From: Nitrospira sp.
Lineage (GTDB): Bacteria; Nitrospirota; Nitrospiria; Nitrospirales; Nitrospiraceae
NCBI GenBank assembly: GCA_030692565.1
Contig: JAUYAO010000057.1
Coordinates: 124,001 to 188,000, forward strand
Length of the DNA stretch: 64,000 nt
Direction of reading: 5' to 3'
The notes below the pieces were generated by a model, which was given only the letters and a program-made list of their open reading frames with translations, made no database searches and was not told where the DNA came from. Numbering within the stretch: the stretch's first letter is position 1; every line of letters starts with the position of its first letter. The translations under genes and the position numbers were made by a program. Below, piece after piece: positions 1-64,000 of this stretch.

Positions 1-68
1 GCCACCGCCACACCGTGATAAGGCGGCGGTGTCGGACCGATGATCAGCAGCTTCGGCTTGTCAGACAT
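1..68 (-). CDS. Glycosyltransferase, N-terminal fragment (runs off the window)
   Basis: Read on the minus strand, the first codons give MSDKPKLLIIGPTPPPYHG, the usual opening beta-strand and Gly/Pro-rich loop of GT4-type (GT-B fold) glycosyltransferases. Only about 22 residues lie in the window, so the assignment rests on this N-terminal pattern and on context. A GAGG-like ribosome site lies just upstream of the ATG. The gene starts 16 bases after the stop of the next glycosyltransferase and is in the same direction, so it probably continues the polysaccharide operon. The donor and acceptor sugars cannot be told. Confidence 0.6.
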   Translation of the reverse strand, partial: MSDKPKLLIIGPTPPPYHGVAV

Positions 69-84
69 GTCGCCCCTGGTTCAA

Positions 85-1257
85 TCACAGATTTCCCTCC
101 CGGCCTTCTACCAATGGGAACCGATCGGATTGCTCCGTGACGCTTCGCATGAACTTCACCATACGGGCGGCAGAAGGCCCAGCGTCGAACGCCCGCACAT
201 GTTCGTATCCGGCCCGCCCCATGCTACGCCGGTCTTCTTGAGACAGCCTAAGAAGTTTCAGAATTGTCGCAGACGACGCTCCCGCGTCATGGGGATCGAT
301 AGAAAATCCCGTCACTCCCTCTTTGACCAGGTCGCGCGTAGCGGCAGCATGCACGGACGACACAACGGGCAGTTCTGCGGCCATGGCTTCGCTCAGCACC
401 AGTCCGAACGCATCGTACAAGGTATGAAACACGAACAGGTCCGCACAGGCGAGATACTGCGGCAGATCTTCCGCCTGCACGTAGCCTTCGAAATAAACAT
501 GAGGGATACGTTGTTCACTAACCATCTGTTCCAACGAAGCCCGTTCCGGCCCATCACCGAGAATCACCAGACTGACGTCCGGGCGAACCGGCGCGACCCG
601 GTGATAGATCTCCAGCATTTCCCGACAGCCTTTCCTGGAAATGAGCTGGCCGATGGATAGGAGAACAACACCGGGGTAGCGACTACGGAGAACCTGATAG
701 CCGGGACTCCGCCGGACGGCGTCGGTTCGTTCATGAATCCTCGACACATCAAGCGGCATGACGGCCCGCAAGACCCGGCGCGGCGGAGCCCCATAGTGCA
801 CAAACGCGTCGCGCGCCACGGAAGATTCCGCAATCGAGCCGTGGGCCGATCCGATCACGAGATGCCTGATCCAGCGCCGGATACGAGACGATTCGGCGCC
901 GTCCTGCAGAGTCAGATGCGTCCAGGCCACATACTTCTTTCGAAACAGCCGGCAGTAGACGAACGCGGCCACATTCGCCGCGGCGAATCCTCCGCTCAAC
1001 ACCACGTCCGGATTCAGCCGCCGTAGCGCCCGTATCACCCCGTAATTCAGATGAATCGAGACATCGGCCTGGCGCGGGCGAATGTGAAACCCTGGCAACA
1101 CCTGCACCGCGAACGGGATCGATCCCAGCTCCCATTGACGATTTTCCTCCCGCTCGGCCATCAGCAGGACAGTCAAACTCTCCACCTGCCCGGCCATCGC
1201 CGCAAACAGCGGGATACGATAGGGCGTCAGTATGTTCGTGACGATTGCAAGCTTCAT
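85..1257 (-). CDS. GT4-family glycosyltransferase
   Basis: A 390-residue GT-B glycosyltransferase, expected to add a sugar to a lipid-linked glycan at the cytoplasmic face of the inner membrane. The N-terminus MKLAIVTNILTPYRIPLF is the acceptor-domain start. The C-terminal donor domain (about 195-370) has SIGQLISRKG, GDGPER (234-239) and the E-x7-E type nucleotide-sugar site DAFGLVLSEAMA (282-293). A GAGGG ribosome site precedes the ATG. It lies 40 bases downstream of the methyltransferase gene in the same direction. Sugar specificity cannot be read from the sequence. Confidence 0.9.
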   Translation of the reverse strand: MKLAIVTNILTPYRIPLFAAMAGQVESLTVLLMAEREENRQWELGSIPFAVQVLPGFHIRPRQADVSIHLNYGVIRALRRLNPDVVLSGGFAAANVAAFVYCRLFRKKYVAWTHLTLQDGAESSRIRRWIRHLVIGSAHGSIAESSVARDAFVHYGAPPRRVLRAVMPLDVSRIHERTDAVRRSPGYQVLRSRYPGVVLLSIGQLISRKGCREMLEIYHRVAPVRPDVSLVILGDGPERASLEQMVSEQRIPHVYFEGYVQAEDLPQYLACADLFVFHTLYDAFGLVLSEAMAAELPVVSSVHAAATRDLVKEGVTGFSIDPHDAGASSATILKLLRLSQEDRRSMGRAGYEHVRAFDAGPSAARMVKFMRSVTEQSDRFPLVEGREGNL

Positions 1258-1297
1258 ATCGTCCCTCTGTTCGTCACTCGTTAGTCATCAGCAGCAC

Positions 1298-2086
1298 TCA
1301 TTTGCTCTTGTGGCATAGAACGGCATGATGCGCATAATAGAATTTGGCCCAAAGAGACTTGAGCAGGCTTGGCAGGTAGTAATTTGTGATCGTCATCCTC
1401 ATGCGCTGGAGCCTATTGGCGGAATTTTTCTCAGACACAAACCTGATGGTGTCTCGATCAAGGATCGGCACGTACGTCCGTTCGGCAATCACGCTGAAGC
1501 CGTTGCAGGAGAGCAAGCGTCTGAAGGACGGCGCGGTAAAGAATTGGACGTGTCCGCTTATATTCCGAGTACGATCCCAGATCCATGACTTGAGCCTGCC
1601 TGCAAACAGATCTTCCAATGGGACTTCCGCAATCAGATAAGAAAACTCAAGATGCCGCAAGGATTGAAGGAAAACGGCCGGCGCTTCCAGATGTTCCAGG
1701 ACATGACTTACAATGACGACGTCAACCTGTCGAGGGAGCGTTCCAGGGATCGTGATGTCCGTGCATATGGTCTCGATATTCGTGGTGGACCCCTTAAGGT
1801 ATTGGAGCGCCTCAATTGAATAATCCGCCGCGATATATCGCTGCGCCAGCCCCCGGGTCTGACATTCTCGAATGACGGCTCCTGTCCCGCACCCCAGCTC
1901 CATGAGTGTCGTGGGGCGTATGGCGTGATGATTCAAGAGTTGTTCGATAGAGTTGGCCTTTTCAATCGCGCCTCTTCTCAACCACTCCGCCTCCGCGACA
2001 ACCCGCTTCTGATATAAGGACTCGTAATAGTCTCTGCCGCAGACCGTCGAATCCTTGACTGGCGTACCAGATGAGCTAGTTCCCAT
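1298..2086 (-). CDS. Class I SAM-dependent methyltransferase
   Basis: A 262-residue protein with the SAM-binding motif I LMELGCGTGA (about 61-70), an acidic motif near YIAADYS, and the DVVIVSHVLEHLEAP segment typical of UbiE/Methyltransf_11-like enzymes. I place the start at the ATG at 2086, which has a strong GGAGG five bases upstream; the frame also opens with a TTG at 2116. Position within a glycosyltransferase/flippase run suggests methylation of a glycan or of a nucleotide-sugar intermediate. That role is inferred from context only. Confidence 0.85.
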   Translation of the reverse strand: MGTSSSGTPVKDSTVCGRDYYESLYQKRVVAEAEWLRRGAIEKANSIEQLLNHHAIRPTTLMELGCGTGAVIRECQTRGLAQRYIAADYSIEALQYLKGSTTNIETICTDITIPGTLPRQVDVVIVSHVLEHLEAPAVFLQSLRHLEFSYLIAEVPLEDLFAGRLKSWIWDRTRNISGHVQFFTAPSFRRLLSCNGFSVIAERTYVPILDRDTIRFVSEKNSANRLQRMRMTITNYYLPSLLKSLWAKFYYAHHAVLCHKSK

Positions 2087-2169
2087 CACGACCTCCGTTT
2101 CCCGCGATCCGACCAATTCTCCCTCTAAGAGCTTGGCCTGTCACAATTGACTTCCGGCTATCTCCGGCG

Positions 2170-3687
2170 TCATTTCACTCCGCCATTCGACAACAATGCC
2201 GACGATCCGGATTCCGACTGCCTCCGCATCAGGCAAGTCCGGAACAAATCGAGATCGACAACTCCAGAGGCTGCCAGAACCCCAAAATGGATCAGCAGAT
2301 ACCCTCCGAAAAGAACCGGTTCAGAGAAATCAGGAAACACCCACTTGCACGCGGCATAGATACCCGACGGCAAAATCAGCAGGATCCACTGTATCCTCGT
2401 AAAGAGTCGGATGCGTGCACATGTGATCCGAAAGACGATGACATTCGAAATTGAAAACATTACAAATCCCACGGTGAGAGACCAGGCGGCGAGGGCGAGG
2501 CCGTGAGAGGAGAATAGCCAGAAGGTGACTACCTGGAGTGTCAGTACTGCGCACTGGATGACGGCGCTGTACCAGGACCGCCCGGATCCTTCGATTGTCT
2601 TATAGAGGGCCTCAGTGGAGTAATACAGGGCGAACCCGGCGCACATCACCGGAAGGACAAGGCCGACGGCAAGATCGTCCCGTCCTAACCAGCGCTGCAT
2701 CAGCGGCTCGGCGAATACCGCGACGCCGATCGCGCCGGGCAACAGGGCCCCAAGGGTCCAGCCGATCAGCGGACGTAACAGGGTGGTAAGATCCTGCTGC
2801 CGTCCCGCCAACAAGGCCGCAGCGCCGAAGAGACCGAGGAGCGGAGTCGTCATGACCGACATAAGTTGCGTACAGAGCTTGTAGGCGATTTCGAAGCTCG
2901 CCACCGATGCCAGATCCGAGGATCGCGCAATCAGGACTTTGTAAACCGGTTCTCGCATCGCGATACAGATTGAAGCGATCTGTATCCCCAGACCGAATCC
3001 AACCATGGAACGCACGGACCCGTTGAACAATCCGTACCAGCGGAGGGTGATATGCGGGAACCGCCTCCGTACCGTCCAGAAGAACGCTCCGAAAATAAAC
3101 ATATTCCCGCAGAGGCCTGCCCATCCGAGCCCATACACCGTCGGATCGACGGCGAGCGCGATCAGCGTCGTGGCGAAATGCACGCCCAACCAGGCCAGAA
3201 AGATCAGTTGAGACCGGAAGAGTTCCTGATACCCTTCGACAACCGCCTGATACGGCAACGCAAGAAGGCGCCAGACCAACCCGGCGATCGTCACCCACAA
3301 GACAAATATGGCAGCCTCCCGCAGTGACGCCGGGACGTTGAGCAAAACGGGAAACGCCTTCGCTCCCCACGCCGCTGTGCCGATCACCAGCAACAGCGCA
3401 ACGGCGATATAGCTCCAGAGCGTGACGGAGAAGCACTGCCGGGCTTCGTCCGGCTCCTCACTATGCTTCGCAACGTGGTAGACCAGGCTATCCTTGAGGC
3501 CGAAGTCCGTGACGTTCATCAAACTGATGACGAGCGTGCTGAACGACCAGATGCCGAACTGCTCCGGACCCAACGCGTGAAGAACCGCCGGCGTGAGCAC
3601 CAGATAAACCGGGATCGCCAAGGCGACCCGCACTAGCCCTGCCATCGATCCATGAAGCAGCTTTTGCTGGAGCGCAGGAACATTCAT
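2170..3687 (-). CDS. Wzx-type polysaccharide flippase (MATE/MOP superfamily)
   Basis: A 505-residue integral membrane protein with about 12 to 14 hydrophobic segments spread along its length, as in the Polysacc_synt/Wzx branch of the MOP superfamily. It would move undecaprenyl-linked repeat units across the inner membrane. The start MNVPALQQK is chosen because its ATG overlaps the TGA of the upstream glycosyltransferase by four bases (ATGA at 3684-3687), which suggests translational coupling. The frame is open further upstream but that part would overlap the neighbour. Paired with the polymerase-like gene at 5950-7269, it completes a Wzx/Wzy-like export set. Confidence 0.88.
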   Translation of the reverse strand: MNVPALQQKLLHGSMAGLVRVALAIPVYLVLTPAVLHALGPEQFGIWSFSTLVISLMNVTDFGLKDSLVYHVAKHSEEPDEARQCFSVTLWSYIAVALLLVIGTAAWGAKAFPVLLNVPASLREAAIFVLWVTIAGLVWRLLALPYQAVVEGYQELFRSQLIFLAWLGVHFATTLIALAVDPTVYGLGWAGLCGNMFIFGAFFWTVRRRFPHITLRWYGLFNGSVRSMVGFGLGIQIASICIAMREPVYKVLIARSSDLASVASFEIAYKLCTQLMSVMTTPLLGLFGAAALLAGRQQDLTTLLRPLIGWTLGALLPGAIGVAVFAEPLMQRWLGRDDLAVGLVLPVMCAGFALYYSTEALYKTIEGSGRSWYSAVIQCAVLTLQVVTFWLFSSHGLALAAWSLTVGFVMFSISNVIVFRITCARIRLFTRIQWILLILPSGIYAACKWVFPDFSEPVLFGGYLLIHFGVLAASGVVDLDLFRTCLMRRQSESGSSALLSNGGVK

Positions 3688-4790
3688 TGGAGTACCGGAT
3701 CGAAACAACCGACAACCGGTTGCATCGCATTGAAATAGCCGGTCATGAATCGACCAGGGGAAAACTGCTGTTGCGCATGCAGCCGCGCGCGCGCGCCCAT
3801 ACCCCTCGCATCGACCGGGTGGTCGATCAGCCATTGAAGCCTGGCTGCGAGGTCCTCCGGATTGCCCGGCTCATATAAGAATCCGCACTCTCCGTCGATG
3901 ATCAACTCGGGATGGGAGCCTGCACCGGCAATCACGACAGGAAGCCCCGCGAGCATCGCCTCAACGACCGCGATGCCGAATCCTTCATCGACACAGGGAT
4001 TGACATAGAGATCCATCACACCAAGCAGATCTCCGGGATCCCGATATCCGGTGAATCGCACCAGCGCGTCCATCTGTAGCATGCGCACAAGCGCCTCGAG
4101 ACGTGCGCGCTCCGGACCGTCGCCGACCAGCACCAGCTTGACGCGGGGATAGAACCGCCTCAACCGATCGACCGCCCGAATCAACGTCGCCTGATCGCGC
4201 TCCGGAATCAGCCCACCGATATGCCCGATGACCGGATCGGTCGCACTCAGCCCAAGTTCCTCCCGAACCGCCTGCGCAGGCGTGGTCGCCCGGCGTTCCA
4301 CCACAGGGTCATGGAGATGGCAGAGCCGGCCGGCAATGCCGGAATAGGCGGCCTGAATCGAACGCAATGTATAGAGGGAATTGCAAATGACCCGGTCGAC
4401 CCGGGGCATGATAGCCCGGGCCGCAAGCCGTCCGAGGCCCTGACGATAGTGCGCGCTGCTATGTTCATGATGGATGAGAGGAAGGCCGTGCCGCTTGGCT
4501 GCAAGAAAGCCCGTGATCAATCCACGCGTGTGATGCGAACACACCACATCCGGCCGCTCTTCCTCGATCGCCCGATCGAGCGCTCGAACAATGCGCACCG
4601 GCGAAACCGAGCCGACCTGTCGAACGCTTGAGCCCAGGCGGCTGATGGCGCCGTCAAGCGAGCCCGGCTGAAACACGGTGAAAACCAGCCGTCCCCGCTC
4701 CGGATCGATCGCTTCCGCGAGACGGAACAACTTGACAGGCACACCGCCGTACGGCGCTAGCAACTCGACAATGTGCAGCATCGTCAGCAT
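3684..4790 (-). CDS. GT4-family glycosyltransferase
   Basis: A 368-residue GT-B glycosyltransferase. The N-terminal part holds HIVELLAPYGGVPVKLFRLA, the glycine-rich acceptor loop of the family, and the C-terminal Glycos_transf_1 domain has VLVGDGPERARLEALV and DEGFGIAVVEAMLAGLPVV with the conserved E-x7-E donor site. GGGGAG lies five bases before the ATG. It is 23 bases downstream of the glycoside hydrolase gene and its stop overlaps the flippase start, so it sits in the middle of a tightly packed operon. The sugar transferred is unknown. Confidence 0.9.
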   Translation of the reverse strand: MLTMLHIVELLAPYGGVPVKLFRLAEAIDPERGRLVFTVFQPGSLDGAISRLGSSVRQVGSVSPVRIVRALDRAIEEERPDVVCSHHTRGLITGFLAAKRHGLPLIHHEHSSAHYRQGLGRLAARAIMPRVDRVICNSLYTLRSIQAAYSGIAGRLCHLHDPVVERRATTPAQAVREELGLSATDPVIGHIGGLIPERDQATLIRAVDRLRRFYPRVKLVLVGDGPERARLEALVRMLQMDALVRFTGYRDPGDLLGVMDLYVNPCVDEGFGIAVVEAMLAGLPVVIAGAGSHPELIIDGECGFLYEPGNPEDLAARLQWLIDHPVDARGMGARARLHAQQQFSPGRFMTGYFNAMQPVVGCFDPVLQ

Positions 4791-4813
4791 CCCGACTCCC
4801 CTTCGCCATGGCC

Positions 4814-5953
4814 TCAGCGGACTTGGACATCCCTCGGCGCGGTTAGATCGCTGGCCGGCCTGCGCCGGTCGAAAAACTTCAAGGCCTCCACCTGTTCATC
4901 GGACAGTTGATTGTAGAGATATAAGGCCATACCGGATTGAGGCCAGCGGGACGTGATTCCGTCCAACGTGTCAACGAGCCATCGTCCCGACCGCGGCAAC
5001 GCGCCTTCTCGAACGAGGTCATAGTTGCCGGCGATAATCGTCAGCCGGTCGGGATTTTTGAGGCGCGACCGGACCGCCTCTGTGCCGGCAACGTTGATGG
5101 ACTTGTCATAGTCCATGCGGAAAAGCACGTCGATATACCCGCGATTCACCCACTCCACACTGTTCTGCCCGTTGAGATAATCCGTCAAGTCCGGATAGGC
5201 GTCGGCGCTGATGACCACACGAGGATTGACGGCCCGGACCGCCTCGGCAATCTTCCGGACCAGGCCGGTGACGGCCGATTCTTGATACTCGATCAGCGAG
5301 GGAACCATTCGAGGGGCCACACGAAACAACAACGCATCTTTCTCGAGGTCCCGCTGATAGCGGGCGTGATACTCGGCCCAGCACGCGGTCGTATTACACA
5401 TCCCCATGGCACGGATGTAATCGAGGTTGACACCGTCGACATCGTAGTTGCTCACGACCTCGACGATCAGGTCTGTGATCCACGTGCGGAACCGGGAATT
5501 GTGAATGTCGAAAATGCCGAGTTTGCCGCCCTCCAGCACCCCCTGCAGCGCAAATTCAGGGCGCAGATCGGACCGGCGCAGTGCGACCGTGAACCAGGGA
5601 TGCACTTCAATCCCCAGCGCATGCGCCTTCTCGATCACATAGCGAAGCGGATCGAACCCCGCTGCCGCCTGGGCTGTCAGCGCGGGATCCCATGGCGCCA
5701 GCCGGGAGGGCCACGTCGTGCCTGCGCCATACCACACGACCGGAATATACACATTGAATCCGGCCTCTTTGATGCGACTCAGGGTACGATCGGCAGCCTC
5801 GCGGGTCGTCCAGAATTGAAACGTTTCATCCAGAATCGCGCGCTTGCCGGCCATCGGCCCTCCCGCGACTCCCTGCGGCGGTTGGGCATTCGCAGTCGAA
5901 GGACCCGCAGCCATCATGACCGCAAGCCATAGCATGATCGCCAACCTGCTCAC
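4814..5953 (-). CDS. Secreted GHL10-type (DUF187-like) glycoside hydrolase
   Basis: A 379-residue protein with a signal peptide (VSRLAIMLWLAVMMAAG, cleavage near ANA-QP) followed by a TIM-barrel glycosidase domain. Visible features of the GHL10 family are AILDETFQFWTTREAADRT, FNVYIPVVWYG, the ALGIEVHPWFTVAL strand and YDVDGVNLDYIRAMG, whose Asp residues are in the usual catalytic region. The start is taken as the GTG at 5953 because it overlaps the TGA of the upstream polymerase by four bases (GTGA); the frame is open further upstream but overlaps that gene. In this place it may trim or release the exported polysaccharide. Its substrate is not known. Confidence 0.8.
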   Translation of the reverse strand: MSRLAIMLWLAVMMAAGPSTANAQPPQGVAGGPMAGKRAILDETFQFWTTREAADRTLSRIKEAGFNVYIPVVWYGAGTTWPSRLAPWDPALTAQAAAGFDPLRYVIEKAHALGIEVHPWFTVALRRSDLRPEFALQGVLEGGKLGIFDIHNSRFRTWITDLIVEVVSNYDVDGVNLDYIRAMGMCNTTACWAEYHARYQRDLEKDALLFRVAPRMVPSLIEYQESAVTGLVRKIAEAVRAVNPRVVISADAYPDLTDYLNGQNSVEWVNRGYIDVLFRMDYDKSINVAGTEAVRSRLKNPDRLTIIAGNYDLVREGALPRSGRWLVDTLDGITSRWPQSGMALYLYNQLSDEQVEALKFFDRRRPASDLTAPRDVQVR

Positions 5954-7269
5954 AGGCAGGCCTCCCTCGACTGTACCAGCGGAAAGCGCCTGGGCTCCGG
6001 TGTCCCGGGCGCGGACACCCACTCTGCTTCCACTTCCGGTGCGGCCTCTCTGCTGATAGGGCCTGCTCGTTCGGGCGAAGAGATTTGCGGTGCCAGGGAA
6101 GGAAGCGTGAGCGCCAGGACCGTGACATACCAAAACCACACCCCGTGCAGCACCGCTGCGCCAAAGATCACTGTCTCGCCAAGGTTGGCGATCGCCAGAA
6201 AGAGGAGGCAATAGAACTCAGCGGCATATTGTTTGGCGCGGTCGTACCGGAGAAAACACCACAGCGCGGAGAGGATCACAGCCACATACAACGCCGCGCC
6301 GATCCCCCCCGAATCCAAGAGCGCTTGCACATAACCGTTGTGGAGGGTAATCGCTCCCTGCGACGGCGAGTTGGACGATGCGCCCCCTGCCCCCCTCCAA
6401 CCGCTTTCATTGAGCACCACCCCGCCGGCCGTGAACCCGTAGCCCAACCAGGGATGCTCCCAGTACCGTTGAAGCGCCTGCGCCCACATCGCCGTCCGTC
6501 CGGACAGATTTTCAATCGAGTCCTGTCTGAAAATCTTTGCCCCTTGCGCCGGAGTCATTCGTGTGCCGATCACGATTCCCAGACAGAGCACCGTCACAAT
6601 CAGCGCGGCGACCATCGGCACGAACGTCCGGCGCCAACGCACATACCGAATCCCCGCCGCGCCCATGCTGACAATGGCTGCAACCCAGAACGTTCGTGAA
6701 CCGGTCAGAAAGAGACAGGGGAGACTGGCGGCGATACCGATACCTCGTATGGTCCAATGCCACCGGACAAACAGGCAGAGTCCGAACAGGAGGCCGGAAG
6801 CTGCGCCCATCATCGCGGGTTTACTGAAAAGCCCCCGGAATCGAAGCCCCTCGAACGTCTGTTCAAACGTCAGAGCCGGGAGCCAGACCCGCAGCAGGAG
6901 ACTGACCAAGCACACCACGGTCAGGGCGATGAGCATCGTCCGGGCCACAAAGAGGGGTTGTCGAGGATCGACTTTTGCCGCATCTAGAAAGGCCAGCGCG
7001 AACAGGAGAATCGCCGCCAGCGCTAGAATTTGCAAGGAGACAAACAACGGGCTCATGGCTTGGGGGATTGCAAATACCAGGGCAGCGAAATAGAGACCGA
7101 GCACCATGTGCCACCGATTGAAGATGCGTCCCCCGGATAAAGCGAGCCATCCTCCGCCGACGGCTAACGCCGTCCCTTCCGACAAGGCCCGGAGAACGAA
7201 CCGGTCTCCCAGCGGCGTCGCATCCTTTGCCAATAGAGCCACAATCAAGAGAACAAATGCGACGAGCAT
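5950..7269 (-). CDS. O-antigen ligase / polymerase-like membrane protein (Wzy_C)
   Basis: A 439-residue polytopic inner-membrane protein with roughly ten hydrophobic segments. It shows the O-antigen ligase/polymerase signature pieces: RFRGLFSKP (143-151), TGSRTFW (189-195), the HPWLGYGF turn (272-279) and a periplasmic-loop HNGYVQALLDSGGIG (310-324). Such proteins polymerise or ligate lipid-linked glycan. In PEP-CTERM organisms a member is common in the exosortase-linked exopolysaccharide locus; no exosortase is in this window. It is the first gene of the minus-strand run, and a 7-4-7 direct repeat lies upstream at 7331-7348. Confidence 0.82.
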   Translation of the reverse strand: MLVAFVLLIVALLAKDATPLGDRFVLRALSEGTALAVGGGWLALSGGRIFNRWHMVLGLYFAALVFAIPQAMSPLFVSLQILALAAILLFALAFLDAAKVDPRQPLFVARTMLIALTVVCLVSLLLRVWLPALTFEQTFEGLRFRGLFSKPAMMGAASGLLFGLCLFVRWHWTIRGIGIAASLPCLFLTGSRTFWVAAIVSMGAAGIRYVRWRRTFVPMVAALIVTVLCLGIVIGTRMTPAQGAKIFRQDSIENLSGRTAMWAQALQRYWEHPWLGYGFTAGGVVLNESGWRGAGGASSNSPSQGAITLHNGYVQALLDSGGIGAALYVAVILSALWCFLRYDRAKQYAAEFYCLLFLAIANLGETVIFGAAVLHGVWFWYVTVLALTLPSLAPQISSPERAGPISREAAPEVEAEWVSAPGTPEPRRFPLVQSREACL

Positions 7270-7330
7270 GGAACGTCTTCCTTCACCGGAACCGATCGAA
7301 GGTAAATGATGATAAATCCTACGCTCCCGC

Positions 7331-7348
7331 TGTTACGGATTCGTTAAG
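7331..7348 (+). promoter_or_regulatory. PhoB/OmpR-like 7-4-7 direct repeat
   Basis: TGTTACG, a 4-base GATT spacer and CGTTAAG form two half-sites with 11-bp phasing, the layout bound by PhoB/OmpR-family dimers. It lies about 60 bases upstream of the polymerase gene, which reads leftwards. Similar sites occur upstream of other surface-protein genes in the window. The regulator is not known. Confidence 0.35.
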
Positions 7349-7379
7349 GCCTGGTTGCAGATGAGCGAACTTTGCGGCT
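7341..7379 (+). repeat. Direct repeat, left copy, flanking the beta-helix pair
   Basis: About 38 bases starting TCGTTAAGGCCTGGTTGCAG match the segment at 10365-10402 in the same orientation with a few substitutions. The two copies enclose the two beta-helix genes and the gene remnant, about 3 kb apart. They could be target-site or recombination repeats of an inserted segment, or duplicated upstream regions. Confidence 0.5.
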
Positions 7380-7430
7380 GGCGGGGTAACCAGACAAGCT
7401 GAGGCACATCAGCATACTAGCGATAGGAGC

Positions 7431-7459
7431 GATGGCACCCCCATGGTAGAGGTGCCATC
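7431..7459. other. Perfect 9-bp inverted repeat
   Basis: GATGGCACC at 7431-7439 pairs with GGTGCCATC at 7451-7459 over an 11-base loop. There is no T-tract, so a simple intrinsic terminator is unlikely. It may be a leader hairpin, an operator or the end of a decayed element. Confidence 0.4.
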
Positions 7460-7552
7460 CTCCCCACACCATTAGCTAATAGTCCCCGCATGCGTCGAGA
7501 AGACGGTGACCTTCGATCCCAGGTGGTCCTCCGAGCATGCTGGCTCAAGAAG

Positions 7553-7594
7553 TCACCGATGATATTGGACTTGAATACCAGAGGTAACGGCACC
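7553..7594 (-). pseudogene. C-terminal remnant of a beta-helix gene
   Basis: On the minus strand this reads GAVTSGIQVQYHR followed by TGA, matching the C-terminus GAVTSGIQVQYP-stop of the intact gene at 9165-10157. The DNA similarity covers about 7547-7595 against 9157-9205 and then stops. This looks like the 3' end of a third copy, left after deletion or partial duplication. Confidence 0.6.
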
Positions 7595-7758
7595 AACGTC
7601 ACGACAGGCTACTCTAGCTTTGGCTTGCCCTCATTTTCCGTGGAAACGTCAGCGCTATCTCTTGATCATTACGTAACACCTCCGTGCTAGGTTTCCTACG
7701 AAACAATGAGGCGAATAGTTCCACTTTGTGGTTAACAGAATTGTACTTAGGAGGTTGT

Positions 7759-8904
7759 ATGAGCAATGCGATAGCAGCCTTAAACTATGCGACTCTTGAT
7801 GATGCGGTGGCAACACTTGGCTCAACCGCAACTACTCTTACAATTAGCACTGCCCTTTCGGTGGCGATGAACACCACAGTTCCATCTACTCTCACTCTTG
7901 AGTTTACGGGCAGCGGGTCGCTCGTGATTCCCAACGGAGTGACTCTCACGATCAACGGTTCAATCAAAGCCCCGCTCACCACTATCTTCACAATCCCTGG
8001 GACGGGTGTACTTAGGTTAGGGCCACGTTGTAGTGCAAAGTTATATCCGCAATGGTGGGGTGCGAAGGCAGACGGTATTGCAGACGACCAAGGCGCAATT
8101 CAAGCTGCATTGGATATAGCAGCAAATGGACATACGAATGGTGCCTCCTCAATAGTATTTCTCCCAGCCGGCAATTATGTGATTTCATCCCGCCTCAAAG
8201 TGCCTCCTGGAGTCTCATTAATTGGCCAAGGTTTAGAAGGCTCTGTTATTATTCCCACAAGCTGTGACGCCATTACGATGTGGGGATCTGACTGGGCAGG
8301 TGGATTCGCTCTTCGCAACATCATACGTGGCATCCAGGTCGATATGGTTAATGCTTCTAGTAACGTGGCTGTAAATATCAATACGGGCTATATGATCAAG
8401 ATTGAAGACTGCATGTTTTGGAATTGCGGTGCTGGCGGTATCGTCATGGCCAGTACAGCAACAAACTGTACCATCTGGCACACAACGGTTACGGGGCTGG
8501 ACGCCGCTACCGGTACAGGCATCAGCATATCAGGTTCAAGTAGTGTCAACTTCTTCGACGTAGATGTTGAGGCCTTTCAAGATGGGATACATTGTACGGG
8601 TGGATTCACGTATGGTTTTTTTGGCCTATATATGGAACGTAACAGTAGTCGCGGGCTTGTGCTGGACGCTTGCCAAGGGTGTACGATCCAGGGCGCGGTC
8701 CTCAACACTCCGAATGGAACTTCACCTAACGCGATTGCGCTTATTAATGGCACCGTCAAGACTGTCATCCTTGGGGGAACGTATTCGACACAAGCCTCTC
8801 CCGCACCAACGATCGCCATTTTTGATAGCGGTGGATCAGCAACTAATTACGTATTAAAGGCCTTTGTCAACGGAGGGATTTCTGCTGGTGTGACAGTGAT
8901 ATAA
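7759..8904 (+). CDS. Right-handed beta-helix protein (Pectate_lyase_3 type), no signal peptide
   Basis: A 381-residue protein with the Pectate_lyase_3/tailspike-like opening WWGAKADGIADDQGAIQAAL followed by FLPAGNYVISSRLKVPPG and a series of beta-helix coils. The start MSNAIAALNYATLDD is chosen for its AGGAGG at 7749-7754; the frame opens earlier at 7684. There is no signal peptide, unlike its convergent paralogue at 9165-10157. The first 100 residues look like a phage or surface-depolymerase N-terminus (TLTINGSIKAP). Codon use is clearly more AT-rich than the neighbours, a sign of transfer. It probably binds or cleaves a polysaccharide; the substrate is unknown. Confidence 0.8.
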   Translation: MSNAIAALNYATLDDAVATLGSTATTLTISTALSVAMNTTVPSTLTLEFTGSGSLVIPNGVTLTINGSIKAPLTTIFTIPGTGVLRLGPRCSAKLYPQWWGAKADGIADDQGAIQAALDIAANGHTNGASSIVFLPAGNYVISSRLKVPPGVSLIGQGLEGSVIIPTSCDAITMWGSDWAGGFALRNIIRGIQVDMVNASSNVAVNINTGYMIKIEDCMFWNCGAGGIVMASTATNCTIWHTTVTGLDAATGTGISISGSSSVNFFDVDVEAFQDGIHCTGGFTYGFFGLYMERNSSRGLVLDACQGCTIQGAVLNTPNGTSPNAIALINGTVKTVILGGTYSTQASPAPTIAIFDSGGSATNYVLKAFVNGGISAGVTVI

Positions 8905-9106
8905 GCATCAGCAATACGGAGTGAGCCCGGTTCGCCCCGCTGGTCTATGCGTGTGGTAGGCCCCATGGGACCTGAAAGTGCAAGACCACGTTGCCGGAAG
9001 AATCTGACCGGGTTACCATCTCCATTGAGTCGATAGTGTACGCCCATGGCTTGCGCGTATGCCATGACAATAACAGTGATTCGCGCGAGTCTTGAAAGAA
9101 CGAGGG

Positions 9107-9129
9107 CCCGCTCTCTCAAAGAGAGCGGG
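9107..9129. terminator. Intergenic hairpin between convergent genes
   Basis: CCCGCTCTCT (9107-9116) and AGAGAGCGGG (9120-9129) form a perfect 10-bp stem with a CAA loop. It lies between the two convergent beta-helix genes and is flanked by GGCTTTCG on one side and, read the other way, CTCGTTCTTTC. It probably ends transcription from both sides, although the T-tracts are short. Confidence 0.6.
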
Positions 9130-9164
9130 GGCTTTCGATCTGACCATGGTTTCCTCACAAGAAG

Positions 9165-10157
9165 TCACGGATATTGGACTTGTATACCAGAGGTAACGGC
9201 ACCCTGTGCTTGTGAATTAAACAGCACATTCTTGCGGTCCGTAGCCGTATCCTGGTAGGCACTGGTTGATCCTTGAGCTCTCAGACGGCTCCCAATGAAG
9301 GTATTATGGTGGGATGATTCCCAAAATCCTATTGGGTAACCCGATGCCGGACCATCAATTTGCACACCAGTAAATGTGTTGTAGCTCGCCCCTGCTTCAA
9401 GACGAATTCCGTACGCCGCGTTTCTTTCGAAATGACCTCCGTGCACATGCACGCTTTTTGTTCCTACCCCAGCACCGTTTATCCGCAAACCGTGAAAGAA
9501 AGATTCGATGTCAGGATTGTAGAAATTTACTTCTGCTTCCGTAACGAGAACTCCTGTTCCAGAGAATGTTGGCAAACCATAGACGCTTACATCCTCAACT
9601 GTAATATGTCCCGCATTTGCGATCGAAATACCGCCTCCGCTTCCTGCGTTATACACCATGAGATCCTGAATCTTTATTGTGTAGGCTGAGTCGATAGCAA
9701 TGGCTCTAGATCCCCCAGCGTTGGTCATGTTGATGAGAAGCCCTTTTATCACATTCCGAAACCCAGACCCCCCAGGCATGTCAGACCCAAATATCGTGAC
9801 TGCATCGGTGCCATAAGGAAGAAGCACCGACGCAAACCCGACTCCTGTTCCCACTAAGTCAACATTCCTTTTGACAATCAGACGGCTCGTAATTTTGTAG
9901 GAACCAGGCGGGAAATAGACAATCCCGTGAACCGTCTCGCCATGATCGATCGCGGCCTGAATTGCCGAAGTGTCATCGATAACCCCATCTCCTACAGCCC
10001 CAAAGGCTCTAACATCGATCCATGGCCCCTTAGTAATGATATCGTCGAATCTCGTAGTTCCCATAAAAGTACAATTCGATGTGCACTGAGCCATCACCGG
10101 CAAATTCAGGAATAAAAGCCCCATGAGGAAGAAACCTACAGAGAGAATGCATCTCAT
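9165..10157 (-). CDS. Secreted right-handed beta-helix protein (Pectate_lyase_3 type)
   Basis: A 330-residue paralogue of the gene at 7759. It has a clear signal peptide (MRCILSVGFFLMGLLFLN, cleavage near VMA-QC), then WIDVRAFGAVGDGVIDDTSA and YFPPGSYKITSRLIVKRNV, the Pectate_lyase_3 N-terminal coils, and further coils rich in Gly/Asn. The ATG at 10157 is preceded by AGGAGG at a good distance. The protein is exported and likely acts on, or binds to, an extracellular polysaccharide. Its 3' end is duplicated as a remnant at 7553-7594. AT-rich composition compared with the flanks suggests acquisition. Confidence 0.85.
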   Translation of the reverse strand: MRCILSVGFFLMGLLFLNLPVMAQCTSNCTFMGTTRFDDIITKGPWIDVRAFGAVGDGVIDDTSAIQAAIDHGETVHGIVYFPPGSYKITSRLIVKRNVDLVGTGVGFASVLLPYGTDAVTIFGSDMPGGSGFRNVIKGLLINMTNAGGSRAIAIDSAYTIKIQDLMVYNAGSGGGISIANAGHITVEDVSVYGLPTFSGTGVLVTEAEVNFYNPDIESFFHGLRINGAGVGTKSVHVHGGHFERNAAYGIRLEAGASYNTFTGVQIDGPASGYPIGFWESSHHNTFIGSRLRAQGSTSAYQDTATDRKNVLFNSQAQGAVTSGIQVQYP

Positions 10158-10364
10158 GCCTGCCTCCTTGATAGAAGATGATACAGCCATTTAAGAGGAT
10201 ACCGACGTAGTATTACGGAACACTCTCGTAATGGTCAGCAGACCGTTACATTCCTCCGAAGTTGTAGGAGAGAGGAAAAGTCCCTCGCACAATCTATATT
10301 GGGTGGTAAGACTGTCGACCAACACCCCTCCTACCAATTTCTCGCTGAGATACGCCTCAGATAA

Positions 10365-10402
10365 TCGTTAAGGCCTAGTTGCAGATAGGCGAACTTTCCG
10401 CT
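10365..10402 (+). repeat. Direct repeat, right copy, flanking the beta-helix pair
   Basis: Starts TCGTTAAGGCCTAGTTGCAG and matches 7341-7379 in the same orientation with a few substitutions. Together the copies bracket the AT-rich beta-helix segment. Confidence 0.5.
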
Positions 10403-10518
10403 CGATCCGGGAAGCCAGCCGGCCTTGAGCTGGTACGAGACCTGCCTCTAGCCCCTCAGTGGCTTTCTGCATGGAACTAGACGGCGAATTCCTTGGGCAG
10501 ATGCGGCCCACATGGATT

Positions 10519-10536
10519 TTGTAACGATTTGTTTAC
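10519..10536 (+). promoter_or_regulatory. Possible 7-4-7 direct repeat upstream of the Fn3-like gene
   Basis: TTGTAAC, GATT and TGTTTAC give a 7-4-7 layout about 70 bases upstream of the lipoprotein start. The half-sites are less alike than in the other examples, so this is the weakest member of the set. Confidence 0.25.
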
Positions 10537-10603
10537 AGAGACTCGCTGCCGGCTGTAACCGACGACACCCACGTTGACTACCGGCTGTACGGAGACGAAA
10601 CAC

Positions 10604-11632
10604 ATGAACACCGGACCCTTCTTGACTCTGCGATATATTCTGACGGTCTGCGCCCTGCTCGCGTCCTGCGCAAGCTTCGTTGACCAAGCCGATGCAGCCG
10701 GCCCGGTCGCCTACCGAGACTGTGCGTTGTCCTGGAATCCGAATACCGAATCCGATCTGGCCGGCTATCGGGTCTATATGGGACGAAGTCTCAACCAGCT
10801 CAACCGGATGAGAGACGTGGGTCTGCGCACCGCCTTTCGCTGTTCGGAAGGCGACGCAGCCGAAAACGGCCAGTGGTTCGGCACGGTCACGGCCTACGAT
10901 CACAGCGGGAACGAAAGCGCGGCGGCGCAGGCCGTCCCCTTTGAAATCGTCGGATGGCCGGACCCGGTACTGCCGGCAGAAATTCATGAACCGTCCTCGG
11001 CCCGCCTCGTGAACACGACACTGGGAGCGATCCTCGTCTGGAACGATGCTAATGTGCCGTCCGTCTCGCATCGGGTTGAAATATCCAGCTCGCTGGTTCC
11101 CGCCTGGACCACTGCCGTCGTGCAGCCTCCGGGAGTCCCCATGTTCTCCTATTTTCAGCTCGCCGGCGCCGAGTGGGTCTGCTACAGAGTCCGGGCGGAA
11201 CGAGGCGCGCTCGTCTCTCCCTGGGCGCAGGCCGGTGGACCAACCGATCGCCAATTCTGCACGCGCCCGGCGGAACTTCCGACGATTGCCCAGCCGATTC
11301 TCGCGCCGACGATCCTGTATGAGCCGGAATCGGTCCGCTTGGCCGCATCCCCTCGCGGCTTTACTCTCTCGTGGGGACGCCCCGGTGCCACGACCGGCCC
11401 GGCCTATCGGATTGAAGTCAGCGGGGCGCTCGATTATCGCTGGACGACGCTGGCAGTCCTTCCGCCTGGTACCAACGAGTTCCGCTACTATCGCGCCATC
11501 GACGCTGAGTGGGCCTGCGTCAGAATCAGGGCTGAAGTAGGGCGCGCGGTCTCTCTGTGGTCTGCGGCAGGAGGTCCGACCGATCGGCAATTCTGCTTCA
11601 AGCCCTCTTCTCCCGTCGCCAGCAACCCCTAA
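10604..11632 (+). CDS. Fn3-like repeat lipoprotein
   Basis: A 342-residue exported protein. The N-terminus MNTGPFLTLRYILTVCALLA is followed by a lipobox (LASC), so lipid anchoring is likely; cleavage after ADAA is the alternative. Three immunoglobulin-like (fibronectin III-type) units follow: one around CALSWNPNTESDLAGYRVY, and two homologous units that each end in GGPTDRQFC. The second and third share the pattern (Y/H)R(I/V)E(V/I)S...W(T)T...F.Y(Y/F)...AEW(A/V)C.R(I/V)RAE. The ATG at 10604 fits the signal peptide. Its TAA is followed at once by a dispersed element (11633-11790). A binding or scaffold role outside the inner membrane is likely; the ligand is unknown. Confidence 0.75.
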   Translation: MNTGPFLTLRYILTVCALLASCASFVDQADAAGPVAYRDCALSWNPNTESDLAGYRVYMGRSLNQLNRMRDVGLRTAFRCSEGDAAENGQWFGTVTAYDHSGNESAAAQAVPFEIVGWPDPVLPAEIHEPSSARLVNTTLGAILVWNDANVPSVSHRVEISSSLVPAWTTAVVQPPGVPMFSYFQLAGAEWVCYRVRAERGALVSPWAQAGGPTDRQFCTRPAELPTIAQPILAPTILYEPESVRLAASPRGFTLSWGRPGATTGPAYRIEVSGALDYRWTTLAVLPPGTNEFRYYRAIDAEWACVRIRAEVGRAVSLWSAAGGPTDRQFCFKPSSPVASNP

Positions 11633-11790
11633 CAGGCTGTTGACAATGTCCGCCAACGGCGTTCTCATCATCCGTGAAGCGTTCCTCGTGAAGCGTATCT
11701 CGCGAACGTGCCCTCGCCGATCCTATAACGAGAGACGAACGACGCTTCACGAACAACGGACAAAGCGGACGGCCTTTCTGAACAGCCTGC
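11633..11790 (+). repeat. Full-length dispersed element, copy A (MITE/REP-like)
   Basis: About 158 bases starting CAGGCTGTTGACAATG directly after the TAA of the lipoprotein gene and ending AACAGCCTGC, so the ends are inverted (CAGGCTGTT/AACAGCCTG). The whole length is a reverse-complement copy of the element at 16360-16532, with shared inner blocks (CGCCAACGGCGTTCTCATCA, GTGAAGCGTTCCTCGTGAAG, AACGAGAGACGAACGACGC). The inner part is self-complementary and would fold into a long hairpin. Confidence 0.75.
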
Positions 11791-11954
11791 GGGCCATACG
11801 GATCCTATCCGTGATCTTAGCCCAGACTTCCTCACCGGAGCCGTTATCGAGATTATCAACAGCCTGCTAATAACCTGCTCGGATCGACGTATCCGGAACC
11901 CACGTCCTGAACGGGCCGGGAGGAGCGCTTTACGCTCCTCCCGATAGTGAACAG

Positions 11955-12038
11955 CTTCACTTTTCTGCTCGCTTCACGTTTCACGCCTCACGTTTCACGG
12001 TGCACTGAACGCCGCTGGCGGACTTTTTCAGCATCCTG
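11955..12038 (-). repeat. Partial dispersed element, copy C
   Basis: Contains several TTCACG units and then the element end GAACGCCGCTGGCGGACTTT...AGCATCCTG, which abuts the TAG of the PEP-CTERM gene at 12039. It corresponds to one half of copies A and B. Confidence 0.65.
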
Positions 12039-12689
12039 CTAGGCCGCCAGCTCACGGCGCTTCTTCCAGGCCAGGCCTCCGACGCCCATCGCCCCGCTGG
12101 CAAACAACAGAAACGCGGCAGGAACCGGCACGGGCGCCGGGGTCAGGCCGACGGCCTTGCCCTGCAAGAAGAACGTGGCGGTCCGGTCCTGTCCTCCCTT
12201 GCGCGACCAGTCCTGCTCACCCTTGAACGCGCCGCGCTCAAAGAGATGATTCCAGGACAGGCTGAATTCCGAGGTCTCCGGGTTGAACAATCCCTTGGCA
12301 AGACCGCCGATATTCCAGGCGCGCACCTCGCTCCCGCGGCTCCAGCCGAAGAACAACGAGGAGAGATCGACGCTCAGCGACGACCCGTTGATCGTGGCGG
12401 AGGGCGCCGGAGCGCCGGTCATCCCGCTGGTGAAGAGTGAGTAGGTGGTGCATTGCTTCGTGATCGGATCCACGATCTCCGTCATCGACTGAAACGATCC
12501 CATCTTGATGACCCCGTCACGGTCGAACAACCGGTCGAGCGTGCGGCCATGTTCGCCGCTCCAATTCACCGCGCCCGAGGTGAATTCCAATTGGCCGATC
12601 GAGACCGCGTGGGCGCGGCCCTCCAGCCCCACGAGCGACAGCGCCGCCGTTGCTACCACCGCCACCGTCAATGCGAGTACACCTTTCAT
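12039..12689 (-). CDS. VPxPA/PEP-CTERM sorted exported protein
   Basis: A 216-residue exported protein. It has a signal peptide (MKGVLALTVAVVATAALSL, cleavage near AHA-VS) and a C-terminal exosortase sorting tail: PVPVPAA, a hydrophobic helix FLLFASGAMGVGGLAW and a basic end KKRRELAA. Exosortases cut at the VPxP motif and hand the protein on to the envelope or extracellular matrix. The ATG at 12689 is preceded by AAAGGAG. The middle of the protein is not recognised. The TAG lies directly against a dispersed repeat. It is the last of three such genes in the window, near an exopolysaccharide locus, which is the usual setting for PEP-CTERM proteins. Confidence 0.82.
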   Translation of the reverse strand: MKGVLALTVAVVATAALSLVGLEGRAHAVSIGQLEFTSGAVNWSGEHGRTLDRLFDRDGVIKMGSFQSMTEIVDPITKQCTTYSLFTSGMTGAPAPSATINGSSLSVDLSSLFFGWSRGSEVRAWNIGGLAKGLFNPETSEFSLSWNHLFERGAFKGEQDWSRKGGQDRTATFFLQGKAVGLTPAPVPVPAAFLLFASGAMGVGGLAWKKRRELAA

Positions 12690-12957
12690 CGCGAACTCCT
12701 TTGGTTGTGAGACGAACTCTATGAGTTCGCCCCGGTGTGAATGTGAAGATGAACCGATGCGCTTCGATGAATCCGTTCTACGTTGCATTTCGTAACAAGC
12801 CGCTGTGAGGAGCATCCCGGCAAACCCATTCTGGGAGCCATGGATAACATCCGTGTAAACTTTCGATCCTGGTTCGATTAATTTTGGATCAAGATTTAGG
12901 GGGCGAGCGAAGAGCCCCACCCTTATGAGGGAGCATGACTGATTGTCAACAAGCTCG

Positions 12958-12975
12958 CTGAGCAATTATGCTCAG
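12958..12975. other. Small perfect hairpin
   Basis: CTGAGCA and TGCTCAG are separated by ATTA. It is about 270 bases upstream of the PEP-CTERM start and could be an operator or part of a leader. Function unknown. Confidence 0.3.
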
Positions 12976-13163
12976 TGGGGACGGCTATCACTGCCGTCGT
13001 CCACCCAGCCGTCCGGTCAATATCAAGCACGAAGCGTTCCAACGAACCTTCCCACTGATCGCCTTCGCACCAATGACCGCGTCCCTCACGAGAGAGGCCG
13101 CGCGCAGGAACAGTCTACCGCTCAGGCTTACTGTATCGCGAGAGGAGAGGCAGAGGGTCGAGA

Positions 13164-13214
13164 GGCAGAAAAAGACACCGGCCCCCGCCACAGGATCACT
13201 GCGACGGGGGCCGG
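13164..13214 (-). terminator. Intrinsic terminator of the PEP-CTERM gene at 13244
   Basis: On the minus strand CCGGCCCCCG (rc of 13205-13214) and CGGGGGCCGG (rc of 13178-13187) form a perfect 10-bp GC stem with a 17-base loop, followed by TGTCTTTTTCTG. It begins about 30 bases after the TAG of the gene. Confidence 0.8.
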
Positions 13215-13243
13215 GACAAGCGGGCCGATCGTGGCCCAGGAGA

Positions 13244-13885
13244 CTAGAGGACTGACTGGGTCTTGCGGAATCCCAGAAGTCCCATCAGGCCGCTGCCGAA
13301 GAGCAGCAGCGCGCCAGGAAGCGGCACCGCCGCAAGCTGGGCAGACCCTTGGAGGGAAAACGTGCCGGACTGCAAGAACGGAATGTTGTATCCCGTAAAG
13401 GACTTGGTCCAGGACACGTTGAAGGCGTTCGTCAGTTCATTGAACGACCCGGCGGCGTTGCCGCCGACATTCAACGACGCCATCTGTGGATTCGTGTTAA
13501 CCCAAGACCAGCCGGTGCTGGTCACCCCGGCGAAGAGTGACTGGAGATCCGCCGTCATGACCGCCCCGGTCGTCTGTGCGGTCGGAGCGGGAAGATTGAG
13601 CGCTCCACCGTTGCTCGTGAAAAGGGAGAACGTGAGGTGGGAGAGTGTGATCGGAGTGAAGATGTTCGGCAGAGGCTGGTACTGCCCCATGACCAACTGC
13701 CCGTTCTGCGTGAAGGTGCCGGACACCGACCCCAACGAGCCGAAGTTCAGATTGACCGATCCGCCGGTGATGTCGAGCTGCGTCACCGACGCTGCCTGCG
13801 CGGGAACCGGCGCAACCGACAGCACCATCACAGCCAGGAGCGCGAATGCTCCTCCCCATGACATGAATCGTTGAAGGTGTCTCAT
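13244..13885 (-). CDS. VPxPA/PEP-CTERM sorted exported protein
   Basis: A 213-residue exported protein with signal peptide (MRHLQRFMSWGGAFALLAVM, cleavage near AQA-AS) and sorting tail VPLPGALLLFGSGLMGLLGF ending in RKTQSVL. The mature part is rich in Gly, Ser, Thr and Asn, as is common for matrix-associated PEP-CTERM proteins. I choose the ATG at 13885 because GGAAGG lies about nine bases upstream; an in-frame ATG at 13894 lies too close to that site. An intrinsic terminator follows the gene. Its mature sequence resembles the neighbour at 12039 in layout (TQLDITGGSVNLNFG against IGQLEFTSGAVNWSG). Confidence 0.82.
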   Translation of the reverse strand: MRHLQRFMSWGGAFALLAVMVLSVAPVPAQAASVTQLDITGGSVNLNFGSLGSVSGTFTQNGQLVMGQYQPLPNIFTPITLSHLTFSLFTSNGGALNLPAPTAQTTGAVMTADLQSLFAGVTSTGWSWVNTNPQMASLNVGGNAAGSFNELTNAFNVSWTKSFTGYNIPFLQSGTFSLQGSAQLAAVPLPGALLLFGSGLMGLLGFRKTQSVL

Positions 13886-13961
13886 CACTGCCATCCTTCC
13901 CAGGTGGCTGCCGGGAGTCTCGCTCCCGAACAGCCACACTGCGCGAGTATGAAGGGCTCGA

Positions 13962-15233
13962 TTACCGGCACTCGGGGTGAGCGCCTGCCTTCCAAATGAG
14001 CGGACCCTTGTCCACGTTCTTGGTCACGAACATTTCCTCATCGGACGCCCAGTAGGCGCCGGTGGGAATGATGCCGATGGTGGCTTGCGCCGAGGCATTA
14101 TCGACATAGGCTTGAGCCAACGCGTCGATGGCCGCGCCTTCGGAGGTCGTCCGGCGATTCAGGCGCCAGCCGGCCCAATAGGCATACTTGCCGCAACGGA
14201 GGTCGCGCTTTTCGTTGCCGACTAAAGCCGGATCATGGGCTAACCCGCCATCAAGACGGACGGTATAGCCCAATCCGGCGTTGGCGCCGCCCGGATTGAA
14301 GCTCACCACCGTATCTGAGTCCATATAGCCGATGGAACGGCGATTGCTTGCCAGACAGGTCAACACACCCGACGAACTCGAGCTGAATACCGACGTGGCA
14401 TTGGCCAAGAGGGTTTCGGTCGAATTGATCATGACGGCTTCATCGAATGTCGCCTTCGTGCCTGAGCCGGCACTGCGCATGCAGAGGGTGATCGGCGAGG
14501 TCGCTTCTAACACACCGGGAGCCGCATCGGTCACCGTGCCGAATCCCAGTTGCCTCCAGTCCGTGACTTGCTTCGAGAAAATTCGCTCGATCTCCAGACG
14601 GGACAGTCCGGCGATCGGTCCGCCCGGAGCGCCTGCCACATCCTTCACTACTCCCTTACCCACATAAATCGAGAATGGCACGATGGCCGCCACCACGCTA
14701 TTGAGGCTGCTGTCGTCCAGCGGGCTCACCGTCGTCCCCAATGGGCCGGCCTGGTGAAATGACGCGCCCTGCACATCGGAGGCGCCCAGATGAACCGGGA
14801 GGCTGATCGTATTGCCGTTGTTGCAACCGGTTGTATTGTTGTACTGCTTGCCGTCCGACGGTCTGGCTGCCACGTTCGGACCCGTGCAGCCGGTCGTCAG
14901 AGTATGGTCGAGGAACAGCATGTTGGAGGCCGGATTGGCAGCCGGCTGAAGCAGCTTGTTGACGCCGTCGCTGGACCCGGTCGCCGAATAGCGCATGATC
15001 ACGGGCAGGCCCCCGCGGTTGCAGGTCCAGGTGACCTTGTTGTTGTCCGCGCTCGAAAACCGGCTGGGAAGCGGCGCGGCGTCGCACAAATTCAACGGCA
15101 CGTCTGTCGCAAAGTTACGCCCGGCGGACGAGCCGCCGACATTGAGGACGGTCTGGGCCTCGGCGGTTCCGGCCAGGCCGGCCAGCGCCAGCGCGCCGGC
15201 GAGAACTGACACATATTGTGTCGTAAACTTCAT
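13962..15233 (-). CDS. PstS-like periplasmic binding protein
   Basis: A 423-residue exported protein with signal peptide (MKFTTQYVSVLAGALALAGL, cleavage near AEA-QT). It has type II periplasmic-binding features of the phosphate-binding PstS kind: the N-terminal strand VLNVGGSSAGRNF, an inner RYSATGSSDGVNKLL loop, the LSRLEIERIFSKQVTDWRQL helix, and RSAGSGTKATFDEAV, the anion-binding S-G-x-K segment. A GAAGGAG precedes the ATG. No pstCAB genes are nearby, so it may be a matrix or stand-alone binding protein rather than an ABC-transporter part. It lies between two PEP-CTERM genes in the same direction but has no sorting tail of its own. The ligand may be phosphate; this is inference. Confidence 0.75.
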   Translation of the reverse strand: MKFTTQYVSVLAGALALAGLAGTAEAQTVLNVGGSSAGRNFATDVPLNLCDAAPLPSRFSSADNNKVTWTCNRGGLPVIMRYSATGSSDGVNKLLQPAANPASNMLFLDHTLTTGCTGPNVAARPSDGKQYNNTTGCNNGNTISLPVHLGASDVQGASFHQAGPLGTTVSPLDDSSLNSVVAAIVPFSIYVGKGVVKDVAGAPGGPIAGLSRLEIERIFSKQVTDWRQLGFGTVTDAAPGVLEATSPITLCMRSAGSGTKATFDEAVMINSTETLLANATSVFSSSSSGVLTCLASNRRSIGYMDSDTVVSFNPGGANAGLGYTVRLDGGLAHDPALVGNEKRDLRCGKYAYWAGWRLNRRTTSEGAAIDALAQAYVDNASAQATIGIIPTGAYWASDEEMFVTKNVDKGPLIWKAGAHPECR

Positions 15234-15284
15234 GGGTGATCTCCTTCAAATAAAATAATGTACCTGTTGGTTTCGATCCGTACC

Positions 15285-16016
15285 CTATGCGGCCATCTGG
15301 GCAAACTTGCGCCGGGCGATTCCGACGAGCCCGATCAAGCCGCTGCCGAACAACACCACGCCGGCAGGAAGGGGAATGGGAGCCACGTTCGGACCGGGAT
15401 TGCCGATCGTCAACAATCCGCCAGCGGTCAACAAGACCCGGCCTACCTGGGTGAACGCGTTGGTTTCCACATCGCCACGCATAATATTGAGAACATTATC
15501 GAGGTTGCCCTGCATCGCCCGCTCCCAGGCTCCTTCAAACTGACCCGATCCGGAGGTATTGAGATTCTGCGAGAAGGACCGGTTCAAGGAATCGGACTTG
15601 CTGATCGTATCTCCGTCGAAGAGCGGCAGTGATGACCACACCGCCGACGCGATGAACTGTGTTACGAAATCCTTCGTCCCGGTCAGCTGCGCCGGAGTAA
15701 AAGCCGTGGCCGCATGGATCTGTCCGTTTGTCAGACTGGTATCCCAGCCGAACACGGTGTACTTCACCGGGTTCCCGCCGACTTGCGCCGCGGCCAATCC
15801 CGCGGAGGCATCAAAGTCGAACGTTGCGCCGGAGCCCAGTCTGGTGTTGTAATTTCCCAGATTATAGAGCGCCTCGGTGCTGTTCCCGTAGATCGCCAGC
15901 ACCAGGTCGCCGTCACCGAAGGTGAACGCCTGCGCCTGTCCGGCCATGCCGGACACCGCCGTGGCTACGGCTAACGCCGCCGCCATCATCATCCGCTTGA
16001 TCCCTTGAACTTTCAT
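15285..16016 (-). CDS. VPxPA/PEP-CTERM sorted exported protein
   Basis: A 243-residue exported protein. The signal peptide is MKVQGIKRMMMAAALAVATA with cleavage near AQA-FT, and the C-terminus is PIPLPAGVVLFGSGLIGLVG followed by IARRKFAQMAA, a good exosortase sorting tail. The start at 16016 has AAGGAGG upstream. The mature part begins FTFGDGDLVLAIYGNSTEAL, a segment I have no function for. The start of the PstS-like gene is 51 bases further on, so the two may be co-transcribed. Repeated 7-4-7 sites lie 150-200 bases upstream (16162-16223). Confidence 0.82.
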   Translation of the reverse strand: MKVQGIKRMMMAAALAVATAVSGMAGQAQAFTFGDGDLVLAIYGNSTEALYNLGNYNTRLGSGATFDFDASAGLAAAQVGGNPVKYTVFGWDTSLTNGQIHAATAFTPAQLTGTKDFVTQFIASAVWSSLPLFDGDTISKSDSLNRSFSQNLNTSGSGQFEGAWERAMQGNLDNVLNIMRGDVETNAFTQVGRVLLTAGGLLTIGNPGPNVAPIPLPAGVVLFGSGLIGLVGIARRKFAQMAA

Positions 16017-16161
16017 ACGACCCCTCCTTGATTGTAAAAATGACCTGTACTGCTGCCCTGCCTTCGATTCCTGAACTGTCCTCGCTCCCATCACCCCCTC
16101 TCTTTCCGAGAAGGGCGCGCAAATCTTTTGATAGATTCACACTGCCGTTCTCTCGTATCCG

Positions 16162-16223
16162 TGTTACAGCCACGTCACCCTCCCATTTGAGGGTCGTTAA
16201 CAGTGCGTTGCCGCAGTGTTGCG
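16162..16223. promoter_or_regulatory. Cluster of 7-4-7 direct repeats (PhoB/OmpR-like)
   Basis: TGTTACA-GCCA-CGTCACC (16162-16179) and, after a short gap, CGTTAAC-AGTG-CGTTGCC-GCAG-TGTTGCG (16195-16223) all keep 11-bp phasing. They lie upstream of the minus-strand PEP-CTERM gene and the PstS-like gene. A phosphate-type (PhoB) regulator would fit the PstS-like product but is not shown. Confidence 0.4.
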
Positions 16224-16359
16224 GATCGGGCGAAGCCCGGCGGGCCACTCGCTGCACGTGAGGAGTTGTACGCGGGAGAAGTTACCGCGCGATCAACGGA
16301 GCTTGTGGGAAGGGTAAATTGTAGATAAAGAACGGGAAACAAACGGCCGATGAACTACT

Positions 16360-16532
16360 GCAGGATGCTCCAGCAAGGCGGTCTGCTTCGTCCGTCGTTC
16401 GTGAAGCGTCGTTCGTCTCTCGTAGTAGGATCGGCGCAGGCACGCTCGCGAGATACGCTTCACGAGGAACGCTTCACGAGGAACGCTTCACGGATGATGA
16501 GAACGCCGCTGGCGGGCTGTTTCAGCATCCTG
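16360..16532 (-). repeat. Full-length dispersed element, copy B (MITE/REP-like)
   Basis: Begins GCAGGATGCTCC and ends AGCATCCTGC, so the ends are inverted. It is the reverse-complement counterpart of copy A at 11633-11790 along its whole length, with one extra GAGGAACGCTTCAC unit. The minus-strand end CAGGATGCTGAAACAGCC directly follows the tonB TAG. Inner TTCACG units would pair with each other in a long hairpin. Confidence 0.75.
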
Positions 16533-17171
16533 CTATGTCGGCGGGAAGAATTTTACGACGATCGTATGATCCATCCCCGGCGGAGGCGGACGCACCTCCG
16601 TCACTTTGGCCAGCGCATCGAGCGCGGATTGATCGAAGAGGAGACTGCCGGACGAGTTGACGAGGCGGAACTGCAACACACGACCCTGTTCATCGATCAC
16701 CAACTCGCAGAGCACGGCATATTCCAGATCGTCCGGGAGCGACGCCGGGGCCTGATACTTCGACTGAATCGACGCGGTCAAGATATCCGTGTAGCCGGCG
16801 AATCGTCCCCGGCCTTTCCCAATGGCAAACGGATCGGTGCTCACCGGCGGCGGCCCCGGCGCATCGGACGCCTTGGGTGGCGGCGGCGCTTCTGCCTGCT
16901 GAGGGGGAGGTGGAGGCGGCGCCTCTTGCGGCTTCGGCTCCGGCTTGGGCGCCTCCGGTTCCGGTTCTGGTTCCGGTTCCTTTTCAGGCGGAGGGGGCGG
17001 CTCCTCTTTCTTGAAGGCATTCAGCTTGTAGACCTTGATGAGGTCCTGCCCCCATTGGGTTTGCGCCACCCAATAGAGTCCGCCGCCGATGCCGACATGC
17101 ACCAGCCCGACGATCAACAGCGTCGTGCCGAGCTTGCTCTTCTTTTTTTCAAATCCCTTATAGCCGGCCAT
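16533..17171 (-). CDS. tonB: TonB energy transducer
   Basis: A 212-residue TonB. The short cytoplasmic start MAGYKGFEKKKSKLG leads into one membrane helix (about 16-37), then a long Pro/Glu/Lys periplasmic spacer (about 53-110) and a C-terminal TonB domain (about 125-212) with YAVLCELVIDEQGRVLQFRL and SALDALAKV. TonB carries proton-motive energy from ExbB/ExbD to outer-membrane receptors. The His typical of the E. coli transmembrane helix is present (VGLVHVGIG). It is in the same direction as exbB and exbD but separated from exbD by a 178-base repeat block. Its TAG abuts a dispersed element. Confidence 0.92.
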   Translation of the reverse strand: MAGYKGFEKKKSKLGTTLLIVGLVHVGIGGGLYWVAQTQWGQDLIKVYKLNAFKKEEPPPPPEKEPEPEPEPEAPKPEPKPQEAPPPPPPQQAEAPPPPKASDAPGPPPVSTDPFAIGKGRGRFAGYTDILTASIQSKYQAPASLPDDLEYAVLCELVIDEQGRVLQFRLVNSSGSLLFDQSALDALAKVTEVRPPPPGMDHTIVVKFFPPT

Positions 17172-17349
17172 CTCTTCAACTCGTGAAACGTGAAACGTCG
17201 TGCGTGAAGCGCAAGGGGGAAGGCGTCCAACTCGTGAACGGTGAAGCGTGAAACGTGAAGCGTCCCTCGTGAAGCGTCCGAATCCGCAATGAGATACGCT
17301 TCACGTCTTCTTCTGGCGCTTCACGCTTCACGAGGGACGCTTCACGGTC
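17172..17349. repeat. TTCACG inverted-repeat block between exbD and tonB
   Basis: The gap is filled with GTGAA(A/G)CGT units on the left and their complement (ACG(C/T)TTCACG) on the right. A perfect 23-base inverted repeat (17255-17277 with 17323-17345) would give a stable hairpin with a 45-base loop in the mRNA. The motif GTCTTCTTCTGGCG in this block recurs in the next block upstream. Confidence 0.8.
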
Positions 17350-17766
17350 TTAAGGTTCATTGAATGGTTTTGTGGCAATCGCCAGATCCTCGACCGGAAT
17401 CCGCTGGAGGATGTCGAGCACCGCGACCACGTGCTTGTATTCCACGCCGGAATCGCCGCGGAGTACGAGCGGCAACTTGCCGCCCTTGGCCGCTTTCAGA
17501 TCGCGAATCAACTTTTCCAGTTCCGTAATCTTGACCTTCTCTTCGTCCATGTAAATATCGCCGTTCTTCTTCACGGAGAGGGTCGGCGTCGTGGTTTCCA
17601 TTTCCGTTTCGTGCGGAGTGGACTCCGGCAACTTGAGCTCGATCCCCTGCACCGCCGCTGTCGTCGTGATGATGAAAATCACGAGCAGCACCCAGGCCAG
17701 GTCGAGCAACGGGGTCATGTTGATATCGGCGACCGCGCCGTGCGATTTGCGGGAAAAACGTCTCAT
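17350..17766 (-). CDS. exbD: ExbD/TolR-family biopolymer transport protein
   Basis: A 138-residue ExbD with the family layout: short basic N-terminus, SHGAVADINMTPLLDLAWV with the conserved membrane Asp (D22, equal to the proton-path Asp of ExbD), one membrane helix, and a periplasmic domain with LKLPES, VKKNGDIYMDEEKV and LRGDSGVEYKHVVAVLD. It forms the proton channel with ExbB and energises TonB. Repeat blocks flank it on both sides. The start is the ATG at 17766. Confidence 0.93.
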   Translation of the reverse strand: MRRFSRKSHGAVADINMTPLLDLAWVLLVIFIITTTAAVQGIELKLPESTPHETEMETTTPTLSVKKNGDIYMDEEKVKITELEKLIRDLKAAKGGKLPLVLRGDSGVEYKHVVAVLDILQRIPVEDLAIATKPFNEP

Positions 17767-17952
17767 CCCTGCCCTCCGTATCTCGTCTCACGTGAAGCGT
17801 GAAGCGTTATGTCGTGAATTTCGTATCGTGTGAAGCGTGAAACGTCATGCGCGAAGCGCCCGAATCCGAAACGAGATACGCTTCACGTTTCACGAACAAC
17901 GCTTCACGTCTTCTTCTGGCGTTTCACGCTTCACGAGCCACGCTTCACGTCC
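17767..17952. repeat. TTCACG inverted-repeat block between the four-helix-bundle gene and exbD
   Basis: About 170 bases of GTGAAGCGTGAAACGT units and their complements. A stretch of nearly 60 bases (17834-17890) is almost identical to 18391-18447, and GTCTTCTTCTGGCG is shared with the block at 17172-17349. A TGAAGCGTGAAACG / CGTTTCACGCTTCA pair can form a hairpin. Confidence 0.8.
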
Positions 17953-18306
17953 TTAGAGCTTCTTGACCAGGTTCCGCAGCATCCTCGTTTCATGATCGAG
18001 CTTCTCAATGATAAGATCCCGGATATCCCGTTGGACAAATCCAAGGTCCGACGATATCTCCACCTGCGTTTCCAGTTCGGCACAGGAACCCAATGCAATG
18101 AAAAGAAATTGCCGATATTCCTTGCTGTGGAACCGATTGAACCCTTCCGCCACATTCGATGGAATCGAAACCGATGCTCTTCGCATTTGCGCGGCTAAGC
18201 CGTACGCCTCGACCCTGGGGTATGCCGCGGTCGCTCGATAGACATCCAGCACGATCTCTTTCCCCATTTTCCATACATCCAAATCTCGAAAGTTTCGAAT
18301 CTTCAT
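17953..18306 (-). CDS. Four-helix-bundle protein (S23 / rRNA intervening-sequence family)
   Basis: A 117-residue helical protein with the TIGR02436-type signature: FRDLDVWKMGKEIVLDVYRA, AYGLAAQMRRASVSIPSNVA, EGFNRFHSKEYRQFLFIALG and a final LIIEKLDHETRMLRNLVKKL. Members are found in 23S rRNA intervening sequences and the fold is shared with Avd of diversity-generating retroelements. Their molecular role is mostly unknown; a nucleic-acid-binding role is assumed. The start MKIRNFRDL is preceded by GGAGGG. It lies inside the exbB-exbD-tonB run, flanked on both sides by TTCACG hairpin blocks, which suggests that gene and repeats came in together. No reverse transcriptase is in the window. Confidence 0.85.
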   Translation of the reverse strand: MKIRNFRDLDVWKMGKEIVLDVYRATAAYPRVEAYGLAAQMRRASVSIPSNVAEGFNRFHSKEYRQFLFIALGSCAELETQVEISSDLGFVQRDIRDLIIEKLDHETRMLRNLVKKL

Positions 18307-18575
18307 GGGCGCCCTCCTGTGCTGCAAACGCTACCATGCTATGCGGCATCTGAGGAACACCCTGTCAATTCATGAGGTGTGAAACATATCTCGTGAAGCG
18401 TGAAACGTCATGCGTGAAGCGTCCGATCCGAATGCGATACGCTTCACGCTTCACGTCCTTTCCCACACTTCACGACCAACGCTTCACGTGCCTTCTCTGG
18501 CGCTTCACGTTTCACGAACGACGCTTCACGCCCTTTTCCCCGCGCTTCACGCTTCCCGCACAACGCTTCACGTCC
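18307..18575. repeat. TTCACG inverted-repeat block between exbB and the four-helix-bundle gene
   Basis: From about 18375 to 18570 the gap is dominated by GTGAAGCGT/ACGCTTCAC units in opposite orientations, the longest of the three blocks in this operon. It shares near-identical segments with the block at 17767-17952. Only the first 70 bases are non-repetitive. Confidence 0.8.
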
Positions 18576-19358
18576 TCAATGACCCGTCGCCGCTGAGGAA
18601 GGCTCGGCCTCCTGGCGGTGTCCGCCCGGGCGGTAGTCTTCGGGATCTTCCGATTCGGCCGCGGCGCCTTTTTTCTCCTGGAGATAGTCCGTCATGAAGA
18701 CGGTTTCGAGATGGGCCGCAAAATTATCGAGTTCCATGGTCAGCGTTTTTGTCTTGGTCACGAGGAAGTTGTAGCAAAAGAGGGACGGGATCGCGACCAT
18801 GAGTCCCGCGACCGTCGCGATGAGCGCCGAGGCGACGCCCGGAGCCATAGTCGCGAGGGTGGCTGACTGCGCCTTGCCGATGCCGGCGAACGTGTCCATG
18901 ACGCCCCAGACGGTCCCGAGCAGTCCGATGAACGGCCCGCCGCTGATGGCCGTCGCCAGCACGATCATGCCGGACTCCAGGCTGACCGCCGCCTCACCGA
19001 GCACGCGCTCCAACGCAATCCGCACGGCGCTCATGCCGTGATGCGGAATCTTTTCCCCCTCATACTTTTCCTGCTGCACCTTGAGTTCTTCGCAGCCGCC
19101 ATAATAGACGTCGTACATCGGCGAGCCCTGTAGCTGCTTGATCGGGCCTTTGCTGAACACGACCAGGGGACCTTTGGACTTCGAGTAGTAACCGAGGAAG
19201 AGCCCGTTCCGATTTTTCGCTTTGCTCAACTGCCGGAACTTGTTGATGATGACCGTCCAGCTGACCAGCGAGAAAAACAGCAGTACGGAGATCGTGATCT
19301 TTCCTTCGAGCGTCGCATGACTCAGCGCGAACGCCACGCCCCCTGAACTTGTTTCCAT
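18576..19358 (-). CDS. exbB: ExbB/TolQ-family proton channel protein
   Basis: A 260-residue MotA/TolQ/ExbB protein with three membrane segments: ITISVLLFFSLVSWTVIINK, a helix near GGPFIGLLGTVWGVMDTF that carries the conserved G-L-x-G-T-V-x-G-V motif, and GVASALIATVAGLMVAIPSL. It builds the proton channel with ExbD. Its ATG lies 18 bases after the tpsA stop with AAAGGA upstream, so it is clearly in the tpsB-tpsA operon. The C-terminal 40 residues are hydrophilic and Glu-rich. This close coupling of a two-partner secretion locus with a Ton motor is unusual. Confidence 0.93.
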   Translation of the reverse strand: METSSGGVAFALSHATLEGKITISVLLFFSLVSWTVIINKFRQLSKAKNRNGLFLGYYSKSKGPLVVFSKGPIKQLQGSPMYDVYYGGCEELKVQQEKYEGEKIPHHGMSAVRIALERVLGEAAVSLESGMIVLATAISGGPFIGLLGTVWGVMDTFAGIGKAQSATLATMAPGVASALIATVAGLMVAIPSLFCYNFLVTKTKTLTMELDNFAAHLETVFMTDYLQEKKGAAAESEDPEDYRPGGHRQEAEPSSAATGH

Positions 19359-19376
19359 CTGCGTCGTCCTTTCCGG

Positions 19377-22300
19377 TTAGCTGCCTGCTTGCGGCTTCAC
19401 ATCGACTTGAATGACCACGCCGCGTTTCACGCGGATGGATTTGGCCAGTTGCGTGGCGGTCGACTTGCCGTCCGATTTTTTCGCTTCTTTGGTTTCTCTC
19501 GATTGGCCCGACGATTCCACCGCGCTTTCCTGCACGGCATCCGACTGTTTCACACCCGTCGCGGTCGCCGCCGCCGTCGTGGAGGCCGCGCCGGCCGTTC
19601 CGCCTCCGCCTAACGCGACCGGAGGCGCCGCGGCTCCGGCCGGAGCCAGCCCGCCGATGGCCGGAGGCGACGGCAGGATCGGGGGGCGCGGAAACTCGAC
19701 AATACCCTGAACTTCACCGCCCTGGAAATCGACGATCGGCGCGTTCAGCGTCACACGGCGCCCGCGGATACCGGCCGGCGGAATGATGATGCTGCCCCGC
19801 TCAGCCGTCAGGGTGATGTCGCCGAGCTTCGACCGCTCGATAAACGGCCTGAGCACCGTTTCATTGAAAATCGGCAGGCGCTCCGCGCGCAACCGGTTGG
19901 CCTGTTCATTGATCGCCGTGACGTCGCGGCCGAAGAATCCTTCCCGATTCGCCAGGTCCACCAGCGCATTGATCTCCGGATCGTTGAAGGTCGGGAAGAC
20001 CAGCGGCTGCGGATCTCCGGGATGGAAGGTAAAGATGCCGCTGCCGGGCACTTCAAAGACCTTTTCCATGAGGATAGGGGTGCCGTCCTGGTTGAATTTC
20101 GGATTGCCCAGGCCGTCCAACTCGGGAACCAGCACTTTAAACAGCGCGCGCTCGTCCTTGCTCCCGCTCCCGGCATTAATCTTACCGGCCACCGAGGTGA
20201 GCCGGATATCGCCGCCGCCCAACGTCGCGATGCGCGACTTGTTCACATCGATATCGCCCTTAGCCCTGATGAGAATCGCCGCCGGATCTTTCACGAGCTG
20301 TACGGTGACGGTTCCATCCGGATTCACGATCGGCGCCTTTGCCATCTGCCCGACCGATCCGCCTTCTATGACTTGAATGCCCGTCGACGCCCCGCTTTCA
20401 CCCGCCGATCGGGAGCTGTTTTCGCCGATGTTCACCCGGCCGCCGGCGGCTGGAAGATTCATTCCCCCGCGCACGGAGTCCGGAAACTGGAGGGGATAGA
20501 GGACGCTGTTGTCGTAGCCCACGATGTAGGGCTTGGATTCGTCATACCCGTGAATGGAAATCCCGGCCCCGTTCCGGCTGACGATGGTCGACGTCACCAT
20601 ATCGAGCCCGTTGCCGACCGCGATGTCGAGCAGGCCGCCGAGATCGCCCGCCTTGCTGCGATCCATGCTGATCCCCTGGCCGTCGGCGAGATCCAGCGTT
20701 CCTTTCGCGATCACCCGCGCAGTCCCCGGACCGGAGAATGCGAGAATGCCTTCGCCGGCCTCTCCCTTGCCCAGATTAATGTCCTGAGCCTTGACAGTCG
20801 CGGCCACCTTGGGAGACGTCACCGTCACAGTGGTGTCTCTCACCACCACGTTGACGAGATTGGCCGGATCGACGGCTTCCTGTTTGTTCCAGGGCCGAAT
20901 CTCGACCTGGCCGCTCGTCGGATTGACCGCCCGGATCAACACCACGTCGGCATCGGTGATCGGCCGCAACCGGTTCGTGTTTGGATCCAGAAACAAGGGC
21001 ACGTGTTCGGTGAGCGTCTGGGTCTGGGTGCCAAGATCGGGCAGATAGATCCTCGCGCTGACCTGTTCGATCCGGTTGCCCGCTTCAACCAGAACTTCCT
21101 TGCGGAACGGCCGGCTCACCAGATCGAGAAACAACTTACTGATGTTGCCCAGCTCGGCAATGACACTCACCGGCGCAAGCGAGGCCGGGTTCTCGGTCGC
21201 TACAGGGCGGTTGTTACTGACAAGCGATCCGACTGCTGCGAGGTCCGCGTTCCCCGCCAGCGCCGCAGGATCGACTTGGAGCAATTTGACGGTCGGCGGA
21301 TTCCCCTCCCCGTCCCGAAATGCATAAGCAGGAAATTCGCTCGGAGGAGCCTGATCGAAGAGAGGCCGGGGAGGCAGGGTGTCGCTGCCGGGCTTATTCG
21401 CGAGGAAGGGCCATAAATCGGGCCGCTGGAGAAGCGTCCGCTGATCGACGGCGACCCACTGCCCTCCCGCCAGCCCCCCGTAGCCCACATAGAGCCAGAT
21501 GAAATTCTCATCGGCTCCCCGCACTAACTTTGGAACGCCTTGGATATCCTGCTTCGCAAAGAACTTCACGGATCCCGTCGGGGAAGGGAGAAACGTCAGA
21601 TTCGAGCGGATCTGGATGGTGCCCTTCTCGGCCCTCGCCTCGAAGGACGCAGGCAGCAGGGCGCTCAGCACATCGACCAGCAGGGATTGACGCCCGGCAT
21701 CGCGATTATTGGTATTGATGATAATATGCCCGTCACGAGACACGATCGTCGCTTTGTTGCGCTCCAATCCGGCGGCAAATGCCGGCTCCCGTGGCACCCC
21801 TGTCGCCAGATCGATTCCGCCGACGAGTCCCGCATCACGGATCCGCTGAAGATACACATTGCCTCCGGCGGTGACGGTGAGATTGCCGTTGGAGAGCGCA
21901 AAGTCGGCATACTGTCTGGACGATTCCGCGATCGTCGTGGTCTGCGGCAGGCCGTTCGATCCCAGCGGCAGGTTAGTCTCGCCGATGACCCCTCCGACCG
22001 TGACGGTATGTTGCGGCAGCGGCCCGGCGCTGTCGAGATTGCGCAAGACGAATCCCGGCCCGCTCTTTACCCCGTTGGGCGACCCGCCCAGAAAATTCCG
22101 GGCCACGTCGAGGACTAACTTTCCCGCCCCTTCGATACTGATGCCCTGCACACTGAAAAGTCCCAGCGGGCCTCCGGATTCATCGACCGCCGTCCCGGCG
22201 ATGAGGTCCTGGCCGGTCTTGATCGACACTCCGCCTCCGCCGCTCGCCTGCACGACTGAGAGCGCGCCGGTGGCCGGATCGTCCAAGCGGACATCCCCCG

Positions 22301-23681
22301 TCTTCGCATGGAGCGTGACGCTGCCGCCGTGCGCCGTCGCCAGCGTGGATCCGGCAAACCCGGTGAACAGAATGTGGCGCTCGGCGGTGCCCGCGATATT
22401 CCAGAGCGCGGGCAGCCCGAGGGGAAAGGGATTATTGAACAAGATGAGGTTGTCGAAGAGCAGATCGCGGCCCGCCTCGAATCGAATCGTGCCTCCGCCT
22501 GCCGGAGGTTGCACCAGACTCAAGTCGAACAGGCCGGTGATGCGGAGGTCTTCTCCGAGCAGCGAGGTGAAGAGTATGTCCTGGAAATTGGTGGCGGCAA
22601 ATCCCGTGAGGTCGACTTCCACCGGATCGATGAGGAGCCGCCCGCCCCGGTAGCCCGCTGCCGCGTTTGCCACAAAGCGGCCACCCAGAAATACGTTCTT
22701 GCCACTCAATTCAACCGAACCTCCATGGCCGCCCTTTGCGCCGCCCGAGACATCCAGCGTGGCGCCCTTCTCGAATCTCGCCGTACCCTTGGTCTTATCG
22801 GCAATTGCGATAATCGTTCCGCCATTAGCGGGTCCGTCCCCACTGCCTTTCGCAATCGTCTGACTCCCGGACTTCAGCGTGAGGATCTCGCTCGCAAAGA
22901 GTTCGATTTTGCCGTTCCGTTCCCGCACGCTGTTTGCTTGGACGAGACCCTCTTGATTCACGACCCGGCCCGCTAACGTGATCTGGCCGCCGTCCGCAAT
23001 CAGGTCCTTCAAGTTCACGGCGTGGCCGATGGGCGCGGAAATTTCCGCGAGGAATCCCTGCCCGTCAGGCCGATTCGACAGATAGGCCTTGGCCCCCGCT
23101 GCCAGCACGATCGAACCGCCCGGCGTGGTAATGATGCCGCTGTTCTCGACGTTCGGCGCGAGCAGATACACCCCGTCATGGGCTCCGTGAATACGGCCCA
23201 TGTTTTTCACAAGTCCTTCGATCCCGGCGCCCTCGAACGAATAGAAACCCCGCATGAAATTTTCATTGGTCAGGTTGAGCGAGGACGCGATGAGCCCTCC
23301 GACATTCACCTGGGCATTCGGTCCGAAGACGACGCCGTTCGGATTCAGCAGGATGACGGTGCCGTTGGCGTTCAGGCTGCCGAAAATCTGGCTGGGGTTG
23401 TGATCGAAGATGCGGTTCAACGCAATGGCATTGACGTTCGGCTGGATGAACCGGGTCACTTCGTTCGGCGCAATGTTGAATTGCTGCCAGTTGATGATGG
23501 CCCGCTGGGAAGCCTGGGCGATCGTCACCTGCGCGGTGCTGAGGCCCGACACCGCCGCTTCTCCGGCCACGACAGCCGGCCCGGTGGGATTGGCGAGCAG
23601 CACGGGCACGGCGAGCATCTGAGCCGTATAGGCGATCACGACCGCCAGGGCCGTGAGCGATGACTGGTTCCTGGTCTTCAT
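19377..23681 (-). CDS. TpsA exoprotein with filamentous-haemagglutinin TPS domain
   Basis: A 1,434-residue secreted protein. The signal region (about 1-30) is followed by a TPS/haemagglutinin activity domain (about 40-270) with INWQQFNIAPNEVTRFIQP and LLNPNGVVFGPNAQVNVGGL (NPNG at 113-116), the parts recognised by the TpsB POTRA domains. The central part is a beta-helix of repeated G-rich strands. Near the C-terminus are a Pro/Ala linker (PPILPSPPAIGG), a Ser/Thr/Lys-rich stretch and a final IRVKRGVVIQVDVKPQAGS. The ATG at 23681 is 16 bases after the tpsB stop; a GTG at 23693 is the alternative. It is exported by the upstream TpsB, and likely works as an adhesin or matrix protein; a toxin role is not indicated. 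Confidence 0.88.
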   Translation of the reverse strand: MKTRNQSSLTALAVVIAYTAQMLAVPVLLANPTGPAVVAGEAAVSGLSTAQVTIAQASQRAIINWQQFNIAPNEVTRFIQPNVNAIALNRIFDHNPSQIFGSLNANGTVILLNPNGVVFGPNAQVNVGGLIASSLNLTNENFMRGFYSFEGAGIEGLVKNMGRIHGAHDGVYLLAPNVENSGIITTPGGSIVLAAGAKAYLSNRPDGQGFLAEISAPIGHAVNLKDLIADGGQITLAGRVVNQEGLVQANSVRERNGKIELFASEILTLKSGSQTIAKGSGDGPANGGTIIAIADKTKGTARFEKGATLDVSGGAKGGHGGSVELSGKNVFLGGRFVANAAAGYRGGRLLIDPVEVDLTGFAATNFQDILFTSLLGEDLRITGLFDLSLVQPPAGGGTIRFEAGRDLLFDNLILFNNPFPLGLPALWNIAGTAERHILFTGFAGSTLATAHGGSVTLHAKTGDVRLDDPATGALSVVQASGGGGVSIKTGQDLIAGTAVDESGGPLGLFSVQGISIEGAGKLVLDVARNFLGGSPNGVKSGPGFVLRNLDSAGPLPQHTVTVGGVIGETNLPLGSNGLPQTTTIAESSRQYADFALSNGNLTVTAGGNVYLQRIRDAGLVGGIDLATGVPREPAFAAGLERNKATIVSRDGHIIINTNNRDAGRQSLLVDVLSALLPASFEARAEKGTIQIRSNLTFLPSPTGSVKFFAKQDIQGVPKLVRGADENFIWLYVGYGGLAGGQWVAVDQRTLLQRPDLWPFLANKPGSDTLPPRPLFDQAPPSEFPAYAFRDGEGNPPTVKLLQVDPAALAGNADLAAVGSLVSNNRPVATENPASLAPVSVIAELGNISKLFLDLVSRPFRKEVLVEAGNRIEQVSARIYLPDLGTQTQTLTEHVPLFLDPNTNRLRPITDADVVLIRAVNPTSGQVEIRPWNKQEAVDPANLVNVVVRDTTVTVTSPKVAATVKAQDINLGKGEAGEGILAFSGPGTARVIAKGTLDLADGQGISMDRSKAGDLGGLLDIAVGNGLDMVTSTIVSRNGAGISIHGYDESKPYIVGYDNSVLYPLQFPDSVRGGMNLPAAGGRVNIGENSSRSAGESGASTGIQVIEGGSVGQMAKAPIVNPDGTVTVQLVKDPAAILIRAKGDIDVNKSRIATLGGGDIRLTSVAGKINAGSGSKDERALFKVLVPELDGLGNPKFNQDGTPILMEKVFEVPGSGIFTFHPGDPQPLVFPTFNDPEINALVDLANREGFFGRDVTAINEQANRLRAERLPIFNETVLRPFIERSKLGDITLTAERGSIIIPPAGIRGRRVTLNAPIVDFQGGEVQGIVEFPRPPILPSPPAIGGLAPAGAAAPPVALGGGGTAGAASTTAAATATGVKQSDAVQESAVESSGQSRETKEAKKSDGKSTATQLAKSIRVKRGVVIQVDVKPQAGS

Positions 23682-23697
23682 GTACAGCCTCACAATC

Positions 23698-25536
23698 CTA
23701 GAACGCTAATCCGACGGAGAAATGGATGAAGGTATCGCCGCGCTTCGTATTCAGCGTCTGCCGCAGCGCGAACCCTTCGTCGATCATGAGCTGGCCCACA
23801 TCCTTCGGAAACTTGACCCGCAGACCGCCGCCGACACCTTCGAGCCGGAATTGCGACGCCTGGCCGGCCGGCGCCTGGAGCACCCAGAGTTGGGCCACAT
23901 CGTAAAACGCCGCCGCTTTCACCCGGATCGTATAATCAGAGCTTTTGCGGCGCTGCCAGATGCGATCGATGGGAATTGCCACCAGTTCAGGAGTTGTCAG
24001 TTCAGCCCGCCCGCGGACGCCATGGTCGCCGATGGCCTCAAAGGTTAGGTAGCCGCGCACCGTGTCCACGCCGCCGGCGAACAATTGTTCAGCCGGAATC
24101 AACGGCTGGCTGGCCCACTGCCCGTCAGCATGGAGGGACAGCGTGAAGTCTCCCGGCAGGTTCTGCGTGCGATCGAGCGCCGCCTGGAGCACCCCGAACG
24201 TGCCGGTCGATCCCCGGCGGTTGCCGGGTTTGTTAAAGGGGTCGTTCGGGTCTCCGGCGAAATCCTCTTTCCTGCCCCCCGGGATCAGTCCGGCCACATA
24301 CCCTTTTGCCGAGAGCGACGCCTTGGTCAGACCCTGTCCGTAGGGGAAAAATCCGGCGTAGCCGAGAAAGGCCGGCGTGTACTGGACCGGACTCAGAACC
24401 ACAGCCGAGAATCCCCCATCGAACAACGCCTCCGTTTTCTCCAGCCGCTTGAAATCGAACCCCACCGACAGCTGATGGGTATTCCGGCCCCCTGAGAAGA
24501 GCGGCATGATATAGCGGGCGCCGGCGATGGTCGCGTTGCCGGCAAATGTGACATCGCCTCCGCCGCCGAGCGCGATCCCCGACCCCGCCAGCACCGACTT
24601 GCTCTGGGATTTCGAGGCATAGACAGCCAGGAGATGATCCGGCCAGCTCACCGGATAGACGAAACTCACGCCGTAGTTCTGCACGGCCCCCCAGTCGGTC
24701 GGCGTCTGCACCGTATTCACCGTGAGAATTTCGTCTCCTCCGAACACATTCGTATGCTGGACCTCCGCGATCAGGCGATTGGCGGGTGTGGTAATAGGGC
24801 CCCTGTTGTCGGCCTCCAGTTTTCCGTGCACCGGCAGTCGATCGGTCGTCTTGAGTTCGAGATTTACGGTGCCCGGCTCGGTCCCCGGTTTGAGCACCGG
24901 CGCAACTTTCAAATCGGGATTCCCGTTGAGCGCGGTCAGCTCTTTGACGAAGGTCGGTTCATACAGCAACGCGCCGGGCTGCACGGAGGGCAGCTTCCCG
25001 CGAATGTTCGACCACTCGTAATGTTCGTTGCCCGTCACCGTGATTTCCATGAGCCGGCTTTCCAATACCTGTAACCGCACCACCCCGTTCTCGATCGTCT
25101 GCTCGGGCAGATTCACCAGCACGGTGAGATACCCGGCATCGTGATACAGCTTCTCCAACTCGACACGCGCTTTCTCCACATCCGTAATCTGCTTTTCGCC
25201 GCCTTTGTGGCGATCGAGCAGGTTGTCGATCTTTGCCTGGTCCAGAATCGTATTCCCCTCGACGAGAAAGGTGGTGATGGCAAATCGTACGGCCTGCTGA
25301 TCGATGGCAGGGCTCGCATCCGGCATCGTCTCGGCGCGAGGCAGCGGCTCGCGGCGCGCCGGCGCATCGGCAGCCGTCGTCGCCTGCGGCTGCCGCGACG
25401 CTCCCGGCAAGTCCTTCGGCGCGCCCGCTTGCGCAGAGCTCCCCGATGATTTGCGATTGTCGCGCGCCTCACTGACTCCGTTTCCCGCGCTGCCCCACAC
25501 CAGCACCCCGATCACAAGCCACCCCACCCTCTTCAT
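23698..25536 (-). CDS. TpsB outer-membrane transporter (ShlB/FhaC/HecB family)
   Basis: A 612-residue outer-membrane protein. After a signal peptide (MKRVGWLVIGVLVWGSAG) and a Ser/Ala/Pro-rich linker, a first POTRA domain holds FLVEGNTILDQAKIDNLLD and LVNLPEQTIENGVVRLQVLE; the second POTRA contains ITVTGNEHYEWSNIRGKL. The 16-stranded barrel shows the family motifs VRGYL (about residue 493) and FYDVAQLW, a variant of F-x-D-x-G. I choose the ATG at 25536 with its signal peptide; the frame opens earlier at 25593. It exports the TpsA encoded 16 bases downstream. A 7-4-7 repeat cluster lies in the upstream divergent region. Confidence 0.9.
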   Translation of the reverse strand: MKRVGWLVIGVLVWGSAGNGVSEARDNRKSSGSSAQAGAPKDLPGASRQPQATTAADAPARREPLPRAETMPDASPAIDQQAVRFAITTFLVEGNTILDQAKIDNLLDRHKGGEKQITDVEKARVELEKLYHDAGYLTVLVNLPEQTIENGVVRLQVLESRLMEITVTGNEHYEWSNIRGKLPSVQPGALLYEPTFVKELTALNGNPDLKVAPVLKPGTEPGTVNLELKTTDRLPVHGKLEADNRGPITTPANRLIAEVQHTNVFGGDEILTVNTVQTPTDWGAVQNYGVSFVYPVSWPDHLLAVYASKSQSKSVLAGSGIALGGGGDVTFAGNATIAGARYIMPLFSGGRNTHQLSVGFDFKRLEKTEALFDGGFSAVVLSPVQYTPAFLGYAGFFPYGQGLTKASLSAKGYVAGLIPGGRKEDFAGDPNDPFNKPGNRRGSTGTFGVLQAALDRTQNLPGDFTLSLHADGQWASQPLIPAEQLFAGGVDTVRGYLTFEAIGDHGVRGRAELTTPELVAIPIDRIWQRRKSSDYTIRVKAAAFYDVAQLWVLQAPAGQASQFRLEGVGGGLRVKFPKDVGQLMIDEGFALRQTLNTKRGDTFIHFSVGLAF

Positions 25537-25853
25537 GCGGCATCGCTTTCCCCGAAGCCCGCGCGCTCCCGTGATGCCTCTCCGTCGTCGCATACCTTGC
25601 CGGCTATCTGATCCATCGCCACAATTTCTCCGATGAGGGCCCGCGCCCCGACGAATCCCCCGGTCCGGGGTCTTCGCCGTCTTAACTGAATCGTAATAGA
25701 CCTAGAGGTACCGGCGGGATGTTACCGAATTGTTATCGGGTAATTGGTGGGTTGTTAATTCGTTTCGCGGGAGCCCTCAACCCCTTGTGAGCCCGACCGG
25801 CGCAGACTAGGATGCGCTCATTCTTTTTTGCTTTTTGCGGCGAGGCTCACAAC
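25537..25853. other. Divergent regulatory region between tpsB and gspC-like gene
   Basis: A 317-base region without genes. It is AT-richer from 25681 to 25760, where two groups of 11-bp-phased direct repeats lie. Promoters for both directions probably sit here. Confidence 0.6.
25681..25759. promoter_or_regulatory. 7-4-7 direct repeat cluster (PhoB/OmpR-like)
   Basis: CTTAACT-GAAT-CGTAATA at 25681-25698, then TGTTACC-GAAT-TGTTATC-GGGT-AATTGGT-GGGT-TGTTAAT at 25720-25759. The second group keeps 11-bp phasing over four units, three of which begin TGTTA. This is the clearest such site in the window and lies between the divergent tpsB and gspC-like genes. Confidence 0.5.
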
Positions 25854-26741
25854 ATGAACACGCAGTGGCTCACTCCCAAACGGACCGTCGTCGCCGTCTA
25901 CCTCTGTCTATGCGCCTCCGTGGTCGCCCACTCGGCAAACGCCCTGGTTACCAATGCGCTCTATCTGCCGCCGGATCGATCCCCTTCCTCCGTCCCCGCG
26001 TCAGACGCCTCCTCTGACCCTAATCCCATGGACACGCCTCAACAATCGGTCAAGGTGATTCTTCAGAGCGGCCTCTTCCTCCTTCCGCCCGGCGCGAGCC
26101 TGGAGTCGACCGCCGCCGCTCCGCCGCCCCCGCCGCCGCCTCCGCTCGACGTTGCCAGGAAAGTCTCGTTGTCCGGAACCGTGCGCGGCACGCAACGCGG
26201 CATGATGGCGATCCTCGAAGACCTGGCCTCCAAGAAGCAGAGTCTGTATCGCCTGGGCGAGGCCGTTCCGAATGTGGGCGAGCTGGCGGCGATTGAAAAA
26301 GACCGGGTGCTGTTTCGAGAAGGGACTCGCGAAGAATGGCTGGAGCTGGGCGCTGTCCATACCAGTCACGGGGTCGCACCAGGCACCGCCCTTCCACCGC
26401 CGATCCCGACGCCGGCGATCCCGCAGCGGCGCGTGCTCGATCGCCGCGAGATCGACGCCGCCCTGTCCGACACGACCCGCCTTCTGACGCAGGCGCAGGC
26501 GGTGCCCTATCTCACAGACGGAAAGCTGGACGGGTTCCGCCTCTACAGCGTCATGCCACTGGGGTTCTTCGACAAGATCGGCCTGCAAACGAACGACGTG
26601 CTGCAACGCATCAACGGTGTGGAGCTGCGCGATCCCGGCATGCTCTTGTCGCTCTTTCAGCAACTGCGAAACGAGCGGACCATTCGCGTCGATCTCGTCC
26701 GCAATACCCAGCGACAGACATTGACCTACGACATCCGCTAG
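25854..26741 (+). CDS. gspC: GspC-like protein with PDZ-type C-terminus
   Basis: A 295-residue inner-membrane protein. It has a short cytoplasmic start, one membrane segment (about 10-32), a Pro-rich linker (PPPPPPPPLD), an HR-like domain (VSLSGTVRGTQRGMMAILED and YRLGEAVPNVGELAAI) and a C-terminal PDZ-like domain GFRLYSVMPLGFFDKIGLQT with VLQRINGVELRDPGMLLSLF. This is the plan of the T2SS clamp protein GspC, which links the inner-membrane platform with the secretin GspD. The ATG at 25854 has GAGG upstream. No gspD or other T2SS gene follows; a barrel protein comes next. So it is either an orphan piece of T2SS or a GspC-like protein serving other export. Confidence 0.82.
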   Translation: MNTQWLTPKRTVVAVYLCLCASVVAHSANALVTNALYLPPDRSPSSVPASDASSDPNPMDTPQQSVKVILQSGLFLLPPGASLESTAAAPPPPPPPPLDVARKVSLSGTVRGTQRGMMAILEDLASKKQSLYRLGEAVPNVGELAAIEKDRVLFREGTREEWLELGAVHTSHGVAPGTALPPPIPTPAIPQRRVLDRREIDAALSDTTRLLTQAQAVPYLTDGKLDGFRLYSVMPLGFFDKIGLQTNDVLQRINGVELRDPGMLLSLFQQLRNERTIRVDLVRNTQRQTLTYDIR

Positions 26742-26807
26742 ACCACTCCCTCTCCGACTGCCTCTTCTTTTCTGCTCCCGCACTCATGCACGTCGCCGCA
26801 AGGGCAA

Positions 26808-26836
26808 TTTAACGGGAACTTAATCTCACCGTAATG
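26808..26836 (+). promoter_or_regulatory. Triple direct repeat upstream of the outer-membrane barrel
   Basis: TTTAACG-GGAA-CTTAATC-TCAC-CGTAATG gives three 7-base units with 4-base spacers, that is, 11-bp phasing. It is 70-100 bases upstream of the barrel protein start and resembles the site at 25681-25698. Confidence 0.45.
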
Positions 26837-26906
26837 GCATCGTCACGGGTTGCAGATTATTGTGCGCCCGTATCCATCATCGCTTCATTCTTCACAGGAG
26901 TTCCCG

Positions 26907-27722
26907 ATGACCAGCGCTTCCCGCATAATTCTCTGCATCGGAATCATGACCCTTTCCGGTCTCTTCGGCCTTACGCCGGCACCGATCGACAACGCCTACG
27001 CCGAATGGTACGTGGCCGGATACGGCGGCATCAGCGCGCCACAATCCTTGAAGAACGTCGCGATGGATGCCTACGGACTGACGCAAGACCGCGCACAATT
27101 CTCCGGCGCATTCGATAATCCCCCTCTCGGCTCCGTGACCCAGTCGTTCCGCACCTCGGACATCAACCTCAAACAATCGCCCCTCTTCGGCGGAAAAGTG
27201 GGCTATTTTTTTGCGGATGAAGGATTGCGCTGGCTCGGCGTCGAAATCGAAGCCTTCACTTCTCAGCCCACCATCAAGCGGCAGACGCTCTCGACCACGC
27301 ACGACGTGACGTTTCTGCCGAATCCCGGTACCGAAGCCCCCCCCGCTACCTGCATCCCCGGCGCGACCTGTCGGGTTCAGCGACGCTTCAACGGCGCGTT
27401 GGCGCTCCAGGAAAACTCCCTGCAGCTGATTACCCTGGCCCTCAACGTGGTCGCGCGTTATCCGGGAGAAGTCTTCCAGCCCTATGTCGGGGTCGGCGTC
27501 GGGGGTTTTTATTTCAAAGGGAGCGACCAATTTAACGGACGCCAGATCGTCCCAGGACTCAACCTCCAGGCCGGAGTGAAGATCTTAGTCACCGAAGAAT
27601 GGGGGTTCTTTGTAGAAGGGAAATATAATCGTGCGACCCTGACGAACTTCGATCCGGGCTTTGGCCTCAGTGCCGAATACAGCGCCTTCAACGCCGTCGC
27701 CGGACTGGCGTTTCACTTCTGA
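26907..27722 (+). CDS. Outer-membrane beta-barrel protein (OmpA/OMP_b-brl-like)
   Basis: A 271-residue exported protein. The signal peptide ends near AYA-EW, followed by WYVAGYGGISAPQSL, the first barrel strand. Alternating strands and the closing strand FNAVAGLAFHF with terminal Phe fit an 8-stranded barrel inserted by BamA. A short extracellular Cys pair (CIPGATC) may form a disulphide. The ATG at 26907 is preceded by CAGGAG. A three-unit direct repeat lies upstream. The function is unknown. Confidence 0.8.
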   Translation: MTSASRIILCIGIMTLSGLFGLTPAPIDNAYAEWYVAGYGGISAPQSLKNVAMDAYGLTQDRAQFSGAFDNPPLGSVTQSFRTSDINLKQSPLFGGKVGYFFADEGLRWLGVEIEAFTSQPTIKRQTLSTTHDVTFLPNPGTEAPPATCIPGATCRVQRRFNGALALQENSLQLITLALNVVARYPGEVFQPYVGVGVGGFYFKGSDQFNGRQIVPGLNLQAGVKILVTEEWGFFVEGKYNRATLTNFDPGFGLSAEYSAFNAVAGLAFHF

Positions 27723-27831
27723 TTCAAACGTTCTCCCGCTTCGTTGTTCAGGCACTCCTCTTCGCGGGCGATATTTCCGTCATAATCGGCTATCATTCCA
27801 TCGTTCGTTGCAGTTTAGGATGAGGGATCTC

Positions 27832-29322
27832 ATGATGGCTCGCTCTACTACCGATCCTCCTGTTCGCGCTCGCTCTCGCGCCCTGAGCTCGACCATCGAG
27901 CGCGAGATCACGCTCTGCGTCGACTCCGATTTCCGCCTGCCTAGCGTCCCAGGCGGAGTCTCGCTGCCACGACGCCTTCTGACCTCCACCTACTACGACA
28001 CCGCCGCACACGATCTGGCACAGGCGCGCATCACCCTTCGCCTCCGCTCAGAGCGGGGCAAAAGGGCCTGGCAGCTGAAGATTCCCCTGGGTCCCGACCG
28101 GCAGGAAGTGGAACTCGCCGATCGGCACGATCAGCCGCCGGCGGCATTTCGGGAATTGCTCGCACTTCATCTGAGAACAAGCGAGCTCGTCCCGGTCGCC
28201 ACGCTGCGGGTCTGGCGGACGGGGCTGCGCGTCCAGCGCCGTGGCAAGCCGGTGGCCGAGATCGCCCTCGACAGTGTGGCGGTACTGATGAACGGTAGCG
28301 TGACCCAACGATTTCGTGAATTGGAAATCGAGCAGCACGGCCCTGATGCCGCGGCGCTGGAGGAGTTCGAACAACTGCTCCGGCGCGCAGGCGCGCGCGA
28401 TCATGACGGCCGCCCTAAGCTTTTTCGCGCGCTCTCCCTGGCGGCCCCGGCCGCCGACGTGCCGCCGGCGCCGGACGCCCCGGTCGCGATGCATGTACGG
28501 TGGGCGCTGGCGCAACAGGTCCGCTGGCTCCTGGCCCACGACCCCGGCACCAGGCTCGGCAAGGAGTCTGAAAGTTTGCATCAGATGCGCGTCGCCACAC
28601 GCCGGTTGCGCGCCATGCTGCGCGCGGCCCGGCCGGTGCTCCTGCCCGACTGGGCGGCCTCGCTTCAAGGCGAACTGTCCTGGCTCGGCCAGATGCTTGG
28701 ACCCGCGCGCGATCTGGACGTTCAGATCGCGCACTTTACCGAAGCAACCGCAGGATTCGATGTCCACGACCGACCGCCGTTGGCGCGCCTTGTTACACAA
28801 CTGCGCTCCCAGCGGGAACACGTGCACGAGGCGCTGCTTACCGAGCTGAATAGCGCGCGGTATGTTGAGCTGATCCGGCGGCTCCAACAGGCTGCCCACG
28901 ATCCCGCCATGGTGGAATCGCCGCTCACGCTACATGATCTGGCGAGCCAGGAGTTCAAGAAATTGCGGCGGGCCGTCCGGCAGCTGGGAACCTCGCCGGG
29001 GGATGCGGCGCTGCATGAGGTCCGGATCAAGACCAAGCGGGCGCGGTATGCTGCGGAGCTGGCCTTGGGGTCCGCCGGCAAACCGGCTTCGCGGTTTATC
29101 AAGCGGGCCCGGGCAGCTCAAGACCTGTTGGGCACCTACCAGGATGCGCTCCAGGCTGAGGTCGCTCTGCGCGCTTTTCTCAAAGCCGCAACGACAGTCC
29201 GTGCCGGATTCGTCATCGGGCGCCTGGTCGAACGCCAGCGCGCACGGCGCGAGACCGCGCGCAAGAGGATAAATAAGTCGCTGAAAAATGTACTCAAGCA
29301 AGGCCAGAAAGCCTGGGACTGA
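27832..29322 (+). CDS. CYTH-CHAD domain protein
   Basis: A 496-residue cytoplasmic protein. The N-terminal CYTH domain (about 20-210) includes SSTIEREITL, TYYDTAAHDL and ITLRLRSERGKRAWQLKIPL. The C-terminal CHAD domain (about 225-490) is a His/Arg-rich helical bundle with ESLHQMRVATRRLRAMLRAA and ARDLDVQIAHF, the polyphosphate-binding pattern. CYTH domains hydrolyse or bind triphosphate compounds and CHAD domains bind polyphosphate. In place of the E-x-E-x-K signature this protein has E23-R-E25-I-T27, so the catalytic Lys is missing. The start at 27832 follows GAGGG; 27835 and 27820 are alternatives. It stands alone. Confidence 0.88.
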   Translation: MMARSTTDPPVRARSRALSSTIEREITLCVDSDFRLPSVPGGVSLPRRLLTSTYYDTAAHDLAQARITLRLRSERGKRAWQLKIPLGPDRQEVELADRHDQPPAAFRELLALHLRTSELVPVATLRVWRTGLRVQRRGKPVAEIALDSVAVLMNGSVTQRFRELEIEQHGPDAAALEEFEQLLRRAGARDHDGRPKLFRALSLAAPAADVPPAPDAPVAMHVRWALAQQVRWLLAHDPGTRLGKESESLHQMRVATRRLRAMLRAARPVLLPDWAASLQGELSWLGQMLGPARDLDVQIAHFTEATAGFDVHDRPPLARLVTQLRSQREHVHEALLTELNSARYVELIRRLQQAAHDPAMVESPLTLHDLASQEFKKLRRAVRQLGTSPGDAALHEVRIKTKRARYAAELALGSAGKPASRFIKRARAAQDLLGTYQDALQAEVALRAFLKAATTVRAGFVIGRLVERQRARRETARKRINKSLKNVLKQGQKAWD

Positions 29323-30192
29323 TAGGCCTCAACCAGGCTGCATGTTAGAAGTGTCCGGTAGTCCATTTGGTTGCCCACGCTCGCTATGGCGGGAAAACAC
29401 GAGCAGTTTCAGGTCATTACAAAGAGCAACCACGTCCTGAAAAGGCTGGTGTCGACAGTTCGATTCTGTCCCTCGGCACCACTTCAACAATCTCCCCCTC
29501 AATGCCCCCGACTCTCTCGTAGCCATTGCTTTTGCGCGTCACCCCCTCCCGACAGGCTTCGTTACGATCCAGTATCATTGCACAATTCAAATCCGCACCC
29601 TGCGACTTGACTCCTGCACTCAATGCGCCCAGGGTGAAACTGTCCTGTGCGATGCACTCCGCTGACTGTCCTATCTCTTGCGCTTCCGACTTCTTCCCAG
29701 CGTGACCGATTCACCAGTCTCCGCCGCTACGTATTCTTGAGTCAGATCCGCCTGTTATCTGAATTCTTCATACTGAGCAGTTTTGACCAGAGAATCTTAT
29801 AACTATCGGATTAAATACAGGCACTGGAAGATATTCCGCGGTGTTGGATGTCGCGTGGTCGCGCAATACTCCGCAATACGTTACGGAGCCGTCCGATAGG
29901 TCAGGTACTTTATTAAGACGTTTCCCTATACAAGATCTTGGCTAACAACAGGACCTTCCTGGATTTCTACGGCCTGGCTTCAACGAGGCTCTGCACTCAT
30001 ATCTGCTGACAGAACAGGGCTCGCTCTTCGGCCTCGCAGTTGGATGCCGGCAGACGGACATTGGCCTGGATGTATTTCACTTCAGACCAACTGCTGTCCT
30101 CTTGACGAGGCACCAAAGAATACCCATTCACGACCTCAGGAGTGGTTAGGAACGGGTTCGCAAACCCCTCACCCAGGAAAGAGACCTAACGC
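29323..30192. other. Gene-free 870-base region with a tRNA-like fragment
   Basis: No open frame here is supported. It contains the 3' half of a tRNA-Phe-like sequence (29431-29481) and becomes AT-richer from about 29720. A small hairpin (GGGTT-CGCA-AACCC, 30154-30167) sits before the next gene. It looks like a decayed integration region. Confidence 0.55.
29431..29481 (+). pseudogene. 3' half of a tRNA-Phe-like gene
   Basis: The anticodon loop CTGAAAA (29437-29443, anticodon GAA), a variable piece ending GTGTC, a T-arm GACAG-TTCGATT-CTGTC (29454-29470) and the acceptor end CCTCGGC-A-CCA (29471-29481) are all recognisable. The matching 5' acceptor GCCGAGG and a D-arm are not found upstream, and the anticodon stem is imperfect. 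It is best read as a tRNA fragment of the kind left at an integration site, not as a working tRNA. Confidence 0.6.
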
Positions 30193-33100
30193 GTGACGGT
30201 ACGCAGCAAGATCAGTCTCGGAAATTTGCTCCATTCGAGAGCCAGCTTTCCCGAAAACGACTTAGCCGAACAGTACGCTGGGGGCGAGCCTCCGCTGCGC
30301 TCGGAGCTCTTCAGCGCCGACCAGATGGAGCAGCACGGCAAAACCCTGGCAGGCCTCCACCAGTTGAGCCAGGGCCAGGCTCCGGACCGGCTCCTAAGCC
30401 GGCTGGCTGAGAATGAAAGCGTCCTGATCGGAGTTCGCGATCTGTTGGCCGAAGCGGTGAAGGCGACCCGCCGGATTACGCCGGCCGGAGAATGGCTGCT
30501 CGATAACTTCTATCTCATTGAAGAGCAGATTCGGCTGGCCAAGCGGCACTTGCCCAAAGGATACAGCCGCGAACTTCCCTACTTGCTGAATGGCTCATCG
30601 GCCGGGCTTCCGCGCGTCTATGACATCGCGCTGGAAACGATCTCGCACGGTGACGGACGCGTCGATCCGGGGAGCCTCAGCAGCTTCGTCGCGGCGTACC
30701 AGACGATGACCGGCCTGACATTAGGCGAATTGTGGGCGATCCCGATCATGCTTCGCTTGGCCTTGATCGAGAATCTCCGGCGCGCGGCGACGCGTATGGC
30801 CGCGCATAGGATCGACCGCAATCGCGCGGACTTCTGGGCGGATCAGATGATGGAGATCGCGGAGAAGGATCCGAAGAGTCTCATTCTGGTGATCGCCGAC
30901 ATGGCCCGGTCCAGCCCACCGATGGCGAGCGCCTTTGTGGCGGAGTTCGCCCGCCGGCTGCAGGGACAAAGCCCGGCGCTGGCATGGCCGCTCACCTGGA
31001 TTGAACAGCGGCTCTCCGAATCCGGCCTGACGATTGAGCAGTCGGTGCAATCGGAAAACCAACAGCAAGCCGTCGACCAGGTCTCCATCAGCAACAGCAT
31101 CGGCAGTCTCCGATTCCTGGGAGCGATGGATTGGCGCACGTTTGTTGAGACGATGAGCGTCGTCGAACAGACCTTGCGCGAGGATCCTGCCTCAGCTTAC
31201 GGCACGATGGATTTTGCCACCCGCGATCGCTATCGCCACGCGGTGGAGCATATGGCCAAGAGCAGCCGGCTCTCGGAAAGCGACATTGCGCGTCAGGCCA
31301 TCCAGCTGGCGCAGCAGAGCGCGACGGAAATCGGGAGCGACCGTCGAGAAACCCATGTCGGCTTCTATCTGATCGGCAGAGGAGCGCCGCAGCTTGAACG
31401 ATTGGTCGGCGTGCGACTATCCAAAGCCGAGGCGTTACAGCGGGCGATCGGCCGGTGCCCGTCGCTCCTCTATGTCGGCACGATCGGCTTATTGTCTCTA
31501 TTCTTCACCGCCGGCTTATTGTTACAGGCCTATGCCGGGGGCGTAGACGGTTGGTTGCTCGCCCTGGTCGGACTCCTCTCACTCCTCTGTACGAGCCAGC
31601 TGGCGGTCACAGTGGTCAACTGGCTGGCAACCGTGCTGGTCACGCCGCATGCGCTCCCGCGCCTGGACTTCTCCAAAGGCATCCCCCCGGATTCGCGCAC
31701 GCTGGTCGTGGTTCCGACGATGCTCAGCAGCGTTGAACATATCGAGCATCTCATCGAGGCGCTCGAAGTCCGATTCCTGGCCAATCGGGACAGCCATCTG
31801 CACTTTTCCCTGTTGACCGACTTCCGGGACGCGCAAGAAGAAACAGTGCCGGAAGACGCGCCCCTGTTGCGGCTGGCCCGGGAGCGGATCGAGGAACTCA
31901 ATGACAAATACAAGGAGACGACTCAGGAGGCCTTCTTCCTCTTCCATCGGCCGCGCCGATGGAATCCCGGGGAGCGGGTGTGGATGGGCTATGAGCGGAA
32001 GCGAGGAAAACTTGCCGACCTCAACCAGCTCTTACGGGGTAATCCGGCAGATCGTTTCTCGCTGGTTGTCGGGGACACGGCGATCTTAACAACCGTCAAG
32101 TACGTAATCACGCTGGACACCGATACGCAATTGCCGCGCGATGCCGCACGCCAGTTTGTGGGCACCATGGCCCACCCACTGAACCGCCCACGGTACGATG
32201 ACGACAAAGGTCGGGTCTGCGACGGATACGGCATTCTGCAGCCACGCGTCGCCGTCAGCCTGCCGGGGACGAACCGGTCGCGCTATGCGCGGCTCAACGG
32301 GAGCGACCCCGGAATCGATCCCTATACCCGCGCCATCTCCGATGTGTACCAGGACCTGTTCGGTGAAGGTTCGTTCATCGGCAAGGGCATCTATGAGGTG
32401 GAGGCATTCGAACGTTCCCTGACCGGACGCTTTCCCGAGAATACAATCCTCAGCCATGATCTGCTCGAAGGGTGCTACGCGCGCGCGGGACTCTTGAGCG
32501 ATGTGCACTTGTACGAAGAATATCCCTCCTGCTACAGCTTGGATGTGAGCCGGCGGTATCGCTGGATCCGCGGGGACTGGCAGCTCGCAGGATGGCTGCT
32601 GCCGCGCGTTCCAGGCCCTGGCGCAACCCGCCTCAAGAATCCGCTCTCCGGACTCTCCCGATGGAAGCTCTTCGACAACCTTCGACGAAGCCTCGTGCCT
32701 TCCGCATTGACCCTCCTCTTGCTGCTGGGCTGGACCGTACTATCCCCGATCTGGCTCTGGACCCTCTCGGTGATCGGAATCATCCTGGTCCCTCCATTGC
32801 TGGCCACGATCCTCAACCTGCTTCAGAAGCCGGAAGACGTGTTACCGGAGCAGCATGCCGCGGTCGCAATCCGTGCGGCCGGCCAGCACATGATTCAGAC
32901 GGTCTTGACGGTCACGTTCCTTCCCTACGAGGCGTTCTACAGTGTGGATGCGATTGTGCGCACGATCTGGAGGATGGGGGTCACGCATACCCGACGGCTC
33001 GAATGGAATCCATCGAGCAATCAAGACCTCGATCGGCGTACAGACCTCGTCGCCTACAGCCGGATGATGTGGATCGCGCCCGTTCTTGCCGGGGCTTCGG

Positions 33101-36100
33101 CGATGTATCTGTCGCTGGAGGAAACCGCTTCGTTGGATGCGGCGGTCCCCATTCTGGGGCTCTGGCTTGCCTCCCCCGTTGTCGCGTGGTGGATCAGCCA
33201 GCCGATCACTCGGCCCGAAGTGCATCTGACGACCGACCAGACCATCTTTCTCCGGAAGCTGGCCCGAAAAACCTGGGCGTTCTTCGAGCAATTCGTCGGA
33301 GCGGACGATCATTGGCTGCCGCCGGATAATTTTCAGGAGCACCCGGTCGCCGTCATCGCCCATCGCACGTCGCCGACCAACATGGGGCTCGCGCTGCTCG
33401 CCAACTTGTCCGCCTACGACTTCGGCTATATCTCGGCAGGCCGGCTCATCGAACGCACGACGAACGCGCTGCGCACGATGGGAGGCTTGGAGCGACACCG
33501 CAACCACTTCTACAACTGGTACGACACCCAGACGCTGAAGCCCCTGCTGCCGACCTACGTGTCGACCGTGGATAGCGGAAACCTTGCCGGCCACCTGCTG
33601 ACATTGCGGCCGGGCCTGCTCGCGCTCCCCGACCAGAAGATCCTGGCACCGCGATTCCTTGACGGACTCAGCGACACCCTCGGCGCTCTCAAGGATTCTG
33701 CCGGGGAACCGGCGCAAGCCCTCCTGGCCAAATTCCAGAAACATCTGGAGGCGGCCGATGAATCCAAACCAACCACGCTCACGGCGGCCCGGCTCTGCCT
33801 TGACCGGCTGACCACCACCGCAGAAGAGATACTGGCATCCTTGAAGGGTACTCCTGAAAACCACGCTACCTGGTGGGCGCACGCGCTCAACCGGCAATGC
33901 CGGGACGCCCTCGACGACCTCATGTTTCTCGCCCCCTGGGCCCTGTTGTCGGCTTCACAGAGTCGGCTCAGCGAATGTGGCGATATCGATGTGATCCCGA
34001 CGTTGCGTGAACTGGCGCGGCTTGACCTCTCCTGCCTGCACGCCATCGAACATCGCATGGGTCCGGAGGCGATGCCTGAGGAGCGCACCTGGATCAGCAA
34101 CCTTCAAGGGCTCATCGTGAAGGCCAGCCAGCGCGCCAGAGAGAGAATCGCGGCGCTCGAAGAGCTAGCCCGTCAGGCCAGTCACTTCGCCGCCATAGAG
34201 TATGAGTTCCTGTTCGACAAGACCTGTCATCTACTGGCGATCGGCTACAACGTCGGCGATCGCCGACGGGACACGAGTTACTACGACCTGCTGGCCTCGG
34301 AGGCCAGACTATGCAACTTCGTCGCGATTGCACAGGGGCAACTGCCGCAAGAAAGCTGGTTTGCGCTCGGGCGGCTCCTTACGACCGCCGGTGGGGGACC
34401 GGTCCTCATCTCATGGAGCGGATCGATGTTCGAATACCTCATGCCGCTGTTGGTCATGCCGACGTACGACAACACCCTGCTCGACCAGACCTGCAAGGCA
34501 GCCGTGGAGCGGCAGATCGCCTATGGAAAACAGCGCGGCGTCCCGTGGGGCATTTCAGAATCCGGCTACAACACGATCGACGTGCATCTGAACTATCAAT
34601 ATCGGGCCTTCGGCGTACCCGGGCTGGGATTGAAACGCGGGCTGGCCGACGATCTGGTGATTGCGCCCTATGCCACGGCGCTCGCGCTGATGGTGGCGCC
34701 TGAGGAAGCTTGTCTGAATCTGCAACGACTCGCCGAAGAAGGAGCCGAGGGACAGTTCGGTTTCTATGAAGCGATCGACTACACGCCTTCCCGTCTCCCG
34801 CGCGGCCAATCAAGCGCGATGATTCGGTCCTACATGGCCCATCACCAGGGCATGAGTTTGCTCGCCCTGGCCTATCTGCTCCTCGACCGCCCCATGCAAA
34901 AGCGATTCGATTCAGATCCGTTGTTCCAGGCAACGACGCTGCTGCTCCAGGAGCGGATTCCGAAGGCGACGGCATTTTATTCGCATACCGCCGAGCTCTC
35001 CGACATACGGACGACCTCGGGGGACACAGAAGTACCGGTGCGCCGATTCACCAGCCCGCACAGCGCGATTCCCGAGGTGCATTTATTATCGAACGGTCGA
35101 TACCACGTGATGATCACGAACGCGGGGGGTGGATACAGTCGCTGGAAGGATCTCGCCGTCACCCGCTGGCGCGAAGACAGTACCCGCGACAATTGGGGCA
35201 CCTTCTGTTACCTCCGCGATATAGAAAGCGGGGCATTCTGGTCCACGGCCTATCAGCCGACACTGCAATCACCGACCAGCTATGAGGTCATCTTTTCAGA
35301 GGGACGGGCTGAGTTTCGCCGGCGGGATCAGGATATCGAAACCTACACAGAGATTGTGGTGTCGCCGGAAGATGATATCGAACTGCGTCGGACCCGCATC
35401 ACCAATGACTCGCAGAGCCGCCGCACGATCGAGATCACCAGTTACGCGGAAGTCGTCCTCGCATCGTCTGCCTCGGACACGCTGCATCCCGCATTCAGCA
35501 ACCTCTTCGTGCAAACCGAAATCATTCACGAACGGCAAGCGATTCTCTGTACGCGCCGGCCTCGCTCCCTCGACGAGCACACGCCATGGATGTGCCACCT
35601 CATGGCCGTGCATGGAGCAGCCACCGAAGCCATGTCGTACGAGACGGACCGCCTACAATTCATCGGCCGCGGTCGCACCGCCGCCGATCCACAGGCGCTC
35701 CGTGGCTCCGGCGGACAACCGGAGCGGCATCCGCATGCGGCGCTTTCCGGGAGTGCAGGCTCCGTGCTTGATCCGATCGTCGCCATCCGTTGTCAGGTCA
35801 CCCTCGATCCGGAAGAATCAGTCATCATTGATCTGATGTCCGGCATCGGCGACAGCCGCGAAGTCTGCCTGGGCCTGGTCGAGAAATATCACGATCGCCG
35901 CCTCGCCGATCGTGTGTTCGACATGGCCTGGACTCATAGCCAGGTCGTCATGCGGCAGCTGAACGCCACGGAAGCCGATGCGCAACTCTATGGCCGACTG
36001 GCGAACTCGATTTTGTATGCGAATGCCTCCCTGCGGGCCGACCCGAGTGATCTGATCAAAAACCGCCGCGGGCAATCGGGACTCTGGGGCTACGCGATCT

Positions 36101-38946
36101 CCGGCGATCTCCCGATCGTGTTGCTCCAGATCGGAGACCCGGCCAATATCGATCTGGTCCGTCAACTCGTACAGGCCCATGCCTACTGGCGCTCCAAGGG
36201 GCTGGCCGTCGATCTGGTGATCTGGAACGAAGATCATGCCGGCTATCGCCAGCTGCTCCACGAACAAATCATGGGGCTGATTGCCGCGGGCGTCGAAGCC
36301 CATGTGATCGATCGACCGGGCGGCATCTTCGTCCGTCCTGCGGAGCAGATTTCGAACGAAGACCGCATCCTGCTCCAGTCCGTCGCGCGCGCGATCATTA
36401 GCGACCGACGAGGATCGCTGGAAGACCAGATGACCCGTCGCGGCCAAACGGACAGTGCCGTCCCTCGGCTGACGCCCATCCGAACCCGCCGGCCTGAACC
36501 CGAACCATCCGCTGCGATGCCGCGCCACGATCTCATGTTCTTCAACGGGCTGGGAGGATTTACCTCCGATGGGCGCGAGTATGTCATCACCACCACGCAT
36601 GGGCAGGTGACACCGGCACCGTGGGTGAACGTCCTGGCCAATCCCACCTTTGGCACCGTCGTCTCGGAGAGCGGCCAGGCCTATACCTGGAGCGAAAACG
36701 CGCACGAGTTCCGCCTCACCCCGTGGCACAACGACCCGGTGAGCGACACGAGTGGAGAGGCCTTCTATATCCGCGACGAAGAGAGAGGCCACTTCTGGTC
36801 CCCCACGCCGCTTCCCAGCCGCGGATCGACCGCGTACGTCAGCCGGCACGGCTTCGGCTATAGCGTCTTCGAACATACGGAACGCGGCATCCGGTCGGAA
36901 CTGTGGGTGTACGTGGCGCTGGATGCGTCGATCAAGTTCATGGTGCTCAAGGTGCGGAACGAATCAGGCCGCGCGCGCAAACTATCTGCGACAGGGTACG
37001 TGGAATGGGTACTGGGAGATCTGCGTCCGAAATCGACGATGCACGTCGTCACCGAATTGGACCCAACGAGCGGGGCCGTCTTCGCGAGAAATTCCTACAA
37101 CACGGAGTTCGGCGGACGGGTGGCCTTCTTTGATGTCGACGAGACGGCTCGATCCATCAGTGGCGACCGGACCGAGTTTATCGGGCGAAACGGCACGCTT
37201 CGCAATCCGGCCGCGATGACCCGGTTACGGCTGTCCGGGAAAGTCGGGGCCGGACTCGATCCCTGCACAGCCATCCACGTTCCCTTCGAGTTAGCCAGCG
37301 GACAAGAGCGTGAGATCATCTTCCGACTCGGCATCGGGCGAACCGCCGATGAAGCCAAAAAGTCCGTACAGCGATTCCGGGGACCGGCCGCCGCCCGCGC
37401 TGCGCTCACGGCGGTGCAGCAATACTGGACGCACACGCTGAACGCCGTACAGGTGGACACACCGGACCACTCACTCAATCTGCTGACCAATGGCTGGCTC
37501 TTATACCAGACGCTCGCCTGCCGGCTGTGGGCGCGGAGCGGATACTATCAATCCGGAGGGGCCTTTGGGTTCCGCGATCAACTCCAAGACACCATGGCGC
37601 TCATCCACACCGAACCGCACCTCGCGCGCGAGCACCTCCTCCTCTGCGCGGCCAGACAGTTTCAGGAAGGAGATGTACAGCACTGGTGGCACCCTCCCTC
37701 AGGCCGGGGCGTGCGTACCCGCTGTTCGGACGATTATCTCTGGTTACCGCTGGCCACATGCCGCTACGTGCTCAGCACCGGTGACACCGGGGTCTTGGAC
37801 CAAACATCCATCCACTTCGTCGAAGGCCGCCCCTTGAACCAGGAGGAAGACTCGTACTTCGATCTACCGGTCCGGTCTGAACAATCGGCCAGTTTGTACG
37901 AACACTGCGTGCGAGCGATCCGAAAAGGTCTCACGCGCGGCACGCATGGCCTCCCGCTCATCGGTTCCGGTGACTGGAACGACGGGATGGACATGGTCGG
38001 CAAGCACGGCACGGGCGAGAGCATCTGGTTGGGGTTTTTCCAATATGCCGTGCTCACGCAGTTCGCCACGCTTGCCCACCTGCGCGGAGACTTCCCGTTC
38101 GCCGAACGTTGCCGGCAGGAAGCTGCCGACCTGCGTCAGAATATCGAGCGGCATGGCTGGGATGGCGCGTGGTATTTGCGCGCCTACTTTGATGATGGTT
38201 CGCCGTTGGGGTCTGCAACCAATCCCGAATGCCAAATCGATTCGGTTGCGCAAAGCTGGTCGGTGCTCTCCGGGGCCGGAGACACCCTACGCTCGCGCAT
38301 CGCGATGGACGCCGTGGACCGACGCCTCGTGCGCCGGGATGCTGCGCTGATCCAACTGTTGGATCCACCGTTCGACACGTCACCCTTGAACCCCGGCTAC
38401 ATCAAAGGATACGTGCCGGGGGTACGAGAAAATGGCGGCCAATATACGCATGCGGCCATCTGGGCGGCGATGGCGTTCGCCGCATTGGGAGAGCAGCAAC
38501 GCGCATGGGAACTGTTGACGATGATCAACCCGATCAATCATTCGAGATCTCCGGAGGAGACTGCGACCTACAAGGTCGAACCGTACGTCGTCGCGGCCGA
38601 CGTCTATGCAGTCTCGCCGCATACCGGCCGCGGTGGATGGACCTGGTACACCGGCTCAGCCGGCTGGCTGTACCGGCTCATCGTCGAATCACTCCTCGGA
38701 CTGAAGCTGGAAGTCGATAAACTACGCGTCACTCCGTGCATCCCTGCCGACTGGAAAGGATTCACGCTGCACTACCGATACCGGGAGACCATGTACCATA
38801 TTACGGTCTTACAAATCGGTGCCGGAAACGGCAAAACCAGTGTGACGGTGGACGGTGTCGAGCAACACGATCCGACCATTCCTCTTACGGACGACCGACA
38901 AGAGCACTCGGTTGAAGTAAGAATTCGACCGGCTGTCAGTGAATAG
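30193..38946 (+). CDS. Cyclic beta-1,2-glucan synthase-like protein (GT84 + glucoamylase + GH94)
   Basis: A 2,917-residue inner-membrane enzyme, close in size and layout to rhizobial NdvB/Brucella Cgs. It has a helical N-terminus, a pair of membrane segments (about 425-490), a GT84-like transferase region with [11 protein letters not shown] (D641, D643) and [14 protein letters not shown] (about 786-799), further membrane segments near 840-880 and 955-1000, then the glucoamylase-like domain (about 1250-1580, [20 protein letters not shown]). Two GH94 carbohydrate-binding domains follow and a C-terminal GH94 domain with [13 protein letters not shown] (D2597 is the expected catalytic Asp). Known relatives make periplasmic osmoregulated cyclic glucans. 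The GTG at 30193 is the start used. Confidence 0.9.
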
Positions 38947-39014
38947 GGGAACCCACGACACACCGCATCTTCTCGCCGTCACTATGGTCGAAAAGGAGAC
39001 CGCGGCTGCGACGG

Positions 39015-39821
39015 TTATCGTGCGACAGGAAGTCCGCTGAAATAGTACGAAGAGATGGCGGCGGTTGTGGCGACGTTGAGGGAGTCGATCCCTCCGGCCA
39101 AAGGAATGGAATATCTGTGCGGCGATGCGGCGATGGAGGCAGGGAGCAAGCCCTGGCTCTCATTCCCTACTGCAATGATGGATCGAGATGCGCGCGCTGT
39201 AATACTTCTGAGATCACAGGCCTCAGGCGACAATACGACGGCGACATAGAGTACGCACCCTGAGGCTATCAGCGAAGACAGCTCGGCTCCTTGAAACACC
39301 GGAAGTGCGAGAATCGCTCCGGCTGTGCCCCGCACCACCTTCGGATGAAAACAGTCGACCGAGTCAGGACTGAGCCAGACACCTGACAGACCAAGCCCCG
39401 CGGCGGTTCGGATGATCGTGCCGACATTCGTTGGATCTTGTAGGTGTTCGCCATACACACCCAAGACTCGCTTCTGAGCCAACACTTCGCCTTCATTCCA
39501 TTTCGGCAATCGGACAACCGCGAGAATTCCCTGCGGCACGTCTACATCAGAGAGCTTCTCAAAGGTCTCCTCCGGACAGGAATATTGCGTAGCCCGCAAT
39601 GCGTTCCGAGCAGCGCGGCTCTCCTGGTCTTCCAGCTCAAGGTATCGGGTTGAAACCGTGAGGCTGACGATCTGTGCCGAAAAAGAATGAATGAGATCGC
39701 GACAGGCGTGAGCCCCTTCGATGACGAAGGCGCCTTCACTGAGACGTGACTTCTTGTCCTGGAGGAGATGCCGAACTAACGATCCCTGGGCACGAGTAAG
39801 AGGGCGGAGCAGAGCAGACAC
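39015..39821 (-). CDS. SpoU-family (TrmH/RlmB-type) RNA methyltransferase
   Basis: A 268-residue SPOUT 2'-O-ribose methyltransferase. The N-terminal substrate-binding region holds FVIEGAHACRDLI. The catalytic domain has motif 1 LQDPTNVGTIIRTA (127-140, with the conserved Asn and Arg), motif 2 GNESQGL (219-225) and motif 3 IPLAGGIDSLNV (239-250), which form the trefoil knot and SAM site. It methylates rRNA or tRNA; which nucleotide cannot be told. It converges with the glucan-synthase gene, leaving 68 bases in between. Confidence 0.92.
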   Translation of the reverse strand: MSALLRPLTRAQGSLVRHLLQDKKSRLSEGAFVIEGAHACRDLIHSFSAQIVSLTVSTRYLELEDQESRAARNALRATQYSCPEETFEKLSDVDVPQGILAVVRLPKWNEGEVLAQKRVLGVYGEHLQDPTNVGTIIRTAAGLGLSGVWLSPDSVDCFHPKVVRGTAGAILALPVFQGAELSSLIASGCVLYVAVVLSPEACDLRSITARASRSIIAVGNESQGLLPASIAASPHRYSIPLAGGIDSLNVATTAAISSYYFSGLPVAR

Positions 39822-39875
39822 GTTCGACCCTCTTACCCTACTGAGCCAGGCCCGTAGAGAAACCCTGACAGAGAA

Positions 39876-40217
39876 CTACCGCCGCTTCCGCTCGGACGCG
39901 GCTTCTGCGGCACGAATCCGCTGAGCCCTCGCCTTGGCGCGCTTGAGGAGCGTGAGCTTCCCGCGCGTGCGATCCTGCTCAGTCTGTAGCTTCTCGAGCT
40001 GTGACTTCAGGTGGGCTTTCTCTTGTTTATGTAAATCCGCGCATTCGGCTTTCGAGAGCAGCTTCCAATCGCCTGTATTGCCTGCCCGCTTTATCCGAGC
40101 ATCCAGCGATTCGCGAAGCTGGCGCGCCCGCATCGTCATGAGTGATTTCAGGGCCTGCTGGCGCCGCTGCACTTCTTCTTCTTCGGCCATAATGCCACGA
40201 ATGTCCGTTCCCAACAT
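39876..40217 (-). CDS. Small basic coiled-coil protein
   Basis: A 113-residue, highly charged, all-helical protein with heptad-like runs such as EEEVQRRQQALKSLMTMRAR and HLKSQLEKLQTEQDRTRGKL and a basic C-terminus ASERKRR. There is no signal peptide or membrane segment, so it is cytoplasmic. The ATG at 40217 has GGAGGG upstream. I do not recognise the family. It lies 54 bases upstream of the SpoU gene in the same direction, so they may share a transcript; a link with RNA binding is possible but not shown. Confidence 0.7.
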   Translation of the reverse strand: MLGTDIRGIMAEEEEVQRRQQALKSLMTMRARQLRESLDARIKRAGNTGDWKLLSKAECADLHKQEKAHLKSQLEKLQTEQDRTRGKLTLLKRAKARAQRIRAAEAASERKRR

Positions 40218-40297
40218 GTTCCCGCCCTCCTTCAAAGACCTAAGTTCGAACGGGCATATTGTACCTGAATTCACCTCTCACCTGCCACCAGGTAAAA

Positions 40298-40313
40298 AAT
40301 GACATAAGTCATT
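40298..40313. promoter_or_regulatory. Inverted repeat in the divergent promoter region
   Basis: AATGAC-ATAA-GTCATT is a 6-4-6 inverted repeat between the coiled-coil gene and the XRE regulator gene. Such a short palindrome upstream of an XRE gene may be its own operator. Confidence 0.4.
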
Positions 40314-40388
40314 GATGTGTATGCACTTTGTCAAATTCACATCATGGGGTCGCTTGCGGCAGAATCCGGACTTCTATATCATCCGCAC

Positions 40389-40850
40389 ATGCCAATCGGT
40401 GCACTCATACAGGCCTGGAGGCTCTCTCGAAACCAATCGATTGAAGCACTCTCAAAGACCGCCGGCATCTCGACGGCTCAGCTAGAAGACATTGAGGCCG
40501 ATCAGGCCGATCCTTCTGCAGCAACCATTGAGTTACTCGCAACCGCCCTTCGCATCCCACCCGCATGGCTATTCGATACACCCAAATCGTTCGATTGCCT
40601 GTTCAATGAGTCCGGCGACGACGAGCCACCGCCGCCCGAACGCACAGACCCCGTCACCGAACGTATTCTGACCGGCTCTCGCTTGGATCGATCGCTGTAT
40701 GTCATGCTGACGGCGCTGATGCAGGCAGGCGACCCCAAACTGCTCCGTGCAGCGGAAATGAGCCTTCGCAGTCTCGTCAAACAATCACGCCAGGCCTCTG
40801 TTCCCTGGCAACAACGGCCCCCGGGTCATTTCGAGCCGCCCAGCGGCTAG
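40389..40850 (+). CDS. XRE-family DNA-binding regulator
   Basis: A 153-residue protein. The N-terminal Cro/C1 helix-turn-helix is clear: IGALIQAWRLSRNQSIEALS, KTAGISTAQLEDIEADQADP and ATIELLATALRIPPAWLF. The C-terminal part has a Pro-rich linker (DDEPPPPERTDP) and an alpha-helical region without a known ligand domain. I use the ATG at 40389, where the HTH fold begins; it has no strong ribosome site, and an ATG at 40344 is possible. A palindrome lies about 80 bases upstream. Targets are unknown. Confidence 0.8.
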   Translation: MPIGALIQAWRLSRNQSIEALSKTAGISTAQLEDIEADQADPSAATIELLATALRIPPAWLFDTPKSFDCLFNESGDDEPPPPERTDPVTERILTGSRLDRSLYVMLTALMQAGDPKLLRAAEMSLRSLVKQSRQASVPWQQRPPGHFEPPSG

Positions 40851-40879
40851 TTGCCGACATCGGCTGATATCTCTTACCC

Positions 40880-40893
40880 GGATCAACAGCCTG
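40880..40893 (-). repeat. Dispersed element end next to the rlmI stop codon
   Basis: On the minus strand, the rlmI TAG (40894-40896) is followed directly by CAGGCTGTTGATCC, the same end as in copies A-C. Only this end is present; the rest of the element is missing or diverged. Confidence 0.6.
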
Positions 40894-42087
40894 CTAGAAG
40901 ATTTGCAGGATAAGGCATTTGAGATAGCGCGTCTCGGGCATGCTCGCCAGAATCGGATGATCGCCGCTCTGTCCCCGCTGCTCGATCAATCGGACTTCAC
41001 GCTTGGCATCACGCGCAGCCAGACGTATGGCATCCCAAAACTGCAATTCAGAGATATGGTGAGAACAGGAACTCGTCACCAGAAAACCTTCCGGCTTCGT
41101 AAGTCTGATTCCAAGCAGATTGATATCTTTGTATCCGGTGAGTGCTTTCGGCACGGCCTGCTGACTCCTGGCGAACGCCGGAGGGTCAAGCATGACCATA
41201 TCGTAGCGCTTCCCGGTTTTGACCAAGGATCGAAGTTCGTCGAAGGCATCCCCGGCGCGATACCGGCAGCGTGACTCGACATTATTCCGACGCGCATGCT
41301 CCCGCGCAATCACCAGCGAGTCTTCGCTGATATCCAACCCCTCAACCGATGTGGCGCCGGCCAGCGCCGCATGAATCCCGAATGCACCCGTATGGCAAAA
41401 CGCCTCCAGCACTTCAGCGCCGTTGGCATACCGTGCCGCCGCCAACCGATTCTCGCGTTGATCGCAAAACCACCCGGTCTTCTGTCCGGACTCCATATCC
41501 ACACGAAAGATGGCCTGCCCTTCGGTAATCTCGACGGTCGTCGCGCCGTTTCCTTTCGCAAAGCCCCGCTCCAGCGGCAATCCCTCAAGCGTCCGGCTTT
41601 TCGGATCATTCCGGAGATAAATCGTCTTCAGGCCGGTCACCTCTGCAAGCAGCTCGGCCAGCATCGCTTTTCGACGGTCCATCCCGAACGCCAGCGTCTG
41701 CATGACGAGCGCCTGATCGTAGCGATCCACAATCAATCCCGGCAGACGGTCGCCTTCGCCGTGGATGAGCCGGTACGCCGTCGAATTCGTCACGATCCGC
41801 TGTCGCAACCGCACCGCCTGACGCATCCGCTCAAGCCAGAACGGCTCATCGATCGGAATGTCTTCAAACGTGAGAAAACGAACCCGAATCTTGGACTCCG
41901 GGTTGTACAACCCTCGGCCGTAGAATCGTCCGGCAGGCGTGACCACATCGACCACATCACCGGCAACCGGCTGGCCTTCGATCTGCGCCACATGGCCGGC
42001 ATAGAGCCAGAGATGGCCGGGCCCTTCTCGGCCCATCTGATGGAGTAACGTCACACGCGCAGTGGAGGCTTCCGTTTGTATTATCAT
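40894..42087 (-). CDS. rlmI: 23S rRNA m5C methyltransferase RlmI-like
   Basis: A 397-residue SAM-dependent rRNA methyltransferase. The N-terminal PUA domain (about 1-80) has GHLWLYAGHV and GRGLYNPESKIRVR; next are the family-typical RLIHGEGDRLPGLIVDRYDQ and FRVDMESGQKTGWFCDQREN. The Rossmann domain has VLEAFCHTGAFGIHAALAGA (SAM motif I) and MVMLDPPAFARS (catalytic motif), then VTSSCSHH with the Cys used for C5 methylation. In E. coli this enzyme modifies C1962 of 23S rRNA. Its TAG abuts a dispersed element end. Confidence 0.9.
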   Translation of the reverse strand: MIIQTEASTARVTLLHQMGREGPGHLWLYAGHVAQIEGQPVAGDVVDVVTPAGRFYGRGLYNPESKIRVRFLTFEDIPIDEPFWLERMRQAVRLRQRIVTNSTAYRLIHGEGDRLPGLIVDRYDQALVMQTLAFGMDRRKAMLAELLAEVTGLKTIYLRNDPKSRTLEGLPLERGFAKGNGATTVEITEGQAIFRVDMESGQKTGWFCDQRENRLAAARYANGAEVLEAFCHTGAFGIHAALAGATSVEGLDISEDSLVIAREHARRNNVESRCRYRAGDAFDELRSLVKTGKRYDMVMLDPPAFARSQQAVPKALTGYKDINLLGIRLTKPEGFLVTSSCSHHISELQFWDAIRLAARDAKREVRLIEQRGQSGDHPILASMPETRYLKCLILQIF

Positions 42088-42233
42088 GCGTCACTTATCC
42101 AACCTGGCGCTATCAAAGGTCAAGAGGATTCCCAGCCCTGCGCATCCGTGCCAAGGGAACGCTTGACGCTGCCCGGTCAGTATGGTGTGCTGCACGTAGT
42201 GACTCGCTTGCACCCGTTTCCCGGAGGATACAG

Positions 42234-43889
42234 ATGACGCAACCGGCGACGATCGGAACGGCCGTCCTAGCCCGGCTTCATAGTCTGGGAGTCCGGCATA
42301 TCTTCGGGATTCCCGGTGACTATGTCCTGTCGCTCTATCAATTGATCGAGGCCTCTCCGATTGCGCACATCGCGACGACTCGCGAAGACTGCGCGGGCTT
42401 TGCCGCGGATGCCTATGCCCGCATCAACGGCATCGGCGCCGCCTGCGTCACCTATTGTGTCGGCGGGCTCAACACCGTCAACGCGATCGCCTGCGCCTAC
42501 GCAGAACGTTCTCCCGTCGTCCTGCTCACGGGATCGCCGGGACTCTCCGAACGCACGCGCACACCCTACATGCACCACATGGTCAGAGACTTCTCCACCC
42601 AACGGGAAGTCTTCGCACACATGACCGTCGCCGCCATCACGCTCGACGATCCCCTCACTGCCGAGCGAGAAATGGATCGGGCCTTCGCCGCTCTGCTCCG
42701 GTATCGTCGCCCCATCTACATTGAAATCCCGCGCGACATGGTGCATACGCCCCTGAGAAACACCGGCAAACCGATCTGCATTGAAGACGAGCCCAGCGAC
42801 CCGGCGGCACTGGCCGAAGCCATCGGCGAAGTCCGCGCGATGCTGTCGGCCGCTCAACGCCCGGCGATATTAGTCGGAGCAGAAGTCGGACGATTCGGCC
42901 TGCATGACGATCTCGCACGGCTGGTCGAACGGCTGAACATTCCCATTGCGTCCACCCTGCTGGGAAAATCCGTGATTCGGGAAGACCACCCGCTGTATGT
43001 CGGTGTGTACGGAGGGCTGATCGGGCGGGATGAGGTCCAGCGGTTCATCAATGAGTCCGATTGTCTCCTGATTCTCGGATCGATTCTCTCCGATGTCGAA
43101 GATGTGGATGCCCACTCCCCGCTCATGACCGAAGGCCGGACCATCCACGCCACCGCCGACCGTGTCGCCATCAAACATCATCGGTATGAGGCCATCCGGT
43201 TCCAAGACTTTGTGCAGGGGCTCGGCGAGGCTCCGCTCCCCAGCTTCCCGTCACGTCCTCTGCCGGTCCAGTCGATCCCCGTCAGCCCACCGTTGGATCC
43301 CAAGGGGCCGATCACGCTGCGCGGACTATTCAGCCATCTGGACACGGTTCTGAATGACCAGACGCTGGTGATCGCCGACGTCGGAGAATCGCTCTTCGCC
43401 GCCGCCGACCTACACGTCCATCGACGCTTCGAATTCCTCTCTCCCGCCTACTACACCTCCATGGGGTTTGCGATTCCGGCCGCGCTCGGCGCCTCCTGCG
43501 CCGACCCGACCCTCCGCCCGATCGTGCTCGTCGGAGACGGAGCGTTCCAGATGACCGGAACGGAACTGTCCAGCTGCGTGCGCTACGGACAGGCCCCCAT
43601 CGTGATCATTCTCAACAACCACGGCTACTCCACCGAACGAGAAATCCTCGAAGGCCCGTTCAACGATATTCACGAGTGGCAGTACGAACGCATCTGCGAT
43701 CTGGTAGGTGGAGGTGTGGGCTCCCGCGTCACAACCCAACGGGACTTTGAACAGCGCGTCGCCGCCGCGCTGGCCGATCCCGCACAGATACACGTGCTCA
43801 ACGTGCTGCTGGATCCGGCCGATCGCTCCCCCGGCATGGTCCGTCTGGCACGTCGCCTTGGCAAAAAACTTTCAACGGATAAGCCCTAG
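42234..43889 (+). CDS. ThDP-dependent 2-oxoacid decarboxylase (indolepyruvate/pyruvate decarboxylase type)
   Basis: A 551-residue ThDP enzyme with three domains. The Pyr domain carries the catalytic Glu in TTREDCAGFAADAYARING (E51) and GGLNTVNAIACAYAERSPVV. The central domain has PAILVGAEVGRFGL. The PP domain has the ThDP motif GDGAFQMTGTELS (434-446) closing at NNHGYSTE (N461, N462), 25 residues on. HGYSTER is typical of indolepyruvate/phenylpyruvate and pyruvate decarboxylases rather than acetolactate synthases (which have NN-x-x-G). An ATG with GGAGGA upstream starts it. The substrate remains open. Confidence 0.88.
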   Translation: MTQPATIGTAVLARLHSLGVRHIFGIPGDYVLSLYQLIEASPIAHIATTREDCAGFAADAYARINGIGAACVTYCVGGLNTVNAIACAYAERSPVVLLTGSPGLSERTRTPYMHHMVRDFSTQREVFAHMTVAAITLDDPLTAEREMDRAFAALLRYRRPIYIEIPRDMVHTPLRNTGKPICIEDEPSDPAALAEAIGEVRAMLSAAQRPAILVGAEVGRFGLHDDLARLVERLNIPIASTLLGKSVIREDHPLYVGVYGGLIGRDEVQRFINESDCLLILGSILSDVEDVDAHSPLMTEGRTIHATADRVAIKHHRYEAIRFQDFVQGLGEAPLPSFPSRPLPVQSIPVSPPLDPKGPITLRGLFSHLDTVLNDQTLVIADVGESLFAAADLHVHRRFEFLSPAYYTSMGFAIPAALGASCADPTLRPIVLVGDGAFQMTGTELSSCVRYGQAPIVIILNNHGYSTEREILEGPFNDIHEWQYERICDLVGGGVGSRVTTQRDFEQRVAAALADPAQIHVLNVLLDPADRSPGMVRLARRLGKKLSTDKP

Positions 43890-44015
43890 GACTTCGAGGG
43901 TACCAGGCCGATTGAGCCGGCACGGTGCTCGTTCGGCACCAACTTTTCCGCCGACACACCGCTCCCGGCTTGAATGGCCCGGCCACGGGGAGGATAATTC
44001 ACGGCACGGACACGC

Positions 44016-45137
44016 ATGAAATATACACCTCCACAATGGGCTATTTCATCGGGTGTGGCTGCACTGACGGTCGGGCTCTTGGTCATCGACCTCCACACAC
44101 CGCTCGGTGTGACCAATCATATCCTCTATCTCGGCCCGGTACTTCTGTCGCTGCTTTCTTCACAACGGTGGTATCCATATATCATCGCCGGCACCGTCAC
44201 GGCCTTGATCATCGTCGCAGGGCTCCTGAGCGAGAACCCGCATAACGTTCCTCTGTGGGTACCTATTTCCAACCGGGCCTTCAGCATCTGGGCCATGTGG
44301 GTGCCCGTCTGGCACTTTGCCCAGCGCCGCAAGCACGAACTCCTCCTCCAACAGATGAACGCTGAACTGGAAGAACGGGTACAGGATCGCACCCAGCAAC
44401 TCGCCAGGGTCAACGAGGCGCTGGTCGCCGAGATCACGGAGCGTATGCGCACCGAGCATTCCCTCGAATTCAGCCGACTCGAATTAAAACGGCTGGCATC
44501 ACAACTGATTCAGGTCCAGGAGGATGAACGACGAAGAATTTCACGCGATCTCCACGATGATATCAACCAGCGGCTCGCGCTCCTGTCCATCGAACTGGAG
44601 GGAATTCAGCGGCAGATGCCGGCGCTCACGCAGCCGCTCGCCCAGGCCATCCGATCGATTTCGGACCGCGTAGCCGAGCTCTCCGAAGATGTGCGCCATC
44701 TCGCCTATCACTACCACCCCTCGATCCTCGACGACCTCGGCCTCTCCATCGCCCTGCAGCGACTGGTGGAGGATATCGGTTCCCGCAACCATCTTGAGGC
44801 CCGTATCACCTGCCACGATTTGCCGAAAACGCTTTCGCAGGACGTGGCGACGTGCCTGTATCGCATCGCGCAGGAAAGTTTGAACAATGTCGTCCGCCAC
44901 GCGAAGGCGTCGCGGGTCGAAGTTGCCTTGACTCAGTCCAGCATGGGACTGCTCTTCACGATCGCCGATAACGGCGTTGGATTCCCCCAGAATCTTCGGC
45001 GACCTGAAGCAGGAGGTCTCGGTTTATTGAGCATGAAGGAGCGGGTGGCCCTAATCGGAGGCACGTTGACGATCGACTCTGTCATCGGCAGCGGCACAAC
45101 GCTTCACGCCAGCATTCCCTTGATGGAGGAGATGTGA
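44016..45137 (+). CDS. NarX/DegS-type sensor histidine kinase
   Basis: A 373-residue HisKA_3 sensor kinase. Three or four membrane helices fill residues 1-105 without a clear periplasmic sensor domain. A coiled coil (about 108-155, MNAELEERVQDRTQQLARVN) leads to the dimerisation domain with the phospho-acceptor in RRISRDLHDDINQRLALLSI (H180) and a HATPase_c domain with ESLNNVVRHAKASRVE, IADNGVGF and GGLGLLSMKERV. Its stop overlaps the start of the partner regulator (GTGA), a classic two-component pair. Signals are unknown. Confidence 0.92.
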   Translation: MKYTPPQWAISSGVAALTVGLLVIDLHTPLGVTNHILYLGPVLLSLLSSQRWYPYIIAGTVTALIIVAGLLSENPHNVPLWVPISNRAFSIWAMWVPVWHFAQRRKHELLLQQMNAELEERVQDRTQQLARVNEALVAEITERMRTEHSLEFSRLELKRLASQLIQVQEDERRRISRDLHDDINQRLALLSIELEGIQRQMPALTQPLAQAIRSISDRVAELSEDVRHLAYHYHPSILDDLGLSIALQRLVEDIGSRNHLEARITCHDLPKTLSQDVATCLYRIAQESLNNVVRHAKASRVEVALTQSSMGLLFTIADNGVGFPQNLRRPEAGGLGLLSMKERVALIGGTLTIDSVIGSGTTLHASIPLMEEM

Positions 45138-45775
45138 CAAAACCCCGAGTGCTTCTTGCCGACGACCACACATTAGTCCTGGACGGCTACCGCAAATTAC
45201 TGGAGGGATCCTGCGACATTGTCGGGGCCGCAGAAGACGGCCGCACGCTGCTGAAGATGGCCCATCAATTCCAGCCGGACATTGTGACCCTCGATATTTC
45301 CATGCCCCATCTGAACGGCATCGACGCCGCCCGCAAACTCCACAAGGATTTGCCGGACACGAGAATCATCTTCGTCACCATGCATGCCGACCAGGCGTAT
45401 GTGAACGAAGCCTTTAAGGCCGGCGCCAAAGGCTACCTCCTCAAACGCTCGGCCGGATCGGAACTCGTCCAGGCTATTCACGCCGTCATGAGCGGACATA
45501 ACTACATTACCCCACTGATAGCAAAGGGATTAGTGCAGTCTGTTGTGACCGGACGAACGCCGTCTACGAAGCGCGGCGATGCCTTGACGCCGCGCCAGCG
45601 CGAAGTGTTGCAACTGGTCGCGGAAGGGAACACCGTGAAAGAAATTGCGACCGCCCTCGACATCTCTCCTAAAACCGTCGAGTTTCACAAGACACACTTA
45701 ATGGATCAGCTGGATCTCCACACCACGGCCGAGCTCACCCGGTATGCCCTGACCCACGGGCTCATTTCATCGTAA
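45134..45775 (+). CDS. NarL/FixJ-type response regulator
   Basis: A 213-residue regulator. The receiver has ADDHTLVLDGYRKLLEG and phospho-acceptor D54 in VTLDISMPHLNGID, with K104-type loop AKGYLLKRSAGSEL. The LuxR-type helix-turn-helix (about 148-205) contains LTPRQREVLQLVAEGNTVKE and ALDISPKTVEFHKTHLMDQL. The GTG start overlaps the upstream kinase stop. It is the output partner of that kinase. Target genes are not known; the receiver-only gene downstream is similar. Confidence 0.93.
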   Translation: MTKPRVLLADDHTLVLDGYRKLLEGSCDIVGAAEDGRTLLKMAHQFQPDIVTLDISMPHLNGIDAARKLHKDLPDTRIIFVTMHADQAYVNEAFKAGAKGYLLKRSAGSELVQAIHAVMSGHNYITPLIAKGLVQSVVTGRTPSTKRGDALTPRQREVLQLVAEGNTVKEIATALDISPKTVEFHKTHLMDQLDLHTTAELTRYALTHGLISS

Positions 45776-45806
45776 CTCCCGTTCTGCCGCTACTCCCGGG
45801 CTTTCG

Positions 45807-45844
45807 CTGGGAAAACCCAGGGATTTCCCCAGCTCTACCTGGGG
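45807..45844. other. Two tandem hairpins after the kinase/regulator operon
   Basis: CTGGG-AAAA-CCCAG (45807-45820) and CCCCAG-CTCTAC-CTGGGG (45827-45844) lie 32 bases after the regulator stop. There is no T-run, so they may be a Rho-independent-like pause, RNA-end protection or an alternative fold. Confidence 0.4.
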
Positions 45845-45949
45845 ACCTGTCTAGTACTGTCTCACTTCTCAAAGGCTTACACTCCCACCTACGGAGCGTA
45901 GCCAATCGGGCACGTGCGTTCCGCACCATCATCTCCATGGAGGTGCGCC

Positions 45950-46396
45950 ATGAAACGGACTCGAATCCTGCTGGCGGACGATCACCCGCAAATCCGAGAA
46001 CTCCTCCGCGTCATTCTGGAACCGGAATTTAGAGTCGTCGGCGCAGCGGAGGATGGCGAAACACTCTTGCAATATGCCCAGAGCCTGCAACCGGATGTGA
46101 TCATCTCCGACATCAACATGCCGAAAGTAGACGGCCTCCAAGCCGCGCGGCTCCTGAAAGATATCGCCCCCCACTCACGGGTCATCTTTCTGACCGCCCA
46201 CGCCGAATCTTCTTATGTGGACGCCGCCTTTGCCGCGGGGGCAGTCGGCTATCTCATTAAAGGCGCAACCACGGACTTGGTCGGCTCGTTACGGTCCTTG
46301 ATCGACAGCGGTCGCGCACAGAATATCGCACCGTCCATCCCCCCGAGGCCGGCAAGACCATCAGCCCCGGCGACGGGAGTACGACCGGCCCACTAG
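45950..46396 (+). CDS. Single-domain response regulator with Pro-rich tail
   Basis: A 148-residue protein with one receiver domain: ILLADDHPQIRELLRVILEP, phospho-acceptor D54 in VIISDINMPKVDGLQAA, and FLTAHAESSYVDAAF with AVGYLIKGATTDL. It is most like the NarL-type receiver encoded just upstream but has no HTH; the last 25 residues are Pro/Ala-rich (PSIPPRPARPSAPATGV). GGAGG precedes the ATG at 45950. It may compete for phosphate with the NarL-type regulator or act on a protein target. Confidence 0.88.
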   Translation: MKRTRILLADDHPQIRELLRVILEPEFRVVGAAEDGETLLQYAQSLQPDVIISDINMPKVDGLQAARLLKDIAPHSRVIFLTAHAESSYVDAAFAAGAVGYLIKGATTDLVGSLRSLIDSGRAQNIAPSIPPRPARPSAPATGVRPAH

Positions 46397-46447
46397 GTTG
46401 GGTTGGAACACGGCCAGATTGATCGGATCACTTGAGAGGGAACCGCA

Positions 46448-46732
46448 ATGGCTATGCGAATGACACTCTGCGGATTTTGTCGACGTCTCACCGGCGAAAG
46501 GGTCGAGGCAAGTCCAGCCAACGGCGAGCAGGAGGCAGGGCCATCGAAGGACGCTCCGCCCCTCCCGGAGAACGTCAAGATCGAAGAGGCCTATTGCCGT
46601 GACTGTGAGCGATTCTACGACCAACTCCTCACCTTCGGTCGAGGGTACCTCCCCTCTGTTGACGGGGATCTGCCGGAACCTCCGGCCCGTGCGATCCCGC
46701 AGCCGGCAATGACAACAGGATTTCGGGCATAG
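46448..46732 (+). CDS. Small zinc-ribbon-like protein
   Basis: A 94-residue soluble protein with two Cys pairs, LCGFCRRL near the N-terminus and EEAYCRDCERFY in the middle, as in a zinc ribbon. The region between the pairs is polar and variable. There is no signal peptide. Start is ATG with GAGAGGGAACCGC upstream. No known family is recognised. It is placed between receiver genes, so a role in the signalling set is possible. Confidence 0.6.
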   Translation: MAMRMTLCGFCRRLTGERVEASPANGEQEAGPSKDAPPLPENVKIEEAYCRDCERFYDQLLTFGRGYLPSVDGDLPEPPARAIPQPAMTTGFRA

Positions 46733-46745
46733 AGGACTCATCCGT

Positions 46746-47054
46746 ATGGCCACGTCCACACAGGGGAAGGGATCCGACATGGAGACGCACGCCGGCCTCA
46801 CATGCGCCCGCTGTCAGGGTCCGACCGTTTCAGAAGTATTTGTCGATTGGACATCCGGAGGGGGACATCTGTCGTTTCCCGGACAACGGTGTCTGCTCTG
46901 CGGGGACATCACCGATTCGCTCATCCTCTCCCATCGTGCCACCCGCCCCAGGCCAGGCGCCTGCAAAGCACGCCCCCCGCGGGGACAGTCCCTCGGGGCC
47001 GTATCGATCGGAGCAGAACGCCTGCGCCACTCCAGCGGGGACCATCCGCAATGA
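46746..47054 (+). CDS. Small zinc-ribbon-like protein
   Basis: A 102-residue protein with Cys pairs LTCARCQGPT and QRCLLCGDITD, separated by about 26 residues with the pattern typical of a zinc-ribbon fold. The C-terminal third is Arg/Pro/Gly-rich and of low complexity. It starts 13 bases after the previous zinc-ribbon gene. Its TGA overlaps the ATG of the following receiver gene (ATGA), so they are translationally coupled. An ATG at 46779 is an alternative start. Function unknown. Confidence 0.65.
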   Translation: MATSTQGKGSDMETHAGLTCARCQGPTVSEVFVDWTSGGGHLSFPGQRCLLCGDITDSLILSHRATRPRPGACKARPPRGQSLGAVSIGAERLRHSSGDHPQ

Positions 47055-47506
47055 GACTGGCCTCCTTGAACCGGCACGACATGATGACAAAACAGGAACC
47101 CCATTTGTCGACAGAATCATCGGTGCGGCGGCGCATCCTCGTCATCGATCATGATGATGACGTCCGCCTGGCTGTCTGCAGCCAGTTGGCCCAGTGGGGA
47201 TTCGAGGCTGAAGGGGAAGACAACGGCGTATCGGGACTCGCACGTCTCGCTCAATCAGCTCCCGCCTCGGCATTCGCAGGCATGCTGCTCGAAATGGATA
47301 TGCCGGTCCTCGGCGGCATGGCCGTCCTCCAGGAAATGAAGGACCGCCATCCAACCATCCCGGTCATTGTCATGGCGCGCACGCCCCACATCGACAAGCT
47401 TCGAAGCGCAGTCAGGATGTGGGCGCAAGAATACCTCGTGAAACCCTTTGACCCGGAGCTTTTGAAGCTGAAATGCGCCTCGGTGTTCTCCGGACCGCCG
47501 CACTGA
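47051..47506 (+). CDS. Receiver-like protein with Glu at the phospho-acceptor site
   Basis: A 151-residue single receiver domain. It has RRRILVIDHDDDVRLAVCSQ with the acidic pocket and VIVMARTPHIDKLRSA, EYLVKPFDPELL with the conserved Lys. At the phospho-acceptor position, where related proteins have D-x-x-M-P, this one has LLEMDMPVLGG, so the acceptor is E81 (codon GAA at 47291). The Glu may mimic permanent phosphorylation. The start is at 47051 because it overlaps the zinc-ribbon gene's stop by four bases. The N-terminal 25 residues are extra. Confidence 0.8.
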   Translation: MRLASLNRHDMMTKQEPHLSTESSVRRRILVIDHDDDVRLAVCSQLAQWGFEAEGEDNGVSGLARLAQSAPASAFAGMLLEMDMPVLGGMAVLQEMKDRHPTIPVIVMARTPHIDKLRSAVRMWAQEYLVKPFDPELLKLKCASVFSGPPH

Positions 47507-47867
47507 ACGTAAAATGAATGGCAGACCGTCTCCAGCACAGTCAGACCAATGGGTGACCGAAGACCAACGGCCAATCACGTGGCATCGACTCATAGCGGTG
47601 CCTCCTGAACGGGATTCGTCGAAAGCAATCGGGCTCCCCTTGGTCTGGCTCTGGATGCGCCACAATGCCACGTACTAACCCCATAGGAACAGTCACCGTG
47701 TTCGTCGACCCAGATCCCCCTGAGTAGACCGCCACCGAGAGCTCAGACACCGGCCGGAATCGACGGAACGATCGCCCAAGCCAGTCCTGACACTGTTCAC
47801 GAAACATCCACAGCCTCTGGGAAGCCAGGCTCGATTTCCCTGCTGTGGGTACCAGGAAGATGTACAC
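47507..47867. other. Intergenic region between two receiver genes
   Basis: About 360 bases with no gene I can support and no clear hairpin or repeat. The promoter of the gene at 47868 probably lies in its last 100 bases. Confidence 0.45.
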
Positions 47868-48260
47868 ATGACCGACCGAACTGATGCGCCGAACACCCGT
47901 ACGATCCTCGTCATCGACGACGATCCCGATATTCGCAAACTCCTCCGGTTCGCGCTTGAAGAAGCTGGCTATGACGTTCGGGAAGCCCAAGAAGGAGATG
48001 CCGGATTGGCGATCGCCAGACAGGAAGAGTGCGCTCTGGCGATTGTGGATCTGTTCATGCCCGGCAAAGAAGGACTGGAAACGATTCTCGCCTTACGGCG
48101 TGAAAGGCCGCAGATCAAACTGATCGCCATGAGCGGGGGAAGCGGCCAGACCGATATGTTGCCTGCGGCTAAATCGTTTGGCGCCGACCGGACAATCCAT
48201 AAACCCTACGAGCTCGACACACTACTGACGTCGATCGCCGCGCTGCTCTCACAACAGTGA
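47868..48260 (+). CDS. Single-domain response regulator
   Basis: A 130-residue CheY-like receiver: TILVIDDDPDIRKLLRFALE, phospho-acceptor D61 in AIVDLFMPGKEGLETI, then LIAMSGGSG and the Lys in ADRTIHKPYELDTLL. No output domain is present. It stands alone after a 361-base gap but belongs to the signalling group that begins at 44016. It probably works by protein contact with a kinase or a motor-like partner. Confidence 0.9.
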   Translation: MTDRTDAPNTRTILVIDDDPDIRKLLRFALEEAGYDVREAQEGDAGLAIARQEECALAIVDLFMPGKEGLETILALRRERPQIKLIAMSGGSGQTDMLPAAKSFGADRTIHKPYELDTLLTSIAALLSQQ

Positions 48261-48314
48261 CCTCCATTCGGTCGATACAGCAGCCGGCGTTTACTGCGCA
48301 CAGAAAGGGATGCC

Positions 48315-48764
48315 ATGTATAGAAGGAATCCGGGGTTCTCCGTCACTCATCGCGCACTCCGACTGGTGGGGCTATTCATTGGAGCCGGGCTCCTGGCGGC
48401 CTGCGCAGCAGCTTCACCCAACGCTACTCCGTTGCGGACCCACTACATCCACATTCAGGATGCCGTCAGCCCACAGCGCTTGGATGTCCATGTCGGAGAC
48501 GAAGTACGGTGGCAGAACCTGCGTCAGGAGCCGGTCAAGATCGGCCTACTCAGTCAATTGTCAGAATCAGGCGTTTCCTGCCAGACAGGTTTCTCGCGTT
48601 TCGGGGCACTTGATGATACCGCCACCATCCCGCCCAATGCGTACGTGAGTCTCTGCTTTGCCCGTACTGGCTCGATTCAATATAATATCTGGCTGAATCT
48701 CCAAGATCCGTTCAGAAGCATGACTCCCACCGCAAAAATCGTGGTGTCCGCCAGAGCAACCTAA
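48315..48764 (+). CDS. Cupredoxin-like lipoprotein
   Basis: A 149-residue exported lipoprotein with signal peptide and lipobox LLAAC (Cys at about 30). The mature domain has HIQDAVSPQRLDVHVGDEVR and WQNLRQEPVKIGLL, the beta-sandwich pattern of cupredoxins, but no full Cys-His-Met copper-site is visible; two Cys (SCQTGF and SLCFART) may form a disulphide. It is just upstream of a metal-efflux RND operon (13 bases to the next start), which suggests a periplasmic metal-handling role. That is inference. Confidence 0.6.
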   Translation: MYRRNPGFSVTHRALRLVGLFIGAGLLAACAAASPNATPLRTHYIHIQDAVSPQRLDVHVGDEVRWQNLRQEPVKIGLLSQLSESGVSCQTGFSRFGALDDTATIPPNAYVSLCFARTGSIQYNIWLNLQDPFRSMTPTAKIVVSARAT

Positions 48765-48777
48765 CGATGGAACTGAT

Positions 48778-50094
48778 ATGCTGACCGCTCTCACCAGAGT
48801 ACTGTATATGAACATTCGCTCAGGTCTTTTGCTCGCGTGCCTCGTCGCGGCACTATCTAGCGCCGCGATGCCGGCTTCGCTTGCCTTCGCGTTGGAGCCG
48901 GCCCCATCGGCCTATACACTCGACTCGATTCTCGACCTGGCCTTGGCGAGAAATCCGGCCGTGTCGTCCGCAGAAGGGACTATCGATCAGCAGCGCGGCC
49001 AACAGACCGCCGCCGGCGCCTATCCGAATCCTACCGTCACCGGATACATGGGCTACGGTGAAGTGCGGGACACCGGTCGGGCCAATATCCGCGAATCCCT
49101 CCGACGTGAAACGCTCACCGAATACAACGTGACCATCGGACAGCCGTTGGAATGGCCGTCGATGCGAAAGGCTCGCCAAGGGGTGGCAGACGCGGGACTG
49201 GCGACCGCCAACGCCGGCATGTCGGAAACACGCTTGCACCTGACCACGCAAGTCAAGGTCGCCTTCTACGACCTATTGCTGGCCCAACGGGATGCCGCGC
49301 TCGCCCGGCAAAATCTGGAAATCGTCGAAAGCGTCGCCCGGATCGTCAAAGCGCGGGTGAAGTCAGGAGAGGCGCCGCAGTTCGAATCGATCAAATCCGA
49401 AGTCGAGGTCCTGAAGGCCAAACAACAGCTCGCCCGCGCCGAAAACGCCGTCCGCATCAACCGGGCGGTGGTGGATACCCTGACCGGCGGCGCGCTCGGA
49501 CCAACCTATGTGATTCAGGGCGACTTCATGGGCATGTCGAAGGAAGTCCACCTTGACGGACTGATTGTCCGCATGGGCACCCAGCATCCGACCATTGAAC
49601 GGCTGCTGAAATCGGTCGAACAATCGGACTGGAAAATCGAATTTGAACGGCAATCAAGAATTCCCAGCGTGACGGTCAACGGCAGCTATTGGCGCGAGAT
49701 CGGCCGGGAAGCGGTGCAAGGAGGGCTGTCCATCCCGATGCCGCTCTGGTACCGCCGGGAGGGAGAAATCGCCGCGTCGTTAGGGTCCAAGCGACATCAT
49801 GAAGCCGAGCTGCTGCGGACGCGCAACGAACTGGCGAGGGCCATTTTCCAGCATTATCAAGATGCCAGAACGACGGCCGAATTGATCGACGTGTTCGACA
49901 AGGGCTTGCTGAAACAAGCGCAAGAAGCCTTACGACTCGCTCAGTTTAGTTTCCAGCAAGGGGCGTCGAGCCTGCTCGACGTCTTTGATGCTCAGCGCGT
50001 GCAACGCCAGATCCAGATGGACTACGCCCAAGCGCGGTACGAATTGTCGGTCTCCCTGGCTCGCCTGGAACGAGCCGTGGGAGGCGCCCTATGA
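48778..50094 (+). CDS. TolC-family outer-membrane efflux protein (CzcC/CusC type)
   Basis: A 438-residue protein of the TolC/OEP family. After a signal peptide (MNIRSGLLLACLVAALSS, if the ATG at 48808 is used) it has ALARNPAVSSAEGTIDQQRG, the first long helix, YNVTIGQPLEWPSMRKARQG and GASSLLDVFDAQRVQRQIQM near the end, the usual repeat-end motif. It forms the outer-membrane channel of the CzcCBA-like pump encoded in this operon. The start at 48778 is also possible. Its stop overlaps the next ATG by four bases. Confidence 0.9.
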   Translation: MLTALTRVLYMNIRSGLLLACLVAALSSAAMPASLAFALEPAPSAYTLDSILDLALARNPAVSSAEGTIDQQRGQQTAAGAYPNPTVTGYMGYGEVRDTGRANIRESLRRETLTEYNVTIGQPLEWPSMRKARQGVADAGLATANAGMSETRLHLTTQVKVAFYDLLLAQRDAALARQNLEIVESVARIVKARVKSGEAPQFESIKSEVEVLKAKQQLARAENAVRINRAVVDTLTGGALGPTYVIQGDFMGMSKEVHLDGLIVRMGTQHPTIERLLKSVEQSDWKIEFERQSRIPSVTVNGSYWREIGREAVQGGLSIPMPLWYRREGEIAASLGSKRHHEAELLRTRNELARAIFQHYQDARTTAELIDVFDKGLLKQAQEALRLAQFSFQQGASSLLDVFDAQRVQRQIQMDYAQARYELSVSLARLERAVGGAL

Positions 50095-51341
50095 CCTTGC
50101 AGCCACCCTGTCGCAGCCGATGCGGCACACTGGAGAATGCTTCCGTTATGAGCTCACCATTGCACGTCCAACTTCATCTCCTTGCAGGCCTGCTGGTCGC
50201 TGCGCTCCTGGCTCATTCAGGATGCAACCAGGCGCCGGGCGATGCCGCCGTGGCCAATCGGCCCGGCGCCGACTCAGCCCCCGGCATCGTTGCCCTGACC
50301 GCGGAAGAATCCGTCCGCATCGGCCTGGTCATCCAGCCGGCGACTCGAAGCGATTTCCGCACCTCTCGGGACTTTCCCGCGATCCTACAACCGAATGAAC
50401 GCGCGATGGCGGACATTACAACCCTGGTCCGCGGGCGGGTCGTGGACGTCTACGCAGACTTGGGACAACAGGTCGAAGCCAACGCCCTCCTAGCCATCCT
50501 CTACAGCAGCGACCTGGGCCTGGCACAATCCGCCTATCTGAAGTCGCGAGCCAAACTCCATGTCGCCGAGCAAGCCTACGCGCGGGCCAAGTTCCTGCTG
50601 CAGGAACAAGTGATCGGGGAAGCGGAAGCCCAGCGACGGCAGGCGGAACTGTTCAGCATGCAGGCGGAAGCCCATGAAGCGCGCGATCACCTGAAGCTCC
50701 TCGGCATGAACGAGGGAGAATTCCGCCGACTCGACAAAAGCCGGGACATCCGATCCCATGTGCCGATCGTGGCCCCCTTTGCCGGCCGCATCATCGGACG
50801 CAACCTGACCAGAGGAGAGGTCGTCGAGACCACCGAGAAGCTCTTCGTGGTCGCCGATCTTTCCGAAGTCTGGGTGCGGGCCAACATCCCGGAAAAAGAC
50901 ATTCCGTTCGTCCACACCGTCCATGCCTCCGGTGGCAGGCAGGCCGAAGTGCGCATCAATGCCTATCCGAAGGAAACCTTCAAGGGAACGATCACCTATG
51001 TCGGCGATGTCCTGGATCCCTCCACCCGCACGATGCAGCTGCGGCTCGAACTTCCCAATCCCGAGGGACGGCTGAAACCGGAGATGTTCGCCACAATCCG
51101 CCTCTTCTCCGAATCGCAGCCTGACCGGTTGGCCGTCCCGGAAGCCGCGCTCCAACGGGACCAGAACCGGACGTTCGTCTTCGTGCAACGCAACGTTACC
51201 GAGTATGAAGTCCGCGAGGTCCAAGTCGGAGAATCCAACGGCACCCATAGCACTATCCTCGGAGGCCTCACCGAAGGCGAACCGGTCGTCACGCACGGCG
51301 CCTTCATCTTGAAATCCGAGTTCTTGAAGAAACAAGTCTGA
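50091..51341 (+). CDS. RND periplasmic adaptor (CzcB/CusB-type membrane-fusion protein)
   Basis: A 416-residue adaptor with an N-terminal hydrophobic anchor (LLAGLLVAALLAHSGC; possible but non-standard lipobox). It has a barrel-sandwich hybrid around TTLVRGRVVDVYADLGQQVE, a coiled-coil hairpin (AYLKSRAKLHVAEQAYARAK), the second half of the lipoyl-like domain FAGRIIGRNLTRGEVVETTE, and a beta-barrel with VWVRANIPEKDIPF. It bridges the inner-membrane pump and the TolC-type channel. The ATGA overlap with the upstream gene and a one-base overlap with the downstream pump gene show strict co-translation. Confidence 0.92.
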   Translation: MTLQPPCRSRCGTLENASVMSSPLHVQLHLLAGLLVAALLAHSGCNQAPGDAAVANRPGADSAPGIVALTAEESVRIGLVIQPATRSDFRTSRDFPAILQPNERAMADITTLVRGRVVDVYADLGQQVEANALLAILYSSDLGLAQSAYLKSRAKLHVAEQAYARAKFLLQEQVIGEAEAQRRQAELFSMQAEAHEARDHLKLLGMNEGEFRRLDKSRDIRSHVPIVAPFAGRIIGRNLTRGEVVETTEKLFVVADLSEVWVRANIPEKDIPFVHTVHASGGRQAEVRINAYPKETFKGTITYVGDVLDPSTRTMQLRLELPNPEGRLKPEMFATIRLFSESQPDRLAVPEAALQRDQNRTFVFVQRNVTEYEVREVQVGESNGTHSTILGGLTEGEPVVTHGAFILKSEFLKKQV

Positions 51342-54300
51342 TGGTTACCCGCCTGCTCGACATTTCACTGCGCCAGCGCATGCTCATCGTGATCTTCGCC
51401 ATCATGCTCGGCATCGGAGGACTCTATTCCTTTCGCACCATCCCGATCGACGCCTTTCCCGATGTCACCAGCGTGCTGGTGCAAGTCGTCACCAAGGCGC
51501 CCGGGTTGTCTCCAGCCGAAGTCGAACGGCTGGTGACCTACCCGATCGAACTGCAACTGACCGGCGTCCCCGCGCTCATGGAAATGCGGTCCCTGACCAA
51601 GGTCGGGCTGTCCCTGGTGACCATCGTGTTCGACGATGCGATGGACATCAACCTCGCGCGCCAGCTCGTGCTCGAGCGTCTGATCGAAGTCAAGGAGCAG
51701 CTCCCCCCGGGCACGGAACCGATGCTCGTGCCGAACAGCACGGGGTTGGGCGAGGTCTTCCAGTACTACCTGGCCGACGCCCGCGCTCCCGCCCTGGACG
51801 AAGCGGTAACCCACCAGCAGTTGATCGATCAACGCACCCTCCAGGACTGGATTATCCGGCCGCTGCTGAAGAGCACGCCCGAGGTGATCGATGTGAACTC
51901 CATGGGCGGCTTCGTCAAACAGTATCAAGTGCTGGTCGAGCCGGCCATGCTGCGCAAATACAATCTGACCCTCCGCGAGGTCTTCGACGCCGTCGCCAGC
52001 AATAACGCCAACGCCGGCGGCAACATTCTGGAGAAACACGACGAGAAATATATTGTGCGCGGGATCGGCCTGATTCGGTCGCTCGAAGACGTCGGGCGCA
52101 TCGTCATCAAGGAAGCCGGCGGCACGCCGGTCTTTGTCAGCGATGTGGCGCAGGTGTTGATCGACCATGCGGTCCGGCACGGGGCAACCGTGCTCAACGG
52201 AGATCGCGAGGTGGTCAGCGGGATCGTCCTCATGTTGCGCGGGGGGAACGCGCGTGACGTCGTCGAAAGCATCAAGGCGCGCATCGACGACATACACCGT
52301 CTGCATCTGCTGCCGGACGGATTGCGTATCGTGCCGTTCTATGACCGGATCGAATTGATCACGTCCGCTTTGAATACGGTGTATAAATCTCTCGCCGAAG
52401 GCGTCGTGCTGGTCGTCGTGGTGCTGGTGCTTTTTCTGGGCAATCTGCGCAGCGCACTGATCGTCGTCGCAACCCTGGTGCTGGCCCCGCTGGCCACGTT
52501 CATCGTCATGGGCCAAGTCGGACTCACGGCCAATCTCATGTCGCTGGGCGGGCTGGCGATCGCCATCGGCATGATCGTGGACGGCTCCGTGGTCGTCGTC
52601 GAGAATGTGTACCGGCACCTCTCAGAGCACTCGTCCGCTGCCGTCCCGCGCCTGGAGCTGATCACCAGATCCGTCAAGGAAGTCGGACAGCCGGTCGTGT
52701 TCGGAATCCTGATCATTACTCTGGTATTCCTGCCGCTCTTGTCCCTGCATGGGATGGAGGGCAAGATGTTCAAACCGCTCGCCTACACCATCATGATCGC
52801 CCTGCTGGCCTCCCTGGTGCTGTCGCTCACGCTCTCGCCGGTCCTCTGCTCTCTCATGTTGAAGCGAGGGACCGAGGAAGACCCCTGGATCGTCCGCTGG
52901 ACCAAGCGCCTCTATGCCCCGTCGCTCCGGTGGGCATTGGGACATACCAGTATCGTGCTGGTGGGCGCAGTGGGCTCGCTGCTCGGCAGCCTGGCGCTGT
53001 TTCCGTTCCTGGGAAGCGAATTTATCCCGATTCTCAACGAAGGATCCGTCGCTCCGCAAACGATCCGGTTGCCGAGCGTCTCCCTCCCTGCGTCTATCGA
53101 AATCGAAAAGCGTATGCAGCAGGCTATGATGGAATTTCCGGAAGTGGAGATGGTCGTCTCGAAGATCGGACGCACGGAACTGGGGAACGATCCGCAGGAA
53201 CCGAACGAAAGCGACCCCGTCGTCCGACTCCGCCCGCTGGACCAATGGACGACCGCCCGGACGATGCCTGAATTGATGCAGAAATTCCGAGAGCGGTTGA
53301 CGAGGATCCCGGGCGCGACGTTCCTGATCAGCCAGCCCATCCAACAGCGGGTCGACGAGCTGATCTCCGGCGTCCGGACAGAAGCGACCGTCAAGCTGTT
53401 CGGGGAGGAGCTGGAGATCTTGCGCAGCAAGGCCGAGGAGATCGCCGGCCAGCTGAGCACCGTGCGCGGGGTGCGGGATATCAAGATCGAGCAACTCTTC
53501 GGACAGCCCTATCTTACCATCGACATCGATCGCGGCAAGATTGCGCGGCACGCCATCAATGTGTCCGACGTGCGGGACATCATCGGCACCGCGATCGGCG
53601 GCGAAGTCGCGACTCGCGTCTACGAGGGGCAGCAACGATTTGAGCTGCTCGTCCGCTTCCCGGAGCAATACCGGAACAGCGCCGAGACGATCAGCAACAT
53701 TCTCGTCACCGGAAGGGACGGAGCCCTGATCCCTCTCGCCGACCTGGGAAGCGTCCGCCTTGAGGAAGGCCCCGGCCGGATCAGCCGGGAAAAGCTCCAA
53801 CGGTATGTCTCCATCGGGTTCAATACGATGGGACGCGACATCGGCAGTTTGGTCGCTGAAGCACAGCAGAAGATCGCCACCCAGGTGGTGCTTCCCGCCG
53901 GCTATACCGCCGCCTGGGGAGGCTCGTTCGAAAATATGGAGCGGGCGATGGCCAAACTCCGGCTCATCGTTCCCATCACCATCGGATTGATCTTCCTGTT
54001 GCTGTACTCCACCTTCGACTCGCTGCGTCAGGCCGCTCTCATCATTTTGAACCTGCCCTTCGCTCTGATCGGCGGGGTGGTCGCGCTCTGGCTGACCGGG
54101 GAATATCTCAGCGTGCCGGCCTCGATCGGGTTCATCAACCTCTTCGGCGTGGCCGTGCTGAACGGCATCGTGCTGGTCTCGTGCATGAATGCCCTGCGCG
54201 AGGAAGGCGCGTCGCTGGATGAAGCCGTGATGTCCGGGGCGTTGCTGCGCCTGCGACCGGTCCTCATGACCGCCCTGGTCGCGTTGCTGGGGTTGGTCCC

Positions 54301-54499
54301 TCTCGCCTTCGCCCATGGAATCGGCTCGGAGGTTCAGCGCCCGTTGGCCATCGTCGTCATCGGCGGACTGGTTAGCTCCACGTTGCTGACGTTGATCGTG
54401 CTGCCGATCCTCTATCGATGGATTGAAGGAAGTACCCAACAGGACACTCCGCCGACCGACAGCCGCCCCGTTATCGAACCAGCCCATGAAGGGCAATAG
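51341..54499 (+). CDS. Heavy-metal RND efflux pump (CzcA/CusA family)
   Basis: A 1,052-residue HME-RND pump. It starts MVTRLLDISLRQRMLIVIFA and has 12 membrane segments in two sets separated by large periplasmic loops. Family features are DAFPDVTSVLVQVVTKAPGL, GLAIAIGMIVDGSVVVVENV in TM4, and the second-half GVAVLNGIVLVSCMNALREE. The G-x-x-x-D motif of TM4 matches the CzcA/CusA branch that pumps divalent or monovalent metal cations. The metal cannot be told. The start overlaps the adaptor stop (TGATG). Confidence 0.92.
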   Translation: MVTRLLDISLRQRMLIVIFAIMLGIGGLYSFRTIPIDAFPDVTSVLVQVVTKAPGLSPAEVERLVTYPIELQLTGVPALMEMRSLTKVGLSLVTIVFDDAMDINLARQLVLERLIEVKEQLPPGTEPMLVPNSTGLGEVFQYYLADARAPALDEAVTHQQLIDQRTLQDWIIRPLLKSTPEVIDVNSMGGFVKQYQVLVEPAMLRKYNLTLREVFDAVASNNANAGGNILEKHDEKYIVRGIGLIRSLEDVGRIVIKEAGGTPVFVSDVAQVLIDHAVRHGATVLNGDREVVSGIVLMLRGGNARDVVESIKARIDDIHRLHLLPDGLRIVPFYDRIELITSALNTVYKSLAEGVVLVVVVLVLFLGNLRSALIVVATLVLAPLATFIVMGQVGLTANLMSLGGLAIAIGMIVDGSVVVVENVYRHLSEHSSAAVPRLELITRSVKEVGQPVVFGILIITLVFLPLLSLHGMEGKMFKPLAYTIMIALLASLVLSLTLSPVLCSLMLKRGTEEDPWIVRWTKRLYAPSLRWALGHTSIVLVGAVGSLLGSLALFPFLGSEFIPILNEGSVAPQTIRLPSVSLPASIEIEKRMQQAMMEFPEVEMVVSKIGRTELGNDPQEPNESDPVVRLRPLDQWTTARTMPELMQKFRERLTRIPGATFLISQPIQQRVDELISGVRTEATVKLFGEELEILRSKAEEIAGQLSTVRGVRDIKIEQLFGQPYLTIDIDRGKIARHAINVSDVRDIIGTAIGGEVATRVYEGQQRFELLVRFPEQYRNSAETISNILVTGRDGALIPLADLGSVRLEEGPGRISREKLQRYVSIGFNTMGRDIGSLVAEAQQKIATQVVLPAGYTAAWGGSFENMERAMAKLRLIVPITIGLIFLLLYSTFDSLRQAALIILNLPFALIGGVVALWLTGEYLSVPASIGFINLFGVAVLNGIVLVSCMNALREEGASLDEAVMSGALLRLRPVLMTALVALLGLVPLAFAHGIGSEVQRPLAIVVIGGLVSSTLLTLIVLPILYRWIEGSTQQDTPPTDSRPVIEPAHEGQ

Positions 54500-54590
54500 C
54501 CCTGGTGCAATCTCATCAGATCGTCGGAACGTTTCAACAACCTGCGCATGACAAGCGCTTCGTGAAAGGCACCCTGACAATCTCGATACC

Positions 54591-55604
54591 ATGAACGTGC
54601 GACCCACGATCAAGCAGGAATGGTCCCTATTGGTCAGCGGCGGCACCTCGGTGGCCTTTCTTGTCTTCGGACAGAGATGGCTGGGGGATCTTTCGCACCA
54701 GACGTGGTTTGCACTCATGTTCGTGTGGCTCTTCACCGTCATCCTGCTGTCGGCTTTTGCCGTCGTCCGCCATGCCGAAAGCCTAGCGACGAAACTGGGG
54801 GAACCGGGGGGAACGCTCATTCTGACGCTGGCTGTCACCGGGATTGAAGTTATGATGATCAGCGCCGTCATGCTGACCGGCAAAGGCAACCCATCGCTCG
54901 CGCGGGATGCGATGTTCGCCGTCGTGATGATCACCCTCAATGGAATGATCGGCTTTTCCCTCCTGCTGGGAGGACTGCGGTATCACGAACAGACGTACAA
55001 TCTGCAAGGAGCGAACGCCTTCCTAGCGGTGATTATCCCCCTGGCCGTGCTTGGCCTGGTCCTGCCAAATTTTACGATGTCTTCTCCGGGTCCGACGTTA
55101 TCGCCTCGCCAATCGACCTTTTTGATCATCATGTCGATCGGACTCTATGCGGTTTTTCTCGCCATGCAGATTTCCCGCCATCGGAATTACTTTATGGCGC
55201 CGGCTTCGCTCGAACCGACGGAAGCCCCCTACTTCAAATGCTCGTCCGACGACCAAGACCGCTCGGGGTTACACCTGATGCTGTTGCTGGTAGCGCATCT
55301 ACTGCCTGTCGTCATTCTGGCCGGACAGATTGCGGTCCCTATTACCCACGCCATCCATGAATTACACGCTCCCGCGGCCTTGGCCGGGGTGCTCGTATCT
55401 GTGCTGGTGTTGTCTCCTGAGTCGATGAGCGCGGTGCGTGCCGCATCGCCAGCTTCTATTTTCTTTCTCAGGCACTGCGGACCATTCCTGTCGGCACGGG
55501 CTATGCCGTATGGACCGGGATCGGAGCGGTGGGAACCGCGCTTCTCGGCATGGTCATTTGGGGGGAATCAGTCGCACCGCTACGACTCCTGTCGCTTGCG
55601 CTGA
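54591..55604 (+). pseudogene. chaA: chaA (calcium/proton antiporter), truncated and frameshifted at the 3' end
   Basis: Residues 1 to about 284 match ChaA-type Ca2+/H+ antiporters: TLAVTGIEVMMISAVMLTGK with the Na_Ca_ex alpha-repeat, ITLNGMIGFSLLLGGLRYHE, and [20 protein letters not shown] of the second repeat. From about 55443 the frame carries no homology; the expected final 80 residues are missing. The DNA after that point is the 3' end of sugE in another frame (55445-55642). The join is a deletion that fused the two genes, so the ChaA made here lacks its last membrane helices and is probably non-functional. Confidence 0.8.
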
Positions 55605-55642
55605 TTGTGCTGGGCATGATGGGACTCAAGTTGAGCGCGTAA
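55445..55642 (+). pseudogene. sugE: sugE/gdx-like SMR transporter, 5'-truncated
   Basis: In the frame shifted from chaA the DNA encodes [20 protein letters not shown], then [20 protein letters not shown] and [19 protein letters not shown] followed by TAA: the last 65 residues of a small multidrug resistance protein, SugE/Gdx subtype (guanidinium exporter). The N-terminal 40 or so residues, including the essential membrane Glu, are gone. Sequence and frame are well kept, so the deletion may be recent, or the join may be an assembly artefact. Confidence 0.85.
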
Positions 55643-56175
55643 TCGGCCCTCCACATCGCCCATCACTCACCACAGGCTCATCAAACGCCGACAAGTCCCG
55701 GCTGCCGTACCCATCGCCGTCCAAGCCAGGGCACTCTTTTTCCTAGCCTCGGGATTCACCTAGTTCACCACCGCACCCCTGACTGTTATCCTGTAGCGAA
55801 TACTTCCGCACTGAGGTGCCGGTTGCCTCGTAACAGAGGAGTCGCGACGCCTCAAAGCAAGACTGTGGCCTGCCTCACGGAAGACGGTGTACCGGGCTCC
55901 GTGAAGGCATCATTCTCATAGAGGTTGACTGAGGTGAAGGACTTCACCGTCAACTCTTCACTGGCCATACAGAAATCACCCCTTAGTTTCACCCGGCGAG
56001 GAGAACTTTTCTCAGTAATATCTCTAGGAGATCAAGGCATTAGTATCACCCGGTGGTTACTTCACTAGTTAGGGAACCAGAGCGGCACAGGCGTTGCTTC
56101 TTAGTTAAGAAGGCGATCAAGAGCTTTCCCCGTTCCACCCCACTTGCTCGCCCAAGACGTACAGGGAGGAACCGT
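55643..56175. other. Leader region of the compatible-solute operon
   Basis: About 530 bases without a gene. It contains an inverted repeat at 55924-55954 and a further TTCACC-rich stretch, and ends with AGGGAGGA before the next ATG. A long 5' leader or several promoters may be present. Confidence 0.5.
55924..55954. promoter_or_regulatory. Two-part inverted repeat in the operon leader
   Basis: GTTGAC and GGTGAA pair with TTCACC and GTCAAC (outer and inner arms, with a TGA bulge on one side and a GGAC loop). It would form a stable 12-bp hairpin in the leader of the operon that starts at 56176. It may be an RNA regulatory element or an attenuator-like structure; no known riboswitch is recognised. 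Confidence 0.35.
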
Positions 56176-57444
56176 ATGTCAGACTTCCATCAAAACGGCG
56201 TTGTGACCGTGCTCCACCGCCTCGGACGGCCGAACCTCGAACAACTGGAGGCGGAACTTCAGCGGCACGCATCGACGAATCCGATTGCCCTGGTCCTCCC
56301 TTCCCTCTACTCAGAGCTCCAGCGACCGGCGCTCAGGAAGATTGTCGAGACGCTGACCGAGGTGCGTTATGTGAACGAGATCGTCATCTCTCTGGACCGG
56401 GCTTCGGCGCTGGAGTTCCGCTTGGCCAAAGAATACTTCTCGATTCTCCCGCAGCGCGTCCGGGTAATCTGGAACGACGGAAGCCGCATTCAGCAGATCT
56501 TGAAGCGCCTGACCGACAATGCCATCGATGTCGGCCTGGCCGGCAAAGGTCGCGGCTGCTGGACCGCCTTCGGATATGTACTCGCCCGCCACCAAAGCAA
56601 AGTGCTCGCCCTGCACGATTGCGATATTGTGAGCTATGACCGGCAGTACCTCGCCCGGCTCTGCTATCCCATCGCCAACCCCAATCTTGGATACGAATTC
56701 GCCAAAGGCTACTACAGCCGCATTACCGACCGGCTGCATGGCCGCGTGACCCGGCTCTTCATGACTCCGCTCCTCCGCAGCCTCCAGCAGCTGGTCGGCA
56801 CACATCCCCTCCTGACTTTTCTTGATAGCTTCCGCTATCCGCTTGCCGGGGAATTCGCCATGGTCAGCGATCTCGCCTGGATCAACCGCATTCCGGGAGA
56901 TTGGGGCCTCGAAGTGGGTGTTCTCGCCGAGGTGTACCGCAACTGCGCGCTCCGCCGCGTCTGCCAGGTCGACATCGCCGACGCCTACGAGCATAAGCAC
57001 CAGGAACTCTCGGCGGATAATCCTGATGCCGGGCTGTTAAAAATGTCGGCCGACATTACCAAGGCCCTCTTCAGAAATTTGGCCAGCGACGGCGTCATTC
57101 TCTCCGACGGCCTGCTGAAAACCCTCAGAGCCACCTACCTTCAAGCCGCGCAGGATGCGATCAGCCGCTACGAAAACGACGCGATGATCAACTCCCTCCA
57201 GTTCGATCGCCACCAGGAACGCACCGCCGTCGAAGTATTTCTGAAAGGCATGAAGCTCGCTACTCAGAGTTTCATCGAAGATCCGCTCGGTGTCCCCATG
57301 ATCTCCAACTGGAGCCGCGTGGTGGCCGCGGTCCCCGATGTCTTCGGGCTCCTGATCGAGGCGGTCGAGAGTGACCATGAGTGGGAACCGGCCGGCGAGC
57401 TGGCCCATGGCGACCATCACACCCCGCTCACAAGAGTCTCGTAG
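56176..57444 (+). CDS. gpgS: Glucosyl-3-phosphoglycerate synthase-like (GT81)
   Basis: A 422-residue GT-A glycosyltransferase. It contains VLPSLYSELQRPALRKIVET, GKGRGCWTAFGY (123-134), the metal-binding DxD variant LHDCDIVS (D148, D150), GRVTRLFMTPLLRSLQQLVG and PLAGEFAMV, all typical of bacterial GpgS. GpgS makes glucosyl-3-phosphoglycerate from NDP-glucose and 3-phosphoglycerate, the first step to glucosylglycerate. The ATG at 56176 is preceded by GGGAGGA. A second glycosyltransferase and an MPGP-type phosphatase follow. The donor sugar (glucose or mannose) is inferred from the family. Confidence 0.8.
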   Translation: MSDFHQNGVVTVLHRLGRPNLEQLEAELQRHASTNPIALVLPSLYSELQRPALRKIVETLTEVRYVNEIVISLDRASALEFRLAKEYFSILPQRVRVIWNDGSRIQQILKRLTDNAIDVGLAGKGRGCWTAFGYVLARHQSKVLALHDCDIVSYDRQYLARLCYPIANPNLGYEFAKGYYSRITDRLHGRVTRLFMTPLLRSLQQLVGTHPLLTFLDSFRYPLAGEFAMVSDLAWINRIPGDWGLEVGVLAEVYRNCALRRVCQVDIADAYEHKHQELSADNPDAGLLKMSADITKALFRNLASDGVILSDGLLKTLRATYLQAAQDAISRYENDAMINSLQFDRHQERTAVEVFLKGMKLATQSFIEDPLGVPMISNWSRVVAAVPDVFGLLIEAVESDHEWEPAGELAHGDHHTPLTRVS

Positions 57445-57456
57445 CACGCTCGCGTG

Positions 57457-58728
57457 ATGCCCATGCTGCATTCGACCATCACTCCCTTGGCCGCCCAGAC
57501 CGAAGTCACGGTCGAGCAGATCGGCACGGCAGACCTGCTCGTCGGGGTTCCGAGCTACAACAACGCCGACACGATCGGCCATGTTATTCGGGCCATACGG
57601 GCCGGCCTCGCTAAATACTTTCCGGACCGTCGGGCCGTCCTGGTGAACGCCGACGGAGGATCCACTGACGGAACCCCCTTAATTGTCGCCGACACCTTGG
57701 TCGATTTTGGTGTGCTGTTCATCGGCGACCGGCAGAGCCCCCTCCATCGCATCGTCACGCCCTACCATGGAATACCCGGCAAGGGGAGCGCGTTCCGCAC
57801 GATTTTCGAGATCGCCAAACGCCTGAACGTCCAGGCCTGCGCAGTGGTGGATTCGGACCTTCGCAGCATCACACCCGAGTGGGTGGAACTGCTCCTTCGC
57901 CCCATCGTGCAGGAAGGCTTCGACTACGTCGCGCCTTTCTATCAACGCCATAAGTACGACGGAACGATTACCAACAGTATTGCCTATCCATTGACCCGCG
58001 CGCTGTACGGCTATCAGGTTCGCCAACCCATCGGAGGTGACTTCGGATTTTCCGGCGACCTGGCCAGGCATTACCTGAACAAACACGTCTGGGAGTCTGA
58101 GGTGGCCCGCTTCGGTATCGATATCTGGATGACCACGGAGGCGCTGACCAGTGGCGCGCGGGTCTGCCAAAGCTTTCTGGGCGCGAAAATTCACAATCCC
58201 AAAGACCCGGCAGCCGATCTTTCCGACATGCTGGCGCAAGTCACCGGCGCCCTGTTCAGCCTGATGGAGACCCATCCCGCCACATGGATCCCCGTGAGAG
58301 ACTCCGAGCCCGTGCCGCTCTTCGGATTTCAATACGAAACGGGCGTGGAACCGATCCATGTGAACGTCGAGCGAATGCTGGAGGTGTTTCAGCAGGGGCT
58401 GCAGGACCTGCAGCCCATCTGGAGTCGCATGTTGTCGGAGGACAGCCTCGCCCGACTCAACTCTTTGCAGGGAGTTGCTCCAACGGCCTTCCGGATGCCG
58501 GATGCCCTCTGGGTCCAGGTGATCTATGACACGGCCCTGTCCTATCACGCCGGAGTACTTCCGAAAGACCACCTCCTGAAAGCGCTCACACCGTTGTATC
58601 TCGGCCGAACCGCCTCGTTCGTTCTGCAGACACAGGGGCTGACCACCCGCGAGGCGGAACATCATGTTGAATCCCTGTGCCGGGCCTTCGAGGCCCACAA
58701 AGAATATCTCGTGACACGGTGGCCGTGA
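57457..58728 (+). CDS. GT2/GT81-like glycosyltransferase of the compatible-solute operon
   Basis: A 423-residue GT-A enzyme: ADLLVGVPSYNNADTIGHVI, then LVNADGGSTDGTPLIV, GIPGKGSAFRT (108-110 is GKG), the DxD motif AVVDSDLRS (D132, D134), and QPIGGDFGFSGDLA. The C-terminal 150 residues are helical. It is a distant relative of GpgS and of mannosylglycerate synthases. It starts 12 bases after gpgS. It may add a second sugar to make a di-glycosylated glycerate, or use another acceptor. ATG at 57457 is used; a GTG at 57454 is an alternative. Confidence 0.72.
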   Translation: MPMLHSTITPLAAQTEVTVEQIGTADLLVGVPSYNNADTIGHVIRAIRAGLAKYFPDRRAVLVNADGGSTDGTPLIVADTLVDFGVLFIGDRQSPLHRIVTPYHGIPGKGSAFRTIFEIAKRLNVQACAVVDSDLRSITPEWVELLLRPIVQEGFDYVAPFYQRHKYDGTITNSIAYPLTRALYGYQVRQPIGGDFGFSGDLARHYLNKHVWESEVARFGIDIWMTTEALTSGARVCQSFLGAKIHNPKDPAADLSDMLAQVTGALFSLMETHPATWIPVRDSEPVPLFGFQYETGVEPIHVNVERMLEVFQQGLQDLQPIWSRMLSEDSLARLNSLQGVAPTAFRMPDALWVQVIYDTALSYHAGVLPKDHLLKALTPLYLGRTASFVLQTQGLTTREAEHHVESLCRAFEAHKEYLVTRWP

Positions 58729-58768
58729 GCAGCGGCTACCCCCGGCATGGGGAGTAAAGGAGGATATC

Positions 58769-59476
58769 ATGACATCACAGTGGATCGAGACGTTACTGGA
58801 ACCCGTGACCGTCCTCGGCCGGCAAACGCTGGCGATCGTCCCCAATGTGTTGGCCATGAGCCTGCTGCTGCTGGCAGGCGTCGGCACCGCCTGGTTCGTC
58901 GGCCACGCGGTCGAACGGTTTCTCCGGGTGATCGGACTCGACCGAGTAAGCGATCGGCTGGGCCTGACTTCCACGTTCCTGCGCGGCGGGATTAAATCGG
59001 CCCCCTCCCATCTCATCGGACGAACGATCCACTGGCTCGTTCTGCTCTTCGCGTCGATCGCCTCGCTTGAAGCCTTGCACATCGACTCCGTCAGCCGATT
59101 GACCCATGCCACCGTCGCCTATATCCCACATCTCGTCATCGCCACGCTGATCGGAATTGCGGGCTACCTGATCGCCAACTTCGTCGCCCAAGGAGTCCTG
59201 ATCGCTGCGGTCAATGCCGGCCTCCCGCCGGCCCGCCTGATTGCCTCGGCGGCCCGCTGGGCGATCCAATTGCTCAGCGTCGCCATGGCTCTTGAGCAAC
59301 TGGGCATCGCGGAACACATCGTGGCCGTCGGATTCGGCATTACCTGGGGCGGCATTGTCCTTGCCGCCGCACTGGCGTTCGGATTGGGAGGCAAGGACCT
59401 CGCACGGTCATTTCTTGAGCGTCGGCTGGCTGCTCCGTTGCACGGACCGACTCATAACGATGTTCACCACCATTGA
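58769..59476 (+). CDS. TM-helix (MscS-like N-terminal) membrane protein
   Basis: A 235-residue membrane protein with five hydrophobic segments, including VLAMSLLLLAGVGTAWFVGH, WLVLLFASIASLEALHI, YIPHLVIATLIGIAGYLIAN and ITWGGIVLAAALAFGLGGKD. This is the conserved-TM-helix repeat unit (PF05552-like) found in MscS-like proteins; the A-x-x-FGLGGKD end is where the MscS pore begins, but the soluble MscS part is missing. Placed inside a compatible-solute operon, it may be an osmotic-shock release channel or a helper for one. GGAGG precedes the ATG. Confidence 0.7.
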   Translation: MTSQWIETLLEPVTVLGRQTLAIVPNVLAMSLLLLAGVGTAWFVGHAVERFLRVIGLDRVSDRLGLTSTFLRGGIKSAPSHLIGRTIHWLVLLFASIASLEALHIDSVSRLTHATVAYIPHLVIATLIGIAGYLIANFVAQGVLIAAVNAGLPPARLIASAARWAIQLLSVAMALEQLGIAEHIVAVGFGITWGGIVLAAALAFGLGGKDLARSFLERRLAAPLHGPTHNDVHHH

Positions 59477-59483
59477 GGCCCCC

Positions 59484-60320
59484 ATGCGTCCTCGCTATCT
59501 TGTCTTCACCGATCTGGACGGATGTCTGCTCGACAGCCGGACCTATTCGTTCGACGCAGCTCGACCGGCCCTCGAACGACTCCAGGCGAACCACATTCCC
59601 GTGGTTCTGGTTTCCAGTAAGACGCGGGCGGAGATCGAGCCGCTTCGCCAGCAACTGAATCACCAGGGTCCGTTCATCGTCGAAAACGGCGGCGCCGTGT
59701 TCGTGCCTCTCGGCACCTTTGATTTCCCTCTGGACCGCGCCCGACGACGGTCTACCTATCACGTCATCGAGTTTGGAACGCCCTACGCCCTGTTACGCGA
59801 TGTACTCAAGCAGATTGAGGAAGCCGTCGGTACGCCGTTGATAGGATTCGGGGATCTTTCGATCGATGAGATTATGGAGCTGACCGGACTACCCAGGGAA
59901 GCTGCACTACGGGCCAAGATACGCGAGTACGATGAGCCCTACCTGGTACAGGGCCCCGCCACGCTGGTCACCGAGGTCTGCCGTCAGATCATCACGCGAG
60001 GATTACAATGGACGAAGGGCGGGCGCTTCTTTCATCTGACCGGACTGAACAACAAGGGGCAAGCCGCCTTGAGGCTGCTTCATTGCTATAAACGGCAATG
60101 GAATCTCGATGGACCACCGGGCGAGGTTGAAACAGTAGGGATCGGGGATAGCCTGAACGATCTCCCCCTCCTGCTCGCGGTGGATCTCCCGGTGCTGGTG
60201 CAGAAGCCGGACGGATCGTACGACCACGACATCCATGTCCCCCAACTGATCCATGCCCCTGGCATCGGACCCGTCGGGTGGAATCACGCGATTCTGAATC
60301 TGCTACGGCTCGCAGCCTAG
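59484..60320 (+). CDS. Mannosyl/glucosyl-3-phosphoglycerate phosphatase-like (HAD-IIB)
   Basis: A 278-residue HAD phosphatase of the MPGP/YedP type. Motif I is FTDLDGCLLD (D10, D12), motif II is VVLVSSKTRAEIEPLR, the cap carries IVENGGAVFVPLG, and motif IV is GIGDSLNDLPLL. The family removes phosphate from mannosyl- or glucosyl-3-phosphoglycerate to give the free glycosylglycerate. With the GpgS-like gene this completes the two-step route. I use the ATG at 59484 with GAGG upstream; an ATG at 59460 overlaps the neighbour. Confidence 0.85.
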   Translation: MRPRYLVFTDLDGCLLDSRTYSFDAARPALERLQANHIPVVLVSSKTRAEIEPLRQQLNHQGPFIVENGGAVFVPLGTFDFPLDRARRRSTYHVIEFGTPYALLRDVLKQIEEAVGTPLIGFGDLSIDEIMELTGLPREAALRAKIREYDEPYLVQGPATLVTEVCRQIITRGLQWTKGGRFFHLTGLNNKGQAALRLLHCYKRQWNLDGPPGEVETVGIGDSLNDLPLLLAVDLPVLVQKPDGSYDHDIHVPQLIHAPGIGPVGWNHAILNLLRLAA

Positions 60321-60354
60321 CAGCCGCGCGACCCTCTCTGAATAGGTGTGTCCG

Positions 60355-60549
60355 TCAGGCGGATTTTTTCGACGCAAACACCGCCGCATCACAGGAGAGA
60401 TACTTGATCTGCTTGATGGGGACCAGGATCATTTCCCGCGGCGACTCCAGATAAATAAATTCCTGGTCTTCCGACAACCGATGACTGACCGCGTCCTTGA
60501 TCAACAACTCCTGATTGTCCACAAACACGACTTTCACCCAATAGTGCAC
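60355..60549 (-). CDS. Small conserved-looking hypothetical protein
   Basis: A 64-residue soluble protein (MHYWVKVVFVDNQELLIKDA at the start) with alternating hydrophobic residues, probably a small beta-barrel or Sm-like fold; I do not recognise the family. It starts with GTG at 60549; AAGGAG lies seven bases upstream. It converges with the phosphatase gene. Confidence 0.5.
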   Translation of the reverse strand: MHYWVKVVFVDNQELLIKDAVSHRLSEDQEFIYLESPREMILVPIKQIKYLSCDAAVFASKKSA

Positions 60550-60709
60550 GACGCTGCTCCTTCCGACAAAAAGCCGACGATCCGACTATACCACGACCCC
60601 TTCAAAGCCAGAGGATTATACTGATCCCTTCAAGACTGTGGCAACTTGCCAGCCATAGCCGCTCGTGAGTAGAGTAGCAATGCAGGACCATGTCTTCGAG
60701 GAATGTCCG

Positions 60710-61219
60710 ATGGCCAAGTCATTGCGAATCAGCGGGTTGACGGCGCTCTTGCTCACCGGCCTCACGATGTCCCCTCTCCTGAGCGACGCGCAGGTGGTTG
60801 GAGACGAGGCTGAACTGGGTCGGCTCCAGTCGAAAGCCGAAGACGCGATCGGGAATGATGATGCGGATGGAGCCGCGATGATGATGGGGCGGGCCGCGTT
60901 GCTCGCCGCTCAACTCGGCAAGAGAGAGACCGGATGGAAGACGGCATTCCGCAAGGGCCAGGAAGCGCTCTTCAGATCACAGGAACATACCTACCGGGCC
61001 ATGGCCCTCTTTCGCCGAGCCGGCGGTCAATTGCCGGCCTCATCGGGAGTTTGCGGCAGCCTGGCCCTCGGTCACACCGCTCTTACTCACGTGGCTGAGG
61101 GGAAGGAACCTTCTCCCCAAGACACCCGCCTCCTGGAGGAGGCCAGGCGTCTTCAGGAATCTGCGGAAAACTGGAACCAGGTTATCGTATCCCTGGTTGC
61201 CGAATACCAATGTTCGTAA
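60710..61219 (+). CDS. Exported helical hypothetical protein
   Basis: A 169-residue protein with signal peptide (MAKSLRISGLTALLLTGLTM, cleavage near SDA-QV). The mature part is helical (ELGRLQSKAEDAIGNDDADG) and has a Cys pair (GVCGS and the last residues EYQCS) that may form a disulphide in the periplasm. GAGGAA precedes the ATG. No known family is recognised. Confidence 0.65.
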   Translation: MAKSLRISGLTALLLTGLTMSPLLSDAQVVGDEAELGRLQSKAEDAIGNDDADGAAMMMGRAALLAAQLGKRETGWKTAFRKGQEALFRSQEHTYRAMALFRRAGGQLPASSGVCGSLALGHTALTHVAEGKEPSPQDTRLLEEARRLQESAENWNQVIVSLVAEYQCS

Positions 61220-61243
61220 CTCCCCGAGACCGTGGGTCTGGCC

Positions 61244-61687
61244 TTAGTCGTCTTCCGGGTTGATGATGTGCAGGCCCGCCGTCTTTGACGCCGCCAACAG
61301 CTGCGCGTCCGCACTCACGACGGTCAGTCGCAACGGCTTCAACTCCAGCGCCAACGCCAGATGCATCACTTGCGCAGCCCGGAGAAAGGGATACTCCAGG
61401 ACCAACTCTTTGGTGGCCAGATACGTCCCCATGGTCGGCGCAATAAACTCGAACAGTCCGGCCTTCGATTCCAGCTCGAATTTATACAACACCGAGTAGC
61501 AATCGTCCCGGGTGATCTCTCCCTGTTGAGCTCGATTGGAGAGCGTGGCGTAAAAGTCCGTAACCGTCCAGGTCGGCAGAATGGCGACTTTGCCGCGCTT
61601 GACCATCAGCTTGTTGACGACGCGAGTACCCCGCTCCATGCTGTAGCGTTTGACGAGCGCGGTGGAATCAAAATAGTAGTATGGCAT
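61244..61687 (-). CDS. PIN-domain protein (VapC-like) with altered active site
   Basis: A 147-residue PIN-fold protein: MPYYYFDSTALVKRYSMERG has the first Asp (D7), VTDFYATLSN has D44 where Glu is usual, FLRAAQVMHLALALEL has Q106 where the third Asp is usual, and VVSADAQLLAAS has D127. Two of the four usual acidic positions are thus changed, so RNase activity may be reduced or altered. It starts four bases after the small basic gene at 61692-61961, the layout of a toxin-antitoxin pair. Confidence 0.75.
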   Translation of the reverse strand: MPYYYFDSTALVKRYSMERGTRVVNKLMVKRGKVAILPTWTVTDFYATLSNRAQQGEITRDDCYSVLYKFELESKAGLFEFIAPTMGTYLATKELVLEYPFLRAAQVMHLALALELKPLRLTVVSADAQLLAASKTAGLHIINPEDD

Positions 61688-61691
61688 CCTG

Positions 61692-61961
61692 TCACACCCT
61701 CCCCTTCATGATCAGGGCGGCCAGGGGACCCTGGAGTTTTGAGAGTCGATCCTGCAGCTCGTCCAGCGGCACTTCCTCATACCCCTGCTTGCGCAACGTA
61801 TCGGCCAGATTGCCTTGATTGAACGACGCGGTGTCGTCCTTCAACCGGTCGCCCAGCTTGCGCTTCGCCAACCGGCTCGACAGTTTCCGTCCGGGCTTCG
61901 TCAGCCCGCGTCCGCGGCTCCGTGGGGCGCGGCCCATCGCTTTCTCTGTAGACTGTGTCAC
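61692..61961 (-). CDS. Small basic protein, possible partner of the PIN protein
   Basis: An 89-residue protein with a very basic N-terminal half (APRSRGRGLTKPGRKLSSRL) and an acidic-amphipathic C-terminal half (YEEVPLDELQDRLSKLQGPL). This two-part plan, with a DNA- or RNA-binding N-terminus and an interaction C-terminus, is as in antitoxins, but no AbrB, RHH or HTH motif is visible. I use the GTG at 61961 behind AGGAGG; an ATG at 61937 is the alternative. It is followed four bases later by the PIN gene. Confidence 0.6.
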   Translation of the reverse strand: MTQSTEKAMGRAPRSRGRGLTKPGRKLSSRLAKRKLGDRLKDDTASFNQGNLADTLRKQGYEEVPLDELQDRLSKLQGPLAALIMKGRV

Positions 61962-61980
61962 AGTGCTGGATTCCTCCTCG

Positions 61981-63126
61981 TTAAAATGGGCGTGGGCTCG
62001 ATAACGCCGGATTCGCCGGTGTGGATTCTCGCGGACACCCGGCCGGTGATGGCACCTGGGCCGGCAATGACGCCTCTCCAAATACATGAGATGCGATCGC
62101 TTTGGCAAGGTCTGAAGAAAATTCTTGTTGGATAACCCGTAGGGCTTTCGCCGTGGCTTCGCGGTCGGACAGATGCCCTTCCTTCCCGCCGCGCGAGACC
62201 GCGCCGACCACGCGTTGCGTCGCGGACTCCACCACATCGAAGTCGCTGCACCAGCGCACATACTTAAATTGCGGGTCTCGCACATCGATCGGCCAGACAC
62301 GCACGGTGCCACGCACCAGCAATTCGCTGCCGGCTCGTTGGGTCGTCACATGCAATCCCTCACGAATGAGCCCTTCCATAAGCGATCGCTGGATCGGCTC
62401 CGCATGATCCCCCGTCACTTCGACCGCGAGCACCAGGTTCGTCGAGAGGAATTGATCCAGCTCATTCGACAATTCATTCACACGATACGCGGCGGGAGTT
62501 CCCTGGCCGGAGGAACGGATGACGCGCAGATCTGCATTGAACGCGTCGCGCATCACCAGATTCCTTGTGGCACGCCGGAGGTCTCGCACTTTCGTCAACT
62601 TGTCGGTGGTCTGCCTCGCTTCGAGCAGATCGGCTTCAATCGTCCGATCCAGCTCCCGCATCTTGTCCATCATCGCCGCTTCGCCCTGGCCGCGATGCAT
62701 TCCCGCCAAGGCATAGTGCATCCCCTGATGCCGGTCATACCAGGCATCGAGAATCTTCACGTTTTCAAGGACTTTATCGGTAGAGACGTTCGTCACCTGA
62801 TCCAGCGTCAACCGCCGCTCTGTATTGGTGCTCCCGCGGTTCTCGACCAGCAGGTAGGACTCCCAGTCCTTGGCCTGAGCCGCGACCTCGGCCTTAAAAA
62901 TTCTCGCCACGGCCGCATAGGCCTGATCGGTTGCCGCACTCTTGTTCGTGGCCTGGCCCTGCCCCAGCAGATATTGGCTTGAAGAAAATTCAGCCGTCGC
63001 GCCATCCACCCAGGCCGGCTTCGATTTCCCCCCGAACCACGTACAACCCGAGAGGGCGATGCCTCCGATGAACAGCATGACCAGGGGCAATATGACATCA
63101 CGCCTGAGTCTGACCGGACCTCTCAT
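61981..63126 (-). CDS. LPP20-family lipoprotein
   Basis: A 381-residue lipoprotein. The signal peptide ends at lipobox ALSGC, followed by TWFGGKSKPAWVDG. The LPP20-type domain is seen around SQYLLGQGQATNKSAATDQA and AVARIFKAEVAAQAKDWESY, and the second half (LRVIRSSGQGTPAAYRVNEL onwards) resembles the tail of such proteins. The start overlaps the upstream gene's stop by four bases (ATGA). Family members occur next to LpoB- and COG3014-like lipoproteins that work with penicillin-binding proteins; here a COG3014-like gene is the neighbour. The function is not firmly known. Confidence 0.78.
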   Translation of the reverse strand: MRGPVRLRRDVILPLVMLFIGGIALSGCTWFGGKSKPAWVDGATAEFSSSQYLLGQGQATNKSAATDQAYAAVARIFKAEVAAQAKDWESYLLVENRGSTNTERRLTLDQVTNVSTDKVLENVKILDAWYDRHQGMHYALAGMHRGQGEAAMMDKMRELDRTIEADLLEARQTTDKLTKVRDLRRATRNLVMRDAFNADLRVIRSSGQGTPAAYRVNELSNELDQFLSTNLVLAVEVTGDHAEPIQRSLMEGLIREGLHVTTQRAGSELLVRGTVRVWPIDVRDPQFKYVRWCSDFDVVESATQRVVGAVSRGGKEGHLSDREATAKALRVIQQEFSSDLAKAIASHVFGEASLPAQVPSPAGCPRESTPANPALSSPRPF

Positions 63127-64000
63127 TGAATCACCCGTTGAATCATGACCGCAGTTTGTCCCCGAACCAGAGTGAGCGTCCGACTACTCTCCGTCGTCGG
63201 ACCGTTTGCTCGCCCAACCAGCTGCACCGACGCCGCATACTGCCCGGGCTCGACCCAGACGCGAGCGATGTGAATTTCATCGGGGAGCGTCTGCCAACTG
63301 CGCTTATCGGCCTCTTCCGAGGCCACAGCGAGCCCTTTAGTAAGAAGCCCCACAACAAGGCCCACCCATGGCGCAGCGTCTTTACCCGCCGCTTGCTGAG
63401 CCCCGCGTGTGGCCCCTTCCGCCATCGCAAACTTGACGGCTGCACGAGCCAAGGCCTTGACCGTAATGCCGGGCAACCGATCGGAAAGACTCTTATCTGC
63501 CAGCGCGGAGATGTTCTGCCCCAACTCTGAGGAGACCCGCACCTGCCGACCGGTCTCGCCGACCAGCGTCAGCTGCTCCACGGGCACCTGCGTTTTCTGC
63601 GTCACCAATCGGGGCAACGCCACGCGCACGACACGACCATTGAGGCCATACAGGACGCTATCGACCCCGCGGTTCTGATGCCGCGACGACTGGGAGAATC
63701 CACGATTCAACAACACGAGCTGCAAGGCATCCAGACTGATCGGCAAGTCAAGAAAGCGGTCCTCCTTCCGAGGGGCGCGGCCATTATAGCTGATCAACAC
63801 CACTTGAGCGAGGTCTCGCTGCGCCGCACTGGCCTGCCACGCCGTGTCAGGGAAGAGCCGCCGATACTCCTCAAACTCATTCGTCAAATGGAGCGCGTCA
63901 GCGGTCCGCAAGAGATCGGCACGGAGTTGAGCCGGGACTGGCGTGCGCGCCCAACCCCGGTTGGCTTCGTACGCATCATAGGCCTTCCGGTAGGCAATGA
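63123..64000 (-). CDS. COG3014-like exported protein, N-terminus beyond the window
   Basis: The frame is open to the right edge of the window (AYRKAYDAYEANRGWARTPV before the first TTG), so at least 292 residues are present and the 5' end is missing. Visible pieces are ADALHLTNEFEEYRRLFPDT, VLISYNGRAPRKEDRFLDLP, GQNISALADKSLSDRLPGIT and VEPGQYAASVQLVGRANGPT, matching the COG3014 type (TPR-like N-terminus, lipoprotein). Its stop overlaps the LPP20-type start. It probably belongs to the same periplasmic/outer-membrane complex. Confidence 0.75.
   Translation of the reverse strand, partial: IAYRKAYDAYEANRGWARTPVPAQLRADLLRTADALHLTNEFEEYRRLFPDTAWQASAAQRDLAQVVLISYNGRAPRKEDRFLDLPISLDALQLVLLNRGFSQSSRHQNRGVDSVLYGLNGRVVRVALPRLVTQKTQVPVEQLTLVGETGRQVRVSSELGQNISALADKSLSDRLPGITVKALARAAVKFAMAEGATRGAQQAAGKDAAPWVGLVVGLLTKGLAVASEEADKRSWQTLPDEIHIARVWVEPGQYAASVQLVGRANGPTTESSRTLTLVRGQTAVMIQRVIQ

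Follow-up and report, generated by a model that had tools for sequence, protein, structure and literature searches.

Dispersed hairpin elements, some with YTAR duplications, often adjoin stop codons of unrelated genes in Nitrospira

Several described bacterial elements bear on the locus analysed here. IS5 duplicates the target Py-T-A-Pu, mostly CTAG (PMC5493358). For IS1272 and TnSha1 the targets are hairpins, a number of them confirmed terminators (PMC5678879, PMC4923244); RUP is believed to owe its movement to IS630-Spn1 (PMC2229807). REPs, which are 20-40 bp in length (PMC3733652), are said to stall ribosomes when they lie no more than 15 nt from a stop codon (PMC12306157).

The locus is a window of 64,000 nucleotides from Nitrospira sp. 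(contig JAUYAO010000057.1), in which the original prediction had placed a dispersed element directly behind the stop codons of unrelated genes. This was borne out in part: the dispersal of the element, its ends, its YTAR duplications and its exact residence at stops are direct observations. The window gave no Rfam match at the gathering score. Judged by title and abstract, none of the papers listed by literature searches that took in few subscription journals deals with the element.

Copies in the window and in other genomes

The five exact 14-mers of the window all lie where they had been placed, and the four genes named with them end in register with the motif and pass the coding-stop test (4/4). 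When up to two mismatches are allowed, the window holds 7 matches (shuffle mean 1.28). Genome-wide, TARCAGGMTGYTGA occurs in 23 exact copies and the reversed-pattern control in 0; with TAR left off, CAGGMTGYTGA occurs 62 times against 8 for the control. The proposed genome-wide count does reveal enrichment at stops, with TAR terminating a coding ORF in frame at 15 of the 23 exact sites, compared with 40 of 546 TAR+C triplets under the same test. Genes were called by our own codon-usage score trained on 36 window ORFs, which misses small genes. Most matches other than the one at rlmI run on into a homologous hairpin. The motif forms the left terminus of a dispersed element.

Table 1. Element copies and adjoining features in the window
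Feature	Position	Strand	Remarks
Gene previously labelled Fn3-like lipoprotein	10604..11632	+	coding score 66-67; stop TAA 11630-11632 within target CTAA
Left-hand CTAA of the 4-bp target site duplication	11629..11632	+	holds the stop
Full-length element	11633..11866	+	hairpin 11633-11789, then 77-nt right domain ending CAACAGCCTG
Right-hand CTAA of the duplication	11867..11870	+	reverse complement yields the predicted TAG 11867-11869
Truncated copy, left 32 nt only	12007..12038	-	adjoins TAG 12039-12041 of the gene previously labelled PEP-CTERM, which passes as coding stop; copy read by eye
Copy directly after the tonB stop	16361..16532	-	stop TAG 16533-16535; both arms kept, apical part different (by eye)
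11-mer CAGGCTGTTGA after the rlmI stop	40883..40893	-	stop TAG 40894-40896; no element follows

The hairpin of the full-length copy (C57:135633-135789, 39.7 bits) is the only match of the covariance model in the window, the PEP-CTERM and tonB copies being missed at E 0.001. What had been counted as a fifth copy turned out to lie on the opposite strand and to be the right terminal repeat of this same element, which is bounded by CTAA on either side. The identity of tonB is supported by TIGR01352 above its cut-off; rlmI matched its protein families below their cut-offs. Only part of the claim for rlmI stands: the 11-mer does follow an in-register TAG, but no hairpin comes after it, and none of 27 rlmI loci (L160-L186, read by eye, from 29 genomes with a match) gave a model match at E 1e-6. 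The orthologue flanks read TAG-TAGACTGTTGA in genome G041 and TAG-CTGGCTGTTGA in G042, and the rlmI 11-mer may be an old remnant or chance.

The element has a 124-bp hairpin core. Full-length copies measure about 200 bp, starting at the left end CAGG(A/C)TG(C/T)TGAAAA and closing, some 75 nt past the core, with ...CAGCCTG. Terminal inverted repeats are present, the outer nine hairpin positions being paired in 85-95% of 265 copies. With these repeats, a target site duplication and dispersed, polymorphic copies, the element matches bacterial MITEs in these respects, the duplication being absent from most hairpin-only copies. Ten canonical copies served to build the covariance model from which the set was obtained, and 90-150 of the first-look candidates in each genome were scored, so that copy counts are lower bounds. 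Of 39 genomes searched in the order, 36 gave model matches, and genomes of the Nitrospira group carry dozens of copies each; the window's own genome has 82 copies (98 model rows minus sixteen opposite-strand duplicates). Copies 96-98% identical lie at unrelated flanks, mostly in different genomes. Genome G022 has 60 model rows, with seven same-strand copies within about 10 kb. This cluster suggested a gene-cassette or integron array, which was rejected: its genes are of ordinary appearance and keep their synteny in G000 and G041, where the sets of elements differ.

Element lengths differ by a few nucleotides between copies, and at the 23 sites the in-frame continuation after TAR is anywhere between 10 and 218 codons long. 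No reading frame is therefore kept, and the predicted read-through extension shared by all the genes finds no support.

Target site duplication and protein ends

In 43 of the 82 copies of this genome, and in 94 of 182 from other genomes, the left end falls between -4 and +2 nt relative to a coding stop. Twenty copies are flanked by perfect 4-bp direct repeats YTAR, and in 16 of them at least one end abuts a coding stop (left in 11, right in 8, both in 3), a sample chosen as perfect and fitting YTAR, which favours copies at stops. As background, 179 of 1100 non-coding YTAR sites (716 kb) are at stops; since small genes were missed by gene calling, intergenic YTAR sites are probably overcounted and this 16% null set too low. 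Among long copies (n=18), the duplicated bases are identical in 83-94% at each of the four positions. Against the duplication model, per-position identity across 135 CAGG...CCTG hairpins is 19-40%, and most copies are without a recognisable right duplication. TA flanking a few copies on either side first pointed to a TA target of the IS630/RUP-like kind; this was given up for YTAR after identification of the true right end.

YTAR stands to the left of 36 of 70 canonical copies away from a detected stop and of 35 of 65 at stops, genes having been sought in 400-nt flanks only, so the former set holds some copies at stops. YTAR is therefore the general target. The statement that the element targets stop codons survives in part: the sequence duplicated is YTAR, within which TAG or TAA can fall, and stops are struck above the YTAR frequency. 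Against a simple YTAR model stand 14 of 137 stop-adjacent copies that follow TGA, which does not fit YTAR, as well as a marked orientation, with 137 left and 12 right ends at stops among all 264 copies. A near-palindromic target predicts no such bias, but the right-end figure is taken at the hairpin, long reversed copies have the stop about 75 nt away, and the 20 perfect-duplication copies are split 11 left to 8 right. The stop excess over YTAR frequency, the left-end bias, the TGA minority and the compensatory stem changes all go beyond what a target alone would give.

The fate of the protein end was followed by eye at two genes that we take to be eno and PhzF (these names, like glmS and gatB, are provisional). 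For eno, 30 loci were read from 33 genomes with a match, and the element is present at 2; the close relatives G041 and G042 are without it and have a TAA stop at the same place, with no hairpin seen after this stop. For PhzF, 30 loci were read from 53 genomes with a match. Nine carry the element (stops 8 TAG, 1 TAA) and 20 do not (14 TGA, 5 TAA, 1 TAG), and the proteins end alike in both groups. In G046 and G022, one element type is followed at PhzF by the right-arm remnant of another. The element is thus polymorphic for presence at both genes, and at any given gene its presence is sporadic. Unchanged protein ends at two genes and absence from close relatives at one are direct observations. 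This is the outcome of the orthologue comparison proposed with the original prediction, and on it the idea that the terminal TAG of the element provides the stop fails: orthologues without the element end in the same place, and TAR belongs to the duplicated target.

Candidate transposase and competing explanations

Three IS copies carry IS1182/IS5-like transposases and have the ends of the element together with CTAG duplications. Of eight transposase loci scanned, these three, in three genomes, show the inverted repeat CAGGCTGTTGAnAA and CTAG/CTAG; two have an in-frame stop in the transposase, and two of the transposases are 92% and 44% identical to the third. The candidate, tested on one 362-aa reading frame that starts behind an in-frame TAG (by eye), has DUF772 and DDE_Tnp_1 domains. 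Its best match is IS1182 NF033551 (E 3e-63, 214 bits, under the 270-bit cut-off), and it reaches 130 bits against NCBIfam IS5_4 NF033581, under the 140-bit cut-off. Against a partnership with this IS, a matching transposase at E 1e-30 was found in 8 of the 39 genomes, the element occurring in 36 of the same 39, and none was found at this threshold in G022 with its 60 model rows.

We consider it probable that the element is a MITE moved in trans by a transposase of the IS5/IS1182 kind into YTAR, with the duplication rebuilding the stop. A DDE transposase would insert the approximately 200-bp MITE into Y-TAG or Y-TAA, the 4-bp target Y-T-A-R would be duplicated and, with the stop codon restored, the protein would remain unchanged. 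We infer that the present IS lineage moved these MITEs. The excess at stops would then arise from selection against other sites together with a preferred kind of target, such as gene ends, hairpins or terminators on the pattern of IS1272, and the retained hairpin may later take on a role in the mRNA or DNA at the 3' end.

The most serious competitor, possible although we doubt it, is a structured 3'-UTR element (terminator, mRNA stabiliser or protein-binding hairpin) selected after stops, whose function sets its position and whose dispersal is secondary. The left-end bias counts in its favour, as do the stems. Double changes occur in 29 of 36 model pairs, with a covariation of 0.216 against 0.088 in shuffled and 0.02-0.03 in slid alignments, although the alignment (A3, 130 rows, a few of them opposite-strand) was fitted to its model and leans to it. 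A separate MAFFT/RNAalifold run on 60 copies gave compensatory support in 25 of 35 pairs, the single-strand fold of one copy has a z of -6.15, and in six PhzF copies compensatory change affects 5 of 25 arm positions, a G-G mismatch being invariant. That compensatory changes preserve the stems suggests a retained 3'-end function. The perfect YTAR duplications, however, show direct insertion at stops, and sporadic presence at a given gene speaks against a function that sets position. In PhzF, 5 of 25 arm positions besides G-G are unpaired in at least one copy, and the copies may not share one insertion. A terminator scan over 10500-17300 made 5 calls (5.5 in shuffles), and the three window copies lying there were not among them; its definition of a GC-rich hairpin with a loop of 3-8 and a T-run is one that would miss a long or branched hairpin. 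Somewhat more doubtful still is a combined account, in which the element picks genuine stops beyond their YTAR share and then becomes a functional, structure-conserved 3'-end module, replaceable at one and the same gene end by other elements in the course of evolution; if true, it would amount to a mobile supply of gene-end modules, with an RNA or DNA hairpin starting at the first base after the stop and the protein untouched.

Stem-loop replacement as in IS1272/TnSha1 (IS1182 family), by which the element would replace hairpins or terminators behind genes and inherit its position from them, seems unlikely. The IS1182-like transposase and the PhzF remnants in G046 and G022 agree with it, but IS1272 inserts without duplication, whereas perfect 4-bp duplications flank 20 copies and three IS here, and the empty eno sites offer no hairpin. 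We regard as quite improbable a REP/RAYT-like or attC-like single-strand hairpin moved with one-sided target specificity by an HUH or integron-type enzyme. Such movement would suit the one-sided left flank, hairpin position 10, which is kept unpaired in all but 26 of 265 copies, and the five Y1 transposase genes of the genome; the direct 4-bp duplications oppose it. No recognisable element lies at the four Y1 loci read of these five, on which ground a REP/RAYT system was rejected; at two of them, part of an end is matched no more than about 2 kb away. The attC core motif, which we take to be RYYYAAC...GTTRRRY, is not fitted by the element ends as read by eye. Chance, or a common codon context after stops, has next to no probability: C after TAR is common at rlmI stops, where the match may itself be chance, but the exact motif stands at 23 against 0 in the reversed control and mostly extends into hairpins.

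Relation to known systems

A target whose duplication restores the stop codon would offer a transposon low-cost insertion. With many copies and compensatory stems in an order of nitrifying bacteria, the passage from selfish hairpins to working 3' gene ends becomes testable. REP elements resemble the present one as palindromes close behind stop codons; they are unlike it in that it measures about 124-200 bp and has duplications, with no RAYT link seen. The IS1182 family (IS1272/TnSha1) provides the best transposase match, hairpins at gene ends are targeted by members of the family, and the PhzF remnant is likewise a hairpin within a hairpin; the 4-bp duplications set our element apart, and the candidate falls below the IS1182 cut-off. 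With the IS5 group the element shares a 4-bp YTAR duplication in which CTAG is prominent and a candidate partner with DUF772 and DDE_Tnp_1, but it is non-coding, much shorter and concentrated at stops, and the candidate transposase is below the IS5_4 cut-off. RUP, Correia/NEMIS and ERIC MITEs are similarly short and foldable, with terminal inverted repeats and duplications. Theirs have TA termini (PMC2229807), whereas the element described here is distinguished by YTAR, exact residence at stops and compensatory stem evolution.

Enrichment at stop codons and spread of the element

All five 14-mers of the original prediction were found at their coordinates. In the window's draft genome (4.17 Mb), TARCAGGMTGYTGA occurs 23 times versus 0 for the reversed control, and CAGGMTGYTGA 62 times versus 8. 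A TAR (TAG or TAA preceding the motif) was scored as a coding stop when it was the in-frame stop of an ORF with coding-like codon usage. The genome-wide count bore out an association with stops: 15 of the 23 TARCAGGMTGYTGA TARs passed, compared with 40/546 TAR+C triplets and 43/527 YTAR sites (pyrimidine-T-A-purine) in sample stretches under the same test. Among the eight that failed are one motif within an insertion sequence (IS C13) and the 'fifth copy' at 11867-11869, where the predicted 14-mer is present but its TAR fails the test.

Alignment of ten copies defines a 124 bp element, CAGGATGCTGAAAAAGTCCGCCAGCGGCGTTCTCGC...CTCAACGTACC...GGTACGCC...CTGCGGCCTTGCTGGACGGCCTTTTTGAGCATCCTG, and the predicted fold of one copy has an energy of -65.1 kcal/mol (z -6.15). 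The covariance model yields 98 rows in the window's genome, or 82 once opposite-strand duplicates are excluded. With 90 candidates scored in each of 39 genomes of the order, 36 contain matches (0 to 77 rows per genome). The core pattern was found in at least 120 stretches of the species collection; among the 80 matches listed, 78 are named Nitrospira- or Nitrospirota-type and two carry the label 'Nitrosospira' isolate NOB2. The element forms a genuine MITE family that occurs widely within the order.

Its left end lies -4 to +2 nt from a coding stop in 43/82 copies of the window's genome and 94/182 copies of other genomes (of these, 24 and 70 lie exactly at 0), and the right hairpin end in 5 and 7. 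Right-end distances cluster near -70 to -82, as expected of long copies in reverse orientation. Stops next to the element are TAG 85, TAA 38 and TGA 14; genes of the sample stretches use TAG 44, TGA 36 and TAA 28, and a larger gene sample TAG 61, TGA 58 and TAA 42.

Features in the window and at compared loci
Feature	Position or locus	Observation
First window copy	CTAA 11629-11632, element, CTAA 11867-11870	Perfect YTAR repeat, among the 20
Apical part of both window copies	about 11660-11770, 16380-16500	Nested palindrome-like replacement CCGTGAAGCG...CGCTTCACG (by eye)
Open reading frame	30193-38946	2917 aa
Second hairpin family and TGA-palindrome loci	L369, L372; L387, L392, L393, L397, L400, L401	After gatB-like genes; after PhzF

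Target duplication and the origin of the abutting stops

In canonical copies a right end, ...CAGCCTG, often lies ~75 nt past the hairpin. The direct repeats flanking 18 long copies agree at the four positions in 16, 15, 16 and 17 cases. If the right end may be that of the hairpin or that of the long form, the repeats are perfect and of YTAR type in 20 copies (CTAG, CTAA, TTAG, TTAA). Most hairpin-only copies lack the right duplication, per-position identity across the hairpin being 19-40% (n=135). Of the 20 perfect-repeat copies, 11 have a coding stop at the left end and 8 at the right, including 3 with stops at both ends, and 4 have none at either; 179 of 1100 non-coding YTAR sites lie at stops (716 kb of sample sequence). 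We read the excess of perfect-duplication copies at stops as clear, with retention bias and missed genes allowed for.

The original prediction offered two explanations, that the element targets stop codons or that its terminal TAG provides them. Orthologous genes contradict the latter. At eno, two of the 30 loci read (G000, G046) carry the element; relatives G041 and G042 lack it and have a TAA stop at the same place, and G012 has a TIR-like right end. At PhzF, nine of 30 loci carry the element (stops 8 TAG, 1 TAA) and 20 do not (14 TGA, 5 TAA, 1 TAG), and the protein ends alike with and without it. In a region syntenic among three species, the element follows differing subsets of the same genes. 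These comparisons indicate that the element is not the source of the stop, and was gained and lost after gene ends were fixed. One PhzF locus (L378, G060) resembles a deletion footprint, its present stop being a TGA from the element's right arm. The 27 rlmI loci (L160-L186) gave zero matches to the element model; their stops are TAG 18, TAA 8 and TGA 1.

As for targeting, exact abutment to TAG and TAA follows from the YTAR target, which precedes the left end in 35/65 canonical copies at stops and 36/70 others. YTAR alone accounts neither for the surplus at stops relative to YTAR frequency nor for the bias toward the left end, the TGA minority or the maintained stem, and these are the part worth experiments.

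Evolution of the stem

An alignment of 130 model-fitted rows, including a few opposite-strand readings, pairs in 89.9% of cells and has double changes in 29/36 pairs; covariation is 0.216, whereas shuffling gives 0.088 and sliding the partners 0.02-0.03. When 60 diverse copies were aligned separately, double changes occurred in 25/35 predicted pairs. Differences between MITE subfamilies can account for part of these. Between the PhzF arms of six genomes, double changes occur at 5/25 positions, position 10 always shows a G-G mismatch, and five positions, other or overlapping, are unpaired in at least one copy. If the six copies share one insertion, this suggests that the hairpin structure was kept after insertion.

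A second long-hairpin family, with interior CTCGCGnAACGCG...GTGCTCGTTnAACGCGCGCA and seemingly unrelated to the element, also occurs at gene 3' ends. In several PhzF genes the stop TGA itself lies within a palindrome, TGAAACGGC...GCCGTTTCA.

Candidate mover and known systems

IS C13, in the window's genome, has ends CAGGCTGTTGACAA/TTGTCAACACCCTG flanked by CTAG repeats. Two further IS, whose transposases share 92% and 44% identity with that of C13, have matching ends and CTAG/CTAG; one of the three sits at a coding stop. The scan of five other transposase loci found no ends of this kind. The C13 transposase matches DUF772 and DDE_Tnp_1, and IS1182 and IS5_4 under their curated cut-offs. Being found in just 8/39 genomes (threshold E 1e-30), this type is not the present mover everywhere. 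By eye, Y1 (RAYT-like) transposase genes (L055, L056) lie between GGGGACA palindromes of their own that do not seem related to the element.

IS1272 and TnSha1, of the IS1182 family, are described in PMC5678879 and PMC4923244 as inserting into hairpins, several of them terminators; such targeting would plausibly account for the surplus of copies at gene ends. Downstream of PhzF at L374 (G046) and L379 (G022), one element type is followed, by eye, by a remnant of another's right arm, as though one hairpin had entered a second and replaced its left part. This remnant fits the behavior of IS1272 and TnSha1, but the element's duplications do not fit it. The target duplication given for IS5 in PMC5493358 is Py-T-A-Pu.

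Follow-up and report, generated by a model that had tools for sequence, protein, structure and literature searches.

Two reverse-complement repeats in the window, by which is meant the whole 64,000-nucleotide stretch of Nitrospira DNA that was analysed, belong to a new family of MITEs, a known kind of element, and the IS5-type partner insertion sequence (IS) of this family is identified. The elements are short, non-coding and present in many copies, and are very probably moved in trans by an IS5-type transposase of the NF033581 group. No description of this Nitrospira repeat was found in the open literature searched. In Nitrospira, a genus of widespread nitrite and ammonia oxidisers, the family is an abundant small interspersed repeat, and element-free orthologs make it a clear example of a YTAR-targeting transposon for which stop codons serve as safe sites.

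Copies, anatomy and spread of the family

A repeat search pairs the two copies through two sets of inverted arms, of 108 nt (91%) and 77 nt (86%), and copy 2, used as the query in a search of the whole genome, recovers copy 1 at E 1.8e-41 with 80% over 176 nt, which bears out the full-length reverse-complement relationship claimed by an earlier sequence-only reading of this DNA. The palindromes lie close to the limits given there, but copy 1 is longer than was described, and the size of ~160-175 bp assigned to the element covers only a part of a canonical form of ~198 bp. Copy 1 is complete, occupying 234 bp on the minus strand (11633-11866), with terminal repeats at its ends (the right end, at 11633, is CAGGCTGTTGACAATG; the outer left end, at 11866, reads CAGGCTGTTGATAATC on the minus strand) and CTAA at each flank (11629-11632 and 11867-11870); the portion recognised earlier is its palindromic module (11633-11789, minus strand). 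Copy 2 consists of the palindromic module alone (16361-16532, plus strand), with no recognisable left arm. Both modules have the TTCACG-type core, and the inner TTCACG units, as well as the inverted ends with their matched differences (CAGGCTGTT/AACAGCCTG and CAGGATGCT/AGCATCCTG), are present as had been noted. The two copies, together with loci L061, L088 and L217 (relative G021), form a subtype in which the upper hairpin is built of TTCACG repeats. Rfam 15 gives no match above the gathering score within the window.

The earlier reading had made its proposal dependent on further copies in the genome, and at least 40, the window pair included, are found in the 4.17 Mb source genome; the search with copy 2 returned, besides copy 1, ~40 places matching mainly the right end GAACGCCGCTGGCGGACTTTTTCAGCATCCTGCTA. 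The family is carried by 28 of 39 relatives. Among the matches listed in a pattern scan of GTDB, the contigs belong to Nitrospirota and mostly to Nitrospira, including N. moscoviensis, the exception being a single MAG, represented by two contigs, that carries the label Nitrospinota.

The anatomy was derived from a collection of 177 non-redundant copies, which have in common an imperfect palindrome of 122-125 nt (CAGGATGCTCAAAAAGGCCGTCCAGCAAGGCCGCAG...GCGAGAACGCCGCTGGCGGACTTTTTCAGCATCCTG). Many of them extend leftward by an arm of 75-77 nt starting CAGGCTGCGGAAAAACT, so that the full element measures 197-201 nt. In the canonical form, CAGGCTGCGGAAAAAC is followed by a 76-nt arm and by a palindrome of ~124 nt that opens with CAGGATGCTC and closes with AGCATCCTG, with YTAR on either side; the outer ends are thus CAGGCTGCGGAAAAAC on the left and, read as the complement, CAGGATGCTGAAAAAG on the right. 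About half of the copies, copy 2 among them, have no recognisable left outer end, and some palindromes contain additional inner segments, ~50 or ~70 nt long.

These inner segments of ~50 nt (TTCTCACCCRCCCAACCCCGGCGCGCC...) and ~70 nt (GAGGTACATACCAAGCTTCGCTTG...) recur (loci L012, L021, L024, L069, L035 and L009, L017, L022, L048) and recall the internal insertions of ERIC, the 127-bp enterobacterial repeat. ERIC is likewise an imperfect palindrome of ~125 nt that is intergenic, multi-copy and known in variants with internal insertions (general knowledge; PMC2759123), but no sequence likeness to it is seen by eye, and the Nitrospira family differs in its 76-nt arm, its YTAR duplications and its IS partner.

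Target duplication and the partner insertion sequence

Each end is bordered on its outer side by YTAR, in most cases CTAG, TTAG or CTAA. In 31 of the 90 full-length elements the two flanks are identical over 4 bp, against a mean of 16.4 and at most 26 when the flanks are shuffled 1000 times; flank matches of other lengths, counted with the 4-bp register left out, are few (2 bp in 4, 3 bp in 2 and 5 bp in 1). No duplication is seen when it is measured at the edges of the inner palindrome; the signal appears once the 76-nt arm is included. The family therefore combines terminal inverted repeats with a target-site duplication, CTAA/CTAA in the case of copy 1, and a YTAR duplication is what insertion of IS5 makes (PMC10359306).

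Element-free counterparts of occupied sites were found in the relative G022. A PHP-domain gene there ends ...LKDALAKL-TAA without an element (...LLPKLKDALAKL-TAA), whereas its counterpart in the source genome ends ...LKDAVAQL-TAA-CAGGGTGCTG (...LLPKLKDAVAQL-TAA-CAGGGTGCTG); the G022 ortholog of a LuxR-type gene stops at the same residue and has no element there. At those same stop codons, the orthologs at L271 (PHP) and L300 (LuxR) carry other insertions of the same end type. In these two comparisons of orthologous genes, the element-free sites show past insertion at the native stop.

A paired-end search in the relatives recovered, besides short forms (131 and 201 bp), elements of 1.25-1.38 kb encoding a transposase with DUF772 and DDE_Tnp_1 domains. 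With the NCBIfam IS5 model NF033581 (cut-off 140), an intact transposase of 362 aa reaches 277 bits, and matches occur in 26 of 77 Nitrospira genomes. Most of these IS have the ends CAG(G/T)CTG(C/T)(G/T)GA(A/C)AAAC flanked by CTAG or another YTAR; an autonomous element with the same ends (CAGGCTGCGGAAAAAC or CAGGCTGTTGACAAAC) and the same duplication thus accompanies the short forms. The window contains no transposase, as was correctly stated earlier, and the search for an IS with matching ends elsewhere in the genome, which had been suggested as a check, yields a single IS5-type copy on contig C13, whose end CAGGCTGTTGACAAAC matches that of copy 1. Its transposase frame (C13:20832-21470) is broken by one in-frame TAG, is the sole one of the NF033581 group found in the source genome and is ~50% identical to a transposase whose IS bears CAGGCTGCGG ends; no IS with the exact CAGGATGCTGAAAAAG end was found in the source genome.

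The sharing of the end motif and of YTAR duplications with IS5-family IS points to a MITE moved in trans and not to a REPIN. Mobilisation by the partner would proceed through an IS5-family DDE transposase that recognises the terminal repeats of 16-17 bp, CAGG(C/A)TG(C/T)(G/T)GAAAAAC, and directs insertion to YTAR, with duplication of those four bases. Features shared with the IS5-family IS are the terminal repeats, the 4-bp YTAR duplication (PMC10359306) and, in the partner elements, a DDE transposase; the Nitrospira element differs from those IS in being non-coding, about 200 bp long and largely palindromic inside, and in having a third, internal segment resembling the terminal repeats. MITEPsy1 of Pseudomonas syringae (100 bp, listed as IS5?, with 18-bp terminal repeats) is similarly short and non-coding with a probable IS5 parent (PMC3189936), but it has few copies in another host and its frequent miniature-element mobilisation has been shown by experiment (PMC3189936).

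Other MITE types of 131 and 201 bp with CAGGCTGCGGAAAAAC ends and different interiors were seen at L212-L216, L225 and L226 (G018, G012, G047, G039), so that several MITE families seem to share the transposase end. An IS110-family element with a stop-interrupted transposase frame lies inside a MITE with CAGGCTGCGGAAAAAC ends at L210 and L211 (G018). An IS110 transposase between matching ends was considered as the mover and rejected; comparison by eye with the short form places the IS110 element within a same-ended 131-bp MITE, and it is taken as a passenger.

The terminal stem and the predicted hairpin

The covariation between the two ends that the sequence-only reading had anticipated is present: in an alignment of 88 divergent palindromes, the top two covarying column pairs overall, 5-120 and 8-117, both fall in the terminal stem. 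Position 5 is matched in 148 of 160 cases and position 8 in 152 of 160 (maxima of 120 and 121, respectively, in 2000 shuffles), counts that represent non-independent events since the copies are related. Twelve different end variants are perfectly complementary, and 96% of cells are paired against 33-46% with slid partners.

Among the full-length copies, the right end agrees with the inner left segment at positions 5 (67 of 76) and 9 (75 of 76) and with the outer terminal repeat at the same positions in only 5 and 10 of 76; position 10 behaves in the opposite manner, matching the outer repeat in 68 of 76 copies and the inner segment in one, which leaves a fixed C-C mismatch. By this alignment the right end is seen to pair with the inner left segment and not with the outer terminal repeat. 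Since the matching is split in this way, the right end seems to be held by the transposase as well as by the hairpin.

The earlier proposal that the pairing of the ends is kept by selection accordingly stands as regards the covariation, while selection on the fold itself is probable, as judged from an alignment of related copies. The matched changes could also have come about through template-directed correction of one arm by the other at replication, or through co-evolution of the terminal repeats with transposase variants, neither of which calls for selection on the fold. Correction of quasi-palindromes is a known process, and IS copies themselves carry the same variant, for instance CAGTCTG or CAGTGTG, at their two ends. 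However, the right end tracks the inner segment and not the outer repeat, and the C-C mismatch at position 10, which arm correction should have erased, persists; this account is therefore possible but the less favoured.

The matched changes in the terminal stem indicate that the fold has probably been kept. Once inserted, the module of ~124 nt can form a long hairpin, whether in RNA, within a 3' untranslated region, or in DNA, as a cruciform. The predicted RNA fold of a consensus-like sequence has -65 kcal/mol (z -6.4), with z of -4.2 for copy 2 and -2.1 for copy 1. By analogy with proposals made for REPs, the most likely use of such a hairpin would be in protecting or processing the 3' ends of transcripts, and the family lends itself naturally to testing whether hairpins of this kind act on mRNA 3' ends. 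It may further be speculated, as a rather unlikely extension, that a genus-wide transposon led to stops by its YTAR preference has had its hairpin adopted as a standard 3'-untranslated structure of many genes in Nitrospira, one end being constrained by recognition by the transposase and also by pairing with the internal third repeat.

Stop codons as landing sites

Just past the right end, 130 of 177 copies have CTA, TTA or TCA as the next three bases, and 46 copies have the stop of a flanking ORF directly adjoining that end (distance 0). An open stretch of 100 codons or more is present in frame 0 in 70 of 157 copies, and in the other two frames in 21 and 8. This abutment arises in large part because YTAR contains TAA/TAG: 45 of the 149 YTAR sites in the window (~30%) end an open frame of at least 100 codons, spurious frames included, so that target preference already gives much of the effect. 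YTAR sites are scarce inside GC-rich genes, making stop codons common and harmless landing sites, and an insertion there retains the stop codon and leaves the protein unaltered.

Placement at stops by selection, and not by target choice, would be expected of a dedicated 3'-end regulatory module, be it a bidirectional terminator or a 3' stabiliser of mRNA. The 46 abutting right ends and the stability of the consensus-like hairpin are in keeping with such a module, as is the orientation of the 27 full-length copies that abut a stop: the right end is turned towards it in 21 and the left end in 6. It is nevertheless quite unlikely, in view of the share of YTAR sites that end open frames, of the many copies with no gene 3' end adjacent and of a consensus-based terminator scan, which detected no terminator-like site in the window copies.

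The sequence-only reading had offered a REPIN-like plan beside that of a MITE, and many palindromic, mostly intergenic copies, stop-supplying termini as in GTAG REPs (PMC3733652) and five Y1_Tnp genes in the source genome might suggest hairpins spread via single-stranded DNA by a Y1 (HUH) TnpA-REP protein; this is largely refuted and highly improbable, as the elements have, in place of a GTAG/GTGG foot without duplication, YTAR flanks duplicated on both sides, none of the five Y1 genes is flanked by a right end or by a pair of ends (a lone fuzzy end match lies near each of two), no linked, repeat-flanked TnpA-REP gene was found and DDE insertion sequences are bounded by the same ends. REPIN or IS200-like single-strand transposition was rejected on account of the duplications and the lack of a linked Y1 gene. 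GTAG REPs and REPINs resemble the family in being hairpins near gene 3' ends with termini that often supply a TAG stop (PMC3733652), but REPs measure 20-40 nt and have a GTAG foot and a Y1 transposase, in contrast to the target duplications and DDE transposase of the Nitrospira elements. Terminal repeats, YTAR duplications, many copies, empty orthologous sites and a same-ended IS5-family IS instead uphold the MITE moved in trans. Integron attC sites, considered because they follow stop codons, were rejected since no arrays were seen.

All three right ends in the window touch the stop of a neighbouring ORF. The TAA at 11630-11632, within the CTAA adjoining copy 1, ends ORF 10574-11632 (plus strand); copy 2 is adjoined at its right end by CTAT (16533-16536), whose CTA is the complement of the TAG stop of a TonB-like gene (16533-17171, minus strand), the product of which has a TonB C-terminal domain; and the right end of a third family member (12007-12038, plus strand), for which no left end could be clearly placed, is followed by CTAG (12039-12042) holding the TAG stop of ORF 12039-12965 (minus strand).

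Palindromic TTCACG/CGTGAA arrays of 10-12 units each also occur at 17182-17347, 17791-17950 and 18392-18573, occupying the gaps among tonB-like, exbD-like, 23S rRNA-intervening-sequence protein (PF05635) and exbB-like genes; the other five IVP genes of the genome are without such arrays. The window as a whole contains 84 TTCACG/CGTGAA units against ~31 expected.

Follow-up and report, generated by a model that had tools for sequence, protein, structure and literature searches.

A four-helix-bundle (S23/IVP) gene between mirrored heptamer-repeat arms: an apparently mobile insert in an exbB-exbD-tonB operon

The TTCACG repeats between the exbB, exbD and tonB genes of a Nitrospira sp. genome are the arms of a small, apparently mobile insert built around a four-helix-bundle (S23/IVP) gene. 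The same plan, one gene between mirrored and usually 7-nt repeats whose letters differ from site to site, recurs across the bacteria and includes a copy inside a 23S ribosomal RNA gene. Most of 95 IVP genes in the genus and 79 from many phyla lie between inverted arrays of a degenerate unit, with a best self-match lag of 7 in 66–72% of flanks, and about 80% of upstream arms match their own downstream arm above the 95th percentile of swapped partners. We read the insert, with fair confidence, as a mobile element resembling the intervening sequences (IVSs) of rRNA, accompanied by remnants; its mobility is inferred from comparison rather than from observed movement.

Repeat blocks and genes of the exbB-exbD-tonB run

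The analysed window is a 64,000-nt stretch of GenBank assembly GCA_030692565.1 (contig JAUYAO010000057.1, positions 124,001 to 188,000, forward strand). GTGAARCGT occurs 37 times in the window against a mean of 0.82 (largest 3) in 100 dinucleotide shuffles, ruling out chance, and 27 of the 37 copies lie in 17183–18571. An earlier sequence-only reading had described GTGAA(A/G)CGT units and their complement in all three gaps of the run, with long near-identical segments shared between blocks and a perfect 23-bp inverted repeat at 17255–17277 and 17323–17345. This observation holds: all three gaps carry the blocks, and the repeat coordinates are right to one base, the perfect repeat being 24 nt (17254–17277 with 17323–17346).

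The host genes all lie on the minus strand. Profile searches identify an exbB/tolQ-type gene (18576–19358; PF01618, E 2e-29), an exbD/tolR-type gene (17350–17766; PF02472, E 5e-27) and a tonB-type gene (16533–17171; TonB C-terminus, PF13103, E 9e-10, and PF03544). Between exbB and exbD lies the IVP gene (17953–18306, minus strand), which matches PF05635 at E 1.5e-32 (112.4 bits against a cut-off of 33.8, positions 1–105 of 106) and TIGR02436 (106.8 bits against 24), and is related to the solved structure of XCC0516 (PDB 2gsc, E 6e-23). Its likely start is ATG 18306 behind AGGAGG, giving 117 aa, although the list of open reading frames starts it at TTG 18327. The sequence-only reading took this gene as one more gene of the operon; it is the centre of the element. 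Directly upstream of exbB is a 1438-aa protein with a TPS/filamentous haemagglutinin N-terminal secretion domain (19377–23693, minus strand). Two small secreted-looking proteins (13244–13939 and 15285–16094, both minus strand) carry a C-terminal PLPGALLLFGSGLMGLLGFRK-type tail that appears PEP-CTERM-like by eye.

The upstream arm block fills the gap between the exbB stop and the IVP start (18307–18575), with GTGAARC heptamers and their complement at 18379–18571. The downstream arm block lies between the IVP stop and the exbD start (17767–17952; units 17792–17948) and is near-identical in stretches to the upstream block. A solo hairpin of the same unit occupies the exbD-tonB gap (17172–17349), holds the perfect inverted repeat, and shares long segments with the downstream block. 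The units also occur outside this run, at 11674–11750, 11976–11998 and 16401–16491, and at further places in the 4.17-Mb genome. These include a solo hairpin at 11674–11750, a solo half with CGYTTCAC units only (11969–11998), and a solo hairpin downstream of tonB (16391–16491) nested in another inverted repeat (CAGGATGCT...AGCATCCTG). A second repeat (CAGGATGCTGAAAAAGTCCGCC...TTTTTGAGCATCCTG), seen at 11634–11800, 12005–12045 and 16350–16535, surrounds two of the solo GTGAAGC hairpins. In two close relatives (genomes G026 and G033) it fills both the exbB-exbD and exbD-tonB gaps right after the stop codons, as if two repeat families compete for, or nest in, the same spots. A search of 11500–19500 returned no Rfam match.

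In the predicted transcript the IVP element folds with its arms paired across the ORF (−320 against −277 kcal/mol; z −6.7, 20 shuffles), and the exbD-tonB block is a strong predicted hairpin (z −5.3). The upstream arm is poor in C and the downstream arm poor in G. The sequence-only reading proposed that the hairpins set the relative amounts of ExbB, ExbD and TonB through RNA processing or stability, or that they are recombination-prone. Its interpretation is partly supported. Hairpin formation is supported as a prediction, recombination is supported by a remnant in a sister genome (see below), and the inverted layout, whose absence from relatives had been named beforehand as counting against the idea, is kept in relatives. 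In contrast, a role in setting protein ratios is not supported. G026 and G033, with 98–100% identical proteins, carry an unrelated repeat in both gaps, and nine other relatives have a short exbB-exbD gap without such a hairpin. Although the predicted sense-RNA hairpins are strong and GTGAARC hairpins occur in the exbD-tonB gap of many relatives, the same units lie next to unrelated genes and the architecture follows the IVP gene rather than exbB-exbD-tonB. We therefore consider REP/BIME-like operon regulation very unlikely, though a local side effect on RNA is still possible.

Heptamer arms around IVP genes across bacteria

The genome encodes six PF05635 genes (seven matches, with one gene broken in two). 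Each has its own short unit on one side and the mirror image on the other: CGTGAAR at exbB-exbD, and GTGACGN, GGCTGAA, a 9-nt CTGGTCTNT, TTTCANA and TTGACGN elsewhere. In 95 IVP loci of the genus the best self-match lag is 7 in 125 of 190 flanks (9 in 32, 8 in 13), against 22 of 184 in stretches ∼0.5 kb away. Each upstream arm matches the reverse complement of its own downstream arm (mean score 17.2) far better than that of another locus (9.6), and 79% exceed the 95th percentile of swapped pairs. The arms adjoin start and stop codons. Around 39 control genes of the window only 10% of flanks have best lag 7 and none has matching arms. Neighbour genes in the cross-phylum loci described next are higher (33% and 14%), perhaps because long arms or solo copies reach them. 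About 20% of IVP loci have no recognisable arms.

To determine how widely this plan occurs we scanned the GTDB collection, which gave 583 relatives. Of the best 80, 79 could be scored; these come from Bacteroidota, Pseudomonadota, Acidobacteriota, Clostridia, Spirochaetota, Patescibacteria, Chloroflexota, Planctomycetota, Omnitrophota and others, and show the same pattern (lag 7 in 113 of 158 flanks; 19.5 against 9.6; 80% above the 95th percentile). Because these loci were chosen by similarity, we also examined 30 IVP loci that a family search returned from ten of these genomes. Of these, 77% pass, mostly with a unit of their own. On cyanobacterial plasmids, heptamer-armed IVP genes lie between nrdB and nrdA (Nostoc edaphicum) and between cas6 and cas4 (Pseudanabaena galeata). 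On the Azospirillum plasmid AZO_p2 the IVP lies inside a bacterial LSU (23S) rRNA gene and has the arms GAGGACG-GATGACA / TCCGTCC-TCTGTCT, tying a classical IVS to the same plan. A blastn search for further IVPs inside 23S rRNA among the fetched loci found only one locus (L200).

The protein is under purifying selection (median dN/dS 0.12 over 82 non-independent pairs), so it matters to the element or to the host. This, and the position of the arms next to start and stop codons, would also fit a useful host protein whose arms are its own autoregulatory RNA, spread by transfer but not self-moving. We consider this unlikely, as there are 0–10 copies per genome and none in 17 of 59 same-genus genomes, insertions occur inside 23S rRNA, between nrdB and nrdA and between cas6 and cas4, and empty sites are clean.

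Empty sites, shared units and possible remnants

For IVP pairs at sites without homologous flanking genes, arm similarity rises with IVP identity, from about 8 below 35% to 10 at 58–64%, 14 at 64–70%, 20 at 70–80% and 24 above 80% (2 pairs), while antisense controls stay at 8–11. IVP and unit travel together and drift together. Conversely, nine pairs with homologous flanks have similar arms (score 16–17) but very different IVP proteins (20–35% identity), as if the gene had been swapped inside kept arms or two elements had used one site, although some may only share common flanking gene families.

Close relatives have empty sites. An element designated C58 (438 nt) is replaced by about 36 nt in the sister genome G030, G026 and G033, and a second, C44 (598 nt), by about 19 nt in G030, G033 and a further genome, G064. 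G064 branches outside the window's clade on the exbB-exbD tree, so the C44 case looks like a gain. Junctions at two sites show no clear target-site duplication, and the element encodes no recombinase. At C44 the 9-nt unit runs in frame into the first codons of a gene that we read as NusG-like, by inspection only, so that the repeat is translated (NQTDQTNQTDQ); a 9-nt period may be kept there because it preserves the frame.

At exbB-exbD the IVP is present in the window genome and in genomes G003 and G052, on three branches of the tree. These could represent one old insertion with several losses. However, the window and G003 IVPs are 88% identical in DNA against 79% for exbB, which favours separate arrival or transfer over plain descent, though repeated loss cannot be excluded. 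G030 lacks the IVP but keeps a single 183-nt hairpin whose left end aligns with the start of the upstream block and whose right end matches the downstream block, as expected if recombination between the blocks removed the gene; the reverse order, insertion into a hairpin, cannot be excluded at this site.

GTGAARC repeats are commoner where this IVP type occurs. GTGAARCGTGAARCG has a median of 34 copies in 11 genomes with this IVP type and 4 in 68 others (p about 1e-5, not corrected for phylogeny), with no control hits for the reversed pattern. Genomes without IVP still hold a few GTGAARC repeats (median 3). These copies, the many solo hairpins, and the different repeats that occupy the same exbB-exbD gap in different species could suggest a passive hot spot, in which heptamer hairpins arise and spread by themselves (slippage, template switching, REP-like movement) and IVP genes merely land in them. 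This also appears very unlikely, because each IVP type has its own unit at unrelated sites, solo repeats scale with the cognate IVP, and Y1 transposase (PF01797) was not found in the repeat- and IVP-rich genomes G005 and G052. Neither Y1 transposase nor reverse transcriptase is required: 25 of 42 IVP-bearing genomes in the genus have no RVT_1 match (rho 0.02).

A proposed IVS-like element and its relation to known systems

In the simplest model, the blocks are arms of a small insertion element whose only gene is the IVP, and the arms are inverted arrays of a degenerate 7-nt unit (8 or 9 nt at some loci). The element would form a long hairpin with a gene in its loop, the layout known from 23S rRNA IVSs, and persist where it is tolerated: in operon gaps, next to stop codons, or in an rRNA helix. 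Copies without the ORF would be remnants left when recombination between the arm blocks deletes the IVP, or non-autonomous copies. Comparison establishes the architecture and its spread, the match of each upstream arm to its own downstream arm, the units shared by related IVPs at unrelated sites, presence or absence at defined sites, and purifying selection on the protein. We infer, from sequence alone, that the IVP acts on its own arm RNA or DNA and so promotes copying of the element with host enzymes; binding and the copying step are likewise inferred, and any excision by RNase III would be by analogy with rRNA IVSs only.

More tentatively, and on balance less likely than not, IVP genes across bacteria may define one class of minimal mobile element, in which the four-helix-bundle protein reads its own 7-nt arm unit and drives copying with no transposase or reverse transcriptase of its own. 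This class would include rRNA IVSs and be the source of intergenic heptamer arrays such as cyanobacterial STRR and Xanthomonas GGGAATC. The finding would tie together what S23/IVP genes do outside rRNA, where rRNA IVSs come from, and why many bacterial genomes hold intergenic heptamer arrays. It predicts that each IVP recognises its own unit, asks how an element with no visible transposase moves, and warns against reading such operon hairpins as host regulation.

Several components are already described. IVP ORFs are known from 16S and 23S insertions of CPR bacteria (PMC11270868). We found no paper linking IVP genes with heptamer arrays, or stating that IVP genes generally lie between inverted heptamer arrays with a unit per locus, although the partial library searched makes this weak evidence of absence. 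Intergenic tandem 7-nt units, partly as inverted pairs, include GGGAATC of Xanthomonas and GGGGA(C/T)T of Nostoc (PMC4692102), TAACTGA of Beggiatoaceae and cyanobacteria (PMC4679880), and cyanobacterial STRR. Those papers name no S23/IVP gene, and derivation of these arrays from IVP elements is only a prediction.

The accessory protein Avd of DGRs is a homologous four-helix bundle, and its resemblance to PF05635 has been noted (PMC10053308). However, the element has no template/variable repeats, and reverse transcriptase does not follow IVP in the genus. REP/REPIN-RAYT systems and MITEs are likewise short palindromic intergenic repeats, some non-autonomous. Here, in contrast, arrays of a locus-specific 7-nt unit replace a fixed palindrome, Y1 transposase is not needed, and a protein gene lies in the loop. 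The closest system is the 23S rRNA IVS with an S23p/IVP ORF (Coxiella and others; PMC4990558), which has the same protein family, an ORF between terminal inverted repeats that form a stem (predicted here), and a long-suspected origin as a former mobile element. The insert described here differs in its heptamer-array arms with solo copies elsewhere, and lies between exbB and exbD in a protein operon rather than inside an rRNA gene, the location that defines IVSs proper; it works like an IVS, and the Azospirillum 23S copy has the same kind of heptamer arms.
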